A DNA stretch of 64,000 nucleotides from Heterotrichella gracilis (taxonomy: Eukaryota; Sar; Xanthophyceae; Tribonematales; Xanthonemataceae). This document shows positions 1 to 64,000 of the stretch, one piece after another. The notes under the pieces are model-generated. The model saw nothing but the letters and a program-made list of their open reading frames with translations. It did not search any database and was not told where the DNA came from. The DNA is taken from positions 1-64,000 of the forward strand of contig JAULBX010031924.1 of NCBI GenBank assembly GCA_032358255.1, given 5' to 3'. Positions within the stretch are counted from its first letter, which is position 1. The number at the start of each line of letters is the position of its first letter. The position numbers and the translations under genes were made by a program.

Positions 1-2265
1 GGCAGAGCTTGTATTAAATCTTGGCCTGTGCAGCTTGTAGCCTCTGCCATGCCCACCGCCTTTGCCAGCAAATATCAATTTTGACAGCATGCCTGTTCGA
101 GGTCAGCAGGATGAGGGGTGTTGAGTGTCACCGCGGGTGCGGTTGTAACTGACTGCCCATCCTGCTTTTTGCTTTTTGCTTCCCAGTTTTTTTGCACTCG
201 GGTACAGTAACCTTGCTCCCACCTACTCCAAGAGGGTTACAGCGAACACGGAGGGAGCTTACCTCACGCCCTGACGGGGTGGCGGACTGTTACCATCCGA
301 ATGCCAGCAGGTATGTTGGCGCCCAGCCAAATTATGTCACTGAACGCGTACTCTACCCGTTCCACGCCTAACCCTAACTTGTGGTGCGGCTGTGTGCTCG
401 TACGTTGCAGCACTGTGGGGCTTGAATTCCCATTCAGCTTGCAGTCAGTGTTGCCAGAGCTACGAATCAACATGCATGCATTGCATGCATTGTTGCACTG
501 CACTTACATGATAGGCACAACCCATACCAGGGTACTGAAAGCTACAACAACAAAACTTGTACGATGCCACCTCCTTGTGTTGGCCCCGTAGACACGAGTA
601 CGCACGCCTAGCATCGTGCAATGGTGGCCCTCAACCAGTGTAGTTCAACGGGTTTAGCCCCGCCAAGTTCGTGCTCCTCGGCTTTCTCTTGCTTGTGTGC
701 CTTTCTGCGCTTTGCCGCTGCACCGTGTCACCTGTCATCACCGTGCCACCTGCGCCATATAAATGCAATAGCCTGGACCCCAAAGTTACTTGCACACACA
801 GACAGATTGGGCCTCTGCGCTGCGCTTCTGTGAGAGTCTCTTGTCAACCTAGCGGAGGGGACACTAAGTATAGTGAGTGTCCCGGGACACATATAGACCT
901 TGTGGGAAGTTACCAGGGTTTCAGAACCAGCCAATTTGTCCCAGGAATATTTTCAGCATCTGGATGGCACTGAGGCTGTCATTATTGGGCGCTTTGGTAA
1001 TACCTTGGTGGCAATGGCAGGTTTGCAGTGCATGCTACCCCATCCAGCCCCCGCCCATCCTACAGTGGCACCATCCCTCGCAAGACATGATGCCCTGGAA
1101 GAGAAGGAGAGGTGCAGTGGGCGGCTGCCGGGGCAGGCAGCCAAGCTGGTTAGCCGTGGCGCATGTACACATTGGGTCATGATTTGAAAACGCAGCGTGG
1201 CAGATGGTGTCATCCCCACCACGCGTTACCAACTGAACTCGCTGGCAAGTGCCCAAAGTTGACCTGCGCCTGTGAGCTATCAGCTGCGGCTGGGTGGGCG
1301 CATCTCACAATGTGTCACTGGAGGAACATTTGAGGACAGCGTCGGTGGTGCCTATGAGCATGATCTACGGTGCGGTGGCAATCAACGGTTTTCTGCATTG
1401 AGTTATATACAAGTTTCAATACAGGCAAGGCTTGCCAAACCTTGCTGTCATAAGCAGACTGCCTGCCAACATTAGAGCATTATCAGTAAAATAACGCAGA
1501 TATATCATATTATCATATTACTGTATATATGCTACACGCACAGTTGCCAATGTTTGGCAATTCAGACTGGATGAGTAGCGCACAAATGGAATCCAAAAAT
1601 ACTACTTGAAGGAATGGTTGGCGAGCTGAACTGCAATTCCAAGATGCAGTATCAATACATCCATACGGTAAGTATTAGTACTTAAATTGCATGCACCAGA
1701 GTTCTTTTGCCGTAACAGCAAGTACAATCACTCGTGTGCATCTGAATTGTTGTTACATATGCCACACAACAAGTGGCATTTCTACATATTTTAGGGACTT
1801 GAAGGTTGTAAGAAAGCCAAGCCTTGTTCATTCCCTCGCTGAGCGGATTGCGTATATACTCTAACTGGACACATGGATAATAATTGCAGCTAAATAGCTG
1901 GATAGGCACGGTGTTGTTTACCAGTGACACATGTGCAATCCTAGAACAATGAAGAATGCTACCAATAACTAAAACAACTACTAGATGAACAATATTCTTT
2001 GCTAAAACAACTGCATTCTTATTTTGCCAACCACAGAATGCATCAATTAAGGGGTAGTACAAGTATCCGCATATTGCAACACTGCTGAGGCAGTTCCCTG
2101 CGACAGGTAACCCAACTTGGTGTCATACTCTCAGCATCACAGCCTGAATGGCACTCTGGCTGTGATGCACAGGATCCCATTGCAGATCCCACATCAGGGC
2201 CAACTGTGACTGCAACAATTGCAAAGCAACGAGCACCCTGCGGCTCCCAGGAAACAGTCCCATCC
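1..2265. other. Left flank, no gene recognised
   Basis: No reading frame here shows a recognisable family or a convincing exon chain. The stretch is AT-richer than the genes around it. It contains a diverged dispersed repeat at about 265-490, many short CATGCA words, and the 3' flank of the caleosin gene, which ends at 2266 on the minus strand. A TATA-like word sits near 756-763, but nothing downstream of it reads as a gene. Confidence 0.5.
265..490 (+). repeat. Dispersed repeat, copy A (inverse of 59420-59675)
   Basis: Several blocks match the reverse complement of 59420-59675 in the same order: GGGTGGCGGACT, GCAGGTATG, GGCGCCCAGC and TGTGTGCTCGTACGTTGCA, and both copies end in CATGCATGC-rich sequence. 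Spacing between blocks is similar. The copies are too diverged for a recent duplication, and no terminal repeats or transposase are visible. The element type is unknown; a decayed transposon or its terminal part is my inference. Confidence 0.55.
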
Positions 2266-4102
2266 TCACTGCGTCTTCTTGGACTGGATCTTCTTCTGCT
2301 GCTGCAGCTGCTCCCTGTCATGCGCAATCTTGTAGAAGATGGACCCATCCATCAGCGCACGGATCTTCTCCTTGCTCACCACACCATTCTCATCCTTGAG
2401 CAGCAGATAGGTGGTGCCCCACTCCAGCTTCTCAGCTGTCCACCCAAAGAAGTCCATCACATTCCTGTTGCCCTCAGTCAGCTCCAGCAGCTCCTTGAAG
2501 GTCAGCGCGTCCTTGTGCTCCTTGGCGTACTTGGAGAAAATGTCCTCAAACTTTTGTGGCACAAAGCGTCCCTCAGTGTCGTAGATCTCGCTGTCACTGC
2601 CTGCAAGGAAACAAGAACAGGCGAATTGAGATAATGCGCCACAATGCGCCACTAGATGCTTTTATGATGCAGAGCTGTAGAAATTAAAAAATAGATCTAA
2701 AAATTCAAAATAGATATATTCAACTGAACAGTATTAAAATTATACTTAGATAATATTCTATACAGAAACAGGAGAAGAAAAATTACTATTTGCTGTAGCA
2801 AACTTGGCAGAACTGTGTTCCAAACATTGGCTAAGACATTGTATACGCACTACCAAACACAGCATGCGCTAGGGCCCCTTTACTTGTCCTTACCGTGCTT
2901 TGTCTTGTGGATGTTGGCGATGTAGATGGGCAGCATGGGGTTGGGGATCCAGCTGGTCTGAGAGGGGTACGAGAAGGACAGGTGCATCACTGGCACAGCT
3001 GCAGCGGAAAACAGCACCTGCAAACAGGGAGGGTACACGCAATGTCAGGACACACCTGCCTAGCGAACTGTACGCAAAGCTGAGTGCTGATTTAAGTCAC
3101 AGTACTACCCCAACTTAGGGCATGACATATAATGTGTGCGGCTTGTAGCCCCAGTCACATATGCCATGCCTGTGATGCAGGCTTCATGTGAGAACGCCAC
3201 GTGCGTGCCGCGTCATTCTGCAGTAAATCCTGGATTCACGCAACCATCTGCACATGCATGAACATCCTACGTACGTTGAACCCCAGGCGCCTGAAGCCCA
3301 CGTATGTGTCCGAGGGGTAGATGATGCCATCCTGGTCACGGTCAAAGAAGTCGATGTGCTGCTGCAGGACGGTCTTGTTGCTGGGAGCGCGCACTCCCTG
3401 GGGGTACTCGCGATCAGCGACCTGGGGCGGGCATTAATGTTTGTAAGCAATCTGTGACAGCTATTCACTGCATACCAGATATGTAGGTGCATTCGAGCTG
3501 CGAATGCACCTGGGGATGCACACAGTCCTTTTGAAATTTAGGTATTTTGTATGTAATAGCTGGGGGTCATCAGTACAGTGTGTAGAGCACATGGCTCAGG
3601 TGTGATTAATTCCCCCCAAAAAGGTAGTATATCGTACTTCCACGCGGCGCTGCTGGCCATGATCTGTGGCTCCTAGTTATTTATAATAAATGGTTGTTAT
3701 TGATCATTGTGTGCCCATCAGCAGCCTGCCCTTTCTACTCAGAAACCATTACCTCACACTGCGCCGGTAAAAAGGGGTGCATATAGTACTAAAAATAAGC
3801 ATGCGGTCACCCCAACAGCAAACTTCTCCATCCCACCGTTCCCATGCTTTGATTGTCACGCGCTGGAACCAACCACCTGAGGAGCACACAGCACCCCACC
3901 CTCCCGCCCCCTCTCCCAAACTTTCCACGCATGGTTGACCCCCTACCTGGCTAGCGCGGGCCGCCCCTGGGTTCTTCATGTACTGGTCAAGGTCTGTTGC
4001 CCCAGGCCGGGCCACAGTGATTGGCACCTCGCTGATGGTGTCGATGATGCCGGGGTAGCTGCCCACACCGCCCCCATTCATGGTTGCTACCTGCTTGGCC
4101 AT
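2266..4102 (-). CDS. CLO: Caleosin / peroxygenase
   Basis: Caleosins are lipid-droplet or ER proteins that bind calcium and haem and act as peroxygenases on fatty acid hydroperoxides. Four exons join in frame: 4102-3947, 3421-3275, 3017-2894 and 2600-2266, giving 253 residues, close to the usual 200-250. Residues 78-89 form a single EF-hand loop (DRDQDG at its start), with the conserved His four residues before it. A proline-rich segment with IPNPMLPIY follows at about 120-135 (the proline knot region). The second conserved His lies in NIHKTKHG, just before the C-terminal caleosin block YDTEGRF, which leads to EGNR and WGTTYLLLKDE. All introns are GT-AG. The start is the first ATG of the open exon. 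The N-terminal 50 residues are less conserved. The transcript reads towards the empty left flank. Confidence 0.95.
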
Positions 4103-5488
4103 GGCTGCTGCAGCGCAATTTCACAGCCCTAAATTTAAATGGATTTCCTGCGCAGAGGCAGTGGTGACTCAGAATGTGATGCAAGCAGAGCACAGGCATG
4201 ATTTGCAAGATCAGGGGGGCTGGCTGAAAGCTCCTGAAGGCTCCTTGCCGGCCAGCAGCTGCGTGCAGCACTTTGCAGGTGCCACTACCAGGCAGCAGGG
4301 GCCTGTGCAGAAGTGTCACAGGCGGCCTGGCTCTATGCCAGATCTATATATCGCTAAGTGCCCCGCGGGAGTCGGGGAATTCTTGTACAACGGTGGCACC
4401 AGGATACGAAGTGCAAATAGTGCAGACAACTTGAGGTACGAGTCGCTCCTTGCTTGCACGCAAGTTCCCAGTCCACATCCTACCTGGGTTCACAGCAGTA
4501 TTCGTCACTGAACCTTGGCAGGACTCTGGCACTGGAAGGGGGATGTGTTCGTCGATGCGGCAAAACAGGAAGGTGCAAGCAAACGGGTTTTGCTGCTTTG
4601 TGCGTGCTAGCAGCCTAACATATGTGCATACTGCAACTGAGGTGCGGCGTTGCAAAGATGCGTGCGAATGCGAGCCGCACACGCCATTTGTATATAAATT
4701 CCAGCTTCGACGCACATGTGTTCCAGGTGCCCCACAGCTGGAGCCAGCAGGGATTGGGGGAGGGACGCACATGGAGAGCCACGTGGGCACAATTCCTACA
4801 GGTGGGGATGCAAAACAGGGATCGAACAAGGCAATTATGGCTGAAAGTTGCCTGGTTGCTGGTGTCACAAGCCGCTTGCGGCAATTATTGCTGCAGCAGC
4901 GCTGGATTCCAAAGTGGTGCGGCTAGAGCGCTCCGAGCTCTGAGAGTCTGTGGCTTGCTACAGATTGCGTCACCTGCAAATGATCATAGCTAGCTCCAGC
5001 ACCACCAAAATGTTTTGGAAGCCCACTGGGGGCGCAGGGCGCAGGCCGTCAACGGGCAGCCAGAGTTCAATCTGCGTTTAAAGTTTTGAAAAAGCCAAGA
5101 ATAGGGGTCAGGGTTCTGAATCAGAGATTTTCCAACGCTAGCCCCTTGCGGCAAAACGCTCACCTCAGGGCGCCGAGCCATCCACATCTGGCGTGTCATG
5201 CCACAGTTTCCGTGCTGTTTCAAACAAATTATTGTGCGGCCACAAAATCAACATCGATGATATCATGATAATGTACAAGCAGCATTGTCAAATTGCTAGT
5301 ACACCTCTGTCAACAGCTCACAAAAATGTTGAGAGCTTGTGGTATAACACCATTTAAATAGAAAATTGTAGGCCACTTAATTGGCAAGGCGAAGCAATGT
5401 AATCCCATGGCCAAACCACTAAAAGAATAATGTGTAACTTGAGCCAACACTCGCCACAGGCAGATTGTGCCTTGGATTCTAATGCTGG
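4103..5488. other. Intergenic, upstream of caleosin
   Basis: This 1.4 kb spacer separates the start of caleosin (minus strand) from the end of the SFSWAP-like gene (also minus strand), so it should hold the caleosin promoter and the 3' end of the splicing factor transcript. Frames are open for up to about 170 codons but overlap on both strands and show no family signature. No element or RNA gene was recognised. Confidence 0.45.
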
Positions 5489-8400
5489 CTAGTGTCGATG
5501 CTTGCTCTTGTCCTTGTGCTTCTCCTTGCGCTTGTGCTTGTCAGAGCTCTCCCTCCTCTGGTGTTTGTCCTTGCGGTGCCCCTCCTTGCCCCCGCCAGAG
5601 GCTGCAACTATCTCCCCATTCTCCCTCTCACTGTCACTACCACCCCCTTTACCCGCGTCCAGCTTCCTTTTTGATTCCTCCCCTTTGTTCCTGTCATCCC
5701 TCCCCTTGACCTCTGCATGCGAGCGCTTGTTGCTGTCCCTTGACCTCCCCGCATCCTCTTGTTTGTGGCGCTTCCCATGGTCTGTCTCAGGACTACTGGG
5801 TGGTTCTTGGTGCCGTTTCCGCTTGCCCGACTGCTCTCCCCTTTCCCGGCCCTTATCCCTCTCCCTCCTGTCACTGCCACGCTCACTGTGCTTGGATTTC
5901 CTCTCCTCTGCCTTGCCCTTGTGGCCAGACCCCTCCCTTAATCGCTCTTTGGATCGCTCCCTGGATCGGTGCCTCGCCTTGCTGCCATGCTTGCTGTGTG
6001 ACCGGTTGCGCTCCCGCTTCCTAGAACTCCCCCTCTCCTCTGATGATCTGCCACTCCCTGAGCTGGCCTCACTGCTGGATCCCGAATCTGACCTCCTATG
6101 CTTTCCCTTCTTTGCACCACTCCCTGGCACAGACGCCGTCCCAGCCTGAGCCTCCCCCCTGAACCCCACTGCAGCTGGCCCTGCGGAAGGCACCAAGAAA
6201 CTGCTTGCGGGAACTGCTTTCGCAGCTGCTGATTTTATTGTAGCTGGTTTTGCTGTAGCTGTTGTCACCGCCGCTGGTTTTGTAGTCCCTGGTTTCAACA
6301 TTGAAGTCCCCAGCAGCGCCTCCAATTCAGCTGCTGTGACCTTCCCAGAGTCCTGTGCAGCAGCTGGAGGGGGTGCCTCGGATCGATACTCCGCCAGCAA
6401 TGCTTCGACCTCGTTCAGCGCACCACTGCCTGGGGTTTTGGTAGGGTTTTGTGGCGCTGTCCGGTTGGAAGCCAAGGGGGGCGGTGGCTCATATCTTGCG
6501 GGGGCCTCAAACGCAAACGCTGCTCGGTGGGCTGCGGTGGCGATGCTGGGCTGTAGGAGCGTTTCAAAGGATGGCAGTGCGGGGCGCGAAGACGTGGGGA
6601 GGGGGGGCAGGGGTGTGGTGTCGGAGAGGTCTTGCAGCCCATCCTGCAAGGAAGGATGGGGATGAGCCACATGATCAGGGCACAACAGGGTACACAGTTA
6701 GTATATTCAAGTATACCACTGGGTCTACAATTAAGCCGCTGCAACATGTCCTGAGCACCCGCAATACGCAGCACATATCAATGACCGCCACACACGCCGT
6801 GGTGTGTTGGTCCAGCAATGGGCTACCAAGCTTGTGCCGAAAAATGAGTACATGCCCCCACAATGATACCCAGCACTGAAGAATTGCAAAGACCGCTCCC
6901 ACACCTGGCTCCGCCAACCCCCCCCCACCCCACATCATCCCCTCCTCACCCAAAACAGAGCACAACAGGCACTGAGGAAAAATACCCCTCCGCCCTGTGA
7001 ACCCCCCCCCACCCCCACCCACAATAACCCACCCACCCCACACCATACCCCGCACCCCCACCTGCAGCGTATCGTCCTCCAGCAGCACCCGCTTGTGCTG
7101 CGCCATGGCCGCCTGCCGCTCCCGCTCACGTGCAGCGGCTGCCTCCGCATCGGCGCGCTGCCGGGCCAGAAGCATCTCACGCACAAGCCTGGAGGGGTAG
7201 CAAAGGGTACAGGTAAATATGTATATGTATATTTTTTGTGACCAGTGTGATTGGTGGGGCTTAGGTGGCAGTTGGTACTACACAAGCAGCAGTTGCATGT
7301 GTCCATGATAGGACGCATGTAATGGCGCTGGGAACGCCAATGCATGTAAAAATGCTCATGCAGCGAAGCCCATTGGCATGGACGTGCCCGCACAATGTGT
7401 CACATGTACTGAATAACACAACAGAAAAATAACAGATTAGTGATTAAAAGCCCGCTGCAGTCCGAAGACCAGCAGCAAATAGCATGAGCGCAAGTCCCCC
7501 CTTACCTCCTACGCCGCTCCTTCTTCCCCTCCTCCTCCTCCCTTGCAGCAGCCTCCACATCCACTCCACCGCCCTCTCCTCCCTCTGCCCCGTCCACACC
7601 ACCCGCCACCTCCCCTCTCGTCCCTTCCTCGCCCTCACCCCCTTCCCCAGCCACACTGGTCACCTCCCCATGAACACCACCACCAGACCCCGATGATTTG
7701 TCAGTATCCTGGCTCCCAGCGGTGCCAGCTGGCGCTGAAGAGGTTTTGCCTGGCCCTGATGTGGGTTTGTCGCCATCCACTCCGCTGCCATCCCCCACTG
7801 CAAGGCCAGCTGGCACTGATCTTGGCCTGGCCAGTTTGAGCAGCCTGGGGTTTGCTTTGATGGACACCACTGGGTCTGCACCAGTGCGGAAGCTATTAGT
7901 ACTATAAGCTGATGACCCGCAGGGCATGCCTGCTGTGAGGGTGTGAAAATGATGCGCATCTCCGATGGGTAGCGAGCTTGGGTGGACAGGTGCACCTGTG
8001 CATGTACCTAGGTGTAGGTTCAGGTACCAGGCGCAACTGTGCATGTTTTCTGCCGCATATGCCCTAGATTTTTTCATTTGTACCTAACGATCAAAATGGA
8101 AGAGAAATGAATTGAAAGTAGAATATTTTGCATGTGGGGGGTGTTTGTCAATGCTGTCTTGCAGGGCCGCAGGCCCATGTCCAATTCCAAACCACACTCA
8201 CCGGTGGGCGCCTCCTCTCCTTGTGCTAATTTCCCCTTCTCCTCCCCTGCCACTGGTGCCTCACCCATCTCCTCCCCTCCTCCAGATGCTCCCTCCACCT
8301 CCTCCCCTTTCCCAGTGCTCTCACCCTCCTCCACCCCTCCCCTCGGTGGCACCTCTTCCACTCCCCCGCCATCCTCACCACCACCCGTGGCGCCAGCCCG

Positions 8401-11400
8401 CAACTCCCTCCCCTCCCCTTCCTCATCCCCTTTTCCCCCTTGGCCCTGCCCCGTGGTGCCAGGCTGCACCTCCTCTGTGGTGGGTAGAGTGGCCATGAGG
8501 TCCTCAAGATGCTCCGGACCCACCGCTTCAGCTAGCACATGCCTGCGTGAGGCGAAACAGTGTCGGTCATGGTAGCCAACAGGTGTGCATGAGGCGAAAC
8601 AGTGCCGGTTGGGTATGCCCTGGAGCCAACAAGGGTTGCCACAATCTACTTAACATACTCATATTTTCGGGTTTGTAAAGTAATTTTATCATACTTATTT
8701 GAATATACTGAATATGCGCCATAGTCTATCGATGCTGGCGCACTGCGACAAACATGTTGGACAGCTTGAATTCTCAATGTATTTCAAATCATAACCTTAA
8801 AAATTTCAGTCCAGAGGAAAGGGAGGGAACATATGAAACCTAGCATTGCGGCACAGGCTAGAGTGAAAAGGGACTACAAATCCGTAATTCACCACATACA
8901 TGCCCCTGAGGCACGTTTAAATTCATGGCATCACAGCCAACGCCAGCACACATGGATGCACAATTGAGCAGTTTTACGAAAGGGAGGCTTCGTACCTGTA
9001 GTACTTGTGGTGCTGGTTCCATGGGTGCAGGAATGCAAAGCGCGGGTTGGCCTGCTCCCTCTGGCGCACCACCGACTCAAAGCTCAGCCCGTTCTTCTGC
9101 AAAGGGGGCAACAAAGACTGGCTCAGAGGCGGCAGGGAGGCGTTTTAATGCCCAACATTGGGGCGACATTTGGGCTGAGGCGGGTTTCGCCATGCATGTG
9201 CACGGGTTGGTGCATGGTGCCAATGAGTGGCGTTCACAGCAGTGGGCTAGCAATTGGTGCTTGGCACCAAGGCAACTTCCAGGGGGCAAATGGCACCAAG
9301 ATTAAACGGGCATTACAAATGGGAGGGAGAATGTGGTGATATTATAAAAGAGGGAGGGGGTGCAGGGGTGCAATTGTGGGCGTTACCCCGGCTCTGGAGA
9401 CGTCTTCGCCCACTCGTGGTCACCTCCTCCCAGCCACATGGGCCCACATGTCGACACATGGCAGCCACGCAACTCCCATGGCCATGCGAATCCTCCCACT
9501 GCTGTTCCTGATTTGGCAGCGCTCCCCTGGCAGGCACTGGGTTAGTCAAGCCATGGGCACCGGCCACAGCGTGGCGGTGTGGTGGTGCGGTGGTGGGGAT
9601 CCCCGTGCAGCGCCAATCACCTGAATGAACTTCACCAGCTTGCCAATGATGGCCTCCACCTCGGGCGGGGGCACAGGCGGAACATCCTCCATCCCCGGGA
9701 CGCAGGGCTCTGGGGAGGAAGGCTCGACAATGGTATCCACCCCTTGGTGCGGGGGTGGGGAGGCGGGTGCGGGCTGCCCGGGTGCGGCGGGTGGTGGGGA
9801 GGCGGTTGGTGGGTGGTCCGGTGCCAGTGCCAGGGGGGTTGGCTGTGAGAGAAAGGAGTCAGGGAGGGAGGGCCCATACTGTCGCGGCGTGCCTGCCTGT
9901 GAATCTGTGTCGGTGTCATGAGTATCGTAGGAGGCCAACGCTGCAAGCGCATCTACTGGCCCTGCAAACGCACAATAGTAAATCAACACATAATTAGAAG
10001 ATAACACAATAGTGTACGGAGATATGTCTATTCTCAATGCATGGTAATTCACGAGTCTCACATCCCTCTTATTTACGGCCAATATGCAAACAGTGCAATC
10101 CATTATCCTGCGTAGCATCATCAAGAAAAACTGAACACCAACAGAACTTCTATCATTTCTTGCTTATATTTGTCAATAAAGCTCTTTTGTTGATACTTGT
10201 CCTTCAATATTCTACGCTTTGCGCATTTTGTTAGGCACGCACCACCAGCATCTGTCGCAGGACCAGCGGCTGCAGGAGGCGAGGTGCGTGCTGTGTCGGG
10301 GCGGGACTCTGGCCCCGAGGGTGATGCTGCACCTGCAGCAGGTGCAGTCTGCTCCTCAGGGCGCTCATGCCCCGGCGCCGCATCTATGGGTAGCAGCTCC
10401 TGCAGCAAGTGTGCCACATGTCAATGATCATGGCAAGCCATGTAGCTGAAAATGGTGCGGATTGGATAGGATGAAATGTGAGTGAGGGTGGTGTGGATGG
10501 CCAGGGGCTGGTTGGTGGCACATGTCAATGATTGCATCCCCAGTCAGCGCACAAGTCAAGTAGTAATCCAGCATGTCACCCAGCAAAGCATGCAGGGCAT
10601 GGCCTGCTGCAATGTCTCATCCATGGAACCACACATGCACATGGGTGCATTTCTTACATGACAAATCAATGCTAATAACAACAATTGTAGAAAGTTGTGA
10701 TTTCAAATGTCTTAGTTTTCAATTTTTTATATTCTTATTTACAAATATAGGTTTCAAGTTAGTGACACTCACCACTGGGTTCTCCTTGACCAGCCACCTG
10801 AAGTATGGGTGGAGCGGATCGCCTGGCAGCAGGAAGTGGAAGTTGGGGTTGGCAGCCTGCTTCACACGCAGCACCACCTCAAGCTGGCCACCACCATTGC
10901 GGATGTACTTGGCAGTCTGGGTCATGATCTGTGTGGAAAGGCATAAGGGGAATTTTAGGGATGTGAAAACAAGTCAGGGCCATAAATCAAAACCCCAAGG
11001 AATGCTAGTGGGATTCTAAGATCCGCAACATTCCTGAGGTGAACGTTGTGACCGGAGATTAAGCACGTAGCTATGAGAAAGGTCTTGCCTGAACATGTGC
11101 CAAGCCCTGTTTGCAACCTCATGCCCGTTGACACCATGTGGAGGTGCTGTGCTTGCATTAAGTGGAATGTGAGATTGGCATGAGAGGAGAAAGGCCCACG
11201 ACTACATAGCAGCTGTGGACAGTACATGGCTGTGGGAATATGCAGTGCATTGCAGTAAAGCAATCCAAGCCTGCGCCGAAGCTTCCCATGTACGTCCAAC
11301 TTTCCTTTCAAACCCCTGCGCATTGTTACTCATAAGTGTGATCACTGTATTGGCGTTTCTACCTTGTGGTGGCGACCAGTCTTGGGCACACATGCTCGAA

Positions 11401-12614
11401 GCTGGAGCGGGATGTGGAACGGCGGATGAAATGGCTTTTCATCCACCGGTTCCCTGCTTTGCTGGGGCAGGTGCACGCTGGCCTGAGCCCCTTCACTGTC
11501 GCCACCTTGGTAGGTGTGGGGGGCGGGGGGGTAGGGCTGCGGTTGCTGATCGTTGTAGCTGAAGGGTACTGTGTTGTAGCCAGAGGGACCGGCATACGAG
11601 GCAGCTGCTGGGTGGGGTTGGGGTTCCTCTTCTGCAGAGGTGTGTGCACATTTATGGTAGTGGGTTGGAGGACATGTTCAAAAGTGGTGCCAGCAATTTC
11701 ATAACATAGTTGAGTGCCACAGCAGGTGCCCCACCGGCGTCTTATCTGGCTGTGCTGTTGAAATGCAGGACGAATACTGGAAGTGTACGGGGTGCAAGTT
11801 AAGCCAAGTGAGCCAACTGCAAGTTGGGTTGGCGATCTTCTTGTGTGCCAGCTGACACACGCTAACTGCGAATGGTGTGGGGTTGGGAGGTGCACACAAC
11901 TGGGTGGGAGGTGCACTCAAATATACTAAAATGCTTTGGGACAAGGACAAACTCTGCAAAGTGCAAGTGGTTCACCCAAGGTGTGCAAGGGCAGCCCGCC
12001 TGTCCGGCTGTACTTCTGGAACCTATGTGCCACGGCACCTTGAACAAAGTGCACATCCATATGCATGCATATGCATATGAGTGATACGCACTAGGCCTGA
12101 GCGCTATACCTCTGTGACACACTCAAAAGGGCCTCTATGTCACTCCCCTATCAGTGAGACATCGGTACCAGGTTGAGACAAGCAGTATTGACCACTACCC
12201 AGTGACCTGCACGCCCACCCCACAGCAGCAACCAGCCTAGTGACTCAGCGACCTCCCTTCTCGCCCACCTTCCTCGGACGAGCTTTCAAAGCTGTCCTGC
12301 TCTGGCATCAGGTCACGGTACCGCTCGTACTCCAGCTCTTGCTCGCTCACTCCAGGCTCCAGGGGCTGAGCACGTGCGCGGCTGGCCCTGCCAGGTTGAA
12401 ACCCCGACAGGTCGTCGAGCAACAGGCGCGCATCGTAGCGGTCAACTTGCAGGGTACTGTCTCCAAACCAGGGCTGCAGGTGGCGCTCTTGGTCATAGTA
12501 CAAGGCGGCCTCGCCATCGTCAAACAACTCACTTGCGATGCCATACACTTTCAGGTTGACCTCGTCGTCGTGGAAAGCGGGCGGCGCCGCGCTGCGCCGC
12601 TGTCGGCGATACAT
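5489..12614 (-). CDS. SFSWAP: SFSWAP-type splicing regulator (two SURP domains, RS tail)
   Basis: Homologue of suppressor-of-white-apricot, a nuclear regulator of alternative splicing. Ten exons keep frame for 1137 residues: 12614-12269, 11631-11363, 10928-10773, 10399-10246, 9961-9621, 9096-8996, 8542-8202, 7929-7506, 7188-7062 and 6643-5489. Exon 1 is the DRY_EERY domain, with DRYDARLLLDDL and EYERYRDL. SURP domain 1 fills exon 3 (QTAKYIRNGG, then HPYFRWLV, residues 206-257). SURP domain 2 spans the exon 5/6 join (KLVKFIQKNGLSFE, then HPWNQHHKYY). Acidic Glu/Gly-rich exons 7-8 and a charged helix (REMLLARQRADAE) follow. The last exon ends in about 240 residues of Arg/Ser/Lys/Glu-rich sequence, the RS domain. 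Domain order matches animal SFSWAP. The middle linkers are low complexity, so their exon limits are less certain than those of the domains. Confidence 0.93.
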
Positions 12615-13269
12615 CGCTAGCAGTAGCTATGTGCATGCATGGTGTGGCAAGCTATATGCATGCATATGCAAGCCCGTGGGTGTTGCCACCTAACACACAC
12701 TTTGATCCAATACAACCTCGCGCAGCACGAACGGCTTCGGTAATGGGCTGTCTAGCCAACGTTTGACAACCTGGGTTGTTTAAAGCACAATGTTGTGTCT
12801 AGTTCTACAGCAGGCACAGTGGAACTGTTTTCAAAGAATGCATGCATAACAAATCCCAGCGACAGGGGTGTGCAGTTGTTATTGAACAGCATTCCTTAGC
12901 ATTCCCTTCCACAACATCTTCCAAGTTGCCAACCTCGCCAAAGACAACAGCAGTTTTAATACATGCATGCATGCAAGTGTAGTACGGATTTGCCTAGCGG
13001 TGAGCACTGTGCCTAACACCTGCTGTAGTTCAAGTATTTCTCCTCGTTATTTGTAGCCATCTCTCCCGATAATGTCTGTGGTGTACTAGTTTTCAACCCA
13101 ATTGTGACATTGGCTGTAGCCGTGCTTTTTCCAGTGGCGGTTCTTCACCATAGGAAGCCCAAACGTATATCCACCCAGCTTGCAACTTGGCTTGAGCAGG
13201 CAGCTGTGGCAGGGCATGTAGCGCGCCATCGCCACTGGCACTGCCTTGCAATATGCCAGACACCGCCAT

Positions 13270-13276
13270 TATAAAG
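13270..13276 (+). promoter_or_regulatory. TATA-like element of RPC8
   Basis: TATAAAG lies 67 bases before the RPC8 start codon, the only such word close to it. Position and sequence fit a TATA box with a short 5' leader. This rests on sequence alone, and the transcription start is not known. Confidence 0.35.
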
Positions 13277-13317
13277 TGCACCTAAGCAGCCCACCTGCTA
13301 ACACCCGTCGCCCTACC

Positions 13318-13341
13318 AGCAGCAGCAGCAGCAGCAGCAGC
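13318..13341 (+). repeat. AGC trinucleotide run in RPC8 leader
   Basis: About eight AGC units run directly up to the bases CC that precede the RPC8 ATG. The run is therefore in the presumed 5' leader and not translated if the ATG at 13343 is used. Trinucleotide runs like this vary in length between strains. Confidence 0.8.
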
Positions 13342-13342
13342 C

Positions 13343-14553
13343 ATGTTCGTGCTGTGTGTGCTTGAGGACGACGTGCGGGTGGCGCCCCAGGAGCTCAACC
13401 GCCCCACCCTGGAAGCTGTCCAGTCGGTCCTGGAAGCCACCTACATAGACAAGGTGGTTCCGGACCTGGGCCTGGTGGTCACACTGTTTGACCTGCTGCA
13501 CGTGGAGGGTGGGTTTGTGTACCCTAGCGAGGGTGCCGCGCACTTCAAGGTCAAGTTCCGGGTGGTGGTGTTCAGGCCATTCGCGGGGGAGGTGCTGGTG
13601 GGCAAGCTGCAGCGGGCAGACAGGTGAGGGAGGGGATGGGTGGTGAAAGGGGCGGCCAGATTGAAATGTTGGCCTGGTTACTGGTGTGCTACGCAATTAG
13701 GTGCAACCTGCTCCAATAGGTGGCATTACCCACCATGCCTTGCGCATGTGGTCGTGGGAATGTCTTGCACATGCGCATGGCGGTACACTGACTGGTGGGC
13801 ATCGTCCTCCACAGGACTGGGCTGTACATTTCACTGGGATTCTTTGAGGATGTGTTTGTCCCTGACTACGCGCTACAAGACCCCTCCTTCTGGAACGAGG
13901 CTGAGGGTGCATGGGTATGGAAGTACGACAACAACGAGCTGTTTATGGACAAGGACGAGGACATACGGTTCAGGTACAGTGATATACGGAACACTGAATT
14001 CATGTCCACTGGTCCACTGGTGTCATGCTTCAGTGCCACGACCTTGTTACCCACGCCATGTTGCACTGGCTGCTGCCCTGGTTGTTTGTGTGTCGCAATG
14101 TTGCTGGTTTAAGTGTACTGCCGTTGGTGAAGGCGTTATGTGATTGCTAACCTGGCTGTACTGCCTGAACGCATGTGATCAAATATGTGACCTTTTCTCC
14201 TCCTTTCAAGGTGGTGTCTGTTAATAACAGCGACATTCACTCGTCCCCTGGGGCCATGCTTCAGAGCCATGCCCTGTGGGTTTTCTTACAAGTGCTGGGT
14301 TGTGGTGTACTGCCATTTCTGAAGGTTTTATGTGACCAACCTTCCCACTTGCAGGGTTGTATCTGTGAAGTACAACGACATCCTTGCCATCACGCAGCAC
14401 CAGCGGCTGGAAAGCGAGGGCAGGGGCGAGGCTGCCGTGGGGACGGATGACAACCCCTACAAACCCTTGGAGGTGGTTGGGGACATCAACTCCGATGGGC
14501 TGGGCCTCACGTCGTGGTGGATGGGCAGTGCTGAGGAGGGGGACGAGCAATGA
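13343..14553 (+). CDS. RPC8: DNA-directed RNA polymerase III subunit RPC8 (Rpc25/POLR3H)
   Basis: RPC8 forms the stalk of RNA polymerase III together with Rpc17 and helps initiation on tRNA and 5S genes. Three exons (13343-13623, 13815-13973, 14355-14553) join in frame to 212 residues; human POLR3H has 204. The N-terminal Rpb7-like domain starts MFVLCVLEDDVRV and contains VVTLFDLLHVEGG and the motif HFKVKFRVVVFRPF. The OB-fold domain begins at GLYISLGFFEDVFVP and includes DEDIRFR. The C-terminus LGLTSWW matches the family ending. The second intron (13974-14354) carries a decayed duplicate of the acceptor and the start of exon 3. That duplicate is not used here, because the real exon 3 alone restores RFRVVSVKYND. 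Confidence 0.97.
14099..14250 (+). repeat. Intronic partial copies of RPC8 exon 3 border
   Basis: The segment GTGTACTGCC..GAAGG..TTATGTGA recurs at about 14111, 14156 and 14316. The second and third units run on into exon-like sequence: VVSVNNSDI from 14211 compared with the true exon's VVSVKYNDI from 14356. At the aligned splice position the copy has AAG where the true exon has CAG, so the original acceptor is damaged. This reads as local tandem duplication of intron end plus exon start, followed by decay. Confidence 0.7.
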
Positions 14554-15256
14554 CCATGCGCTGATAGCACACACTGCGAGTGGGAGTTGGCTTGTCTGCA
14601 TGGGTCGTTGTCGTCTATTTGGTGGCAGCCTGGTTTTAGCTTGCCACTGGCTCCTAAAGCGTGCAGGACTATTTTTTCAGCATCCTCTGGGATGAAGCGT
14701 TTGCTTCTGCAGCCTGACGTGCGCCCACTGCCTTTGCAAAGTGAGGAAAAAGGCGTTAGGCTTCACATCCGCAACTTGTGATGAAGTCACCGACAAATTT
14801 GTCTGAGCATGTACATACCTGGGCGATCCGCATTGTTTGACGCTAACAGCCACTGTTTCCCACTATGGTATGTGATTTTATCTTGGCTGGACAATGACGT
14901 CGTTCTGCAGGCATGATATTGCCCGGGTTGCAACCAGTACTGGAGCCATGCCAGTGTACCTTACCCTAAACCCTAACCTAGGGTCACCCTGCAAGGGCTT
15001 CTCGAGTGCCTGTTGCCTGGCATGCACAACACAATCGGCTTACCACTTTTCCCCCTCCTTGACCAGTTGTCAGTACGATCAGCGAAGCGGTTTACCTGGC
15101 TCTACCCTCGTCTGCTTGCCTTCAAGCGCACGCCATTTGTTGGGCATAATCTGCATCACATGTCACCGTGGCATGTTCCTTGATCGGTTCAGTTTGTTCC
15201 CTCGATGTCGTGCGCCATATATCTACTTGAAGACGTGTACAATTTGTGAAGCAGCC
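14554..15256 (+). other. Intergenic between RPC8 and the PEC-like channel
   Basis: This holds the RPC8 3' end and the channel promoter. The frame of the channel's first exon is open from 14894, but the 5' part encodes Cys/Ser-rich sequence without similarity and includes a CCCTAAACCCTAACC run at 14964-14978. I therefore treat it as leader sequence. No TATA box was clearly identified. Confidence 0.4.
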
Positions 15257-18200
15257 ATGCTTGCTGGGACTGTTCATCCGTACTCTGTGCCAGCTCCAGG
15301 GTTTCGCCAACCCCGTCAATCGCTTGCATGCAGATGGTCTGACAAGAGAGTACCCCTGTGCACTACAGCACGGAGGGGTACTACAGCCAGGCTTGGAGCG
15401 AACCCAAGACACCAGCCCAGGCAGCCCTTGAGGTTCCAAGTGCAGGCGTGTCACTCCGATGACAGCAGCTCTGAAGGTGAAGAGGACTTTGTTGTGCGGT
15501 ATGACCCACAACCTCATGACCCATTCCTGCCCAGCAAACCTCCAAAGAACCCCTGGCAGACGATGTTTGCCAGGCTAGCGACGATGCTATCTTTCCTGGG
15601 GCTGGTGTTCCTTGGAACGGTGGCCCTCAAGTCACAGCGCAAGCCCCAGCCCCTCATGAGGCAGACACTCCTGTCGAGGACTTCAGAGGCAAGGGCAGCA
15701 AAGCCAGTGGGACCCGCCCAGCGCGTCACCATGGCAGTGGACAACGCGCTGGAGTTCTCCACCCTGCAGTTTGCGCACCTGCTCCAATACGTGCTGACAG
15801 CCAATGTGGTGATCAAGGTGGTAGCGGTGCTTGGCTTTGGGCTGCCGCTGGTGGCCCTCTTTGGGTGCCTGTACAGCTGGGCGACTGGAGGGGGAACCTC
15901 GCAGGCGGACGGCATGCTCAAGTCCTACAACGTCCTGTTCCGGGCACCAGGTATGTCACTGCCGCGATGCTTGTTTGCAGCAAGGCTACGGTAGGGACAT
16001 GTGGGGGGTTCAGAATGCATGGAAACCACCCCCAGCTTGTGGGGGGAAGGGGGTCCTGGTGCAGACAATACGCAAGTAACACCCTCATACTTGAGCTAAG
16101 GGGATCCCGGGTGTTCCTGTTTACTTGCACCAGTGCACCAAGGCTCCGTTTCCAACGTGGTTTCTAAAGAGGGTTGTTGTTATCACCAGGTACCAGCATC
16201 ACGCGGGAGGACACCCTGGCAGCCAGCCTGGTTGTGAACGTGGTGTTCATGGTGGGCCTGCTGGTGTACTCTGTACTGCTGGGAGTGGTGTCGGAGGAGA
16301 TAAAGTCGGAGCTGAACACCTTCAAGGGGGGCTCATACCCCATCGTCACCTCAGGGCACACCGTCATCCTCAACTGGAACCAGCAAACGGTGCCGCTGCT
16401 GCGTCAGATGCTGGAGGCCAACGCTGCCAACAAGAAGGCGTTCCAAGGGTGAGGCCAAGGACCACCACCCATCCATGTTCACACTTGCCAGTGCGCTTGG
16501 CATCAGCAAGTTTCAGTGTCCCCCACTCCATGACAGGGTGCTAGGCATGGACTTCAATCGTACATGGAAGGGCATGGTCCCAAATAAAATGTAGACTACC
16601 TGTATGTGCTGCAGCCAAACATGTTAGGACCATGCCCTGTCTTTAACACGTCCTTTCATCAGCCAGTCAAAATATGACCACTATCACACACTGTGTCAGC
16701 TATAAGACGTCGACTTAATTGACTCTCATATATCACAGGAAGGTGATCATTGTGGCTGAGAAGCCCAAGGCCGCCATGGATGAAGCTGTGAAGCGGCTGA
16801 AGGACCAGTACAAGGTGGGGATCCACTGCAGGTCGGGAAGCCCCTACTTCATCAACGACCTGGAAGTGGCAGCTGCTGGGCAGGCGCGCAAGATCTTCCT
16901 GCTCACGCCCGAGGGTGGCAAGGTCTGGCGTGTGCCTAATGGATGCGGATGGGTGTAAATGCTACACATAAGCATGCATGTGCATTGTGCACCCATTTTA
17001 TGCGCACGGCTCCCCCCGCTACCTCGCAAATCAGCTGCCGCTGGGGTCCCCACCTGAAAGACTGCACCCACTGTGTCTTGTCTGCTCTTAAGGAATACAA
17101 GAGGCTATGTGCTATGGGGGTGTGCGCAACAACTCTGGGTGATTTTGAATGCACTCCACTCGCGCACCTGTCATGACTTTCAGTCAAATTTGATGGCCAT
17201 GTCATGCAGGACCGCCAAGCAACCACAGCAGCGACGCTGCTCAACCTGAGCATGCTCCGATCCAGGATGCGGCCTGCAATGGACAAATCTCTGCAGCACA
17301 TCATCCTGCAGCAAACCGACAAGAAGCCGGCGCAGCAGGCGCTGCAGCATACTGCAGGCCTCTTGATGGGCCAGGGGATCAATCTGATTGAGGTTTCCAC
17401 CTCCCAGGATCTGCATTCGCTGATGGCACAGACTGCAGTACAGGTGTGATACACTCATCGCCATCATTGGACGTTAAGACATCACCATTGACAACACCAT
17501 CTTCATTCCAGCCACGCAATCACAAAGTTCATCAGCAGGCACAGCGGCCAATGCCTCCTTTCCACCTGCTTGTCTTGATGGTCAATGCAACGCATCTAGC
17601 TGTCTGTACTCATACTCATTCCATCCATGGCTTGCTACGTTTTTAATCTTGATGTGTGCCATTGGTGCAGCCTGGGGTGGCAGATGTGTATGCTGCTGTG
17701 GTTCAGACATCCAGAGATGGGGCGCGCATGCACTCAACAAAATATCGAGGCTTAGAACCCAAGACATATCAGTAAGTCTTTACTGAGTAGCACTTTTGCA
17801 TTGGTGCAGTACAGTCACATTTACAGTACATTTTATATTGGTGGAATATATGACATACATCATCATGCTGCATCTCACAAACAGCTCTGCTCGGTATGTG
17901 ATGCGTGTTCTGACCTATTGCTGGCCCATGCTGTAGGGATATCAGGCGGTCATGCAGCAATGGCATTGTCATTGGCTTTGTCAGTCAGCAGTCGGGGGCT
18001 GTGCGGCTGAACCCGTCAGACTCAGAGCTTGTGTGCCCAAATGACAGGATTGTGTACATGTCCCGAACCAGCGGTAATTTGATAATCAGTACTTACCACA
18101 CCTCGCATTCTGCTTTGAAGATTCCAGCCAATTGTTTGTTCACCAATTGTACATGCCAATCATCAGGTATTCAATTGGACTGTGGTCAGTGCAGAGCCGT

Positions 18201-19555
18201 TGAAGGAATTGAAGAACCCAAAGCCTGTGGACATTGAGGCTTTCAAGGCCAAGCTGGGAGATTCACTAGGTGTACGCCACAAACCAAAGCACATTGTAGT
18301 GCTAGGTTGGGATTCCGACATCCAGGATCTAGCCCACCCTCTGTCCGATTTCTGCACACCAGGGAGTGTGGTTACAGTCATCACACCGAGCAGGCCAGAA
18401 AACTTCCCTGAGAAAAGCATGGGCAACTGCACTTTTGTGCATGTGAAAGGCGCGGCACCTGATGCCAAGCTCCTGAAGCAAGCTGGTGTTTCAACCTGCG
18501 ACTCTGTGATCATTGGTACGATTTTTGCTTGTTTTTACTTCAGTTGTGGATGCCTACGTGTGTGCATGAAATCTTTAGGTGGTTTATTTGTTTCCATCAC
18601 CTTGCTGCACACTGTCACTGAGTCAGACTTCAAATTGGTTCCACTGTTGTGGTCTACGCAGGTGGTACAGGGCAGATGTCATCCAAGGCTTCAGATGCCT
18701 ACGTGGTGTCAAACATCCTGCTCCTCCAGGACTACCTGGGGAAGCAGCCGGCTAGGGCCAAACCCCTGCATGTGGTCAGTGCAGTCACCCACAGGGAGAC
18801 ACTCAACATCGCTGCCAGCATCATCAGGTAAGGCGCAACATTGGCAGCATCATTTTGGTGCAGTGGCAGCCTGTGTTCGTTGCCGCAGATGTATCACGCT
18901 GGGTACAGACTGAATGTGGCATCACACAGCATTGCACTTCACAGCCCATATGGTTAATAGCAGAAGGTGAACACCAAAATTTAAACGTATTTCCCACCGT
19001 GAATTTATTGCCACATCCCTTTGGCCCAGGGATATATGCAAGGGCCGCCTAACTGCTGAGCTTTTGTACCCTGATGACCTGGTGGGTGGCCTCCTGAGCC
19101 AGGCCGCTGTCAGGCCGGACCTGGCACCAATGCTGGAGGACCTGTCGCATGAGGAGGGGAACGAGCTGTACCTCAGGTGAGCACAGGCGTGTTAAAAGTG
19201 GGTGCAACCCATCGCCAGCAGCCTTGCTTGCAGTTACTGTACTGTGATGCCATTTCAGCTGCAATTTTGGAGCTGTATGCATTGAATTTTAATGATGTTG
19301 CTGCAAATGAGCTGCGGCATGCATGGCACATTGCAACGAGTGCCCATCCTGTGCAGGCTTCCCTCCCGATACAACATCTCTGGCATCCAGCCCACCTTGT
19401 GGAGCGAGATCAGCGAGTTGGCGCGGCTCAAGGGGGAGACAGCCATTGGCTACATCAGCGACCAGGGGATCATGACTCTGGTGCCATCGGGGGAGCATGT
19501 GGCAACGTTTAATGACAACTTCCAGATTGCAACAATTGCGGAAAACCGGGTGTAA
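15257..19555 (+). CDS. PEC1: PEC-like plastid envelope ion channel (CASTOR/POLLUX/DMI1 family)
   Basis: Ten exons join in frame: 15257-15950, 16190-16448, 16739-16922, 17210-17443, 17671-17771, 17937-18073, 18195-18515, 18662-18827, 19030-19176 and 19357-19555. The product has 813 residues, very close to plant PEC1 (about 813), a potassium/calcium-permeable channel of the chloroplast envelope. The first 95 residues are Arg/Ser/Ala-rich, a likely transit peptide. Hydrophobic segments lie near 101-120, 179-207 and 240-264. The family block follows: HTVILNW, IIVAE, CRSGSPYFINDLE and ARKIFLL (first RCK-like domain, about 287 on). A second nucleotide-binding-like fold starts at HIVVLGWDSDIQDL (about 569), and the C-terminus EISELARLKGETAIGYI matches DMI1-type ends. 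The start codon is uncertain because the frame is open 121 codons further upstream. The symbol is by family; the PEC1/PEC2 split cannot be decided here. Confidence 0.88.
16569..16638 (+). repeat. Perfect 12-bp inverted repeat in PEC-like intron 2
   Basis: AGGGCATGGTCC at 16569-16580 is the exact reverse complement of GGACCATGCCCT at 16627-16638, with a 46-base loop. It lies within an intron (16449-16738). It could be a small structured element or a relic of a foldback; nothing shows a function. Confidence 0.75.
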
Positions 19556-20332
19556 GGGTCGATGTAGTGCTGCATGCAGTCACTGTGAATGATGTAGGTG
19601 TGTAGCTACTATTGTGCCTTTACAGGCTAAAGAGTTGAAGCAAGCAATATAGCGTAACTTACAGGACATACTAATAGTTGGCAGCCATTTGATCACAATG
19701 ATTGAAACATACGTGTGCAGCGCGCGTGCGGTGCCGAGTGGACACTTTCACGATGACATCAAATAGAGATGTAGTAGCAGTAGATGATACATTCCTGATA
19801 TGCTGATGCATTAGGAAAATTTTGCTAGATAGCAAGCAGTGGACATGGTACGGTAGTAAAGCAACTCTTGAAATTTTCTTCGGGATCGGGAATATGTCGC
19901 CATAAAATTCTGTGATACAGCACTGTGGATGAATAATTGCATTGCCAATCAGCAATTGGTAGCCACAATCAATTGAAGGTTGTTTTTGTCTTCCTTGATT
20001 CAGTTTGCTCGGGTGCATACTATTATATGAGACTTGTGTAAGAGTCTGATCAGTCGACTACTTTGACTAAATCTGAGCATCACGGTAATGTTGTGGTATA
20101 TGCGCATAGACTACAACCGGAACTTAACAGGTTGCCAATATGTTTCAGAAAATGTGGATCCATTCAAACTGTGATGTATTCAAACGTTTACTACGGGTAG
20201 TATGGTGATTAGTCGTGATGTGTACGGTGATTCATTTCCCCCACTGGTCACCCAGCACCCACACCCGCAAGGCCCAGCTTGCTAGTAGCATTCAATTTGC
20301 TTGCCAAGGGCGTTGACTAAACTGCAATCTGC
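19556..20332. other. Convergent spacer, nothing recognised
   Basis: The channel gene (plus) and the next gene (minus) both end here. The 780 bases are AT-rich, with no long frame, no repeat and no RNA gene that I can see. Confidence 0.5.
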
Positions 20333-23300
20333 TTATGAAGGCCTCACTCCTTTGAATGTGACAAACCCGCCAAAACCTCTGCCATCACCCACCCCTGACT
20401 CAGCCTCCACCGGCACAAAGTGAACCTCCTCGCCACCAAGGCCATAGGCGACCTCGACTGCAATGGCTCCTCCTCCACAACCTGCTGTTCCACTCAAGAT
20501 CTGACCCTCAAGCCCAGCGCATATCTCTGAGGCATTTGCACCCTGCTTGTTGTTGCCAAGCCCCAGCTCCTGAGCGTTGCCATCAGGTGCAATGCTTCCG
20601 TTTTGCTCAAACGCACAGGGCCCCTCTGGCTTTGGTGACACAATGCCCAGGATGGGTGAATATGAGCTGTCAAAATCATCAGAGTCCACTGGTGCTGCGC
20701 TGCCTGAGTCAGCATTGCTCTGGCGTGTGGCATTGATTGCTGCTGGGTACTTGTATCCACCAAAGGGGCTCTTCCAGAACCCCACGCGCTCCTTCAAAAC
20801 CCTAAAGGAGGGCTTCACCGCAACCGGGCGTGGGACATAGGCATCCCCACAGGCTGTCACCCGGGTGGGCAACCCATGTGCTGCATCTGACTCTGCTTCC
20901 GACCCAGAGCTCCATCCCGCCTCCTGATTGGCGTCAAACACCCTGTTGAGGTACGCGCTCCTGCCCACCCCGGGGCTGCTCATGCCCACACCTCCCGGCT
21001 GCAGTGGGACAACAGGCTGAGCCTGCTGCGCCTCCCCGGGTTGGTGGTACAGCGGGTTGTCGTGCAGGGCGGCGTTGTGCTGCACCATTGGGGGCAGGGT
21101 TGCTGAAGCGCCTGCCAGCCACAATAAAAGATGTCAGCACGCAGTTAGTAGCATCAGCCGGTGTGCATGAGGCATATGACAGTACCCACTGGCAAGGACA
21201 CACACATGCATGCGCAGCAATGGCCAAATAATTAGGGCTTTCAAAAGCTCTACCAGGCTGATATCTAATGATGTAGGTATCAATTCCAAGCACATCACTA
21301 AAATCCATTCAACTTGATATATGATCACATTATTTTGATACAGGATTCTGCCGACATTGGATGATTGTGCAGCCAAGATGCCAACCTTCAGCTATTAATT
21401 AGCCTTTCACATATGCCTTGCACCCTTACCTGAGTTGTCCAGGTTGGCGATGCTGCTCCCAACACCTCCGTTCACCCTCATCTCATGCAGGTTGCGCAGC
21501 CTGGACACCCTGGAAGGGTTCATCAGGCGCCTGCCAGTGGGGGATACCTCCCAGGAGCCAGGCTCCTGGTGCTGGGCATGGATGAGACAAACCTGACCCT
21601 CCACAAGGGTTTGTTGATTGTCCTGCTTCATACCCTTGCCTAAGCTTTTGGCTGCGGTTTCTTCAGCGGCACCTGTGGCAGAAGTTGGAACGTCTCTGTG
21701 ATCGCAAGTTGTAACATAATGATTGCGGTGATTCAGCCCAGGTATTATCTGCCAAAGTTGCCAATTTTTTTCATTGTACTGCAGTGAATGCTTTTTTACG
21801 TCCCACATGGTCACCCATACAAATCCGCGACGCATACATGTTTTATTTACATCAAAGTATAAGTGTGCTGGCGGAGGCTGAATAGTCCCAAACCAGATGA
21901 TATCTGTACATGTTATGCGCCATGCCTTTGGTCCCTCGCCATGCATGCAGTCACCTTGCACCGCCGTGCGGATCTGCTCATTGGTTGCCACCGGACTCCC
22001 ATCCCACGTGGACCTGCGGGTTCGAGCAGGGCTCGGCAGCGAATCGTGGCGCTCCAAGCATCCCCCTGGGCACCCTTGCGGCCTCAGACTGGACAGGAAG
22101 GCTTGCAGCGCACCAGGCCCTGTAGCGCAGTCGGCTGCGATTGTGGCGTAGGCACTTGGATCTGCCTCTGGCTGTTGGAAGGGCTCCTGGTCAGATGGCT
22201 TGCCAGGGCTCTGTTGGCCAGGTTGGGAGGGAATCTCCTGAGACGCCCGGTAGCGCAGCATGGCTGCTAGGGACATCTCCAGGGCCTGCGGGGTTCAAAG
22301 CTCATACAAACGGAAAATATTGGAAGGGAATGATCTTCCCTTGAGAATGGATCAATTGCGAATTGACTGCTTTGTTGAATTGACTACAGTAACAAGAGCC
22401 TCAAGCTGCCATGCTCAGGGGTTGCGACAATGACCACCTTTTTCCAGATGCGGCTGCCGCAAGATGCATTCCAATCACATGCATTCCAGCGGATAAGTCA
22501 ACACAGCAGGCACCCATACACACCACATTTGCCGCATCCCTGGTGCACCAGGCATTCATATACCGTATACAACCCAGTGACAAACCACAATGTGACCTCA
22601 CCTCTAGCTGGTTCCTCAGTCCCTGCACCTGCTCTGCGCTGAGGTGCTTCCTGGCAGGGTCACCAACACCGCGGCTCAACCCATATGGCCACTGTATGGC
22701 CTTCTGACCCAAGGGAGAAAACAGTGACGGGTACAAGCGGGGAAGAAGGGCGGGCGCGCCATCCCCTGTCTCTGATGCCGACATCCGCCTCCCGCCGGGG
22801 CGAGGGTTGGTGGTTGGGGTTGCCAGCACCACTGCCCTGCTGCTGCGTGGCAGGCAAAGTGGGGAGGGAGTCCGGTTGCCCATAGCCCCACATGGCCCTG
22901 CGCCCCACAGCATAGGCCACATTAGCCGGGAATTGTGACTGGCTTGTCCGCCGCGTGAGTGACCTGTGGACCCTTGGCACATGGGCTACTCGGCCGCGAC
23001 CCCTTCACGTGACAGGTCTAGGTCAAAAAGCACACAAATGCTACTGCCCTGGTAGTGCAGCTTTGCATAGAGTTTTGCCACTCTACACAGGGATTTTTCC
23101 ACTCCACATGGAGCATGCAGATGTAGAGGATATGGTCGCACATCCACACAAATGCAACCTACTATAGCGGTCCAGGTGTTCCTAGCTGGTGGCATTGCAA
23201 TTGGTGGGGCAAATGGATACAGGACAGAATGCATCAGGCACAATAAGTACGTACAGGAAGGGGAGTATATTTGTGTTGGAAATGCACCCACTCACCAGTT

Positions 23301-24581
23301 GGGGTCCTGCCATTGAAGGTGGAGCGCCTTGCCAGCCGAGCCTGGTTCTCAGGGGCTGCCCACATCGTGACAGACCTACTCTCTGCTTGTCCTGCATTCA
23401 GCATCCCCCCCTTGCCGCTCCCTGACAGGGAATGCCTCCTCCTCCCATGTGCAACGAAGCGCTCCCCCCTGGAAGCCTCGCCCAGGCTGGGTACCAGGGT
23501 ATTGGTGGATCCCTCCCCAGCGCATGGCTGCTTGGGAGCATTCCCCCTGTCTCCGGACAACCTCCGGCGCTGGCGCAGCACAGATGCGGTGGTCGGGGTC
23601 CAATACCCACACCCTGCAAATTTAAGCATTCAATTCAGTAACCATTTTTGATGCCATAATGGGCCTGCAGGACCATTGCAGTTGGTACAAGAACCCAATT
23701 TAAAACCTAAGCAGCGATGGAAAACCCAGACAATTTCCCAAAGCAGCAGAGAGGCAGTTATTGGGGTCCAGTACCCTACACCACCAAGTAGTACCCGTAC
23801 CCTGTACCACCACCTCTCGAAGATTTTTAATCATTACATCTGATCGGGGTTAGTGATCCCTACCCAGATGGTGCGCACTTGCTGCAAAAGCATGACGGGC
23901 ATGCATTCAGTGCAACGGGTACAAGACTGCTGCCTGCGCATGCGCTCACCAACGCTACATGGCGGCAGACAGTGCACTCTAGTGCCTGAAGTACATCAAC
24001 TACCACATGATCAGCGCACCGTCAGCCAGCCCAGTGAGCAGCAACTCCAGCGACTGTGTGTTGCGGCAGCAGAAGGCGCAGGCCTTGGAGAGGCGAGGCT
24101 GCAGGCGCAGCCCCATGGCGGCATGGCAGGGGGCCTCAGGCAGGGCGTCACGCGCACTCATGCCTGTGGAAGGGGAGGGGCGTGAGCACAGGGGCGATAC
24201 CTTCTGATGTGGCAGGCATAGGGTTGGGGAGTAGCAGGTCTGTGTTGGAAGGTGTGCCGAACGATGGGACAACGTTGGATCTCTGTCCCAGGGAAGGGAG
24301 GGCTACGTGGAATATATAAATACTGTCATCATATTGTAGACAAGCCCACATCATGTAAACCCTGGAAAGGGTTGTGCAGGGTCACCCTTACCCTGTTGAT
24401 GTGTTGGGGGGGTGCCTGGGTCACTGCTGCGCTGACGCCTGGTGTGAAGCACGCTGAAGCTTGGGCCTCGAAGGCTTGGAACGGTGACGGTGCCAGAGGG
24501 AGGGTTGTAGGTGGTGTCTGCGCCTGACGTCAGGTGGGACGACATCTCCCATGGGGCATTCAAGGCAGCATGGGAAGGCAT
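20333..24581 (-). CDS. Unrecognised low-complexity protein, eight or more exons
   Basis: I do not recognise the family. Eight exons keep one frame: 24581-24392, 24302-24201, 24163-24020, 23613-23296, 22972-22602, 22285-21955, 21672-21430 and 21111-20333, for 825 residues ending at a stop. The first exon is open to an acceptor at 24655, reading RLSYFYRYKPNAAS before the first Met, so the real start is probably in an upstream exon I could not place. Ser, Pro, Gly and Arg dominate. Better-structured parts are LFSPLGQKAIQWPYGLSRG followed by LSAEQVQGLRNQLEALEMSL (a helical stretch across an exon join), and RVLKERVGFWKSPFGG near the C-terminus. No membrane segment is evident. The model rests on frame closure over seven introns. 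Exon 3's donor (GTGCGC) is the weakest choice. Confidence 0.6.
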
Positions 24582-24655
24582 TGCTGCCACTGAAGGCGGA
24601 ATCGTGGATGTAGAGGCCGCGTTGGGTTTGTAGCGGTAGAAGTAGGAGAGCCTAG

Positions 24656-25752
24656 CTGTTGGAGACCAGAAACTGGTTTGTGTCAGGGCTATGGGACATG
24701 GTTTCTGTAGCCGATGACTTTGAGCTAACAGTTGAGCGAAAGATGCGCTGTAACAGATTCTTGAGGAGACAAAACACCTTTGTACAGGTTGCTTAGGTAA
24801 CTGGTGTGTGCTTCGGTGTCGTGGTGGCTAGCTACATACTAGTGGCTGGCCAACTTCAGCAACGTGTAGTATGCATGCAAGCAGGTCCAAACGAAACTTG
24901 GTTTCGCGAAACCTTGGTCTTAGGAAGTAGGGTGCCACGCAATACGCGGACATCAGCTGCGGTAGATGCTTGGCAAGGAAAGCAAACAGCACTAGTGGTG
25001 AGCAGTGGTGCCAAGAGCTCACTGACCTTATAACTCCGAGATGTCTATAAACAAGTCCACATAATATTTTCCACATAGACTTATAGCTTTCAGCCACCAA
25101 TACCTGCTTTCTGCTGTCTTTTTACGCCTGCATCGTGCGGCCCTCAGTGCTGTCAGCCCTACAGGTAGTTGGTGACAGCTAGCTAGTTGGTGATGTCAAC
25201 AGGTTTCCGTGCATGCGACTGGGATGCCGTTGCCAGTGAGATGGCAGTAGGACCGCAGCACGTAGAAACGACCGTGCTACGCACCCGTGTGGTGCTTATT
25301 CAACTCTTCAGGGAGTTGTTGTGCAACGTAGCAACGTTTCAGCAGTGTCGGAGGAAGGTGTGCCGTACCATGTACACCCTAACTGTGGAACACTCCAACT
25401 CCCTATGGGCACACACAACCTGCGCGTAACGAAAGCAAAGTATACTCAAGCACCAGAGGCTTAACTCTTTATGTGCCGGCACTAGAATGCTTCACCGGGA
25501 AGTTTTGCTCCATCCCAAGCGGCACTTTTTTCCCCGTTTTCCAGCATTACCGCAATCACCTTACCACATGGACTCCACATTAGATGCCAACTTGCATTGC
25601 GAGTGCCAGTTGTCCCACCCCTGCAGCAAAAGGAAGCCCTCGAGTGGGCAACTTCGTGCGAGTTTTGGGTCTGCTGAACTGATGGAAGCGAGAGTCCTTG
25701 CCACGTTTTGCCTTTTGCTTCACTATTCTGGCTGATAGGCGTTGCTCGAGCC
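24656..25752. other. Intergenic, possible missing first exon of the 20-24 kb gene
   Basis: The 5' end of the minus-strand gene ending at 20333 should lie in or beyond this stretch. Frames at 24828-25100 and 25187-25429 are open but show no similarity and no clear splice partner. A TATA-like element at the right end belongs to the glycoprotein gene. Confidence 0.35.
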
Positions 25753-25753
25753 G

Positions 25754-25760
25754 TATAAAG
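25754..25760 (+). promoter_or_regulatory. TATA-like element of the glycoprotein gene
   Basis: GTATAAAG is followed, after about 35 bases, by CAACT-rich sequence typical of a leader. A donor-like GGTGAGTC near 25930 and an acceptor CACGCAG at 26184-26190 suggest a 5'-leader intron that ends about 80 bases before the ATG at 26272. Inference from sequence only. Confidence 0.35.
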
Positions 25761-26271
25761 ACGCAGCCCTTGTAGTCGGTGGTCAACTAACTCCAACCTC
25801 AACTCCCAACTCTATTGCTACCCAGTTTACCACCTGGTTTGAACGCTGCACAGTTTTCACTCGAGATTCTACTTGGCAAACGTTCTTTTCGACCCAGTGT
25901 TACCCAGTGCTTCGAAAGGGAGTAGTTTGGTGAGTCTATCTGCATGCATGCGAACTGTCGTTTGCAGGCACTGTGACTCGATGCAAAACATTTGTAAGCA
26001 TGCACCTGGATGGCCACTACTCCTGCGACTGTTCCAAACACCAACTTGCAAGCTACAATCTGCATTCACCTCTGACAACGTCTTTGTCACCCACCATTGC
26101 CTCTAAATTCCTGCCACACGTCAACTTGAGGGCCTACCTCAACCACAGCAAGCTGCTACATGCGCCTAATACTGCTGTTGCTTCCACGCAGGTGCTTTCT
26201 GGCCACCCAATCAGCCTGCTACCCAAACCAGCCACCTGCTCCCGGACAGACACTTCCGCCCGCTTTGGTCG

Positions 26272-27401
26272 ATGAAGGGTCTGGCTGTCCAGCTGGTATT
26301 CCTGGCGCTCCTGCTGTCTACCTGCACGTGCCTACCTATTGGCGGCGGGGATGGGGGTGATACACCAGACCCCCCAGTGAAGAAGCCCCCACCAGTCAAG
26401 AAGCCGCCGCCACCTTCACCCAAGCCCCCATCCCCTAAGCCCCCATCACCAAAGCCACCGCCACCGCCACCGCCCCCATCACCAAAGCCACCATCACCAC
26501 CACCACCATCGCCGCCGCCGCCACCACCACCATCGCCGCCACCGCCACCTCCACCATCGCCTCCTCCCCCACCCCCACCATCCCCCAGCCCTCCTCCCCC
26601 GCCGTCCCCCAACCCTCCACCCCCCCCCCCTTCCCCAAGCCCACCATCACCACCATCCCCGAGCCCACCGCACCCACCTCCTCCAAGCCCCTCACCCAAG
26701 CCGCCCAGCCCTCCACCAAAGGTGTCACCCTTACCCTCCCTTTGTCTTGCACCCTCTCTTTCAATCACACCCAGCCCCACCCCAGTGCCACCCTCACCCC
26801 ACCTCTCAACGCACACATCACCCACCCACCTCACCCAGCCCCACACCACTCGTTGTTGAGCGCCACATCAGCCCCACAACCTCGTCATCACCCAGCACCA
26901 CAGCACCCCAGTATCATCAGACACCAGATACACCAGACACTTACCTTCCCCCACTGGAAAACCTCTCCCATCCCCATCGTTAAACAAAACTAACCCCCAA
27001 ATCCTCCCTTCCCCCTCAAGGTCACCCCCCAGAGCAACAAATCCCCGCCACCGAAGCAGAAGTCCCCACCACCCAAGCGGAAGTCCCCACCACCCGCCAC
27101 ACTCAAGTGCTCCATCCCCGGCCAGACATACAGCACAGCCAAGAAGTCCTGCCAGTGCCTCATCACCGGGCAGACCGTCCAGACCCACAAGGTCAGCGGC
27201 AAAACCGTCAAGGAGTGCGCCTGCCCCTGGAATCAGACAGTGCAGACCGTCAAGGTGAATGGCAAGTCGACAAAGCAATGCGCCTGCCCTGTCCCTGGCC
27301 AGAGCCTGGTCAAGGTCAAGACTGGTGTGTTTGCGTGCCAGTGCAAGAAGGGGTACGTGGTCAAGGTGGTCAAGGGCAAGTCCAGCTGCCAGAAGAAGTG
27401 A
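26272..27401 (+). CDS. Secreted Ser-Pro-rich (hydroxyproline-rich) cell-wall glycoprotein
   Basis: Two exons (26272-26721, 27021-27401) give 276 residues. Residues 1-20 are a clear signal peptide (MKGLAVQLVFLALLLSTCTC). About 120 residues of SPPPP, SPKPP and KPPSP repeats follow, the extensin-like pattern whose prolines are hydroxylated and glycosylated in algal walls. Exon 2 begins with KSPPPK repeats and then changes to a Cys-rich tail of about 95 residues made of four imperfect units: GQTYSTAK..CQC, GQTVQTHK..CAC, NQTVQTVK..CAC and GQSLVKVK..CQC, ending KKGYVVKVVKGKSSCQKK. The tail probably forms a small disulphide-bonded, basic domain. If the intron were kept, translation would stop at 26857. 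The gene lies between two minus-strand genes and looks like an independent unit. Confidence 0.85.
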
Positions 27402-28783
27402 GTAATTTGCTGCAACAGTGGTTTTGGTGCAAGGCCGGCACAATTCTTACTATCCCCCCATATTACTACTTACAACGTTTCCAACGACCCGAGATGACCC
27501 GTTTGACTACTAGGTGCTGCAGAATATATACTGTCCACAGTGCATGCAATGTTTTCCGAGCAATTTGTTGAACACTCCTGTTGCCTAATAGGATCTTAAT
27601 AGTATTAAGATCCAGTACTCTTGCTAATGAGGGAACATTTTGAATAAACATTTCTTATTTTTATTCAACGTCACAATGTGGTAGATAACCTGTGCTCAGC
27701 AGCTGCTGATCTGGATCAGTCTTTGAAACTCTACAATCCCCAATATACAAAGTTATGGGTTCACAGATCTTGAATTAACTTCAGTTTTCATCCAATCCAT
27801 TGTCAGGCAAACATGTTTCCATCTCAGGATTAATTGACCTTGAAGGTTTCCACTTTTGTGATTGGTACTTTATTTTTCTGCGCCCTGCGTCAACTTGGCC
27901 TGGGTGATGCACTTCCACAGCACCCAATTTTTGAACAAAGGGATTGTACATCAGAATACCAACCTCGCACGTAAACCGGTGTAAGACACTTCACTATCAA
28001 ATTGAATGGCAAAAGGAACGCAGGGTGCGAGCCAGTGGCCCCTTGACTCCGCGCCTGTGCGCGTCCCCTTTCTTTCTTTCACGGCGCACGGCGTGTGGAT
28101 GCCGGCCCTTGCATCAGCAATTGCATGCTTGAAGAGCTTACTTCTGCAACGGATGCATGCAAATATAATCGCATTAGTAATGCTTTACAACGTAATATGG
28201 TATACTACACGTGTTTACCAACCGACAGGACTCCTGCTCAGCATTGAGAGCGGAACCCCAGGTTAGGGTTCTGTGGCCCACAGAACCCTGTGATATGCAT
28301 GCATACATATCCCATAAGCAGGAGCCAGCTGGCCGAGTGCAATGAGTCAAACAGCCAACGCTGAGCAATATGTACAACAACTGCTTCTTGAAAAAATGAT
28401 TATGGGCGCAGAAGCCCCATTGAAAGAGCAACACACTGAATATACTATACTTTTGAACAAACCTCTTCCTTTGGCGTAGTAGCTGTCCGGCAAACAAATT
28501 TATTAACTGCAAAATTTTCATCCCAGATGCTCAAGCACCGGCTCAAGACACTGTGGCCATCAATCAATAATTGTGTGTAAACCGCATCAAATTTGAAAAT
28601 GGCACGGGTGGAATATTGGGTGGATCAAATAAATCACCCCCAAGAAACAACGTCATTTCTGCAGGAACCATCAACACCTTGATACTAGCTCAATACCTCC
28701 TGATGGGGGTTCTGTCCTGCTGATATAATTTGGCTATGCTTCAGAGCAGAGAAGCCCATTTCTATGCTGCAAATTGGAAGTGC
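27402..28783. other. Convergent spacer with a 25-bp palindrome
   Basis: No gene recognised. The stretch is AT-rich and holds the 3' ends of the glycoprotein gene (plus) and the TPX2-like gene (minus). The only structured element seen is the palindrome at 28265-28289. Confidence 0.45.
28265..28289. repeat. Perfect 12-bp palindrome with one-base centre
   Basis: AGGGTTCTGTGG and CCACAGAACCCT are exact reverse complements separated by a single C. Such a tight palindrome is too short-looped for an RNA hairpin of that full length, but it could be a protein-binding site or the core of a decayed inverted repeat. Confidence 0.8.
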
Positions 28784-30291
28784 CTACATCCCTGAGGCAG
28801 ATATGCGCCCTGCTGTGCTGCTGGCCTCGCTGCTGCAGCTGCTTTGGCGCCCAGACCACTGCCCCGACTGGCGCCCGCTAGGCCCTGCAGTAGCCATCCA
28901 AGCATGTCAGCGACAGGAGGAAAGTAAACCCCAGGTGCCGCCATGCCATGTAATGATCGATGAGCTAAAGCATGCATGCACAAAAGCCTCACACAAGAGG
29001 TTGCATCATACAGGCCGCTGCTCACACAGTCTCCACAGCACCACCCAGCGGCATGGTGCGCACATCGCAGGATACGACAGGGTTGGAATGCCTCTATTCT
29101 CCCCTTGACGGCACCAACCGCCAACACCAAGTACACATGCCCACTCCCCACAGCCATGTACCCACCGTTGCCGGGCAGACTGGACCGCCGCCGCCCTGCC
29201 CCGCCCCGCAGCGACGCCTCAAACCCTCCCAGGTGTATCTCGCCATCAGCAACCGTGGCGGCAAACACGTTGTCGTCCACATTGATCCCATGTTGCCGGG
29301 GCCCCAGACGCGCCTCGGTGGCCAGGCGGGGCGGTGTGGGCACAGTGATGGAAGGGGAATGCAGCCGCGGGTGCGGTGCAGGATGTGGGGATCGGTACCA
29401 ATCAGGCAGGGGGCGGGCCTTGAATGGAGGGGCGCTGTGCGGCTGGGGGGCACTGGAATTGAAGTGGCGGCTGGCGGCGGGGGCAGTGGCAGGGGTGGCT
29501 GCCCTGGTGTTTTGCTGTGGGGTAGCAAACCTGGTGCTTGCCTGCAAAATGGAGCAAAACCTCATTACCGTGACACTGGTAATTAGGTGTCAGTGGTGTC
29601 ATGCAAGCTGAATGCCCAATGCATTGCCCTAGAATGGCACCTGGGCCATGTGTGCACTTGCGTGCATGCGTGCATGTGCTTTCCGACTATTCTTCAGATC
29701 AAGAAACCGCTGCATGCTCACCTGGGGTTGAGCTAATTGCCTTGCACGCATGGGCGTGCATGTTGCCTGCTCACTGCTGTGGGGCGTCCCTTGCCCATGC
29801 CGCTTGCCAGGGCTGGCTGCCAATGCCCTGCCCGGCGATTTCTTCAGCTGTGCTCCCTGCTTGTTGCCACTGCCCACCCCTTGTCTGCAAGGCCCTTTGA
29901 CACGCTTCACCACAATGACCTGATAGCTGGAGGATGCACTGGCGGCTGCTTCAGCACCCTCTTCGGCATCCCCAAACGGGTCCTCCACCAGCATGTGCAA
30001 AGTGGTGCTGATCTGGCCGCAGATGTCATGCGCGTCTTTGCACTCCATCACGCACACCACCTCCTCCTCAGTGGATTGCAAACTTGACCTTGGGGTGGTG
30101 CACTGGCTGCCGCTTGTGCTCACTTCAAGTGCCGTGTCAAGCAGCCTGCTGGCCGCTGAGGGGCAGTCCCATGCAGGTGGACTATGCGTGGATGCGGTCA
30201 TGTGGACCTGTGTGGGGACCCAGTGTTTGGCTGCGTCTCCCTCTGAGGGCAGGCACGGCATGACAGTGGCTCCCTCTGCACTTCTTTCCAT
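28784..30291 (-). CDS. Possible TPX2-family microtubule-associated protein
   Basis: Three exons (30291-29722, 29541-29166, 28884-28784) close in frame to 348 residues. The first 190 residues are acidic and then basic, of no known family. Around residue 229 the text FKARPLP is followed, about 30 residues later, by PPRLATEARLGPRQ. Spacing and wording match the TPX2-type motif (FKA.PLP ... P.PF.L.TE.R) found in spindle-associated proteins such as plant TPX2 and WVD2-like proteins. That motif is the only basis for the family call, and the usual second half (a helical, Lys/Glu-rich stretch) is not obvious. An in-frame stop lies just upstream of the chosen ATG, which supports the start. The last exon is short and Ser/Gly-rich, and its donor (GTGGGT) is the least certain splice. 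Confidence 0.5.
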
Positions 30292-31414
30292 CTTGGCTGG
30301 TGTTGGTCGAGGCGCAGGCCCCTGACTTTGGCTGATGAAGGGCGGCCTTTTCTATTAGAAACCAAAGCTTCCTGCACGGCCAGTGAGTGTAAATACACCG
30401 TCCAGAATACATTCAACGCAGTTAAAGGTGAGCAGTGAGCAAAAGGTCGTGCGGTTGACTGTCCAGAACCCTACACACCCTAGGGACCCCTAGAACAAGC
30501 GGTGGGCTTAAGTTTGGTTGTTAACAACTTTCAGCCCCAGATAGTGCATGCATCAAAACCAATCAAGGAGCTTACAGGAACAGCTCAAGCTGCTCTTGTG
30601 CTGTTCAGGCAAGGAGGAAAAAACATGGGGTGTGTGAAACGACATTTGTTGGGTCGGCAGGCAGGGAACGATATACAGGAAGTAACGTATATAACAGACC
30701 ACTGTCGATAGTAAGCACTGTTACAGTCGGTCCCACACGTACGTACTGGATTAAGACGGTTCCTTTGGCAAGCTCCCTGGGTCCACCCACTTGGTCAACA
30801 GCTGCCATGAAACAGCCTCTACCAAGTTTTTACAACGGGCAATAGAACCTCTGGTTCAAGGAGTATTGATATGTCTATATCTACCAGATTGCCAGCTGCT
30901 TTGACGACCACTGGGCTGGTGGGTGACGTTGGCGAGCTTCTTTGGGCATATATGCATCGGTTTGGTGGGGAAACCGGTTAACCCTGCTCCAACGTCACAC
31001 CAGCAGCACAGCCAATAGCAGACTGCCACAAACGACTAGAAGCAAACTGGTGCCTACGCTGGATATGTGCCGCTATCAAACGCACGGCAGTCAAACTCAA
31101 CGTTGTGTTTGTGCTTCGCACCTCCGCGCGACACCTGTCATCGATCGGCCCCAGGCTTTAGGGTTTTGCCTCAAGGGACATACGAAACGAAACGCATGTG
31201 CTCAAAGCTTGCTTCCAACACCACACGTTGGCAACCAGGTATCTGTGTAACACAACGCGAACAGCATATATACCCAAATTGCTAACAGTGAACAGTGTAC
31301 ATTTACCTACTTGGTTTGCAAACTGAGCAGTACCTGAGTCCCTGTAGCTGATAATTGCAGGCCACAAGCTTGTCACCTGTCCAGCCTGCGCGTGCTTTCA
31401 ACAACTCTGTCAAA
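30292..31414. other. Divergent promoter spacer
   Basis: This separates the minus-strand TPX2-like gene from plus-strand VIPP1 and should hold both promoters. CATATATA at about 31263-31270 is a TATA-like word 145 bases before the VIPP1 ATG. Open frames here are short, overlap on both strands and show no family. Confidence 0.4.
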
Positions 31415-34400
31415 ATGTCAGCCTTCACAACTACTGTGGCTTCGCAGTCCCAGTCAGCTGTTGGGCGCGTCTCGGCGGGTGCCAGGGCTGGCAGCACACA
31501 GATTGCTCAGTGGCGTGGGCTGTCCTCCAGGCATGGCCCAAGGAGTCTGCGACCATTGCACGGTGAGTTCATATACATTTAAAACTACAAAGAGCTTTTA
31601 AGAAGCTGATTCTGCTGCTGGGTGCCTGCGCTGGCTTCGCCTTACCCGCCTGCAAGTGTACAACTAGCATCGCACGCCATCGCACTCCGATGCCCAACCT
31701 GGGTGGCGTTCGTTGCTTGGTGGTGGGCAAACTAGTTTCTACAGATAGTGTAAAGTGCTATAGAAACCTGTAAGTGCAACCCTGTCGTTTTTCGGTGGAA
31801 GTCGCGACCCACATTGGGTGGTTCTAGTTTTCACCATGGTCATTGGCCCCACATGCCGCCGGAACCCACACCATTTTTCCGAAAGCCCTTAGCTTGGCTT
31901 TCAGAGGCCACTGATGCAAAAAGATTGCTTCACATAAAATAAGGCATTTTCGGGACGGTAGTGGAAAGACCTTGGAATAAGCCTACCAAAAAGGACTTGT
32001 TTTCTGGCGCAGGCATCTCCCTCCAGAGGCCAAAGACGGTTCTCAAGGCGGCGCGTATGCCGCTCGGCACTGAGGCCAACATCTTCGCAAGGATCGGAAG
32101 GATATTCCGTTCTTTCATCAATTCAACAGGTAAGGTTTTGAACCGCATGCACGGTGGTGATCAGTTATAGTTGGGGTGGTCATTGACCTGTCAACAATGC
32201 AGCGCAGTGATGCTGGAATTGACACCTCTGTGTTTGTAGTGAGCGCCCAGGAGGACCCCGAGAAGCTATTGGGTCAGGCTGTGGAAGACATGCAGAACGA
32301 TTTGATCAAGCTGCGGCAAGCCACTGCACAGGTAACCACTCTCACTGCATTGGATTTTGATCCCATTGCATTTGGGCCTCGGGTTATGTGATGGCTTGCT
32401 CACCTGTCCATAGCCTGTTCCTGGCATGCCGCATGTGTGTCAGTCTGGTGGGATGTGCAAGGGTGATTTAAGTGGCCTACTGACAGTACGTCGCCTAAAT
32501 TTCTTCTTCAGGTGAAGGCGTCACTCATGCAAATGGAGAACAAGTACAATCAAGCGCAGACAGGAGCGGTGAGTAACAATTAAATTTGCTGTTGACTGGA
32601 CCAAATGGGCGCCACCTGGTGCACACTACATGCATAGATTGTGGCATGGACATTCTTTTTCCGACTGAGCAGATGGAAGCTGGCATGGCATGTGACGGAA
32701 GTAGTTGAAATTGAATGATGTATGTTGCTGGCATTTGAAATGATTGGCATGCCCACAGGATGACTGGTATCGCCGTGCCGAGCTGGCTCTGGTCCGAGGC
32801 GAAGAGAGCTTGGCCAGGGAAGCACTGGTCAGGCGCAAGGCGTTCCAGGTGCGACCTGCTTGATGATATCACAAGCGCTTCTGGCCTTCTAGCAGCTTGC
32901 CATGGCGAGCATAATATCTTGACTGCGTTGAAATTTGCCACTACTTGAAGCCGCCGCTGACTGGAAACATATCAGGAGTGGGCAGTTATACACACTTTGA
33001 TCTAGACTCTTGTTCTTTAGTAGTGCGATTGGTGTTGTTTGCACCAAATGCTTTTTTTAAGTGTACAGTGACTGTTAAAGGCTATCGTCTTGTGGGTGGT
33101 CTGTGTGCCTGAACAGCCCCTCAGTCCCTGCGTTGAATCAGCTGGCATTATGTCATGCCACATTTCTATATCTCTGGGTTAGTTGTTGAATATGCATGTG
33201 CAGGACAATGCCAATGGCCTGCGCGCCCAGGTTGAGCAGCAGCGCAAGGCCTCAGACACCCTCCTGTCCGCCACCCGTGCCTTGGAAACCAAGCTGGCAG
33301 AATGCAGGGGCAAGAAGGACACACTGCGTGCACGCGCCATGGCGGCCGCAGGTAGGGAGGGGTTAGGTTTTATATTTTAGGTGTGCAGGGCAAGGGGGGA
33401 CGTGCTGCACGTGCGCTCCATGGTAGCTACAGCGAAAATACTTCATTTGTCATTAGCTAATTGTAGAGAAATGCAAACTACAGTACCATGTTTTTTCTCC
33501 ACCATGGTAATGAAATGTAGACAGGAACCCTGTTCAATATCTGTTTAAGTAGCCCTTCGTTGCAAAGATTGCCTTTCAATAAGAGGGTGTACACCTGGCA
33601 CAGGGCAATGCTTGTGCAACGTTCCTGTCCAAGGATATCCTGCATGTATTTTACTTTAGTGTCTTTGGGCCACTGCAGCCAGCCGCGAGATCAGCGACAT
33701 GCTGGCAGGCCTGGATGCCGGGCGCAGTGCCGTGTCTGCCTTCAACCGCATGGAGGAGAAGGTGATGGCACTGGAGGCGGAAGCAGACTCCGCCCTGCAG
33801 GTGAGCCCGCAAACCACTATGTGGACTAAATAATGAAATAGTAAATAGATAAGTTCACAATAACATTGTAAGTGCGGTAAGCGGCACGACTGGTTGGCCA
33901 CCATCTGCCACACTGGAAACAGTGTCAATTAAGCCTTGGCTCTAGGACTGGGGTGAGGCATACCCAGACATGCTAACCTGGCTTCGAAGCTGGAAAGCAA
34001 ATACTTACTTACTTACAATAACATTAATAAGTACGCAGCATGTCCTTGAACAGGCGCGTTGATTACACCTGGGACAGGCGAGGTGGGGTGTCAAGTAGAA
34101 GGGTTGGCCTTGCTGAGGGCTGCGTTGTGCATACACTGCAAATGTGATCGTCCTGTGCCTAAATAGACTGTCAACTGGATGGAGGAGAAGGTGAACTTTG
34201 TGCTGCAGGTGTGTGGGCAACGCATGCAGAGCACATGGAACAAGCGTTTCAGGGAAATAAATGTACGCGGTCGTTGTTAGGAATGAGGCAGAGTGAGGAA
34301 AGCCAGTTTTGGAGGCTGGTATTCCCTCACGTGTTCCAAACATGCAGTTGGCGCTGGCCGTCCATGGCCAGTCTTCAATCTAAATCAACTGCTCGTGCTG

Positions 34401-34692
34401 ACGTGCAACGATAGCGGTGCCGATGCAACTCGTGATAAGAAATGGCAATAAAAATATTATCCTCTGAAAAATTTTCTTGTATTTGACGTTTTCTGACTTT
34501 GTGATTCCGCTGCAGATGCTTCCGGCTGGTGACGAAATGGAGATGCGTTTCCTTGCCTTGGAGAGCGGTGGCACCAGCAGCGCAGTGGACGATGAGCTGG
34601 TCAAGATGAAGATCGACATGGGCAACAAGGGGAAGCCCTACATGGAGAACTTTGAGAACAGCAGGGCCAGCATCAGGGTGACGGTGAACTGA
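31415..34692 (+). CDS. VIPP1: VIPP1 / IM30, plastid ESCRT-III-like membrane protein
   Basis: VIPP1 belongs to the PspA/IM30 family, assembles into rings and rods on plastid inner-envelope and thylakoid membranes, and is needed for thylakoid upkeep. Eight exons join in frame to 316 residues: 31415-31562, 32013-32129, 32240-32331, 32512-32568, 32759-32848, 33204-33351, 33679-33800 and 34516-34692. The first 50 or so residues ([20 protein letters not shown]) are a transit peptide. The amphipathic helix H0 is [16 protein letters not shown]. Family blocks follow: [47 protein letters not shown] and [16 protein letters not shown]. After VDDELVKMK only about 25 residues remain, and they do not resemble the usual VIPP1 C-terminal helix. 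Two introns contain partial copies of the preceding exon. Confidence 0.96.
33378..33432 (+). repeat. Intronic copy of VIPP1 exon 6 end
   Basis: This stretch directly follows the donor of exon 6 and repeats 33302-33355 with substitutions: TGCAGGGCAAGG..GACGTGCTGC.CGTGCGC.CCATGG aligns with the exon text coding [18 protein letters not shown]. It starts 27 bases inside the intron, so exon end and donor were duplicated in tandem and the downstream copy decayed. Confidence 0.65.
34165..34213 (+). repeat. Intronic copy of VIPP1 exon 7 end with donor
   Basis: TCAACTGGATGGAGGAGAAG followed by GTGAACTTTGTGCTGCAG|GTGTGT repeats the end of exon 7 (33738-33806: TTCAACCGCATGGAGGAGAAG ... CCCTGCAG|GTGAGC), with an internal loss of about 25 bases. 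It lies 360 bases into the next intron. It is preceded by AATAG, not a clean acceptor in phase, so it is probably not spliced in. Confidence 0.75.
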
Positions 34693-35399
34693 GTTCCCGT
34701 CAAGTGTGCTAATGTGCCAATCCACAGCGCATTGCAAGTTTGCTGGCCTGTAGCAGGCGCTTTTGGCTTTTATTCACGCCCCCACAGTGCTGATTGGCAC
34801 AGCGCTGACGTGTATTATATGTATTACCGGTAATTGCAGCGGTGCCGTATGGTCCATGGCCTGTTGGCAGCCAACAATAGAATTGCTCAGCGAAATGTGC
34901 ATACCTTGACAAGTTCATTGCTGCCTTGCCTGCTCTAGATGTACTTTAGGAAAATTGACGTCCACGCAAATATTTGATATTTACTTGTTTTCTGGGGAAA
35001 AAGCCAAACCATACAAGTTTTGGCCATGCAAATGGTAGGCAGTGCCCTGCGCAAGACTACATGTACAGGCAGCGCTGCAGGTCTCCATGCTTTGTGAAGG
35101 ATTACAATTACAAGCAGCGCTGCAGATCTGCATGGTTTGTGTGTTTTGAGGTCTGTCTGTCAAGCTTGTCGTTGGGGCAGGGTGATATTGTGTGCATGTG
35201 CAGGGATTGCTGCTCATGACTCCACAGTGTGTGAAGTGTATGATGTAAGATACTACGTCACCATTCTACATAGGCACCCAGGAATCATCTGGTGATCACC
35301 AGCGGATTTAGACTGGCCAAGCTGACACAACAATCTTGACAGTCAACTTCATGATCACGAGAAAGTGATGGAGAGATTTTTCCCATATCATCAAAAGGC
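34693..35399. other. Intergenic after VIPP1
   Basis: VIPP1 3' flank. A short internal duplication is visible at about 35050-35130: ACATGTACAGGCAGCGCTGCAG and TACAATTACAAGCAGCGCTGCAG, each followed by TCTCCATGCTTTG or TCTGCATGGTTTG. No gene recognised. Confidence 0.45.
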
Positions 35400-35404
35400 A
35401 AAAA
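35400..35404 (-). terminator. Pol III terminator of tRNA-Gly
   Basis: Five T residues on the minus strand begin six bases after the 3' end of the tRNA, the usual RNA polymerase III stop. Confidence 0.7.
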
Positions 35405-35410
35405 GCTGTC

Positions 35411-35481
35411 TGCGCGCACCGGGAATCGAACCCGGGTCAATCGCGTGGGAGGCGATTATGATACCACTACACCATACGCGC
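35411..35481 (-). tRNA. tRNA-Gly (CCC anticodon)
   Basis: On the minus strand a 71-base sequence folds as a tRNA. The acceptor arm GCGCGTA pairs with TGCGCGC (one G-U pair), with discriminator A. The D-arm region is TGGTGTAGTGGTATCA (A box), the anticodon loop has CCTCCCACG with CCC at the centre, and the T arm is CCCGGGTTCGATTCCCGG (B box). CCA is not encoded, as expected in a eukaryote, and there is no intron. Glycine identity follows from the anticodon and the close match to eukaryotic tRNA-Gly. Confidence 0.97.
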
Positions 35482-35887
35482 TTACTGAAGCGCGGATTGA
35501 CCAAGGATGCTCAGACTGACATGTCATAACGGGAATTTGTAATGGCTATAAAAGAAAAAGATGCACACTGCTAGTGTAAGAAATCAACTGTCAACACTTT
35601 CTACTTAGGTATCCCCTGATTGCACTGCTTAAGAGTATATTTTGGGACCATTCACCCTCTTGACCTTGTCAGATCAGCGCACACTCAGGCGCATTGCCAT
35701 CGGTTGTGGTGTCATCGACCCCGGCTAGTCACATGCACCTCAGCTGAGTGCACTGCCATCGTGAATGAATGTAGCCCCGACTATCCTGTGTGAAGGGAAG
35801 ACTGACTTACTACCTGCTATTCCTGGGTTTGACCTCACTTAAGAAACTACCCCTCTTCCGATGCGCCCGTCTGCAAGGTCGTGAGCC
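35482..35887 (+). other. Spacer upstream of the Coa1/Tim21-like gene
   Basis: Contains the 5' flank of the tRNA gene and the promoter of the next gene. GCTATAAAAG at about 35544 is a TATA-like word lying roughly 340 bases before the ATG. Nothing else recognised. Confidence 0.4.
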
Positions 35888-38800
35888 ATGCAACGAGCTA
35901 GGGACGCTCACAAGGTGGTGCAGAGGCTCGGGAGCTGCCTGGTTGGCACAGCCTCCCACACCTCCTCCAGCTGCTTACCCAAAGCGGTAGGGGGCGTGGT
36001 CCAAGAGGCATCAGTCGCGTACTGGCCTGCCGGGTACGCTAGGTATTTCAAGGTGAGGCAAATGTGGCATGCACAGATACGCATGCATATATGTATGCAT
36101 GGTCCTACCCTCCGTTTGCCAATACGATAGTGAAATATCTGCAGGCAACCCAGCAGCGCAGCATGTAGTCAGTCAGTCATGCACCAGCATGGGCCACTGA
36201 CACCTGCCCTGTGTGGCTTTGCCCGCCTATGCGTCCCTGGCACCTTGCATCAGTCGAGCACCTATCCCGGGGCACCACTGCTTGTAAGAAGTGGGTCATC
36301 GAGCTGCAGCAGCTGCCAGGGTAACACCACTGTCTCCCAAGTATCAACCCACCTGCAGGGTCCCAGCCACCCCCCACCGGCCCTTCCCCCCCGCCCCCAA
36401 CCCATCACCCCGCAACCTCGCACCGCCCTCCACCACAGCCTACGGCGCAGCTTCGCCGATGCCCCCGCCCCGCCACCCCCCCTGCGTGAGCGCATCACCG
36501 ACCTGGTCACAGCCCCTGTGCGGGGGGTGAAGACAGCACGCAGCAAGGTGTCTGAGGGGGCGCTGTCTGTGTACCAACGGCTACCCAAGGGGGTGCGTGC
36601 GGGGTGGGGGTTGGGGAGGGGAGGGGAGGCTGCATGTCCATGGCATGCCTGCACATAGGACCTGGTGTGGGCCGGCGATGACAACCCATACGTTGGGGTT
36701 GGCAGCACATAGGGTATGGGCGGGCGTCGCTTTGCATATGCTTGTATATGGGTCACTGGCATCGTCTGCGTTTTGGTATGGGGTGGTCAATAGCAACCCA
36801 TGCACGCATTGGGGCGTGGGCTGGCGTTGCCTGCTCATACGCCCTGAGTGGGGACTTGAATAGCCCACGCCCACGTTATCATGTGGAGTGCACATACGGC
36901 TGCATGTCAAGGAGCCTCTGTCCGCTGATAAGTTCCATTAAGACGTGTGAGGAGCCATTGGCGAGCTGATCGTAAACCTCGCACATTATTTATCAATAGA
37001 TGTGGCGAGAAGCGCGGTGAGTTAGTCAAGGCACAGGTAGCACACCCACCCCTCCACACCCCATCCCACCCCACCACAGGTTCAGCGCGTGGTAGAGAGC
37101 GTGTCCAAGCCGGGCTTGGCGCAGCGCGTGGTGGTGCTGCAGGCAGAGGCATTCTGGCAGCGCCATGGCAGGACAATTATCGTGGCAACGGGACTGGCAG
37201 CTTCCTACTTTCTATGGCGAGTAAAACCTTACAGTAGGTTTAGGGGTGAGGCGGCCTCCTGTTTCCCACTGTACGGATTTGGGAGCTAGGGATTAGGGAT
37301 TTCCACCCCATGGTCGTGACAGCAAATCCCTGTCTGGGTGGAGTACATGAGATTTTGCACGTGATTATGCATGCAGTTGCTGTGGGTGGTCCATGCATGC
37401 GGCGGTGCCTGCCATCCTTGCATGGGTCTGTGCATGGGGCGCCACAGCATGGGGATGGTATTTGCATGGCGTGCATGCAATGGTATCTGCCTGGCAAAAT
37501 GCATGTGATGGTACCTGCATGATGAGTACATGCCATGGTACCTGCAGTTCAAATGCATGCGATGGTACCTGCATGGCAAATACATGCGATGGTACCTGCA
37601 TTGCAAATGCAATCGATGGTATAATGCATGCGATGGTTATAAAGCGTAACCACATCCCCTTGTTGCAGGAAGTGTGCCATGGGCGTGGCTGCATACTTTG
37701 GGGCCCTGTCGGAAAACTTCAAGCTGAGCACACTGGTGGTACGTGGCCGCATGTTTAAGGGTTTGAGCCCAAATACGCATAGGGTGCTAATCTGGCTGTA
37801 TTGCTGGAATGCACGTAACTAACTCAAGTGAGGGTGTAGGGTTCAGGTTTGGGGCAATGGTGGTATGGCCAGGAGGACAGGGGGTAATGAATGCTATAAA
37901 CAGTGCCAGGGTATGCCTGCTTGGCGCCGCATGTGCAATGACAAATAATCACATGCTGTATAGCTCAAGTGCTTGTTACTGGCTGACTTACGACCCGCTT
38001 TGTGCGCCTACTGCAGGGCATTGTGGCAGCGGTGCTGGGGCTAGGGTATGGGTGGTGGCGAGTGCGGTACCATCTAGACCCTAACGCAGCCTACCGCCTG
38101 GCCATGCTCAAGCTCAACACACACCCCGGTGTGCTGGAGGTAGGGCGGAGGGGGGTTGGGGTTTCAGTGGGACTCTTTTGCCTGTAAATAAGTACATGTG
38201 TTAGTTGCTTCCATACGTTTCTAGCCATCTTCACGACATTAATGTAATGAAAGTAAACAATCACAACAATGAGGGGTGCAATCCCGATTACAAGTGATAC
38301 ATCTCACGCATTGTGTTAATGCCGCATCGCCCTCCCTACCCCCACCCCTCATCCACACCCACCCACCCACCCACCACACCCAATCAGGTGAGGGGCGCCC
38401 CTTTGCAGGCACCAGCCTGCGAGAGGCGGCATGGGTGGGGGGTATTGCTAGCATAATCAGCTCCAGCTAACACCGAAGGTATACCTTAGGCACACCGTAC
38501 AGCCCCTCAAGGGCGCAAAATCAAGGGCATTAAGACTGCTCCCCGTCCCCCTTCCCAGGTGATGGGTGCCCCCCTTGCCGGCAGCAGCCTGCGCAAGATG
38601 AATTCGGATGGGGGGTATAGCTAGCATGATCAGATCCAAATCAAGCCGAAGGTACACCTTAGGCACCCCGTAAAACCCCAATCCATGCTAAAACCAAGGG
38701 ATTGCTCCCCCTCTTTCCAGGTGATGGGCGCCCCCCTTGCCGGCAGCAGCCTGCGCGCCGCGGTGACCACGGGTGGGGGGCTGCGCCTGCGGGGGCTGAG

Positions 38801-39852
38801 ACCCACGCTGCGCTCGCGCCGCTTGCAGATGATCTTCCCGCTCAAGGGGTCGGAGCGCAGAGGCCTGGTCAGCCTGGAGGCCAAGAAGAGGAAGGTGGGT
38901 GGGGCGGAGGGTGCTGCTAGGGCATTGCTAGGGTGTTGCCTGGCCAGTATGATAGCTTTGCTGGGTGCGCGGGGAATTTGAAACCCTAAACAGCAAAGCC
39001 TAAACCCCAAACCCTAAACCCTAGACTATTGGCCAGTGCGGACGGCCAGGGATGGCTTTCACTAAGGCCTGTGTCTTTCGTTTCTTTGCATGCATTCCAG
39101 CAGTACAGCCAGTTCACTTTTACCGTGATTGTGAACGTAATACTTTCATTTGCAGGGGAAGTATGACTTCAAGCTGCTGGCGGTGGATGTGCCCTCTGCC
39201 GCGGGTCCCGACCAGCGCCTGTTCTTGCAAGGGGAGCAAAGCGTGTATGACAGGGGGGGAGTGCTCAGCGAGCTGAGGGACCCATTCATCAGGGTGAGTA
39301 TGGCAGGGGTGGGCTTTAATTTATGCCTGGGTCGTAGCGCCACTTGCCATTGATCCATTTTTGCTGCTGCAGTGTGTCTCTAGGTTAGCGTGGCATTCAA
39401 GAAAACCGAAACACAAACCCTAGTCCAACCAATATTACCCGTTACGCCTACACCTAACCCTAGCAAATCCCTAGCTAGGATCAAACAGCAGTGGTTAATC
39501 CTAGCTATTAAGCGTCCGCACCCAATCCATCCCTTTGCAGGCGCTGTCCCTGCGGGAGACATACGAAAAGGAAGACGAGGATGACGAGGTGGAGGATGCC
39601 CAGGAGGCTTCGCGTGTGGCTCAAGAAGCAGCCACTCGACGTGCAGCGGGGCTTCCAAAACCGCTGGATGAGGGGGGCGGCATGTACTTTTACGAGCGCA
39701 TTTGGTTGGGTCTGGTGGGGGGGGTGGATTGGGTGCGCAAGGCGGTCATGCCCCCTGCGTCTGCCGCTGCCGGTGGGGTTGAGGCGGGAAAGGAGGGGGG
39801 GGAGGGGGGCAAGGAGGGGGCCGCGGTCAAGAAGGAGGCTGGCAGTTTCTGA
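35888..39852 (+). CDS. Coa1/Tim21-like membrane protein, probably mitochondrial
   Basis: Eight exons join in frame: 35888-36052, 36359-36592, 37080-37237, 37669-37738, 38017-38139, 38721-38894, 39156-39293 and 39541-39852, for 457 residues. The N-terminus is Arg/Ala/Ser-rich without acids, as in a mitochondrial or plastid targeting peptide. A hydrophobic stretch GRTIIVATGLAASYFLW lies near residue 170, and a second one, GIVAAVLGLGYGWW, near 210. LNTHPGVLEVMGAPLAG opens a domain laid out like Coa1/Tim21: short helix, LQMIFPLKGSERRGLVSLEAKK, then YDFKLLAVDV. These proteins assist cytochrome oxidase assembly or inner-membrane import. The tail is acidic and then Gly/Glu/Lys-rich. The family call rests on this pattern, not on a catalytic motif. 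Intron 5 holds two decayed copies of the exon 6 start, and intron 3 holds a minisatellite. Confidence 0.65.
37440..37638 (+). repeat. Minisatellite, about 28-bp units, in intron 3
   Basis: Roughly six tandem units of the form GCATGCGATGGTACCTGCAT followed by GGCAAATA, with substitutions and small indels, fill the intron between 37238 and 37668. Units are contiguous without distinct spacers, so this is not a CRISPR array. The CATGCATG word typical of this genome is part of the unit. Confidence 0.85.
38388..38626 (+). repeat. Two intronic copies of exon 6 start (Coa1-like gene)
   Basis: The true acceptor and exon start at 38715-38790 (CCAGGTGATGGGCGCCCCCC, TTGCCGGCAGCAGCCTGCG, GGTGGGGGG) is repeated upstream at 38388-38452 and 38556-38626. 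The intronic text between copies also repeats (CCGAAGGTA.ACCTTAGGCAC.CCGTA), giving three tandem units of about 165 bases. The copies have lost frame, and the middle one still has an intact CCCAG acceptor. Confidence 0.88.
38991..39026 (+). repeat. Interstitial telomere-like CCCTAAA run
   Basis: AAACCCTAAACAG, CCTAAACCCC and AAACCCTAAACCCTAG follow each other in the intron after exon 6 of the Coa1-like gene. This is the plant-type telomere word, here degenerate. Similar runs occur in introns at about 41953-41972, 42274-42289, 54958-54972, 55421-55439 and 63326-63360, and in leader or spacer sequence at 14964-14978 and 40425-40440. Confidence 0.8.
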
Positions 39853-40598
39853 GGGTAGAGTAGTGAAAGTGAGGAGCCTTGGTGCATGTTTGGAAGAACG
39901 GCGGCGGTTGGTAGTCGGACTGCAAGCGGCAGTGTCCATCAACAAAGTTGTGAGGGTGCCTGCACTGCTGACAGCTGTCTGCTGAGGCGCTGGAATGGCA
40001 GACCAGAGTGGGGGAGGGCAACTGTGCGTGTCAACCTAGAGGCAAAGCAGTACACTAGCACTCGAGTTTTGAAGTAGGGTAGGACTAAAATATCTTAGTT
40101 TCATTGGCGTTAGATTGTAACGACGCTTGCAGGTTGGTGTACCTCCTGGCTGCTGGAGGTGGATAATTATTGATAATTTTAATAATAATTGGTGCACCTC
40201 CATTCTTCGCGAGCCTCGCCGAGCCTCGCCGAAGTCCACATGTACACATTGCATTATGCAGCAGCGGTTTTTGGTGCGTTGCACGCAAGCCAGTAGCTTG
40301 AAGCTACTGCAGTGACGCGCTGCATTGAAGCAAGGGTAACCCTTAGGGTTATCAGTGGGTTCGCCTGTGCTGGCTGGCCGTTGCCAAATGGACTCTGCTG
40401 GTGGGGATGGGGCGAGGGTGTGCCCTAAACCCTAACCCCTGAACACTGGACAAGGACCCTCCACCCCCACAAAAACTTCTACCTTGCAGTCGCAGCTAGC
40501 CCTAACCTTGCTTTTGATACACACAGCACACCTGCAGACTTAGCTGCTCACGGGCAAAGCCACTGCACCATGGTTTGTTGACTTTATCACACGGAGCC
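39853..40598 (+). other. Spacer between the Coa1-like gene and NSUN5
   Basis: Holds the end of one gene and the promoter of the next. A small foldback surrounds 40130-40200: GGTGTACCTCC..GGAGGT and GGTGCACCTCC around TTATTGATAATTTTAATAATAATT. A CCCTAAACCCTAACCCC run lies at about 40425. No open frame is convincing. Confidence 0.45.
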
Positions 40599-43500
40599 AT
40601 GGCTAAGCGCCCGCTGGGCATACTCCAGCGTGAAACAGCCAACACTACCAAACCCAAGCGCCAAAAGCGCGAGAAACCCAGCAGCGACGTGCAGGAACCT
40701 CGCCAGGCACAGGCACAGGCGAAACCACCGCGTGAAAAGCCGCAGCAGCAGCGCGCGCCCAGCACCCCATCGGCATGGCACCCCCACTCGGTGGTGGACC
40801 AACAGGCGGCGTATGCTGTGGGCCGCCTGCTGGCGGCGGACGCCAAGAAGCGCGGAGGGGCGACCCTTAAGTCGTTGACGCTGGGTGCCGGGGTGGAGAA
40901 CAAACGGGCGACCTACGCACTGACTGTGCAAACCATGAAATGTGAGGGGTGCATGCATGCATATGCCAATGCATGCTCACAGTACGCAACATAACTTCAC
41001 CTACACCAGGGTGCACTATCAACGCCTCATATTCAATGCAGTTCAATGGGTGTATACTCGGGTTTCTGGGAGAATTTAGTCCTTTCGTAGCTTATTTAAT
41101 AAGCACGAGTGTGCCCAAGCCTTTGGAAGTGCTGATGAGGTACAATCTACCCCCCCTTCAGCAATGACGCACTCCAACCTCCGCTTGCCTTTGCAGTCAT
41201 CCCACTGCTTCAGGAGCTGCTGGGCCAAACTAACCTCCTCGAAGAGAACGCACAGGTAGGGTTCACCATGCCCTACCAAACCCTAACCGCGCAGCTGCAC
41301 CCCGCCTGAGCACTGGCTGTTGAACCCAGTTTGACCCATGCAACTATTGCCAATAGCATTTGCAAGCACACCCAGCAACCCGCGCCTGGGTGACACCTCG
41401 GTTGTCCTGTCTACGGCACTGTCAAGGGTTTTGCCTAGGATTCTGGGGGTAGCCCGGGCCCGCTTGTACATTGCTGTAAAATATTGGCTAGGACAATCTA
41501 AGTTGGCAAGTATCCTTCATAGCCTCTTCACCCATCTCTGCATGCACCTGGGGATCCTAGGCACCAATGACAAGGGTGCAGCACCAAAACCCTAGGGTTC
41601 TCCTCACCCTGCAGCGCTGCCAGGAGGCAACTTAAGTGCTACTGTACGAGGTGCTGCTCGGCAAGGGATGCACACCCATTACCATACGTGCATGCATATG
41701 CTGTCAAAAGTGGAGACCAACCTTAAACCCTTGTCCTGCGCCTCCCCTTGCAGCATTCTCAACACACACCCCTCCTTCCCCCCTCTGCAGCTGTCTCAGG
41801 AGGCTGCCTATGTGATCCTGTACGAGGTGCTGCTGGGCAAGGGGTGCGCACCCAACGGGCCTGCCGAGCGCTGCATACTGAAGCACAAGGAGCATCTGAA
41901 GGGGGCGCTGGCACTGAAGCTGGCGCAGGAGGGGGTGCAGGTGGGCGACAACCCTAAGCCCAAAACCCTAACCGAGGAGCAGAGGCCTCTGTGCACATAC
42001 ACCACCATCACGTTCAAATGCATGCCCACATTCAAATGCATGCCCACGTTCAAACGCATGGCCACATGCATCACATGTACCATGTGCGCCAAGTCCACCC
42101 ACACGGCTTGTGTGGTGGAGGGTGCAGAAAGTGGAGCAGCTTTTGTCGGCACCCGTGACACACTCAGGTCCCAGTGGCCATGTACTCAATGCATGTATTT
42201 CAATGGGGTACATGGATACAAATGTACGCACATGCGTCGCAGCTCCACATACGCCACCTCCACCCACATGGCAAACCCTAAATCCCAAATCTCCATTGCA
42301 TGGCGTTGGTGCAGAGAGCGGAGCAGCTGTTGTCGGCGGCCGTGACCCACGCGGTGCCCCAGTGGCCTCGCACCGCGCGCGTTAACACGCTCAAGATGGG
42401 CGTGGGGCAGGCGCTGTCGTGGCTGCGGCAGCCGCCCTCGCCATACCAAAACCTGGCTTCCCTGGTAAGGCCGGTCATTGTTGGAGGTATTTATCAGGAA
42501 AATAGGTGGAAACAGGGCCCTAGTCGCATGACATGCACTGTTAGTACACTGGGGGATAACAATTGAAGTGGGGGCATGGCTTGGTTCCATCCCCTGCTAT
42601 CTGCCATCCGCCACTGGTGCAATATTCTTTTTGCCCCTGCCATTTGCCATGTATCACACACCAAATTGCACAATCCCTATACCGATAGCTCGACCAACTG
42701 GGAAAATGCATGTCACAGCAGGCACTTATCTGTTGTGTATACCATACTACCGTAGTACAATCCCATGCCTGTGCAGGGGAAGGGCGTCAGGATCGATGCC
42801 CACCTCCACGACCTCCTACTGTTCCCCCCTGGCACTGACCTACACGCGCACCCCTTGGTCAAGAACGGCACCCTGGTGCTTCAGTCCAAGGCCAGCTGCA
42901 TGCCCGCGCATGTGCTCAGGCCCGAGTTAGGGTGGGGCGTGGTGGATGCCTGCGCTGCACCAGGCAACAAGACAACGCACCTGGCAGGTGAGCAGTGTGC
43001 GCACTCACAAGTTTTGTTGATTCCTGCCAAGGGGTGGTAATGCTATATACCAGGAATATAACGACAATGAAAAAAGACAACGCACCTGACAGGTGGGCAG
43101 CGTGCGCACGTCGGTCACTGCCAGGGGGTGGTAATACTCCAAATTAGGAATAGACCAACAATAAGATAATGCACCTGGCAAACGTGCACGCTATGTGTTT
43201 GGTGGCGGCCACTGCAAGGGCTCTAAAATTTGTTAGGTCGATGCCTAGTCCCATTGTGTTCATGTCTGACAGCTGTCTCACAGACCACGATCGGTGTCAA
43301 TTCATTCCTTACAACCATCCAACTGGAAGGACAGAGTCAGCTCCAAAAGTTTAATGTGGCTCCCACGAATGTTTGGTCTAAAGTTCTTCTGTTGGGTAGC
43401 CAAATCAACCCTTAATTCGTAACCGCAAATCCCTGTCCATACAGCGCTGATGAAAGGGAAGGGCCAAATCCTGGCATTTGACAAGGACCCAAGGCGGCTG

Positions 43501-45202
43501 GCCAGATTGCAGCGCAATGCGGAGCTGACAGGGGCCACCAGCATCGCAGCGCGCCAGGCCGACTTTTTGACCCTGGACCCTGAGGCCCCCGAATTTGCGC
43601 ATGTGCACGGCATTTTGCTGGACCCCTCCTGCAGTGGGTCGGGCACCACCTTCTCGCGCATGGACTACCTGCTGCCCTCACATGCGGCGCAGCAAGGTGG
43701 GTTTTGATGAGGCTGGTGGTGGAGGGGTAATGGTGATTGTGACTGTGCTGGCGCTGCTGGTAGAGCGGTGGATTTTGGCAGCTTGCAGTAAAACACTGCC
43801 TGCAGGCGCCGGTGGATGGCATGTAATGTCACACATTGTCTATCAGTGCATTATCATCTGTGGTTAAATTTGTGCTTTTTTATCACTTGACAACATAGTG
43901 GGGCTGGCTGGTCTGTGGGTGAGGGGTCTCCATCCAAACCGTGTTTGCAACAGGAAATGCACATATGAATGCGTGCGCCTGCACTTGCCCTCAAGGTGCA
44001 TTGCCTTGCTTTTCATCCATTTTGCCACCTCCATCCAATGTGCCACACATACTGCCCTACGTGCCTTGCGTGTTCTCATACCCCATGTGATGTCACCTGT
44101 GCCCTTCCCCTAAAAAGGCGCCACCCATCCTCCCCCTGAGGATGAAGACAGAGTGGAGGCGCTGGCACTGTTTCAGGTGGGCCAACAACTGCTGAGCTGT
44201 GGTGACATTAACTAGGGGTATAATACCCTGCCACATGCACTGGGTTGCGCTCCACACTGCTAATTCATCATCCCAGTGGGGATGGAGGATTTGTGATATG
44301 CATATGCGCAGGATCATCCACAAGGAATGCATGACTGTGCTAGGTACTGTAATTCTCACCCCGTGGCCCGTGCCCACCAGGAGAAGCGCTGCCATGCCCT
44401 TGTGATTAGGGTTTAGGCCTGAACCTAAACTCTCAAATCCTAAACCCTGAACCAGCCTGTGTGCCCGCAGGAGAAAGCGCTGCGCCACGCGCTGGCCTTC
44501 CCAGCCGCGCAGCGCGTGGTCTACTCCACCTGCTCAGTCTACCGGCGGGAGAACGAGGACGTGGTGCAGCGGGTGCTGCCCGAGGCCAAAACCTTAGGGT
44601 TTGCGCTGGGCTGCGCCCTGCCTGCCTGGCACCGCAGGGGGCTTCCGCTGTTTGAGGGGTGCCAGTGCCTGGTGAGGGTGGATGCGGATGAGGACGGCAC
44701 TGATGGGTTCTTTGTGTGTGTGTTTGAGAGGCAAGATGCGGCAGCGGGGCGATCTGGGGGCGCAGGGTGTGGCCATGAAGGTCCACGGGTGGGTGGTGCT
44801 GGAGGATCAGCCATGGCGACCACTAGCACGCAGCCGGATTTGGAACAAGATACGCACATAATGGACCATGCAAACGAGGCGCAAGGCGCAACAGATGGGC
44901 AGCCTGCGAGCGCGCAGTCTGATGTTGACCCTGACGCATCTGAGGGTGGTGCTGGAGCCTCTGGAGTGCAGTCCGATGTCGACTCTGAAGATGCTTCGCC
45001 CAAGGGCGGTGCTGGAGGCGCAGGCAAAGCAGGCAGTCAGCCGGGTGGTGCCCCAAGGGGGCAGCGTCATGGCGGTGTGGGCACAGGTGCACCGGGGAAA
45101 CATCGACTAGGCGGTGCAGGCGGGTTCCAGCGAGGCAGGACTGCTGCTTCAGCGGGGTCCAAGGGCAAGCAGCAGAAAGGGGTCACCGTGCATAAGCAAT
45201 AA
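40599..45202 (+). CDS. NSUN5: 25S/28S rRNA cytosine-C5 methyltransferase NSUN5 (Rcm1)
   Basis: Member of the NOL1/NOP2/Sun family; NSUN5/Rcm1 methylates one cytosine of large-subunit rRNA in the nucleolus. Eight exons (40599-40941, 41197-41255, 41791-41940, 42315-42464, 42777-42987, 43445-43696, 44118-44176, 44471-45202) join in frame to 651 residues. The N-terminal part has ILYEVLLGKG, typical of NSUN5. The SAM-binding motif DACAAPGNKTTHLA is near residue 291, LAFDKDPRRLARL follows, motif IV DPSCSGSGT near 365 holds one conserved Cys, and motif VI VVYSTCSVYRRENEDVV near 424 holds the catalytic Cys. After FFVCVFER the last 150 residues are low complexity, with two QSDVD..GGAGA.. units. The tail is absent from yeast Rcm1. 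Introns 2, 3, 5 and 7 carry partial exon copies. The ATG was chosen as first Met of the open frame. Confidence 0.95.
41611..41675 (+). repeat. Intronic copy of NSUN5 exon 3 start
   Basis: CTGCAG..CTG.CAGGAGGC..CTTAAGTG and then CTGTACGAGGTGCTGCTCGG repeat the acceptor and first 60 bases of the true exon 3 (41785-41855), including GGCAAGGGATGCACACCC. The copy has an in-frame TAA where the exon codes Ala-Tyr, so it cannot be a working exon. It lies 175 bases before the true exon in the same intron. Confidence 0.92.
42103..42180 (+). repeat. Intronic copy of NSUN5 exon 4 start
   Basis: GGTGCAG|AAAGTGGAGCAGCTT, TTGTCGGC.CCCGTGACACAC and CCCAGTGGCC align with the true exon 4 start at 42303-42376. 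The acceptor is preserved, but the reading frame is altered after about 15 codons. It lies 200 bases upstream of the true exon. Confidence 0.9.
43076..43175 (+). repeat. Two downstream copies of NSUN5 exon 5 end
   Basis: GACAACGCACCTG.CAGGTG.GCAG and GTGCGCAC followed by GGGGTGGTAAT occur at the true exon end (42970-43040) and again at 43076-43140. A third, more decayed GATAATGCACCTGGCAAACG follows at 43161. Exon end, donor and about 80 bases of intron were duplicated as a unit. The second copy keeps a donor-like GGTGGGC. Confidence 0.9.
44371..44452 (+). repeat. Intronic copy of NSUN5 exon 8 start plus telomere-like run
   Basis: CCGTGCCCACCAGGAGAAGC and GCTGCCATGCCC repeat the true acceptor and exon 8 start (44459-44500: GTGTGCCCGCAGGAGAAAGC, GCTGCGCCACGC). 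Between copy and true exon lies a degenerate CCCTAAA/TTTAGGG stretch (44403-44452). Acceptor and duplicate sit 90 bases apart. Confidence 0.8.
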
Positions 45203-45849
45203 TGCTGGCAGCGGCATGGTTATGCCTTAGGTCAGGTCCTGCCTAGGTGCCGTATTTGTTTCCTTCTTTGCCATTGATAGTTACACACCTCTATTTTGAT
45301 GTAGTCGTGGGTGAGTTGAAGTTGAACGCTGGTTACAGGACTTGTTGTGTGGTGGCTGGCATCATGCATGGTGGTTTGATGACTCATGAGTCACAAATCA
45401 TCTTAATTAAGCATGCTTTAGCAAGCGTGTGCCAAGTCACTGTTGGTAGCTCTTCCCGTGCAGTGGCTGTAATTTACACACACCACAGCGATTAAAATGG
45501 AAAACAGAAATGGATGCATGCCCATCGTGCGCATGCAAATTTACTTGCTGATCATTTCAACGTTTCATTCAATTATTATAGTTGACAGCATGCTGTGACA
45601 GTCAGCAAGGCAACGAAGTCACGAGGGAAAATCGTGTCTTGCAGCAGCCTGGCAAATAACCTGTCACAGGCTACCAGCCACCGTGTCAGCTTGGCACGAC
45701 ACATTGTGTCAACTACATGTCTGATAGTATCTTTTATTATTATCACTTCGTTGCGCTGATCCAGAGACTCCTAAGAACGCTGATACGGAAATATATGTAT
45801 AGTGCACTGGTAGGATAGTTTCCTTCGCTACAAAGTAATAGAGCTAGTG
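45203..45849. other. Spacer after NSUN5
   Basis: 3' flank of NSUN5. AT-rich, with several CATGC words. No gene, repeat or RNA recognised. Confidence 0.45.
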
Positions 45850-46800
45850 ATTGTCCGCAACGGAGAAAAATAGCCTGCCAGGTGAGCTACAGGCAAATGA
45901 TGCCATCGCTGATATCCAGGCTACTGTGTCCTTTAGGCTGTGTGCATACACATGCCTACATATCTCATGGCACCGTGCAGCTTGCAATCCTCCAGCCCTC
46001 GTGCATTCATCACGCACTGCGAGTTGATGATCGACTGGCGCAGGCTGGTGGCCCTGGTGGTCAGATCCGCCCCCCTGCACACATTGATGATGAAGCTGCT
46101 ATGGGCTGTGCAGGCATGACAGCCCGCGCACACCCTGGTCGCTCAACAAATGGCAATTGGGGAGGCTCAGGTGGCGGGTGAAGGTGCACAGGCGTTGCAG
46201 GCTTGTGATGGCCACTGGCGGGATGGAGTCCATCTTGAGGTTGCCATTTTTGTCGCCATGGGTCTGGTGATGGTATGGCTGTAGGCTGACGTGGGCGGTG
46301 CAAGGCAGTCTGCCTAATGCCGCTGGAGCAATTGCGCATCAATCAGGAGGCCTTGGACCGATTATTCAAAATCAGATCAGCAGCGTGGGCCGTTCCAAGG
46401 CCTCCTGGTTGACACGCAACTGCTCCAGCAGCATTAAGCAGAACGCCAGACTGTAAGTTGAAGGCAGAGTGCCGGCTGTGCCAGGCTGCAGCGCGGCGCC
46501 AAGCTTACTGCTGTTGACACAACCTGTCTCAAAAACCTGGAGGCAACAACTGCGTCCCTGCAGGCGGGATGGTAGTGGGGTGTCATAGGTGTCATGTGGA
46601 AGCCTTCCTGGTACTGCACTATCAGATTGCACAAACCACGGTGTAACACTGTCCAGCGCAACTCTTCATTTAACACCCTATTACTAGTGCGTGGGCTCCA
46701 AGGCAATGCAAATTGACTCGAGTTCATCTCTGGATGCGGTGATGCGGCGACTATGTGTGTTTTCCATGCATGCTGCACGTTGAGCCGCATGGACCCCGGT
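45850..46800 (-). pseudogene. Decayed LRR-like locus
   Basis: On the minus strand near 46250-46085 one frame reads ITSLQRLCTFTRHLSLPNCH and LLSDQGVRGLSCLHS before a stop. This is the pattern of leucine-rich repeats of the AMN1/F-box type (HLSLPNC..LSDQGVRGLSCL). The text continues in another frame, and further codon-like stretches upstream (LHRGLCNLIVQYQEGF, LMLLEQLRVNQEALER) cannot be joined with confidence. I see no uninterrupted gene, so I call it a remnant. A functional gene with very short exons is the alternative. The strong inverted repeat at 46310-46441 lies inside it. Confidence 0.35.
46310..46441. repeat. 51-bp inverted repeat with 30-base loop
   Basis: Left arm 46310-46360 and right arm 46391-46441 are reverse complements at 44 of 51 positions. 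Six of the seven differences are transitions. Read as a minus-strand RNA, five of these become G-U pairs, so the stem would be almost continuous. Both arms are also open in the frame coding EQLR.NQEAL, and four of the seven differences are synonymous. Confidence 0.85.
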
Positions 46801-46981
46801 GGGCAGGTGGTTTTGGTAGCAATGCTACTGTAAGTAAAGCAAGAGCCCCACTCCCCTACCGGTTGTGCTCGCCATGGTCCCAGCCACCACCACCCAGCTG
46901 GGCCCTCACGACGCTTGGCCTGCTGAGGCTTGCTGAAGGTGTCGGTGTGCCCAGAAAACCAATAGAAAAGTACTTGGTGAA

Positions 46982-47139
46982 TGGCATAGCAGATGACTTG
47001 CGCAGCGGGCTTATGAGCGCTGCTGTCCTCAAGCAGACGACATGCTTGATATATATGTTTGAAGGCATCATATACATATCAAGCATGTCATCTGCAGACC
47101 GACATTAAGCCCCCTGCGCAAGTCTTCACTGCTATAGGC
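46982..47139. other. Long imperfect foldback, candidate small-RNA hairpin
   Basis: Nested arms pair in order. Outer: GGCATAGCAG (46983) with CTGCTATAGG (47130). Middle: GACTTGCGCAGCGGGCTTA (46995) with the complement at 47103-47124. Inner: GCAGACGACATGCTTGATAT (47033) with the complement at 47069-47095, around a loop of about 11 bases. There are bulges of 5-10 bases. The whole is about 158 bases, the size range of plant and algal miRNA precursors or of a small foldback transposon. No coding frame fits it. Confidence 0.7.
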
Positions 47140-47468
47140 GCCGCTGCTCCTGCATGCATGTGGGCCTAAACTAAAATGGAGGGGGTCTCGCAACCTAAAG
47201 TTTTGTGAGGCTGGCCATAGCTGTTCAAAATGGTTACATCACTTCAGCTAACAGGTTTGACAGAGTGCACACTAAAAGAAACAACCTTATTTAATGGCAG
47301 CCTTGTGCAGTCTTGCTGGATGCACCCAATAATTGAGCCTTGAGCAAAGGCAAGACAACATGAAAGATGACAGCAGGTTGTTGTTGAAATGCAAACAAGC
47401 CTCCGCAAAAAGTACCGCTGTCACTTGCTTATGACAGTCACACTGCCACTTGCGCACTAGACTTACCT

Positions 47469-48063
47469 TTAGGCAGAAAACACGCTGTAGTACAGTGAAT
47501 CGAAAGCGCACCAGGTCATCACACTCGCAACCAGAAGACAGACGATGGTTATCGCCAGATATGCTGCTGCGTTGATCCAGTTCCTCTTCCAGTATCCTGT
47601 GCGCTGTGTCCACTTGTGGGCGGTGGCCTGCAAGTTGTGAGGGGCTCAGTGAGCTGTGAGCTGGACAATGTGGCCAGCACAAAGGGCAAACAGGTAAGGT
47701 GCCAGTGGGCCACTGTACCCTGCAACCACCGGCTTTCCAGACATCACCCACCTGTGCCTCCTTTACAAAGCCACCAATGGGGCCTGGGTTGTGGTGGGCA
47801 GTGAACCTTGTCACCAGCGTCGCCAGGCTCACCAACGTCACCAGCGTCACCAGCGGACCGGTGGATGTAGATGTGGGCTGCTGGCCAGTGCTTGAAGCGT
47901 TCGGTAGCACGGAACGCTTTGAGACCAGCGCATGCACTTGGGCCCGAACACGGAAGACCGCTGAATGGCGTTGTAGGGATGCAGCCCCTCTGTAAAACCT
48001 AAAACCAAGGCGTGAAGGTGTTGCGGTAGTGGTGGCAAACTGACCAGCAGCCAAGACCTTCAT
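47469..48063 (-). CDS. Small membrane protein with targeting peptide, unrecognised
   Basis: Two exons (48063-47752, 47627-47469) close in frame to 156 residues. The first 100 residues are Arg/Ser/Thr-rich with almost no acids (RLGFRFYRGAASLQRHSAVF), as in a plastid or mitochondrial targeting peptide, and include a slippage-like LVTLVTLVSLATLVTR stretch. Exon 2 codes TAHKWTQRTGYWKRNWINA followed by one membrane helix (AYLAITIVCLLVASVMTWC) and a short tail ending FSA. I do not recognise a family. The aromatic/basic face before the helix suggests an organelle inner membrane protein with a short exposed C-terminus. Reading exon 2 in the other frame gives a longer frame but no helix and no good donor, so I prefer this model. 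Confidence 0.6.
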
Positions 48064-48732
48064 GGTTTCGATAAGGTACAATGGAAACAGCACACGAAGT
48101 GCATGCATGCATTAGCTACTGGCTTCGAACCTGTTTATGGAGGGCACCACCATTATTCGGACATACAGACTACAACAAGTACGACCGATATTGTCCTCCT
48201 GTTTGAGTGAACGCGTTCCACACGGTGCCTTTGAAGTTGGGGAAGGATGCATTTGCCACGGACATATGGTCTGCAGGATCGGGTCAACTTTTGAATAAAA
48301 CCCTAAGGGTTTACCAGCATGTGGGTAGTACCACTGGGGGAATTTTTCTCCACGTTCTATTGAATTGCCAATGCGGCATGAACGGTGTAGGAATACTTTT
48401 GTGTTGAACTGTTGCGGGTGGTGCTCACTGATAATAGGATATCGTCTTGGACATCCGTTCTTTCCGTCCCCCTGATTTATTTACATAAATCCCCACCCAG
48501 AGAAGACACAAAGTAACAAAATGCCCCCACAAACGGCGGCACACCGCAGCCAGCAAAGTTGCAAAACGACGACAGGCCGGGCGTGGGTAACTAGGCCATA
48601 GCACTATGCATAGCCCCGAGACTTGGAGGCGTTAACTCAGCCTCTGCAGGACTGGGGCTCCTTGATTAACGCTGCACCAACTTCCTGTCCTTGATCTATA
48701 GCCAGCACGTTGACACCCCCCCGCAGCGTCTC
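48064..48732. other. Spacer, nothing recognised
   Basis: Upstream of the small membrane protein and downstream of the next minus-strand gene. Contains a short CCCTAAGGG word near 48300. No gene seen. Confidence 0.45.
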
Positions 48733-49532
48733 TCACGATGCCTCCTGTGCTACTGCTCCTGCTGCTGCCTTATCTGCCAGGTGCTGGTTCCACGCGTCTA
48801 TGGCTACGCGCCTGGCCTTGAACTTCTCTATGCGCTTCTGGTGCTTGGCAAGGTTTGAGGCGGCAGTCTGGCGGATGCGCCGCTCAACATCCCGCTGCAA
48901 AGTGGGGAAGGAATGGAGCAGTCAGAAAACATGTGAACGAAGAACCCAACGCAGTTTCAGCTGATACCCTCCAATGAAGTGCAAGGAGGGATTCACCATG
49001 AACGCAATGGGTGACGGCAGGGAGGAAGCATGCCCTGTGTCTAGCAAAGCTGTGGTGGTTCTGGTGCACTGGGTCAGTGCAGACCCTAATGAAGGGCAAT
49101 TAAGAACCGTGCGCTGGATTGTTGTGGTGCTTAATGCTCAAAATATGCCTTTGAAAGGCGTGTGGCCACTAATATTCGAATAAGAAATATAGTGTACCCG
49201 TCGCGCCTCAGAGAGGCATAGAGTGGCCATCAGAGTGGTCACCAAACCCACTTTGGGTCACGCACGTGAAAGTAGCCGTTTCAGTCTACCCTGTAACCAA
49301 AAGTGGTACTTGCACATACCCGAGACTGCATCTGCCGTTTCCATATGCGGTCATAATGCATCCTGCCGCTGTCCTGGGGCCTTCCAAACTTCTTCAGTGC
49401 CCTGAGGTATGCACCCTTGTTAGGGTAATCCTCCAGGGCAGGCCTCTTGGGCGCCCCTGCTTGTGTTGCTGCTGGTGCAGAGGTTGTTGCTTCGTCAGCT
49501 GGTGCAGAGCAGTACCCTCGTCCTGCAGCCAT
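48733..49532 (-). CDS. Small basic helical protein, unrecognised
   Basis: Two exons (49532-49320, 48894-48733) join in frame to 124 residues. After about 35 Ala/Thr/Pro-rich residues (perhaps a targeting peptide) comes LEDYPNKGAYLRALKKFGRP, then YDRIWKRQMQSRRDVERRIR, and a long charged helix (NLAKHQKRIEKFKARRVAID) ending in an Ala-rich tail. Shape and charge would suit a mitochondrial ribosome or respiratory assembly protein, but that is a guess. An in-frame ATG seven codons upstream is an equally good start. The gene is divergent from the ABC transporter. Confidence 0.6.
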
Positions 49533-50489
49533 GCAGAGTCTATCAGCATCCATACTTTATGTATACAGCGTTCCTCAACTACGGTGGAGACCCACAAGCA
49601 GCAGTTCCAGTTGGCGAGTGTGCAACCCAACTTGTACATGCTGCAGGAGGCCCGGGCCGGGGAATTCTGTCAGCAAATTTTGTGATGAAGTACTATGTAT
49701 CAGGGCAGGAGTGTCTCCATTTGAGGTGAATTACTTGCAGCCGACCACCAAGGGCATATGCATGCAAACGATGGAGGGCTGTCCCACCGTTCCCACGCCA
49801 AGGCAGCAGCCTACCTTGCATACATCTCTGAAAAGTACGGTGGATGAAGCTCAAAGACGGAGCTTGGTAGGCCGCGTGTTGTTGATGCGGCAAGGAAATG
49901 CTGGCCAGGGCGGAGGTGCTGGTGGATGGCATGGCAGCCAAGTGCTGGGTGCACGTGCTTTGCACCATGCGCGCCAGGTGAGTCAGGTGGGTTCTTACTC
50001 GCTGCATTGTGAAGCTGTAGCACGCCACCAGGCAGGGGTCTTGCTTCGCTGGTTGGAACTAACAATGTGGGGTGGGCCAGGGCATATGCATGCACGGCTA
50101 AGAGCGCAGTAACTCGTGGTGATAAGGCTATGCTGGTTAACTGTAGTGAACAGTCCAACCGATAACATAAAATAGCGGAGAACTAAGAACGCTTTGCGCA
50201 GCAACGATTATGATGGGCGCACTGCCGCCGTGTTGCCACCGTCCAGCCACCGTCCTGGCGGTCCGGCGGACATTCTGAATGCCCAACAGAAGTGGCACAA
50301 CACCTATTTTCCAAGGCCCGCTCCTGTGCTCCTGGCCTCTGTTGGTCATTCTGGCATACCAGGTTGCAAACACCGCCCAGATAAGAGGGGAGGAGCTTCC
50401 CAGCACAGCGCATGGGACCACCCAGCGTACATGCAGAAGGAGCAACTTTGGAGCAACTTGCGTGATCACCACCACCAGCCGTTGTCGCC
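49533..50489. other. Divergent spacer upstream of the ABC transporter
   Basis: Lies between two genes read outward and should hold both promoters. Long frames are present on both strands, overlap each other and show no family or splice-consistent extension. Confidence 0.4.
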
Positions 50490-53400
50490 ATGCAGCTCAC
50501 CCGGAACCAGAAGCGCGCTATTGCGGTGAGTGGGCGGTGTACAACCTGCGCTGGGCATCCTAAAGGCATGGGGTTGACTACAGAGAATTACACATGGCTT
50601 TCCTTTCAAGCTGCGTTTGCCCGTTGCCGCAGTTGCTCCTGGTGGCCGGCGGTGGCGTTTCGGCCAAGATTCTTCAGATAGAGGTGAAAGCTGCTCGGAA
50701 GGAGCAGGCTAAGCTATGCCAGGACATCGAGCAGGCGGGGCCCGGGAAGTCCAAGTCACAGAAAGTGGCTGTGGATGCTGTTTTCTTCGCCCGGTTGAAG
50801 AGGATTTTGAAAATGTAACCTCCCTTGCTGTGTATCATTCGTGCCCCAGGTCCTGCTACAGCAACCTGTGCTGACCTTGCAAACTGCACCATGGTATATG
50901 GGCCCTGTAGCGGGTCTCAACTCAAAGCTCGCATACCAACCTGTGGTGTGTGGCATTGCCTGCAGCTGCGTACCCAGCCTCTACTCCTATGAGGCAGCTC
51001 TTATCGGTGTCCAAGGCCTGCTGCTGTTCTCACGAACCAAGCTCACAGACCAGATCTCGCGGATAGAGGGCAAATCTGGAAGGCACCTGCTGCAGCAGGT
51101 AACCCACACAGAACTGCTGCCAGACAGTGCACCACACTTCTGTGTTTGATGAATCAACCAGGAGGCTTGCTGCACTTTTTCATATTGTTGAGCAAAGTTG
51201 CCGTATGCATGCATATAGCACCATGGGTACGCCTCGCGATCTGTGCTTAGCCAAGGCTATTAGCGTTTGAATATGCTGCTCTTGTGAGTTGGTGGACTGG
51301 CACACAGCAGAACGCAGAACCACGCAACACCAATCATACACGACTGCTTGGATCGCAATGCGTTGCTGCCGTTTCCCTCGCTCACCTCTGGCCCTTACCG
51401 CACACAGGAGTTCCCTCAGTTTGCGCGCCTGCTGGTCTCCTTTGCCATCGTGGCTGTGCCCGCCGCCATTGTGAACAGCGGGCTCAAGTTCATGCAGAAG
51501 CAGATCAAGTTTGCGTTCATGCGCCGCCTCACGCTGCACCTGCACGAGCAGTACTGCAACAACAGGGCGTACTATGCGGCATCCACGCTGGGAGGTGGGT
51601 GCCGCAGGGCGGGGTGGTGGGGCATGGTGTGGGCGGTGGTGGTGGCGCCTGGGTGGTGGTGGTGGTGGTGGTGGTGACTCAGTACGCATTGTGTAAAGGA
51701 ACCTTGTTGGGTGAGGTTTTAGGGCTCCTGAATTCTTGGAGGTAGGTAGCAGGGTCTAGTTGCGTTTTTCACGCTGGCGGGCAGGTGTCACAGCAGGGGT
51801 GGCGCGGGAGTCTAGGGGACAGCGGGCAAAGGTGGGGGAGGGGGTGGGGTGGGGTATGGAGGGAGGGGCACCTTGAACACCCGTGCCGCGGTTGTGACAT
51901 GAAAAGGAACTTGGGGCGCTCGTGGAGGTGAAACCACTGCTTGAAAGTGGGCAGGTAGGCCTGGGAGGGTGAAAGCTGGCGTTCTGCAGCACCAGTGTCC
52001 AGCAGGCCTGCATACATAGGCACCCACATACGTATCAATTTTCTTAGGCAGTTCACATGCACGTGTCCCACTCCGCAGGCCTCACGCATGCCGACCAGCG
52101 CATCACCGAGGACGTTGAGAAGTTTGCGTACGCCATCAGCGAGCTGTACAGCTACACGCTCAAGGTAGGCAGGGGAGCAGGGTGTACTGTTTAAGGTTCA
52201 GGGAGGCGCAGTAACCTGCCGCTTGCCGCTCGCCACTTGGACACATCTGATACCTAAGGCATCGAACTGCTAGCCAGATGTACGCGCCTGCCAGCCCAGT
52301 CAAACACCACACCAGACTCCCTTTACCCCACCCTTTACCCCACCCCCACCCGCAGCCCCTTTTGGATGCCCTGTTCACCCGCACCCTGCACTCACCAGCT
52401 CATACACACTCCACCCATAACCCCTTCTGGATGGGTCCCTGTTTCACAACCACCCCCCACTCCCCCACCCCCTCGTAACCCACCACCCACCCCCTCCCCC
52501 AATTCCGCAGCCCCTCCTGGATGTGGCACTGTTCACCCGCTCCCTGGGCCAGACTATGGGCTACCGCGGCCAGCTGGCGCTGTACGGCTACTACCTGGTG
52601 TCGGCCGGGGTGCTGCGCGCATGCAGCCCGCCGCTGGCGCTGATGACTGCGCAGGAGGGAGCGCTGACAGGGGCCTTCAGGAGCGCACACCAGGTGGGTG
52701 GGGGTGGGTGGGAGGTAATCAAGTTTGGGGTTTTAGGTGGGCGCACCGGGTAGTGGCGGTGGATTGAGGGGTGCTGCGCGCATTCAGCTCGCCATAGCGG
52801 GGCCACTTGCTGGCATGGCCGGGCATGAGGGGTCGCTCACGGGTGCATCGAGGAGCGCATGGGGTGGGTGGGTGGGGAAAGGAGAGCGGAGGAGGGGGGC
52901 ACAGGGTTGCGCGCCAGGTGTGTGCTGGGAGTGGGAGGTTGGGGATGGTGTGTGTTGGATGGTGGTTGCTCGGGGGTGCTGTCAGGAGCGTGTGCAAAGT
53001 GGATGGGGTGGCGGAATGGGGGGTGGGGTGGTGGGCCATCCTGGCGCCTGGTTGCCCTACCTTTAGTGAGATTGCGTACAGTGCATTTCTGCATGAGCCT
53101 CTTCACAGCTAAGAGCCCTTCTTTCCCCCCCTGCAGCGCCTGGTTGCCCACTCTGAGGAGGTTGCCTACAACGACCCCCCTGCTGGTGCTGCGGAGCAGA
53201 TCATCCTGAACAACCACCTCACGCGCCTGCTGCAGCACAGCAGGCTCAGCGCCTTCCAGGTGTTTGTGCAGCAGGTGAGAATGACGTGGGAGCGAGTACT
53301 ATGAGGCGATTCCACGTTAGGCGCTTGTAGCCTGCGGTAATTGATCCCCGCAACTAGGGGACAATCACAACATCACACATTGGCTTGGCAGTCCCTTGGG

Positions 53401-56116
53401 GCATCAATTCACCCGCAGAGCCTCTCCAGACACAACATAATGGAGATGCATTCCCACCTGGTTGCCTCTCCAAACTGTTAGCCGTTCGAGAAATCCTTGA
53501 CCCGCTCACTAGACCCACCTCATGCCCCCCTCAGGTCCTGGACGGGTACTTTGTCAAGTACTTTGCCTCTGTGATTGCGCTGGGCGTGTACGCGCTGCCC
53601 ATCTACTACACAGACCCCATGGCCAGGGGGGACACGGGGGTGCTCACGCAGGACTACATCAGGTCAATGAGGCTGCTGCAGAACACATCCAGGTGGGGGG
53701 AGGGTGCGGGCTGGGGTGGTATATGTGAGCGTTAGGGTGCGAAGGGTGGGGAAGGGAATACAAACCGCTTTAGGATAGCTTTGACCCAATCATGTGCACG
53801 TGCCAAGAAGTGGCGGGGGTTTGGCAGCACAAATTGAGTAAACCTTACAAAACCCATGCAAAGTATCAAACTTTGGGGGACTTTCAGCTTGATCCTGGAC
53901 AAGTATATCTAGAACTCAACCTGATGAGGTATGCCACGTGTTGTGTGCAGGGGCATTGGCGACCTTGTGCTTGTGTACAAGCGGGTCACAGCGCTGGCGG
54001 GACACACGTCTAGGGTGTCGGAGCTGCTGGAGCAGGTGCGGGGATACCCTATAGGCGGCACCCGCACATGTAATCCATATGACCACTGGTATCACATATT
54101 TCATGTATATACGGGTTTGGGCGTTTGCATTTTGGTACCACAGTATACCACGGATGGTGTTGGGTGTGCTCCTGGCCACATTCCCAAGCGCATGAAAGCA
54201 TGTGTGATCACGCCACCCACTGCATGCATGCGCTCTCACCCCACCACCACCACCACCACTGAGCTTGTGAGCGACAAAACGCAGCCACCTACCCACCCAC
54301 CCACCCCCCTCCCCCTCTTTACCACACTGCCCCCTCCCCCCCTTGCAGGTGAAGCTCCTGAGCGACAAGAACGCCGCCACCTACCACGCGCAGCTGTACC
54401 AGCGCAACATCAGTCACACCACGCTCATGGGGGGGAGGAACGCAAACGGGGAGGACATCCCGGAGCCGCGCAGGATCACGGGGGAGACAGTCAAGTTCTA
54501 CCGGTAAGCGCGGGATGCATCAGTGAACAAATCAGTGGTTGCCTATCCAGGCATTGGTTATCAGGCATCAGTTGGCCAGTGATCGTTGATCAGCTATCAG
54601 TGATCATCCATTGGATGGTCAGTGATGACTGGTGAACAATCAGTAATCACCCGCATCCTGCCGCATCCCACGCCTGCCCTCCCCATTTTCTGTGGCACCC
54701 CCACCCCCCATCTGTTTCGCCGAGGCACTCCCCACTCCTCCCCTCCCGCATTACAACCCCACCTCCACCCATGCCTCCTCACCCCTCCGCTCCTCCCCCT
54801 CGCAGGGTTGCGCTCAACTCGCCTGACAACACCCCGCTTGTACGCGAGCTGAGCTTTGAGGTGCAGCCAGGGAGGTCTGTCATGATCATGGGGCCCAACG
54901 GGAGCGGCAAGTCATCGCTCTTCAGGGTCATGGCGGGGCTGTGGCCACTACAGGTGAAACCTTAAACCCTAAGCTCTTGGACCTTACCCCAACCTGCGCC
55001 CTTGCCTGATGGCAAGCACCCTGCGCAGCCAGTTGCTGTACCCACCCTCAAAATCCCTTACATTTGTACCACTATCTGCATGTTGATATACCCTTGAACC
55101 GCCTCCTGCATGCTTGGTCTCCCCTTGATTTCCTTTGTTTTGCCCCAATCTCAGGGTGGCGAGGTGACTGTCCCCGACAAGCGCACCATGTTCTACCTCA
55201 GCCAGCGGCCCTACCTGGTGTCGGGCACACTGCGCGACCAGCTGCTGTACCCGCTGCCCCCACGGGCGCTGTGGGGCCGCGCATCGCCACGCATGAGGGC
55301 TAGGTTCCAGGCCTGGGTGCCGGCGGATGTGGACGATTTCGACGGCATGGAGGCGCGGCTGTGCTCCTGCCTGGAGGCGGTGGAGCTGGAGTACCTGCTG
55401 GGAAGGTGGGTGCAAATCTTAAACCCGAGACCCTAAACCATGGGGTTTTGTGCTGGGCATCCCTCCAGGGGCATGCGTGTATGGTAGCTATGAGCAGGAG
55501 TATCTGCTGAGCAGATGGGTGGCATGGATTTGGCGTTTTTCTTTTAACCTCTTTTTTTACATCTGAATTTCACATGTGGGCGAGCTGGATTACCTGCTGC
55601 GCAGGTAAGTGTAGATTTAAAACCCTAAGGGGTTTAGTAAGGGTTTAGTGGTAGACCTGAGCAGCGCTTTGTCATGACTCGCCTGTTGTTCCACCGCTGT
55701 GCATCATGCACCCACCCACCACGCCCGCCAGCCCCCCACCAACCCCCTCCCCCCCCCACCACCCCTGCCTCCACACCACCCCCCTCCCCCACATCCACAC
55801 ACCCGTCCCCCTCCGCAGGGGCAAGGGCTGGGACCAGACTCAGAACTGGAACGACACCCTGAGCGGGGGCGAGAAGCAGCGCCTGGCCATGGCCCGCCTG
55901 CTGTTCCACCAGCCGCAGTACGCCATCCTGGACGAGTGCACCAGCGCGGTGAGCGCCGACGGGGAGGTCAAGCTGTACTCCGAGTGCATCAAGGCGGGCA
56001 TCACGCTCATGTCCATCGCGCACCGCCCCGCGCTCAAGAAGTTCCACGCGCTGGTCATCCACTTTGAGGGGGGCCAGGCGGGGCACGGGTGGCACATTGA
56101 GGAGACGGGCAACTGA
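50490..56116 (+). CDS. ABCD: Peroxisomal ABC half-transporter, subfamily D (ALDP/PMP70 type)
   Basis: ABCD proteins dimerise in the peroxisomal membrane and import acyl-CoAs for beta-oxidation. Thirteen exons join in frame to 679 residues: 50490-50525, 50633-50814, 50966-51098, 51408-51594, 52079-52164, 52511-52693, 53137-53274, 53535-53692, 53951-54035, 54349-54503, 54806-54953, 55155-55405 and 55819-56116. PMP70 has 659. The membrane domain shows the family text YYAASTLGGLTHADQRITED, VEKFAYAIS and HSEEVAYND (the EAA-like loop). The ATPase domain has Walker A GPNGSGKSS (about 477), signature LSGGEKQR (about 594), Walker B YAILDECTSAVS (about 614) and the switch His in SIAHRP (about 647). All motifs are intact. 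Many of its introns hold partial copies of neighbouring exons. Confidence 0.97.
52349..52455 (+). repeat. Two intronic copies of ABCD exon 6 start
   Basis: The true start at 52504 (CCGCAGCCCCTCCTGGATG followed by TGGCACTGTTCACCCGCTCC) is echoed at 52350 (CCGCAGCCCCTTTTGGATG then CCCTGTTCACCCGCACCC) and more weakly at 52416 (CATAACCCCTTCTGGATGGG then CCCTGTTTCAC). The first copy keeps its acceptor. Confidence 0.85.
52768..52870 (+). repeat. Intronic copy of ABCD exon 6 end with donor
   Basis: GGGGTGCTGCGCGCATTCAG, CTCGCCA, GAGGGGTCGCTCACGGGTGC and AGGAGCGCATGGGGTGGGTG align with the exon 6 end (52608-52703), which reads GGGGTGCTGCGCGCATGCAG and AGGAGCGCACACCAGGTGGG. Exon end, donor and the G-rich intron start were duplicated about 160 bases downstream. 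Confidence 0.88.
53038..53095 (+). repeat. Intronic copy of ABCD exon 7 start
   Basis: GGCGCCTGGTTGCCCTACC, then GTGAGATTGCGTACA, matches the true exon 7 start at 53137 (CGCCTGGTTGCCCACTCTG, AGGAGGTTGCCTACA). The acceptor is lost in the copy (ATCCTGG in place of CCTGCAG). Confidence 0.75.
54257..54297 (+). repeat. Intronic copy of ABCD exon 10 start
   Basis: GAGCTTGTGAGCGACAAAAC followed by GCAGCCACCTACCC matches the exon 10 start at 54352 (AAGCTCCTGAGCGACAAGAA, CGCCGCCACCTACCAC). It lies about 95 bases upstream in the same intron, after a CCACCA run. Confidence 0.8.
55017..55052 (+). repeat. Intronic copy of an inner ABCD exon 12 segment
   Basis: CACCCTGCGCAGCCAGTTGC followed by TGTACCCACC matches the inner exon 12 segment at 55228-55258 (CACACTGCGCGACCAGCTGC, TGTACCCGCT). 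Here the copy comes from the inside of the exon, not its edge, and lies about 210 bases upstream. Confidence 0.75.
55492..55612 (+). repeat. Two intronic copies of ABCD exon 12 end
   Basis: The exon end GAGCTGGAGTACCTGCTGGG AAGGTGGGTG (from 55383) recurs as GAGCAGGAGTATCTGCTGAG CAGATGGGTGG at 55495 and as GAGCTGGATTACCTGCTGCG CAGGTAAGTG at 55582. The last has a better donor than the true exon. Both the true intron start and the last copy run into TTAAAACCCTAA-type text. Confidence 0.88.
55662..55712 (+). repeat. Intronic copy of an inner ABCD exon 13 segment
   Basis: AGCAGCGCTTTGTCATGACT followed by CGCCTGTTGTTCCACCG matches the exon 13 segment that follows the ABC signature (55875-55911: AGCAGCGCCTGGCCATGGCC, CGCCTGCTGTTCCACCA). 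It lies 210 bases upstream, inside the preceding intron. Confidence 0.88.
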
Positions 56117-57586
56117 AGGGGGATGGGGGGGCTGGCGTCGGCTGGGGCCTGGTATGGTGGGTGTGGGCGGGGAGGGGGGAGCTGGACTGCCCAGCCAACA
56201 CTGGGTGTTGTTGATGCGCAGCCGTGCATTCACGCTGTACGTGGGGCATGCACTGGCATCCACTCTGAGGTGAGGCCAGGCTTTGCATGGGGCCCGCATT
56301 GAGGGGGCATGAATTCGTGGGGTGGGGCGGGTGAGGAGGGGTCACGGCGCACTTGGTAGTGAGTAGGGGGATGTGGAGTGTGGAGTGGAAGCGGATTTCA
56401 CTCATTTTTTTTGTCAAGATGGTCTGAGTGGGAGGAAAAAGGGGAGTCCTACGCTACCCTGTTATTTTGGGGGAGTGGTGATATCAGCGGGGATGGGTGC
56501 TGGGATGTAGACTGTGACACTGCGGGTTTCTTGTCCACTAGGGGCAGGGTAGGCATTGTTGAATGCCTGATAGCGGTCGCACCGGGGATGGACAGTGCGT
56601 GTTGTTGCCCACCCTATGGCGTCAGGCTGGGTGCAAGGGGAGATGTATTTGGGATTGGGATTGCATTTGGAACTGTTAGGCCACATATCAGCAACGCCTG
56701 GGTGGTACCCATAGACAGGGTTGCATTTCCGTTGGCTCTGTTGTTGTATATATGCAGCTGGCATCTACTGGAAACCTTTAAGGCTCGGGAGATGGTAATC
56801 TGGTGGAGGGGTGGAGGGACGCTGCTGCAATAGGGTTTGGGGGAAATGGTCCTGGTCGTGATGTACTTGTGTGCCCACTGAGACTGGCGGCGAGTGGGTG
56901 TAGGTGAAGCAATGAGGGGTCCTGTCGATGCTGCAGCATCCATTGCTCAGGGGGTGTATTAGAGTTTCAGCGGATGTATAATATTTTATGCAACCACAGT
57001 GATTGCAAGTGTCCTTCAAGCCCGATTCAACCAGGACAGCCTGATGCAAACTTACAGAAAATCAGTGCACAAATCGCACCAGCTGGGATTTCTTTTTAGC
57101 GTGACAATTCCTACTACATCGCACTTGTTGACTGGCCAAAGAATTTGGTGCCAAGCCCCGGAGGATTTTTAATCGCTTGGTAAAAGACCCACGCTACTCT
57201 ATTGCATTTGTCAAATTGTTCTAGAACTGTAACACTCTAGATGCCATGGCATGGTGCCCGATGGCAAGCTAAGCAAGCAAAATTAACCTACTTCCATCAT
57301 GGTGGGTGACAGGAAAGAAAAGAAAAACGTTATCACGCCACAATTGTTAAGGCAGCATGGCATGCTAGTGGACTGCTAATGAGAAATCACAACCACACAT
57401 AGCCCTCAGGGAAAGTCAGCCAGGGAAAAGCACCAACACAAAACCAAACCAGATGGCATGCACTGAAAAAGCGCTACTAATTTAGCTGGGTTTTAAAAAC
57501 CCGAACCAGCCCTGATGTATAAGAACCAACTTCACATCTCGCCGCAACGCTCGTCTTCTTGGTACCCTGCCATATCTACAAGGGTA
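56117..57586. other. Convergent spacer after ABCD
   Basis: Nearly 1.5 kb between two convergent genes. G-rich just after the ABCD stop, then AT-rich. Open frames are found, but none has family signatures or splice-consistent partners. No repeats seen. Confidence 0.45.
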
Positions 57587-59002
57587 TCATTGTGACTGCT
57601 TTGACAGCAACGGTGTTCTGATTGTTGCAGGTGGTTGTGTGGGCCTTTCAGGTGATCCGGGCCCCCATTGTTTCAAACCCTGCGCAAAGCCCACCAAAAG
57701 TCTAGTGGCACCCGTAAATTCGATCAGTGGGTGTGGCATGCCGCATTCTCGGAGTGCGCACTCAGCCAACCCAAAACAACCCACCTTGGCAGGTACACAC
57801 AACCAGAGCAAAAATCTCATCGCCACCACCAACGCATCCTGGAACGATGTCGTCCTGGACACTTCACCAGTGGAGGGTGACTTGTCTGCAGATGGGATTG
57901 TCTCAAGCTTATTTGCAAGAGGCTTGTCTGCACATGGCCTTGTCTGCGGCTTATTTGCAAGGGGCTTGCCTGCACAGGGGCTTGTCTGAGGCTTGTGAGC
58001 TTGGGGCTTGTCTGCCAAAGGCAAGTCTGCACAGAACAAGAGAATCACAGCAGTCCTGCATAATGACCATCGAGGTGGATCGATAGAAGTGGGTACACGT
58101 GCATACACCAGCACTGAAGGAAACCAAGGGCTGCTGGCCACCATCGTCAGGCAAACTGCTGCTCCAGAGGTTTGCATATTGCGTGTCTTACCCAAATTAT
58201 GCAAACGGTATTCAGATGGTTTTGTAAGGTGGTCTATTGCCTTTCTGCGGATGTAGCTGGACAGGACTTGTGCCAGGTGTTCCTCTGGGGTTGCAGCCAG
58301 CCACATCACCTGTTCATCTCTCTCAACTGACAACAAGACAAACAGCTCGCCTTTGTCTGGTCTGCTCAAACCTGCGCACTTTGCCATCTTTGCAACGTTT
58401 TTCTCCCTCGCTGTCAGGAGGTCCATGGTTCCCAATGTGTCTGCGGAGGGGCTTGTCTGAGGCTTGTTTGCATGAAGCAAGATCTTGTCTGCACAGGGAC
58501 AAAAAAGTTACAGCAACCTTCATAAGGAAAACCGGTTGAAGTGGGTAGCAGGACAGCAAGGGCCGTTGGCCACCATTGTGGGGCCGCTGAGAACGCTCAC
58601 GCAAACTGCTGCTCTAGAGTTATGCATACTGGGTGTCTTACCCATATTTTGCATACGGTATTCAGAGTTGTGGCAAGGCAATTATTGCTTACCTATTGCC
58701 TCGCAAGTGCTGAGCTTGAAGTCAGACAGGGCGTCAGCCAGGATTTCCTCTGGGTGTGCAGCCAGACGCATTACAGTCTCGTCGCTCTCTTGTAGCAACA
58801 ACACAAGCAAGTTGACTATTTCTGGTTTGCTTAAACCTTGGAATTTTCCTATCTTCGCAAGTGCTTTCTGTCTGCCTGTCCTGGGGTCCATGGTTCCCAA
58901 CATGCACGCTGGCAGCTGCAGGAGGGCGTTCCAGTCAGCACAGCTGTCGCCCTCGCTACCCAAGGAGGCGAACGAAGTGCTTGGCGTGTCGGCGTGTTCC
59001 AC
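57587..59002 (-). CDS. Unrecognised protein with a tandemly duplicated exon (5' end missing)
   Basis: Three exons keep frame: 59002-58693, 58488-58192 and 58026-57587, for 348 residues to a stop. The first exon starts at an acceptor (CAGGTAG) without ATG, so the N-terminus lies upstream and was not found. Exons 1 and 2 are paralogous. Both code GTMD..T.R.K..AK..K..GLS (with Pro next but one) followed by LLVLL or LFVLL, VM.LAA.PEE.LA and a final helix, about 65 residues of a helical, ARM/HEAT-like appearance. The third exon opens with five ADKP/ANK units coded by a tandem DNA repeat, then a hydrophobic stretch (DALVVAMRFLLWLCVPAKVG). The duplicated DNA includes intron sequence. I cannot assign a function. 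Confidence 0.6.
58024..58906 (-). repeat. Tandem duplication of an exon with flanking intron
   Basis: 58024-58443 and 58484-58906 repeat each other in the same order. Shared marks are CTTGTCTGCACAG with the acceptor, GGCCA.CAGCCCTTGG or its variant, GCAGCAGTTTGC, TTATGCA..CGGTATTCAGA, the exon itself, and CATGGTTCCCAA. Unlike the intronic copies elsewhere, both exons here are open and spliced in phase. Confidence 0.9.
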
Positions 59003-60790
59003 CTACCTGCAAAGTAGGGACATAACGTAGTATCACACAGATACCCCCGACCTTGAACCGAATTATGTTACGCCTAGACTAGACAGTACTGGGTCCCCTG
59101 CCGGTGGCCTGACCAAAGAACCTCCTGCCCAAGTGTTGCAAAGAGTTCACAAAACCAAAAACTAAGAAGCAGAAAACTATAAGGCACTCTTCAGCAGCGC
59201 TTAGCATCCAAAAGGCACCTGGACAGCCGGCACCCTGGGTGCTCACTCACGAGTCACCCAAGCTTCTCAGCGCAGGGCACCATCCACGACGCTAGGCACT
59301 CGTCTTTACTGGTCCAACACAGGGAGGTGGTGCTGTACAGGTATTTGTTGTGGCATGGAACGCTTTCGTATGGGTCGTGCCTTACCATATACTGGGTTCA
59401 ACACAAACGTGCCGATGAACTTATGCATGCATGCATATGCAAACGTTTGCCCATACCGCTTTGTTTGCAACACTCTGATACCAATTGACTGCAACCTAGT
59501 CGTCGGGTTGTCTGGAAAGGGAAGACCTAAAGTTTTGCAACGTACGAGCACACAGGCGCACCCCGGGGTGCTTGGAACGGGCGTTCCATGGTTGAGCTGG
59601 GCGCCCACCGGTACCATACCTGCACACGAGCTGGCCTTGATGTCTCTAGAGGTCGAGTCCGCCACCCTGACAGGGCGTGATATACCCTTCCTCCGTGGTC
59701 GCTGTAGCCCTCTGAAAGTAGGTAGGAGCAAGGTACCCTCGTGCAATGAGACAAGACCAACAGCTGGGAAGCAAACGGCAAAGCTTTCAAGCAGAGGCTG
59801 GGCAGGCGGTGCAATAGCAAGTACAGCCGCACCCGCGGTGACACCACCCTGCTGCTACTCAACCAGCTTTATCTGGGAGAGTAGCAGGCACCTACTGGGC
59901 GACCATTGCTTTTACGGGGACCACCCACCGACAATGAGATCCCTTCGAAACCCTTTCGGTCAGCCTGTCCCGAACCCCTTAGAAGGGGAACTGCTGAATA
60001 TCAAGCGGACCTCTTGGCCCTGTGCGAGTGCTGAACACCATATCACCGTGGCAGAATTTCCAAGACTTGGACCAAGTGCTATGAGTGCGTGCGAGGTCGC
60101 TGGTTCGATTGGAATTTGGTGGCGCCAATTTCGGTGCACACCCGGTTTCATGGGGTGTGCTTGGGACAAGTAGAACCCAGTGGGGGGAGGGGAGAGCAAG
60201 CGTTACCAGAGCGTGCCTGCTCGCAGTTGCACAAAGTGGCGGTAGCAGGCTCTATGTGACACAAGTGAATAGACCAAGCACGGTCTTGACTACACATGCA
60301 CGTGGTGTCTTCTTCATATGAAACACCCTAGTGTGGTTCAACGAGCTGTTACCCTTGACTGGGGTGTGCATATCCAGCCCAAAAAAAACGGGAAAATGCA
60401 ATGCCTCCCAGAATGCACAAAAACAATAAAAAGATGTGGCTGTCGATTGTGCGTTGGTCATAAACATGCATTGCCACAGCAGCCTGCTCAAACAAAAACC
60501 GGTAGGTCTCTCAGTGGTGTTGGCAGGAACGTTGGCGTTTAGAGGGCCATAGCAGACTGCTTAAGGTGCACCTCTGCGCCTCACTGGCGTCACTGAACAT
60601 CAAGTGGCGCAGGGCTGTGACACCATGGACTGCCAGCCACAAACAGTGTACCCACATCCATGCTGGCCTGGCGTGCGGACGCCCTATTCCGCAGCCCACA
60701 CAACCCCAACAGGAGCATGCCCTGCCACCACCAACGCTTGCCCTGCCACAAACACCAGACTGCCCCCGCAGGCACCACTCCTCGCCAGGC
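59003..60790. other. Intergenic with dispersed repeat, no gene recognised
   Basis: A 272-codon frame (59355-60173, plus) crosses the dispersed repeat copy B and has no family signature, so I do not call it a gene. The missing 5' exon of the gene ending at 57587 may lie here. A short tRNA-B-box-like GGTTCGATTGG occurs near 60102 without an A box in range. Confidence 0.45.
59420..59675 (-). repeat. Dispersed repeat, copy B
   Basis: Reverse-oriented, diverged relative of 265-490, recognised by shared ordered blocks such as TGTGTGCTCGTACGTTGCA and GGGTGGCGGACT. See copy A. Confidence 0.55.
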
Positions 60791-61553
60791 TTAGCCAGGC
60801 CCCACTTTGGGTATGTCGTGGTGCTCCGACAGGCTGGCCAGGTGCTGGTTGTACTCCTGGATGCGCTCCCTGTGGGTCTTGTGAGCAAGCTTGGTCAGCA
60901 GGCCCTCCTCAAGCACCCGCCGCCGCTCGTCAAACTTGCGCTCCGCCTCAGTGCGGGTGTCTGCGTCGGGCGGGGGCGGCTCCAGGATGGTGCCCTCGCG
61001 GGTGGCTTTTGGGGCATCCTGTGGGGAAACCACGGTGTGGGGTAAGGCATGGGGTGGTGTGGGTGGGTGGCATGTGAGGCAAGGCATGGTATGGCATGGG
61101 TGGGTGGTGAGGAGGCCTGAAGCTTGCTGCAGTCCGTCGCCGGAAGCGTGACGGCAGACATGCGGGGGCTCCAGGATAGTGCCCACACGTGGGGCCTTCG
61201 GGTCTCCAATGGCTAGACATGGCGTGGTGTGGGTGTGTGGCCTGTGGGGTATCCAATGGCCAGGCATGGCGTGGTGTAATTGGCTGCGGTATCGAGTCAT
61301 AGGTTGTGGATGGAGGCTGGTCTGATGCGCACATGGAGAAGGTGCAGATCTATTGCACTTGGATGCACAAGCACACAGTGCTGCAGGGAGCTTGGCCAAC
61401 AGTCCAATGTCTGCTTGTGCATCTGCTGCTTGCCTTGTTTTTCTCCTCTGAGCTTGGGTCGATAGCAAGCTCCTTGCTCCTCTTCTTTTTCTTCTTGCTC
61501 ACCCCGGCCACCTCCACCCCCTTAAGCTTGAGCTTGCCACCCACAAACGACAT
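60791..61553 (-). CDS. FAM32A: FAM32A-like nucleolar/spliceosomal protein
   Basis: FAM32A is a small conserved nuclear protein, seen in the human step-II spliceosome next to the 3' splice site. Two exons (61553-61434, 61018-60791) give 115 residues; human has 112. The N-terminus GGKLKLKGVEVAGVSKKKKK matches the family start (LKLKGV..GV.K.KKK). The C-terminus THRERIQEYNQHLASLSEHH followed by DIPKVGPG is the family hallmark. The intron has a GC donor (AAG|GCAAGC) and a CAG acceptor, which restores the frame exactly; no GT donor does so. The intron also contains a decayed copy of the start of exon 2 (61148-61205). Confidence 0.93.
61148..61205 (-). repeat. Intronic copy of FAM32A exon 2 start
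   Basis: On the minus strand the copy codes DPKAPRVGTILEPP where the true exon reads DAPKATREGTILEPP, then diverges. It lies 150 bases upstream of the true exon, inside the intron. GACCC replaces the acceptor AGGATG, so the splice site is gone. Confidence 0.88.
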
Positions 61554-62754
61554 GGCTGGCCAGTGCTGCCTATTGCTGCTGGTCGTGCTTTGGATCCGCG
61601 ACCACGTAGTGGTATGCCACGACTAGAACCATGATGACTACTCCTAGCCAGTTCTGTGAGCAACGGCAGGCTTTCAGGTCACATACTCGAGCCCATCGTA
61701 CTTGTTTGCAGAGGGCATAATTGTGCCATCAGTGCTCATCAGCATATGCATGCATCATGACTATAGGAGATGTTGGTAGAAAAAACACACCCCTGCAGCA
61801 GTGGGCGACAAGCCACAGCAACTAACGATGCGATGCTTATATCCATAGCTGCCGCAGTGAAACTCACCGTGAAATAGCCCAAATCTCTGTCGTCGATCAT
61901 GGCTGATCCCTCCAACAGCACAACGTGTTCCCAACAAGGCGCCTACACTCTGCAACAACAGTGCCTTTACAGTCAGTGTGGGTACCCGTTACAAGACGCC
62001 CTTGCTATGAAACACTGCCTTGTCAAGACAATCGAAACGAATGGAGTTCAGGGGGGGGTGCAATGCAAAAACGGGGTGTGCAACGCAGCTTATGTATGCA
62101 TGCATTGGCCATGCGCAAGGCTAGTTTGTAATGGTAGTTTACTGCGCGTGCAAAACTGGTTGCGGGCGAAGTCCTCCTGTACTTAAGCAGTTGTTAGACT
62201 GCGGCATAGCAGTATATTTCCCGACGCTCCATTGGGGCATGCATGCACCCGTTGACAAGTGCCCACACGCCCAGTTGACTTGGACCCGATGAAGCAATAT
62301 AACACCCTCAATGTAATTTAAACGCATTTATTGTTGACTTAAAGTCGGTGCTTGACAGGACACAGCCTTTTCTGGTGGGGCACAGCGCAACTACTGAACT
62401 CGTGCAGTGCTTGCACAGCAGTTGGTTTGCCCCTGTGGAGTGGATCTGGTGTAAGAAACGCTCAGGTGTGCTTCATGATCGACCATAAAATCACTCTCTG
62501 GTCACCGCCGTGCACCAGTCCCTTGGTGGACCCTTCTGGCCAAAACCCTGTACACATGCCTGTTGATATCTGGGATACACTATTTGCTTCAAGTTCTTCT
62601 GCACAATACCCTGCGCATGTACCTGCAAGGAACCCATACACCCACCTTTCCACACTGAAGTACATGACTTTGATACAGGCAACCCAACGCACCGCCCACT
62701 CCCCACCATGCCCCCCCACCCACCCTTCCCCCTCACACCCCACCCAAGCACCCG
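61554..62754. other. Divergent spacer FAM32A / Kelch gene
   Basis: Holds both promoters. A 95-codon frame at 61899-62186 (MADPSNSTTCSQQGAYTLQQ, Cys-rich) has no known family, no signal peptide and no splice context, so it is not called. Confidence 0.4.
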
Positions 62755-64000
62755 ATGAAGTGGACCCTCGCCACCGCCACTTCGCTCGAGCTGCCACCCG
62801 CACCACGCGTGGGCCACATCGCCATCGCAGTGGACGCCTACTCAGTGTGGGGCGACGAGTTTGTGCTTGTGCATGGCGGGCTCAGCGATGAGAAGCTGGC
62901 GCTGTCTGATGTGGTGGTGCTGCAGTGCGGGGCGGCGCAATGGCTCCGGCCGCAGGTAGGAGGAACAATTTTGATGAATTTTGATCATTCCTGGAAAAAA
63001 TGGAATTTTTTAATACAGATGACTGCGGATTTTAGTCAGAACTTCAAATATGCAATTTATTTGTGCACCAGCCAGACAGCCAGGTCAGCACCCTGGCCTA
63101 CATGCCTTCCGCCTGCCACTCCTGTGCTCGCACTGCATTAACCCCAAAAAATAAGCCTTGCCACAGGTTCGTGGCCGCCCGCCTGCACGCGCCTTCCATG
63201 CAGGCGCCTCCCTTGGTCAGCGCCTGTTTGTGTTTGGCGGGCATGTGTTTATGAAGGAGAAAAAGGGGCTGCACAAGTTCAACGACATGTGGTGCCTGGA
63301 CGTGGTGCGTAGTGGTGGTTGGGGGGGTCTAGGGTTTTGGGTGTGGAATTTAGGGTTTATGGTTTACGGTTGTGGAGCTGCACAAGTTCAATCACATGTG
63401 GTGCCTGGATGTGGTGCATGCGGTGGGGTGGCATGGGGTAGGGCAAGGGAACTGCGCCAGGGGATGCCGGCGGCTGTGGTTGCACATGGCAGAGGAGACG
63501 CGCATCGTGTTCAATCAAACGCACCATTTGGAGAGGATAACCCCGCCGGGTGCCAATAGTCAGGTGGCGAATGCTTGACTTCTGGGTAATTTTGAGAATG
63601 TAGCATTTGCATGGGCCAATGCTGCTGCAGCCACCCACCAATATGCCACCCTGCTTTGCCAAGTGCTTCCCACTCATGCAATGTGCAGTGGTGCAGTATA
63701 CCTATTGCTGCACATCGTACATGTGTATGTACGATGGATATGTGTGTGTGTGCATTGGCTCCTGGGGATTCAGTGGACGTCCCAATTAGGATCCCACCAT
63801 CCCTTCCCAATTTTCCAATCCCCGCTCCCCCCCTTGCAGTCCACATGGGAGTGGAGTGTGATCGACCTGGTGCCCGATTCCCCCCTGCCCGCCCCGCGCG
63901 ATTTCACCTCCCTTGTCGCGCTGGATGGGGACAGGTTGTTGCTGTTCGGAGGTCTGGACAGCAGCGATAGGAGGATGGATGACCTGTGGCTGTTTGATGT
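62755..64000 (+). CDS. Kelch-repeat protein, truncated by the window end
   Basis: Kelch repeats fold into a beta-propeller used for protein binding. Exons 62755-62955, 63167-63304 and 63840-64000 (continuing beyond the window) join in frame. Repeats are visible as PPAPRVGHIAIAVD..FVLVHGGLSD, then PPARAFHAGASLGQRLFVFG followed by FNDMWCLDV, then PAPRDFTSLVALDGDRLLLF followed by DDLWLFDV. Each has the GG pair or its equivalent and the spaced Trp. The start MKWTLATATSLELPPAPRVG fits the beginning of a propeller. What follows the propeller, and so the protein's role, is not in view. Intron 2 holds a copy of the exon 2 end. Confidence 0.9.
63366..63420 (+). repeat. Intronic copy of Kelch exon 2 end with donor
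   Basis: GAGCTGCACAAGTTCAATCA CATGTGGTGCCTGGATGTG|GTGCAT repeats the exon end at 63266-63310 (GGGCTGCACAAGTTCAACGA CATGTGGTGCCTGGACGTG|GTGCGT) with few changes, about 107 bases downstream. TTTAGGGTTTATGG-type text lies between them. Confidence 0.93.

Follow-up and report, generated by a model that had tools for sequence, protein, structure and literature searches.

Introns of this alga carry copies of the edges of their own neighbouring exons, and these copies are real and genome-wide, yet patchy in their distribution. We analysed the window (the whole stretch of 64 kb) together with 200 kb sampled elsewhere in the 68.5-Mb genome (20 stretches of 10 kb), using our own gene-finder predictions without RNA support as gene models. 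The duplications are associated with telomere repeats, an association that is new here, had gone unremarked in the original prediction and points to break repair. With moderate confidence we favour the reading that these copies are scars left in the introns by repeated local repair of DNA breaks, with duplication and with telomere repeats at the join.

Direct repeats were searched by a diagonal scan at a pair spacing of 60-600 bp; pairs less than 60 bp apart were excluded from the class counts to avoid minisatellites. In the window as well as in the 200-kb sample, repeats at this spacing far exceeded distant and shuffled controls. The scan revealed 140 raw pairs with a score of at least 16 (42 in the window, 98 in the sample) compared to 0 in one local shuffle per sequence, and the identical scan of 50 kb of E. 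coli K-12 gave 3 pairs. At score 28, 52 of 682 exon sides (7.6%; 13/162 in the window and 39/520 in the sample) matched their own intron versus 0.10% in control introns taken from elsewhere, confirming the predicted excess over shuffled and unrelated introns. Seven of the 20 sampled stretches had no pair at all, and two others held 27 and 20 raw pairs. The claim that nearly every intron-rich gene is affected is therefore too strong at the level of introns, where about 8% of exon sides bear a copy at this threshold. The scan gave 102 clusters of direct repeats at 60-600 bp but 7 pairs in inverted orientation up to 600 bp apart, in agreement with the proposed recurrent, local process acting in the same orientation; with so few inverted repeats, inverted templated insertion was rejected. 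Exon 58310-58488 contributed 4 rows, three from a 42-bp repeat array and one from a larger duplication, and was excluded from the distance range, the border simulation, the extension test and the telomere-proximity count of 41 pairs.

In the window, copies were located by the scan at the predicted places in the RPC8, VIPP1, Coa1-like, NSUN5, ABCD, FAM32A and Kelch genes. Pfam matches above cut-off identified RPC8, VIPP1, NSUN5, ABCD and FAM32A, and the Coa1-like gene showed a sub-threshold TIM21 match only. In RPC8 (+ strand), a decayed copy of the beginning of exon 3 with its 3' splice site lies at 14184..14236 (source 14329-14381; distance 145 bp, 53 bp, 72% identity). Exon 3 itself spans 14355..14553 (+), with the 3' end read by hand, and the spliced protein matches PF08292 (6.2e-33). 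Two further fragment pairs in RPC8, 14007-14044 with 14238-14275 and 14106-14143 with 14298-14335, can be read together with it as a single head-to-tail unit some 231 bp long. A copy of the VIPP1 exon segment 33742-33765 was found at 34171..34194 (+; 22/24 identical) inside an exon called by the gene finder (34167-34208); the VIPP1 protein matches PF04012 (5.3e-48). The distance of this pair, 429 bp, exceeds the 60-360 bases predicted for most copies, a spacing that otherwise agrees with the 60-334 bp observed in 41 exon-intron pairs (scan range 60-600 bp).

Two copies precede the Coa1-like exon 38721-38894 (+ strand). The first unit (38398..38506) aligns over 109 bp with 79% identity to 38570-38679, and its part 38398-38429 additionally matches the start of the exon at a distance of 334 bp; the second (38534..38594; 57 bp aligned, 93%) comprises the 3' splice site with its AG kept and the exon start. 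Intronic telomere-like runs (CCCTAAA) of the same gene lie at 38981..39023 (+; 38981-38991, 38999-39007 and 39009-39023). In NSUN5 (+), the start of exon 41791-41940 is copied at 41621..41678 (distance 176 bp, 84%, with an in-frame stop in the copy), closely downstream of a telomere-like run at 41587-41594. The beginning of exon 42315-42464, along with its 3' splice site, recurs at 42121..42179 (59 bp, 85%, AG kept), separated from the exon by a run at 42273-42282. Two copies of the end of exon 42777-42987 occupy 43064..43180 (43064-43109 and 43159-43180; distances 105 and 194 bp), the former carrying the 5' splice site with its GT kept; a telomere run of at least 8 was absent at this site.

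ABCD (+ strand) contains copies of the start (52363..52388; 26 bp, 92%) and the end (52768..52855; 77 bp aligned, 81%) of exon 52511-52693. The interior of exon 55155-55405 is copied at 54985..55043 (59 bp, 76%), closely downstream of a telomere-like run at 54963-54972, and its end twice at 55492..55625 (55492-55521 and 55582-55625; distances 109 and 199 bp). The latter copy has an intact GT, and runs are present at this locus at 55430-55439, 55620-55628 and 55640-55648. An interior part of exon 55819-56116 recurs at 55660..55695 (36 bp, 83%). Weaker ABCD copies seen by eye at about 53040 and about 54260 did not belong to the window sides scoring above every control. In FAM32A (- strand), the start of exon 60806-61018 is copied at 61172..61202 (distance 189 bp, 77%), and this exon side beat 100/100 controls. 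In the putative Kelch gene (+), the exon end 63265-63295 is repeated at 63374..63404 (distance 109 bp, 90%) with a telomere-like run at 63349-63359 in between; this pair stands outside the exon-intron rows because the gene finder called both sides exons.

Exon starts were copied upstream and exon ends downstream in 40 of 45 rows (P 0.001), and in 40 of 41 rows (P 3e-6) without the repeat-rich exon 58310-58488, all four rows of which ran against this rule. Dispersed copying, expected to follow the rule in 68% of cases, fits these values poorly. Similarity beyond the match continued intron-ward (0.486 vs 0.385 in the control, P 2e-6); deeper into the exon it was not significant (0.413, P 0.09). 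Whole head-to-tail units were clear in L021 (4850-5035), in the arrays of L025 and L030 and in NSUN5 at 43 kb, and in older pairs just part of the unit could be aligned and the extension was directional. Tandem duplication across exon-intron borders is thus supported by the border geometry, the rarity of inversions and a decay like that of non-coding DNA. Some copies represent exon interiors without a border, which counts against the break-repair reading.

Chaining resulted in 70 events, 40 of them exon-intron compared to 28.1 expected by rotation (about 1.4x), 17 intron-intron (20.8 expected) and 0 intergenic (6.4 expected), the intergenic labels stemming from the gene finder, whose introns sometimes run into intergenic DNA (e.g. 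beyond the VIPP1 stop). Given this small exon-intron excess, copying is not specific to borders in absolute terms, and slower divergence where one copy is constrained could be a cause of the excess. The observed class counts agree with ordinary genome-wide tandem duplication by slippage or fill-in, in which border copies would be the tolerated, slowly decaying part and the telomere stubs a separate property of these introns. We assign this explanation a low though appreciable probability. It is also in line with the finding that a run of at least 8 was present in the best-pair spacer of 21 of 67 duplication groups; the 46 groups without such a run count against the break-repair reading as well.

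The decay of the copies was analysed in 51 alignments, one of the 52 exon sides (exon 58310-58488) being excluded; three of the 51 hold fewer than 8 exon bases and are matches of the 25-bp flank. Median identity was 0.85 (quartiles 0.80 and 0.90), which argues against an assembly artefact, although 7/51 alignments were 95-100% identical. These seven were short (19-65 bp aligned), and they count against the break-repair reading because they are shorter than a whole recent unit. Among 12 aligned window copies, identity to the sources was 71-93%, so these do not resemble assembly duplicates. A mixed assembly of two species was rejected, since the codon-usage correlation between duplication-rich and duplication-poor stretches (0.961) lay inside the range of random halves (mean 0.977, minimum 0.947).

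Mismatches in the exon parts of the copies amounted to 13.6, 16.1 and 21.3% at the three codon positions, and 4 of 48 gaps were a multiple of 3. The copies hence decay like non-coding DNA, with no coding constraint visible in their exon parts. That they are tandem exon duplications retained as alternative exons is scarcely credible: the VIPP1 copy is called an exon and the copied splice dinucleotides are often intact (AG 17/20, GT 9/12), but the mismatches are only mildly uneven, 44/48 gaps are not a multiple of 3, most copies are partial exons, and the dinucleotide retention of 81% is near the approximately 72% given by 85% per-base identity.

The telomere unit of this genome is TTTAGGG: arrays of at least 56 bp are present on 11 contigs, on six of them beginning no more than 138 bases from the start of the contig and in telomere orientation, and a telomerase RNA-binding domain is encoded in the genome. 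The interstitial unit is this same repeat, with 7154 fourteen-base placements genome-wide. Duplication and telomere-run abundance were correlated over 26 tiles (rho 0.73) and over eight further stretches (rho 0.95, with runs counted in the stretches themselves); choosing the further stretches as rich or poor by 14-base hits predicted duplication weakly (9, 7, 2 and 0 vs 4, 2, 0 and 1 pairs). Ranked by enrichment ratio in duplication-rich tiles, all seven telomere 8-mers fell within the top 14 words, and they were the most frequent of the 40 enriched words listed. The other listed words were rarer, so this comparison of 8-mers revealed no word of comparable frequency that would indicate an introner-like or transposon-borne element shared among the introns.

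By gene-finder labels, 128 of 136 telomere runs were intronic and 2 intergenic. The near-absence of both runs and duplications from intergenic DNA counts against the break-repair reading, because random breakage does not predict it. Inside duplication intervals we found 58 of the 136 runs, compared to 22.1 +- 4.0 expected (2.6x the value for non-exonic points placed at random within the respective stretch or tile), and this was replicated in the further stretches (17/39 vs 5.0 expected). Introns with both a run and a duplication were in excess (odds ratio 8.8; 3.9 among introns of 200-600 bp in rich loci). The enrichment, the tile-level correlation and this co-occurrence all speak against telomere stubs being an unrelated feature of introns with ordinary tandem duplications. 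Among exon-intron pairs, 19/45 had a run of at least 9 between the copies, and 27/41 a run of at least 8 between the copies or within 45 bp.

Telomere repeats are concentrated between the copies. For raw pairs, telomeric bases made up 9.0% and 8.3% of the 40 bp of spacer beside the copies and 2.2% of the mid-spacer. The arrays in L021, L025 and L030 count as several raw pairs, and the test was repeated with one pair per group (67 groups), giving 7.3% beside the copies, 0.6% in the mid-spacer and 2.0% outside. Runs thus adjoin the copies rather than the mid-spacer, a further point against ordinary tandem duplication, and this test and the 58 runs within duplication intervals both place duplicated flanks around telomere stubs. 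In the further stretches the contrast between spacer edge and middle was absent (10.9% vs 10.0%, copies themselves 21.6%; 25 raw pairs, of which a single array supplied seven). Explicit copy-telomere-copy arrays occur in L021, L025, L030 and L031.

Arrays of several copies in which every unit holds a telomere run (L025 1540-1930, L030 2075-2378) would also be expected if unstable telomere-like repeats came first and their flanks were duplicated later by template switching or unequal exchange between tracts; PMC6410037 describes instability of telomere tracts, as PMC11626172 reportedly does too. We consider this order of events rather improbable. Duplications without a visible tract exist, and in the cases shown one unit edge lies inside an exon without a visible tract; exchange between two tracts therefore does not explain the first duplication.

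Runs cluster at both intron ends, with 41 no more than 50 bp from the 5' splice site and 37 equally close to the 3' splice site, and CCCTAAA is found mainly on the coding strand (93 vs 35; 22 vs 4 between upstream copies and their exons). Position and strand would suit a splicing element that functions within introns, as branch point or enhancer, and clusters near splice sites and their copies; however, 323 of 396 introns lack a run of at least 9, runs are as common at 5' as at 3' splice sites, and their number varies from 0 to 31 per 10-kb stretch within one genome. Such a function is very unlikely.

Under the favoured break-repair reading, a break with staggered ends would arise near an exon border, and fill-in of the ends would duplicate the overhang head to tail, a stretch of some tens up to a few hundred bases that often takes in the splice site. 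In a considerable fraction of events TTTAGGG, probably supplied by telomerase, would be attached to the broken end before the ends are rejoined, leaving a telomere stub between two copies. Part of the exon, carried in the outer copy, would stay in the lengthened intron and decay neutrally, with splicing presumably continuing to use the authentic site.

The closest known systems include tandem genomic or internal gene duplication (the Rogers model and, reportedly, Gao and Lynch 2009). Each ingredient of the favoured reading is known, and their combination at splice sites is new. The original prediction knew of no description of such a repeated local process; one event with such a geometry has been published, since PMC4974935 documents, for the potato RdRp gene, a tandem duplication across an intron-exon border that carries the beginning of the exon and its 3' splice site. 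The potato case and the Rogers model share this geometry with our copies; there, however, duplication is discussed as a source of new introns, whereas our copies are located within introns, are found repeatedly, at about 8% of exon sides, and are telomere-associated.

The mammalian interstitial telomeric sequences inserted at double-strand breaks (PMC2246262, PMC7215372) resemble ours in being short stretches of the organism's own telomere repeat inside chromosomes, sometimes flanked by a direct duplication; the horse paper ascribes this duplication to staggered breaks. Plain flank duplication is given for 3/66 horse loci (2 more among complex changes), 6/130 rodent and 4/25 primate loci, and the human intronic share of 31% fits random insertion. 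Our runs differ in being intronic in 128/136 and inside duplication intervals in 58/136 cases, with 7154 fourteen-base placements. Vertebrate repair-mediated proximal duplication likewise generates short local duplications including exons and splice sites, as PMC2671141 describes; that dataset discarded as tandem any copy up to 50 bp from its template, included an exon copy in opposite orientation and listed only 4 partial exon/intron donors, whereas ours are local, in direct orientation and frequently at borders. Fill-in of protruding ends yields homology-independent small tandem duplications in mammalian cells, a candidate mechanism for breaks with overhangs here too; unlike our case, the passages of PMC8355091 concern mammalian cells and mention no telomere repeats at the join.

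Introns adjoining copy-bearing exon sides were longer than others (median 366.5 vs 299 bp, P 0.0025). The proposal that tandem duplication across borders lengthens introns is partly supported: it agrees with this length difference, with the border rule and with the local, direct nature of the copies, but it is too strong in its scope, given their patchiness and the exon-intron excess of about 1.4x. More tentatively, break repair may drive intron growth and perhaps some intron birth, with telomerase capping broken ends, rejoining producing duplications and exon borders gaining telomere stubs and decoy splice sites. Candidates for such a birth are introns with telomere repeats at their very beginning or end, an example being the one that follows L021 exon 7375-7512. 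If so, the near-absence of both scars outside genes would tie breakage or its tolerance to transcription or splicing. Three usually separate topics, intron growth, break repair with small duplications and telomere repeats inside chromosomes, are joined here, and events can be counted, dated and tested because the source of each scar stays adjacent. The decoy splice sites, with 26 of 32 copied dinucleotides intact, offer a natural test of how splicing chooses the authentic border.

A scan for ungapped local repeats (scoring +1/-1, low complexity masked, score of at least 16) revealed 175-250 direct pairs per 1000 diagonals at distances of 20-200 bp in the window; the figure fell to 20-50 at 200-600 bp and to 1.0 at 6-10 kb. 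In the window and twenty 10-kb stretches sampled elsewhere in the genome (264 kb together), 140 pairs were detected at 60-600 bp; locally shuffled versions of both (one shuffle each) gave no pairs at these distances, and 50 kb of E. coli K-12 gave 3 by the same scan. Density was very patchy: 7 of the 20 stretches sampled held no pairs, and two others held 27 and 20 raw pairs.

Each exon side (exon plus 25 bp) was aligned with its own neighbouring intron and with 100 control introns, the comparison that the original prediction had proposed as its check. A score of 28 was reached by 52/682 exon sides (13/162 in the window, 39/520 in the sample) versus 0.10% of control comparisons, an excess that is real; all 100 controls were beaten by 64/682 sides, with 6.8 expected. 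Recurrent copying of exon borders into adjoining introns thus stands and is genome-wide, but at the sensitivity used its supposed presence in nearly every intron-rich gene reduces to some 8% of exon sides.

The genome comprises 68.5 Mb in 903 contigs. Spliced models from the window matched Pfam families above cut-off for RPC8, VIPP1, NSUN5, ABCD and FAM32A, and the Coa1-like gene showed a sub-threshold match to TIM21. The proteins closest to the assembled NSUN5 came from green algae, among them Micractinium (55% identity, 96% covered), Coccomyxa subellipsoidea and Parachlorella (57%, 87% covered); we take all three to be trebouxiophytes. Exon and intron labels were predicted with a small gene finder that had the fetched DNA itself as its training set. 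Its borders agreed with reading frames determined by eye at most exons of RPC8, VIPP1, NSUN5 and ABCD. Errors concerned the first start and last exon end of RPC8, spurious calls in NSUN5 (tiny exons and one intron), and in VIPP1 an intron extending beyond the stop and one copy labelled as exon, within a 42-bp piece (34167-34208) with a GT at its end. One fetched stretch (L036, G000:C6:40001-45000) was labelled coding over 5000/5000 bases, the sample median exon being 142.5 bp. A proline-rich open frame at 26272-27401 of the window carries many SPPPP-like repeats and presumably resembles a cell-wall type glycoprotein.

Clustering of direct pairs gave 102 events (31 window, 71 sample), against 7 inverted pairs up to 600 bp apart. 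The 45 exon-intron clusters comprise 23 in which an exon start was copied upstream, 17 in which an exon end was copied downstream and 5 that run the reverse way. This border rule was kept in 40/45 clusters versus 68% if random exon parts were copied at the same distances (P = 0.001), in 36/39 when each exon side was counted once (P = 4e-4) and in 40/41 without exon 58310-58488 (P = 3e-6), which accounts for four of the five exceptions and is associated with a 42-bp repeat array and a larger duplication. Past the match, similarity continued intronward (mean 0.486 versus 0.385 in controls, P = 2e-6); deeper into the exon it was not significant (0.413, P = 0.09). This extension and the border rule are as expected if duplication was head to tail and one of its ends lay within the exon. 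In RPC8, fragments at offsets 231, 192 and 145 chain to one such unit, in which copy 1 stops at about 14236 and copy 2 starts at 14238.

The larger duplication near 58 kb (58147-58309, 58597-58774, plus 57881-58015; 450-465 bp apart) adjoins the 42-bp tandem repeat and carries, on the minus strand, a pair of open frames that are related and have diverged. A 27-bp minisatellite (consensus GATGGTACCTGCATGGCAAATGCATGC) occupies 37454-37621 of the window, in a predicted intron. Long near-perfect inverted repeats, rare in the genome sample, were found at 46303-46359/46390-46446 of the window and at 5884-5952/6036-6104 of a stretch outside it (L016).

The location of 70 chained events was compared with rotated annotation, all classes resting on gene-finder labels. 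Exon-intron events numbered 40 (28.1 +- 3.9 expected), intron-intron 17 (20.8), exon-exon 12 (11.3), intergenic-intron 1 (0.8), exon-intergenic 0 (2.6) and intergenic 0 (6.4 +- 2.3). The exon-intron excess is modest and may arise because pairs in which one copy is constrained diverge more slowly.

Ranking of 8-mers by their ratio in duplication-rich versus duplication-poor tiles placed three telomere words (TTTAGGG/CCCTAAA) at the top, with all seven of the repeat's 8-mers within the first 14; each occurred 56-113 times in rich tiles, the next commonest of 40 listed words 47 times. The repeat is that of the genome's own telomeres: arrays of at least 56 bp were found on 11 contigs, six within 138 bases of the contig start and reading CCCTAAA, the remaining five all in the opposite orientation. 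Exact 14-mers and 21-mers of the repeat had 7154 and 834 placements genome-wide (overlaps counted), against 4 and 0 for the reversed controls. A telomerase RNA-binding domain was found in two pieces.

Exact telomere-like runs of at least 9 bases numbered 136 in the 264 kb; three permuted units gave 9, 13 and 22. Across 26 tiles the telomere-like runs correlated with duplication count (rho 0.73, P = 3e-5; -0.47, -0.21 and 0.31 for the permuted units). By predicted class, 128 runs were intronic, 6 exonic and 2 intergenic; in the 11 richer loci 114 were intronic (88 kb) versus 2 intergenic (24 kb; P = 6e-10, predicted labels). Duplications and telomere runs are both nearly absent from predicted intergenic DNA, a deficit that depends on the gene labels. 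Duplication intervals contained 58/136 runs, a number reached in 0/500 trials in which points were placed at random outside exons in the same stretch or tile (22.1 +- 4.0 expected). Among 396 introns, 34 held both features, 39 telomere runs alone and 29 a duplication alone (odds ratio 8.8, P = 1e-12); the odds ratio was 3.9 (P = 6e-4) for introns of 200-600 bp in rich loci. Runs were denser towards both ends of introns. For raw pairs, telomeric bases made up 9.0% and 8.3% of the 40 bp of spacer beside copies 1 and 2, 2.2% of mid-spacer, about 3% of the copies, and outside them 4-5% within 60 bp and 2-3% at 60-300 bp. When each of the 67 groups was represented by a single pair, the values were 7.3% beside copies, 0.6% mid-spacer and 2.0% outside.

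Eight further 5-kb stretches, fetched afterwards, contained 12, 9, 8, 4, 4, 2, 0 and 0 runs and 9, 7, 4, 2, 2, 0, 0 and 1 duplications, respectively (rho 0.95), with 17/39 runs inside duplication intervals (5.0 expected) and 37/39 intronic. Their prior choice as rich or poor by 14-base matches predicted weakly (18 versus 7 pairs in all). These stretches showed no edge-to-middle contrast within spacers (10.9% versus 10.0%; copies 21.6%).

Individual loci display copies alternating with telomere stubs. At 2421-2790 of one fetched stretch (L025), an exon end with its 5' splice site and a stub is followed by an exon-end copy with 5' splice site, a second stub and a third copy; at 1540-1930, three exon-start copies precede the authentic exon, each followed by a stub and a pyrimidine tract. 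Several 63-bp units at 2075-2378 of L030 each contain an exon-start piece and a stub. After exon 7375-7512 of L021 the intron opens directly with GT and telomere repeats, followed by an exon-end copy with GT and repeats again. In the window, NSUN5, ABCD and the Kelch gene have runs of at least 8 next to copies or between them; the 43-kb array of NSUN5 has no such run in these positions.

Local direct duplication, the border rule, non-coding-like decay, patchiness and the link to the genome's own telomere repeat are established by these data. The arrangement of copy, stub and copy is somewhat more likely than not the result of repair of staggered breaks, whose overhangs would be filled in and whose ends would receive telomere repeats before rejoining; breaks, fill-in and telomerase action are what we infer from it. 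Plain tandem duplication appears rather unlikely, yet most duplication groups lack a telomere run (a spacer run of at least 8 occurs in 21/67), and the four rows omitted from the border test all ran against the rule; for both reasons we rated it slightly higher and break repair slightly lower. Insertion of telomere repeats at breaks has been described for horse, rodents and primates, with plain flank duplication at 3/66, 6/130 and 4/25 loci, respectively (PMC7215372, PMC2246262). In mammalian cells, small tandem duplications arise when protruding ends are filled in (PMC8355091), and in vertebrates repair has duplicated nearby sequence, splice sites among it (PMC2671141). Other papers describe a new potato intron from tandem duplication spanning an intron-exon border (PMC4974935), review intron gain via tandem genomic duplication (PMC3443670) and treat telomere repeats and instability (PMC6410037) and introners (PMC9860276). 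Titles and abstract openings among the matches listed contained no description of telomere stubs at duplicated exon borders, subscription journals being mostly outside the full-text search.

The 51 exon-side alignments, three of which have fewer than 8 exon bases and rest on the 25-bp flank, had a median identity of 0.85. Mismatches at codon positions 1, 2 and 3 were 88/646, 104/644 and 135/633, and 4/48 gaps in exon parts were divisible by 3. The copies thus decay like non-coding DNA; the third-position excess is modest and fits constraint acting on the exon side alone. No purging of copied splice sites was visible in the dinucleotides (AG intact in 17/20, GT in 9/12), and splicing probably disregards the copies. 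Introns beside copied exon sides were longer (median 366.5, n=52, versus 299, n=630; P = 0.0025), but since longer introns are a larger target for copies, this is consistent with intron growth and no more. At one ABCD exon end the third copy (55582-55611 of the window) bears GTAAGT, which we assume to be closer to the general donor consensus than the GTGGGT of the modelled exon end.
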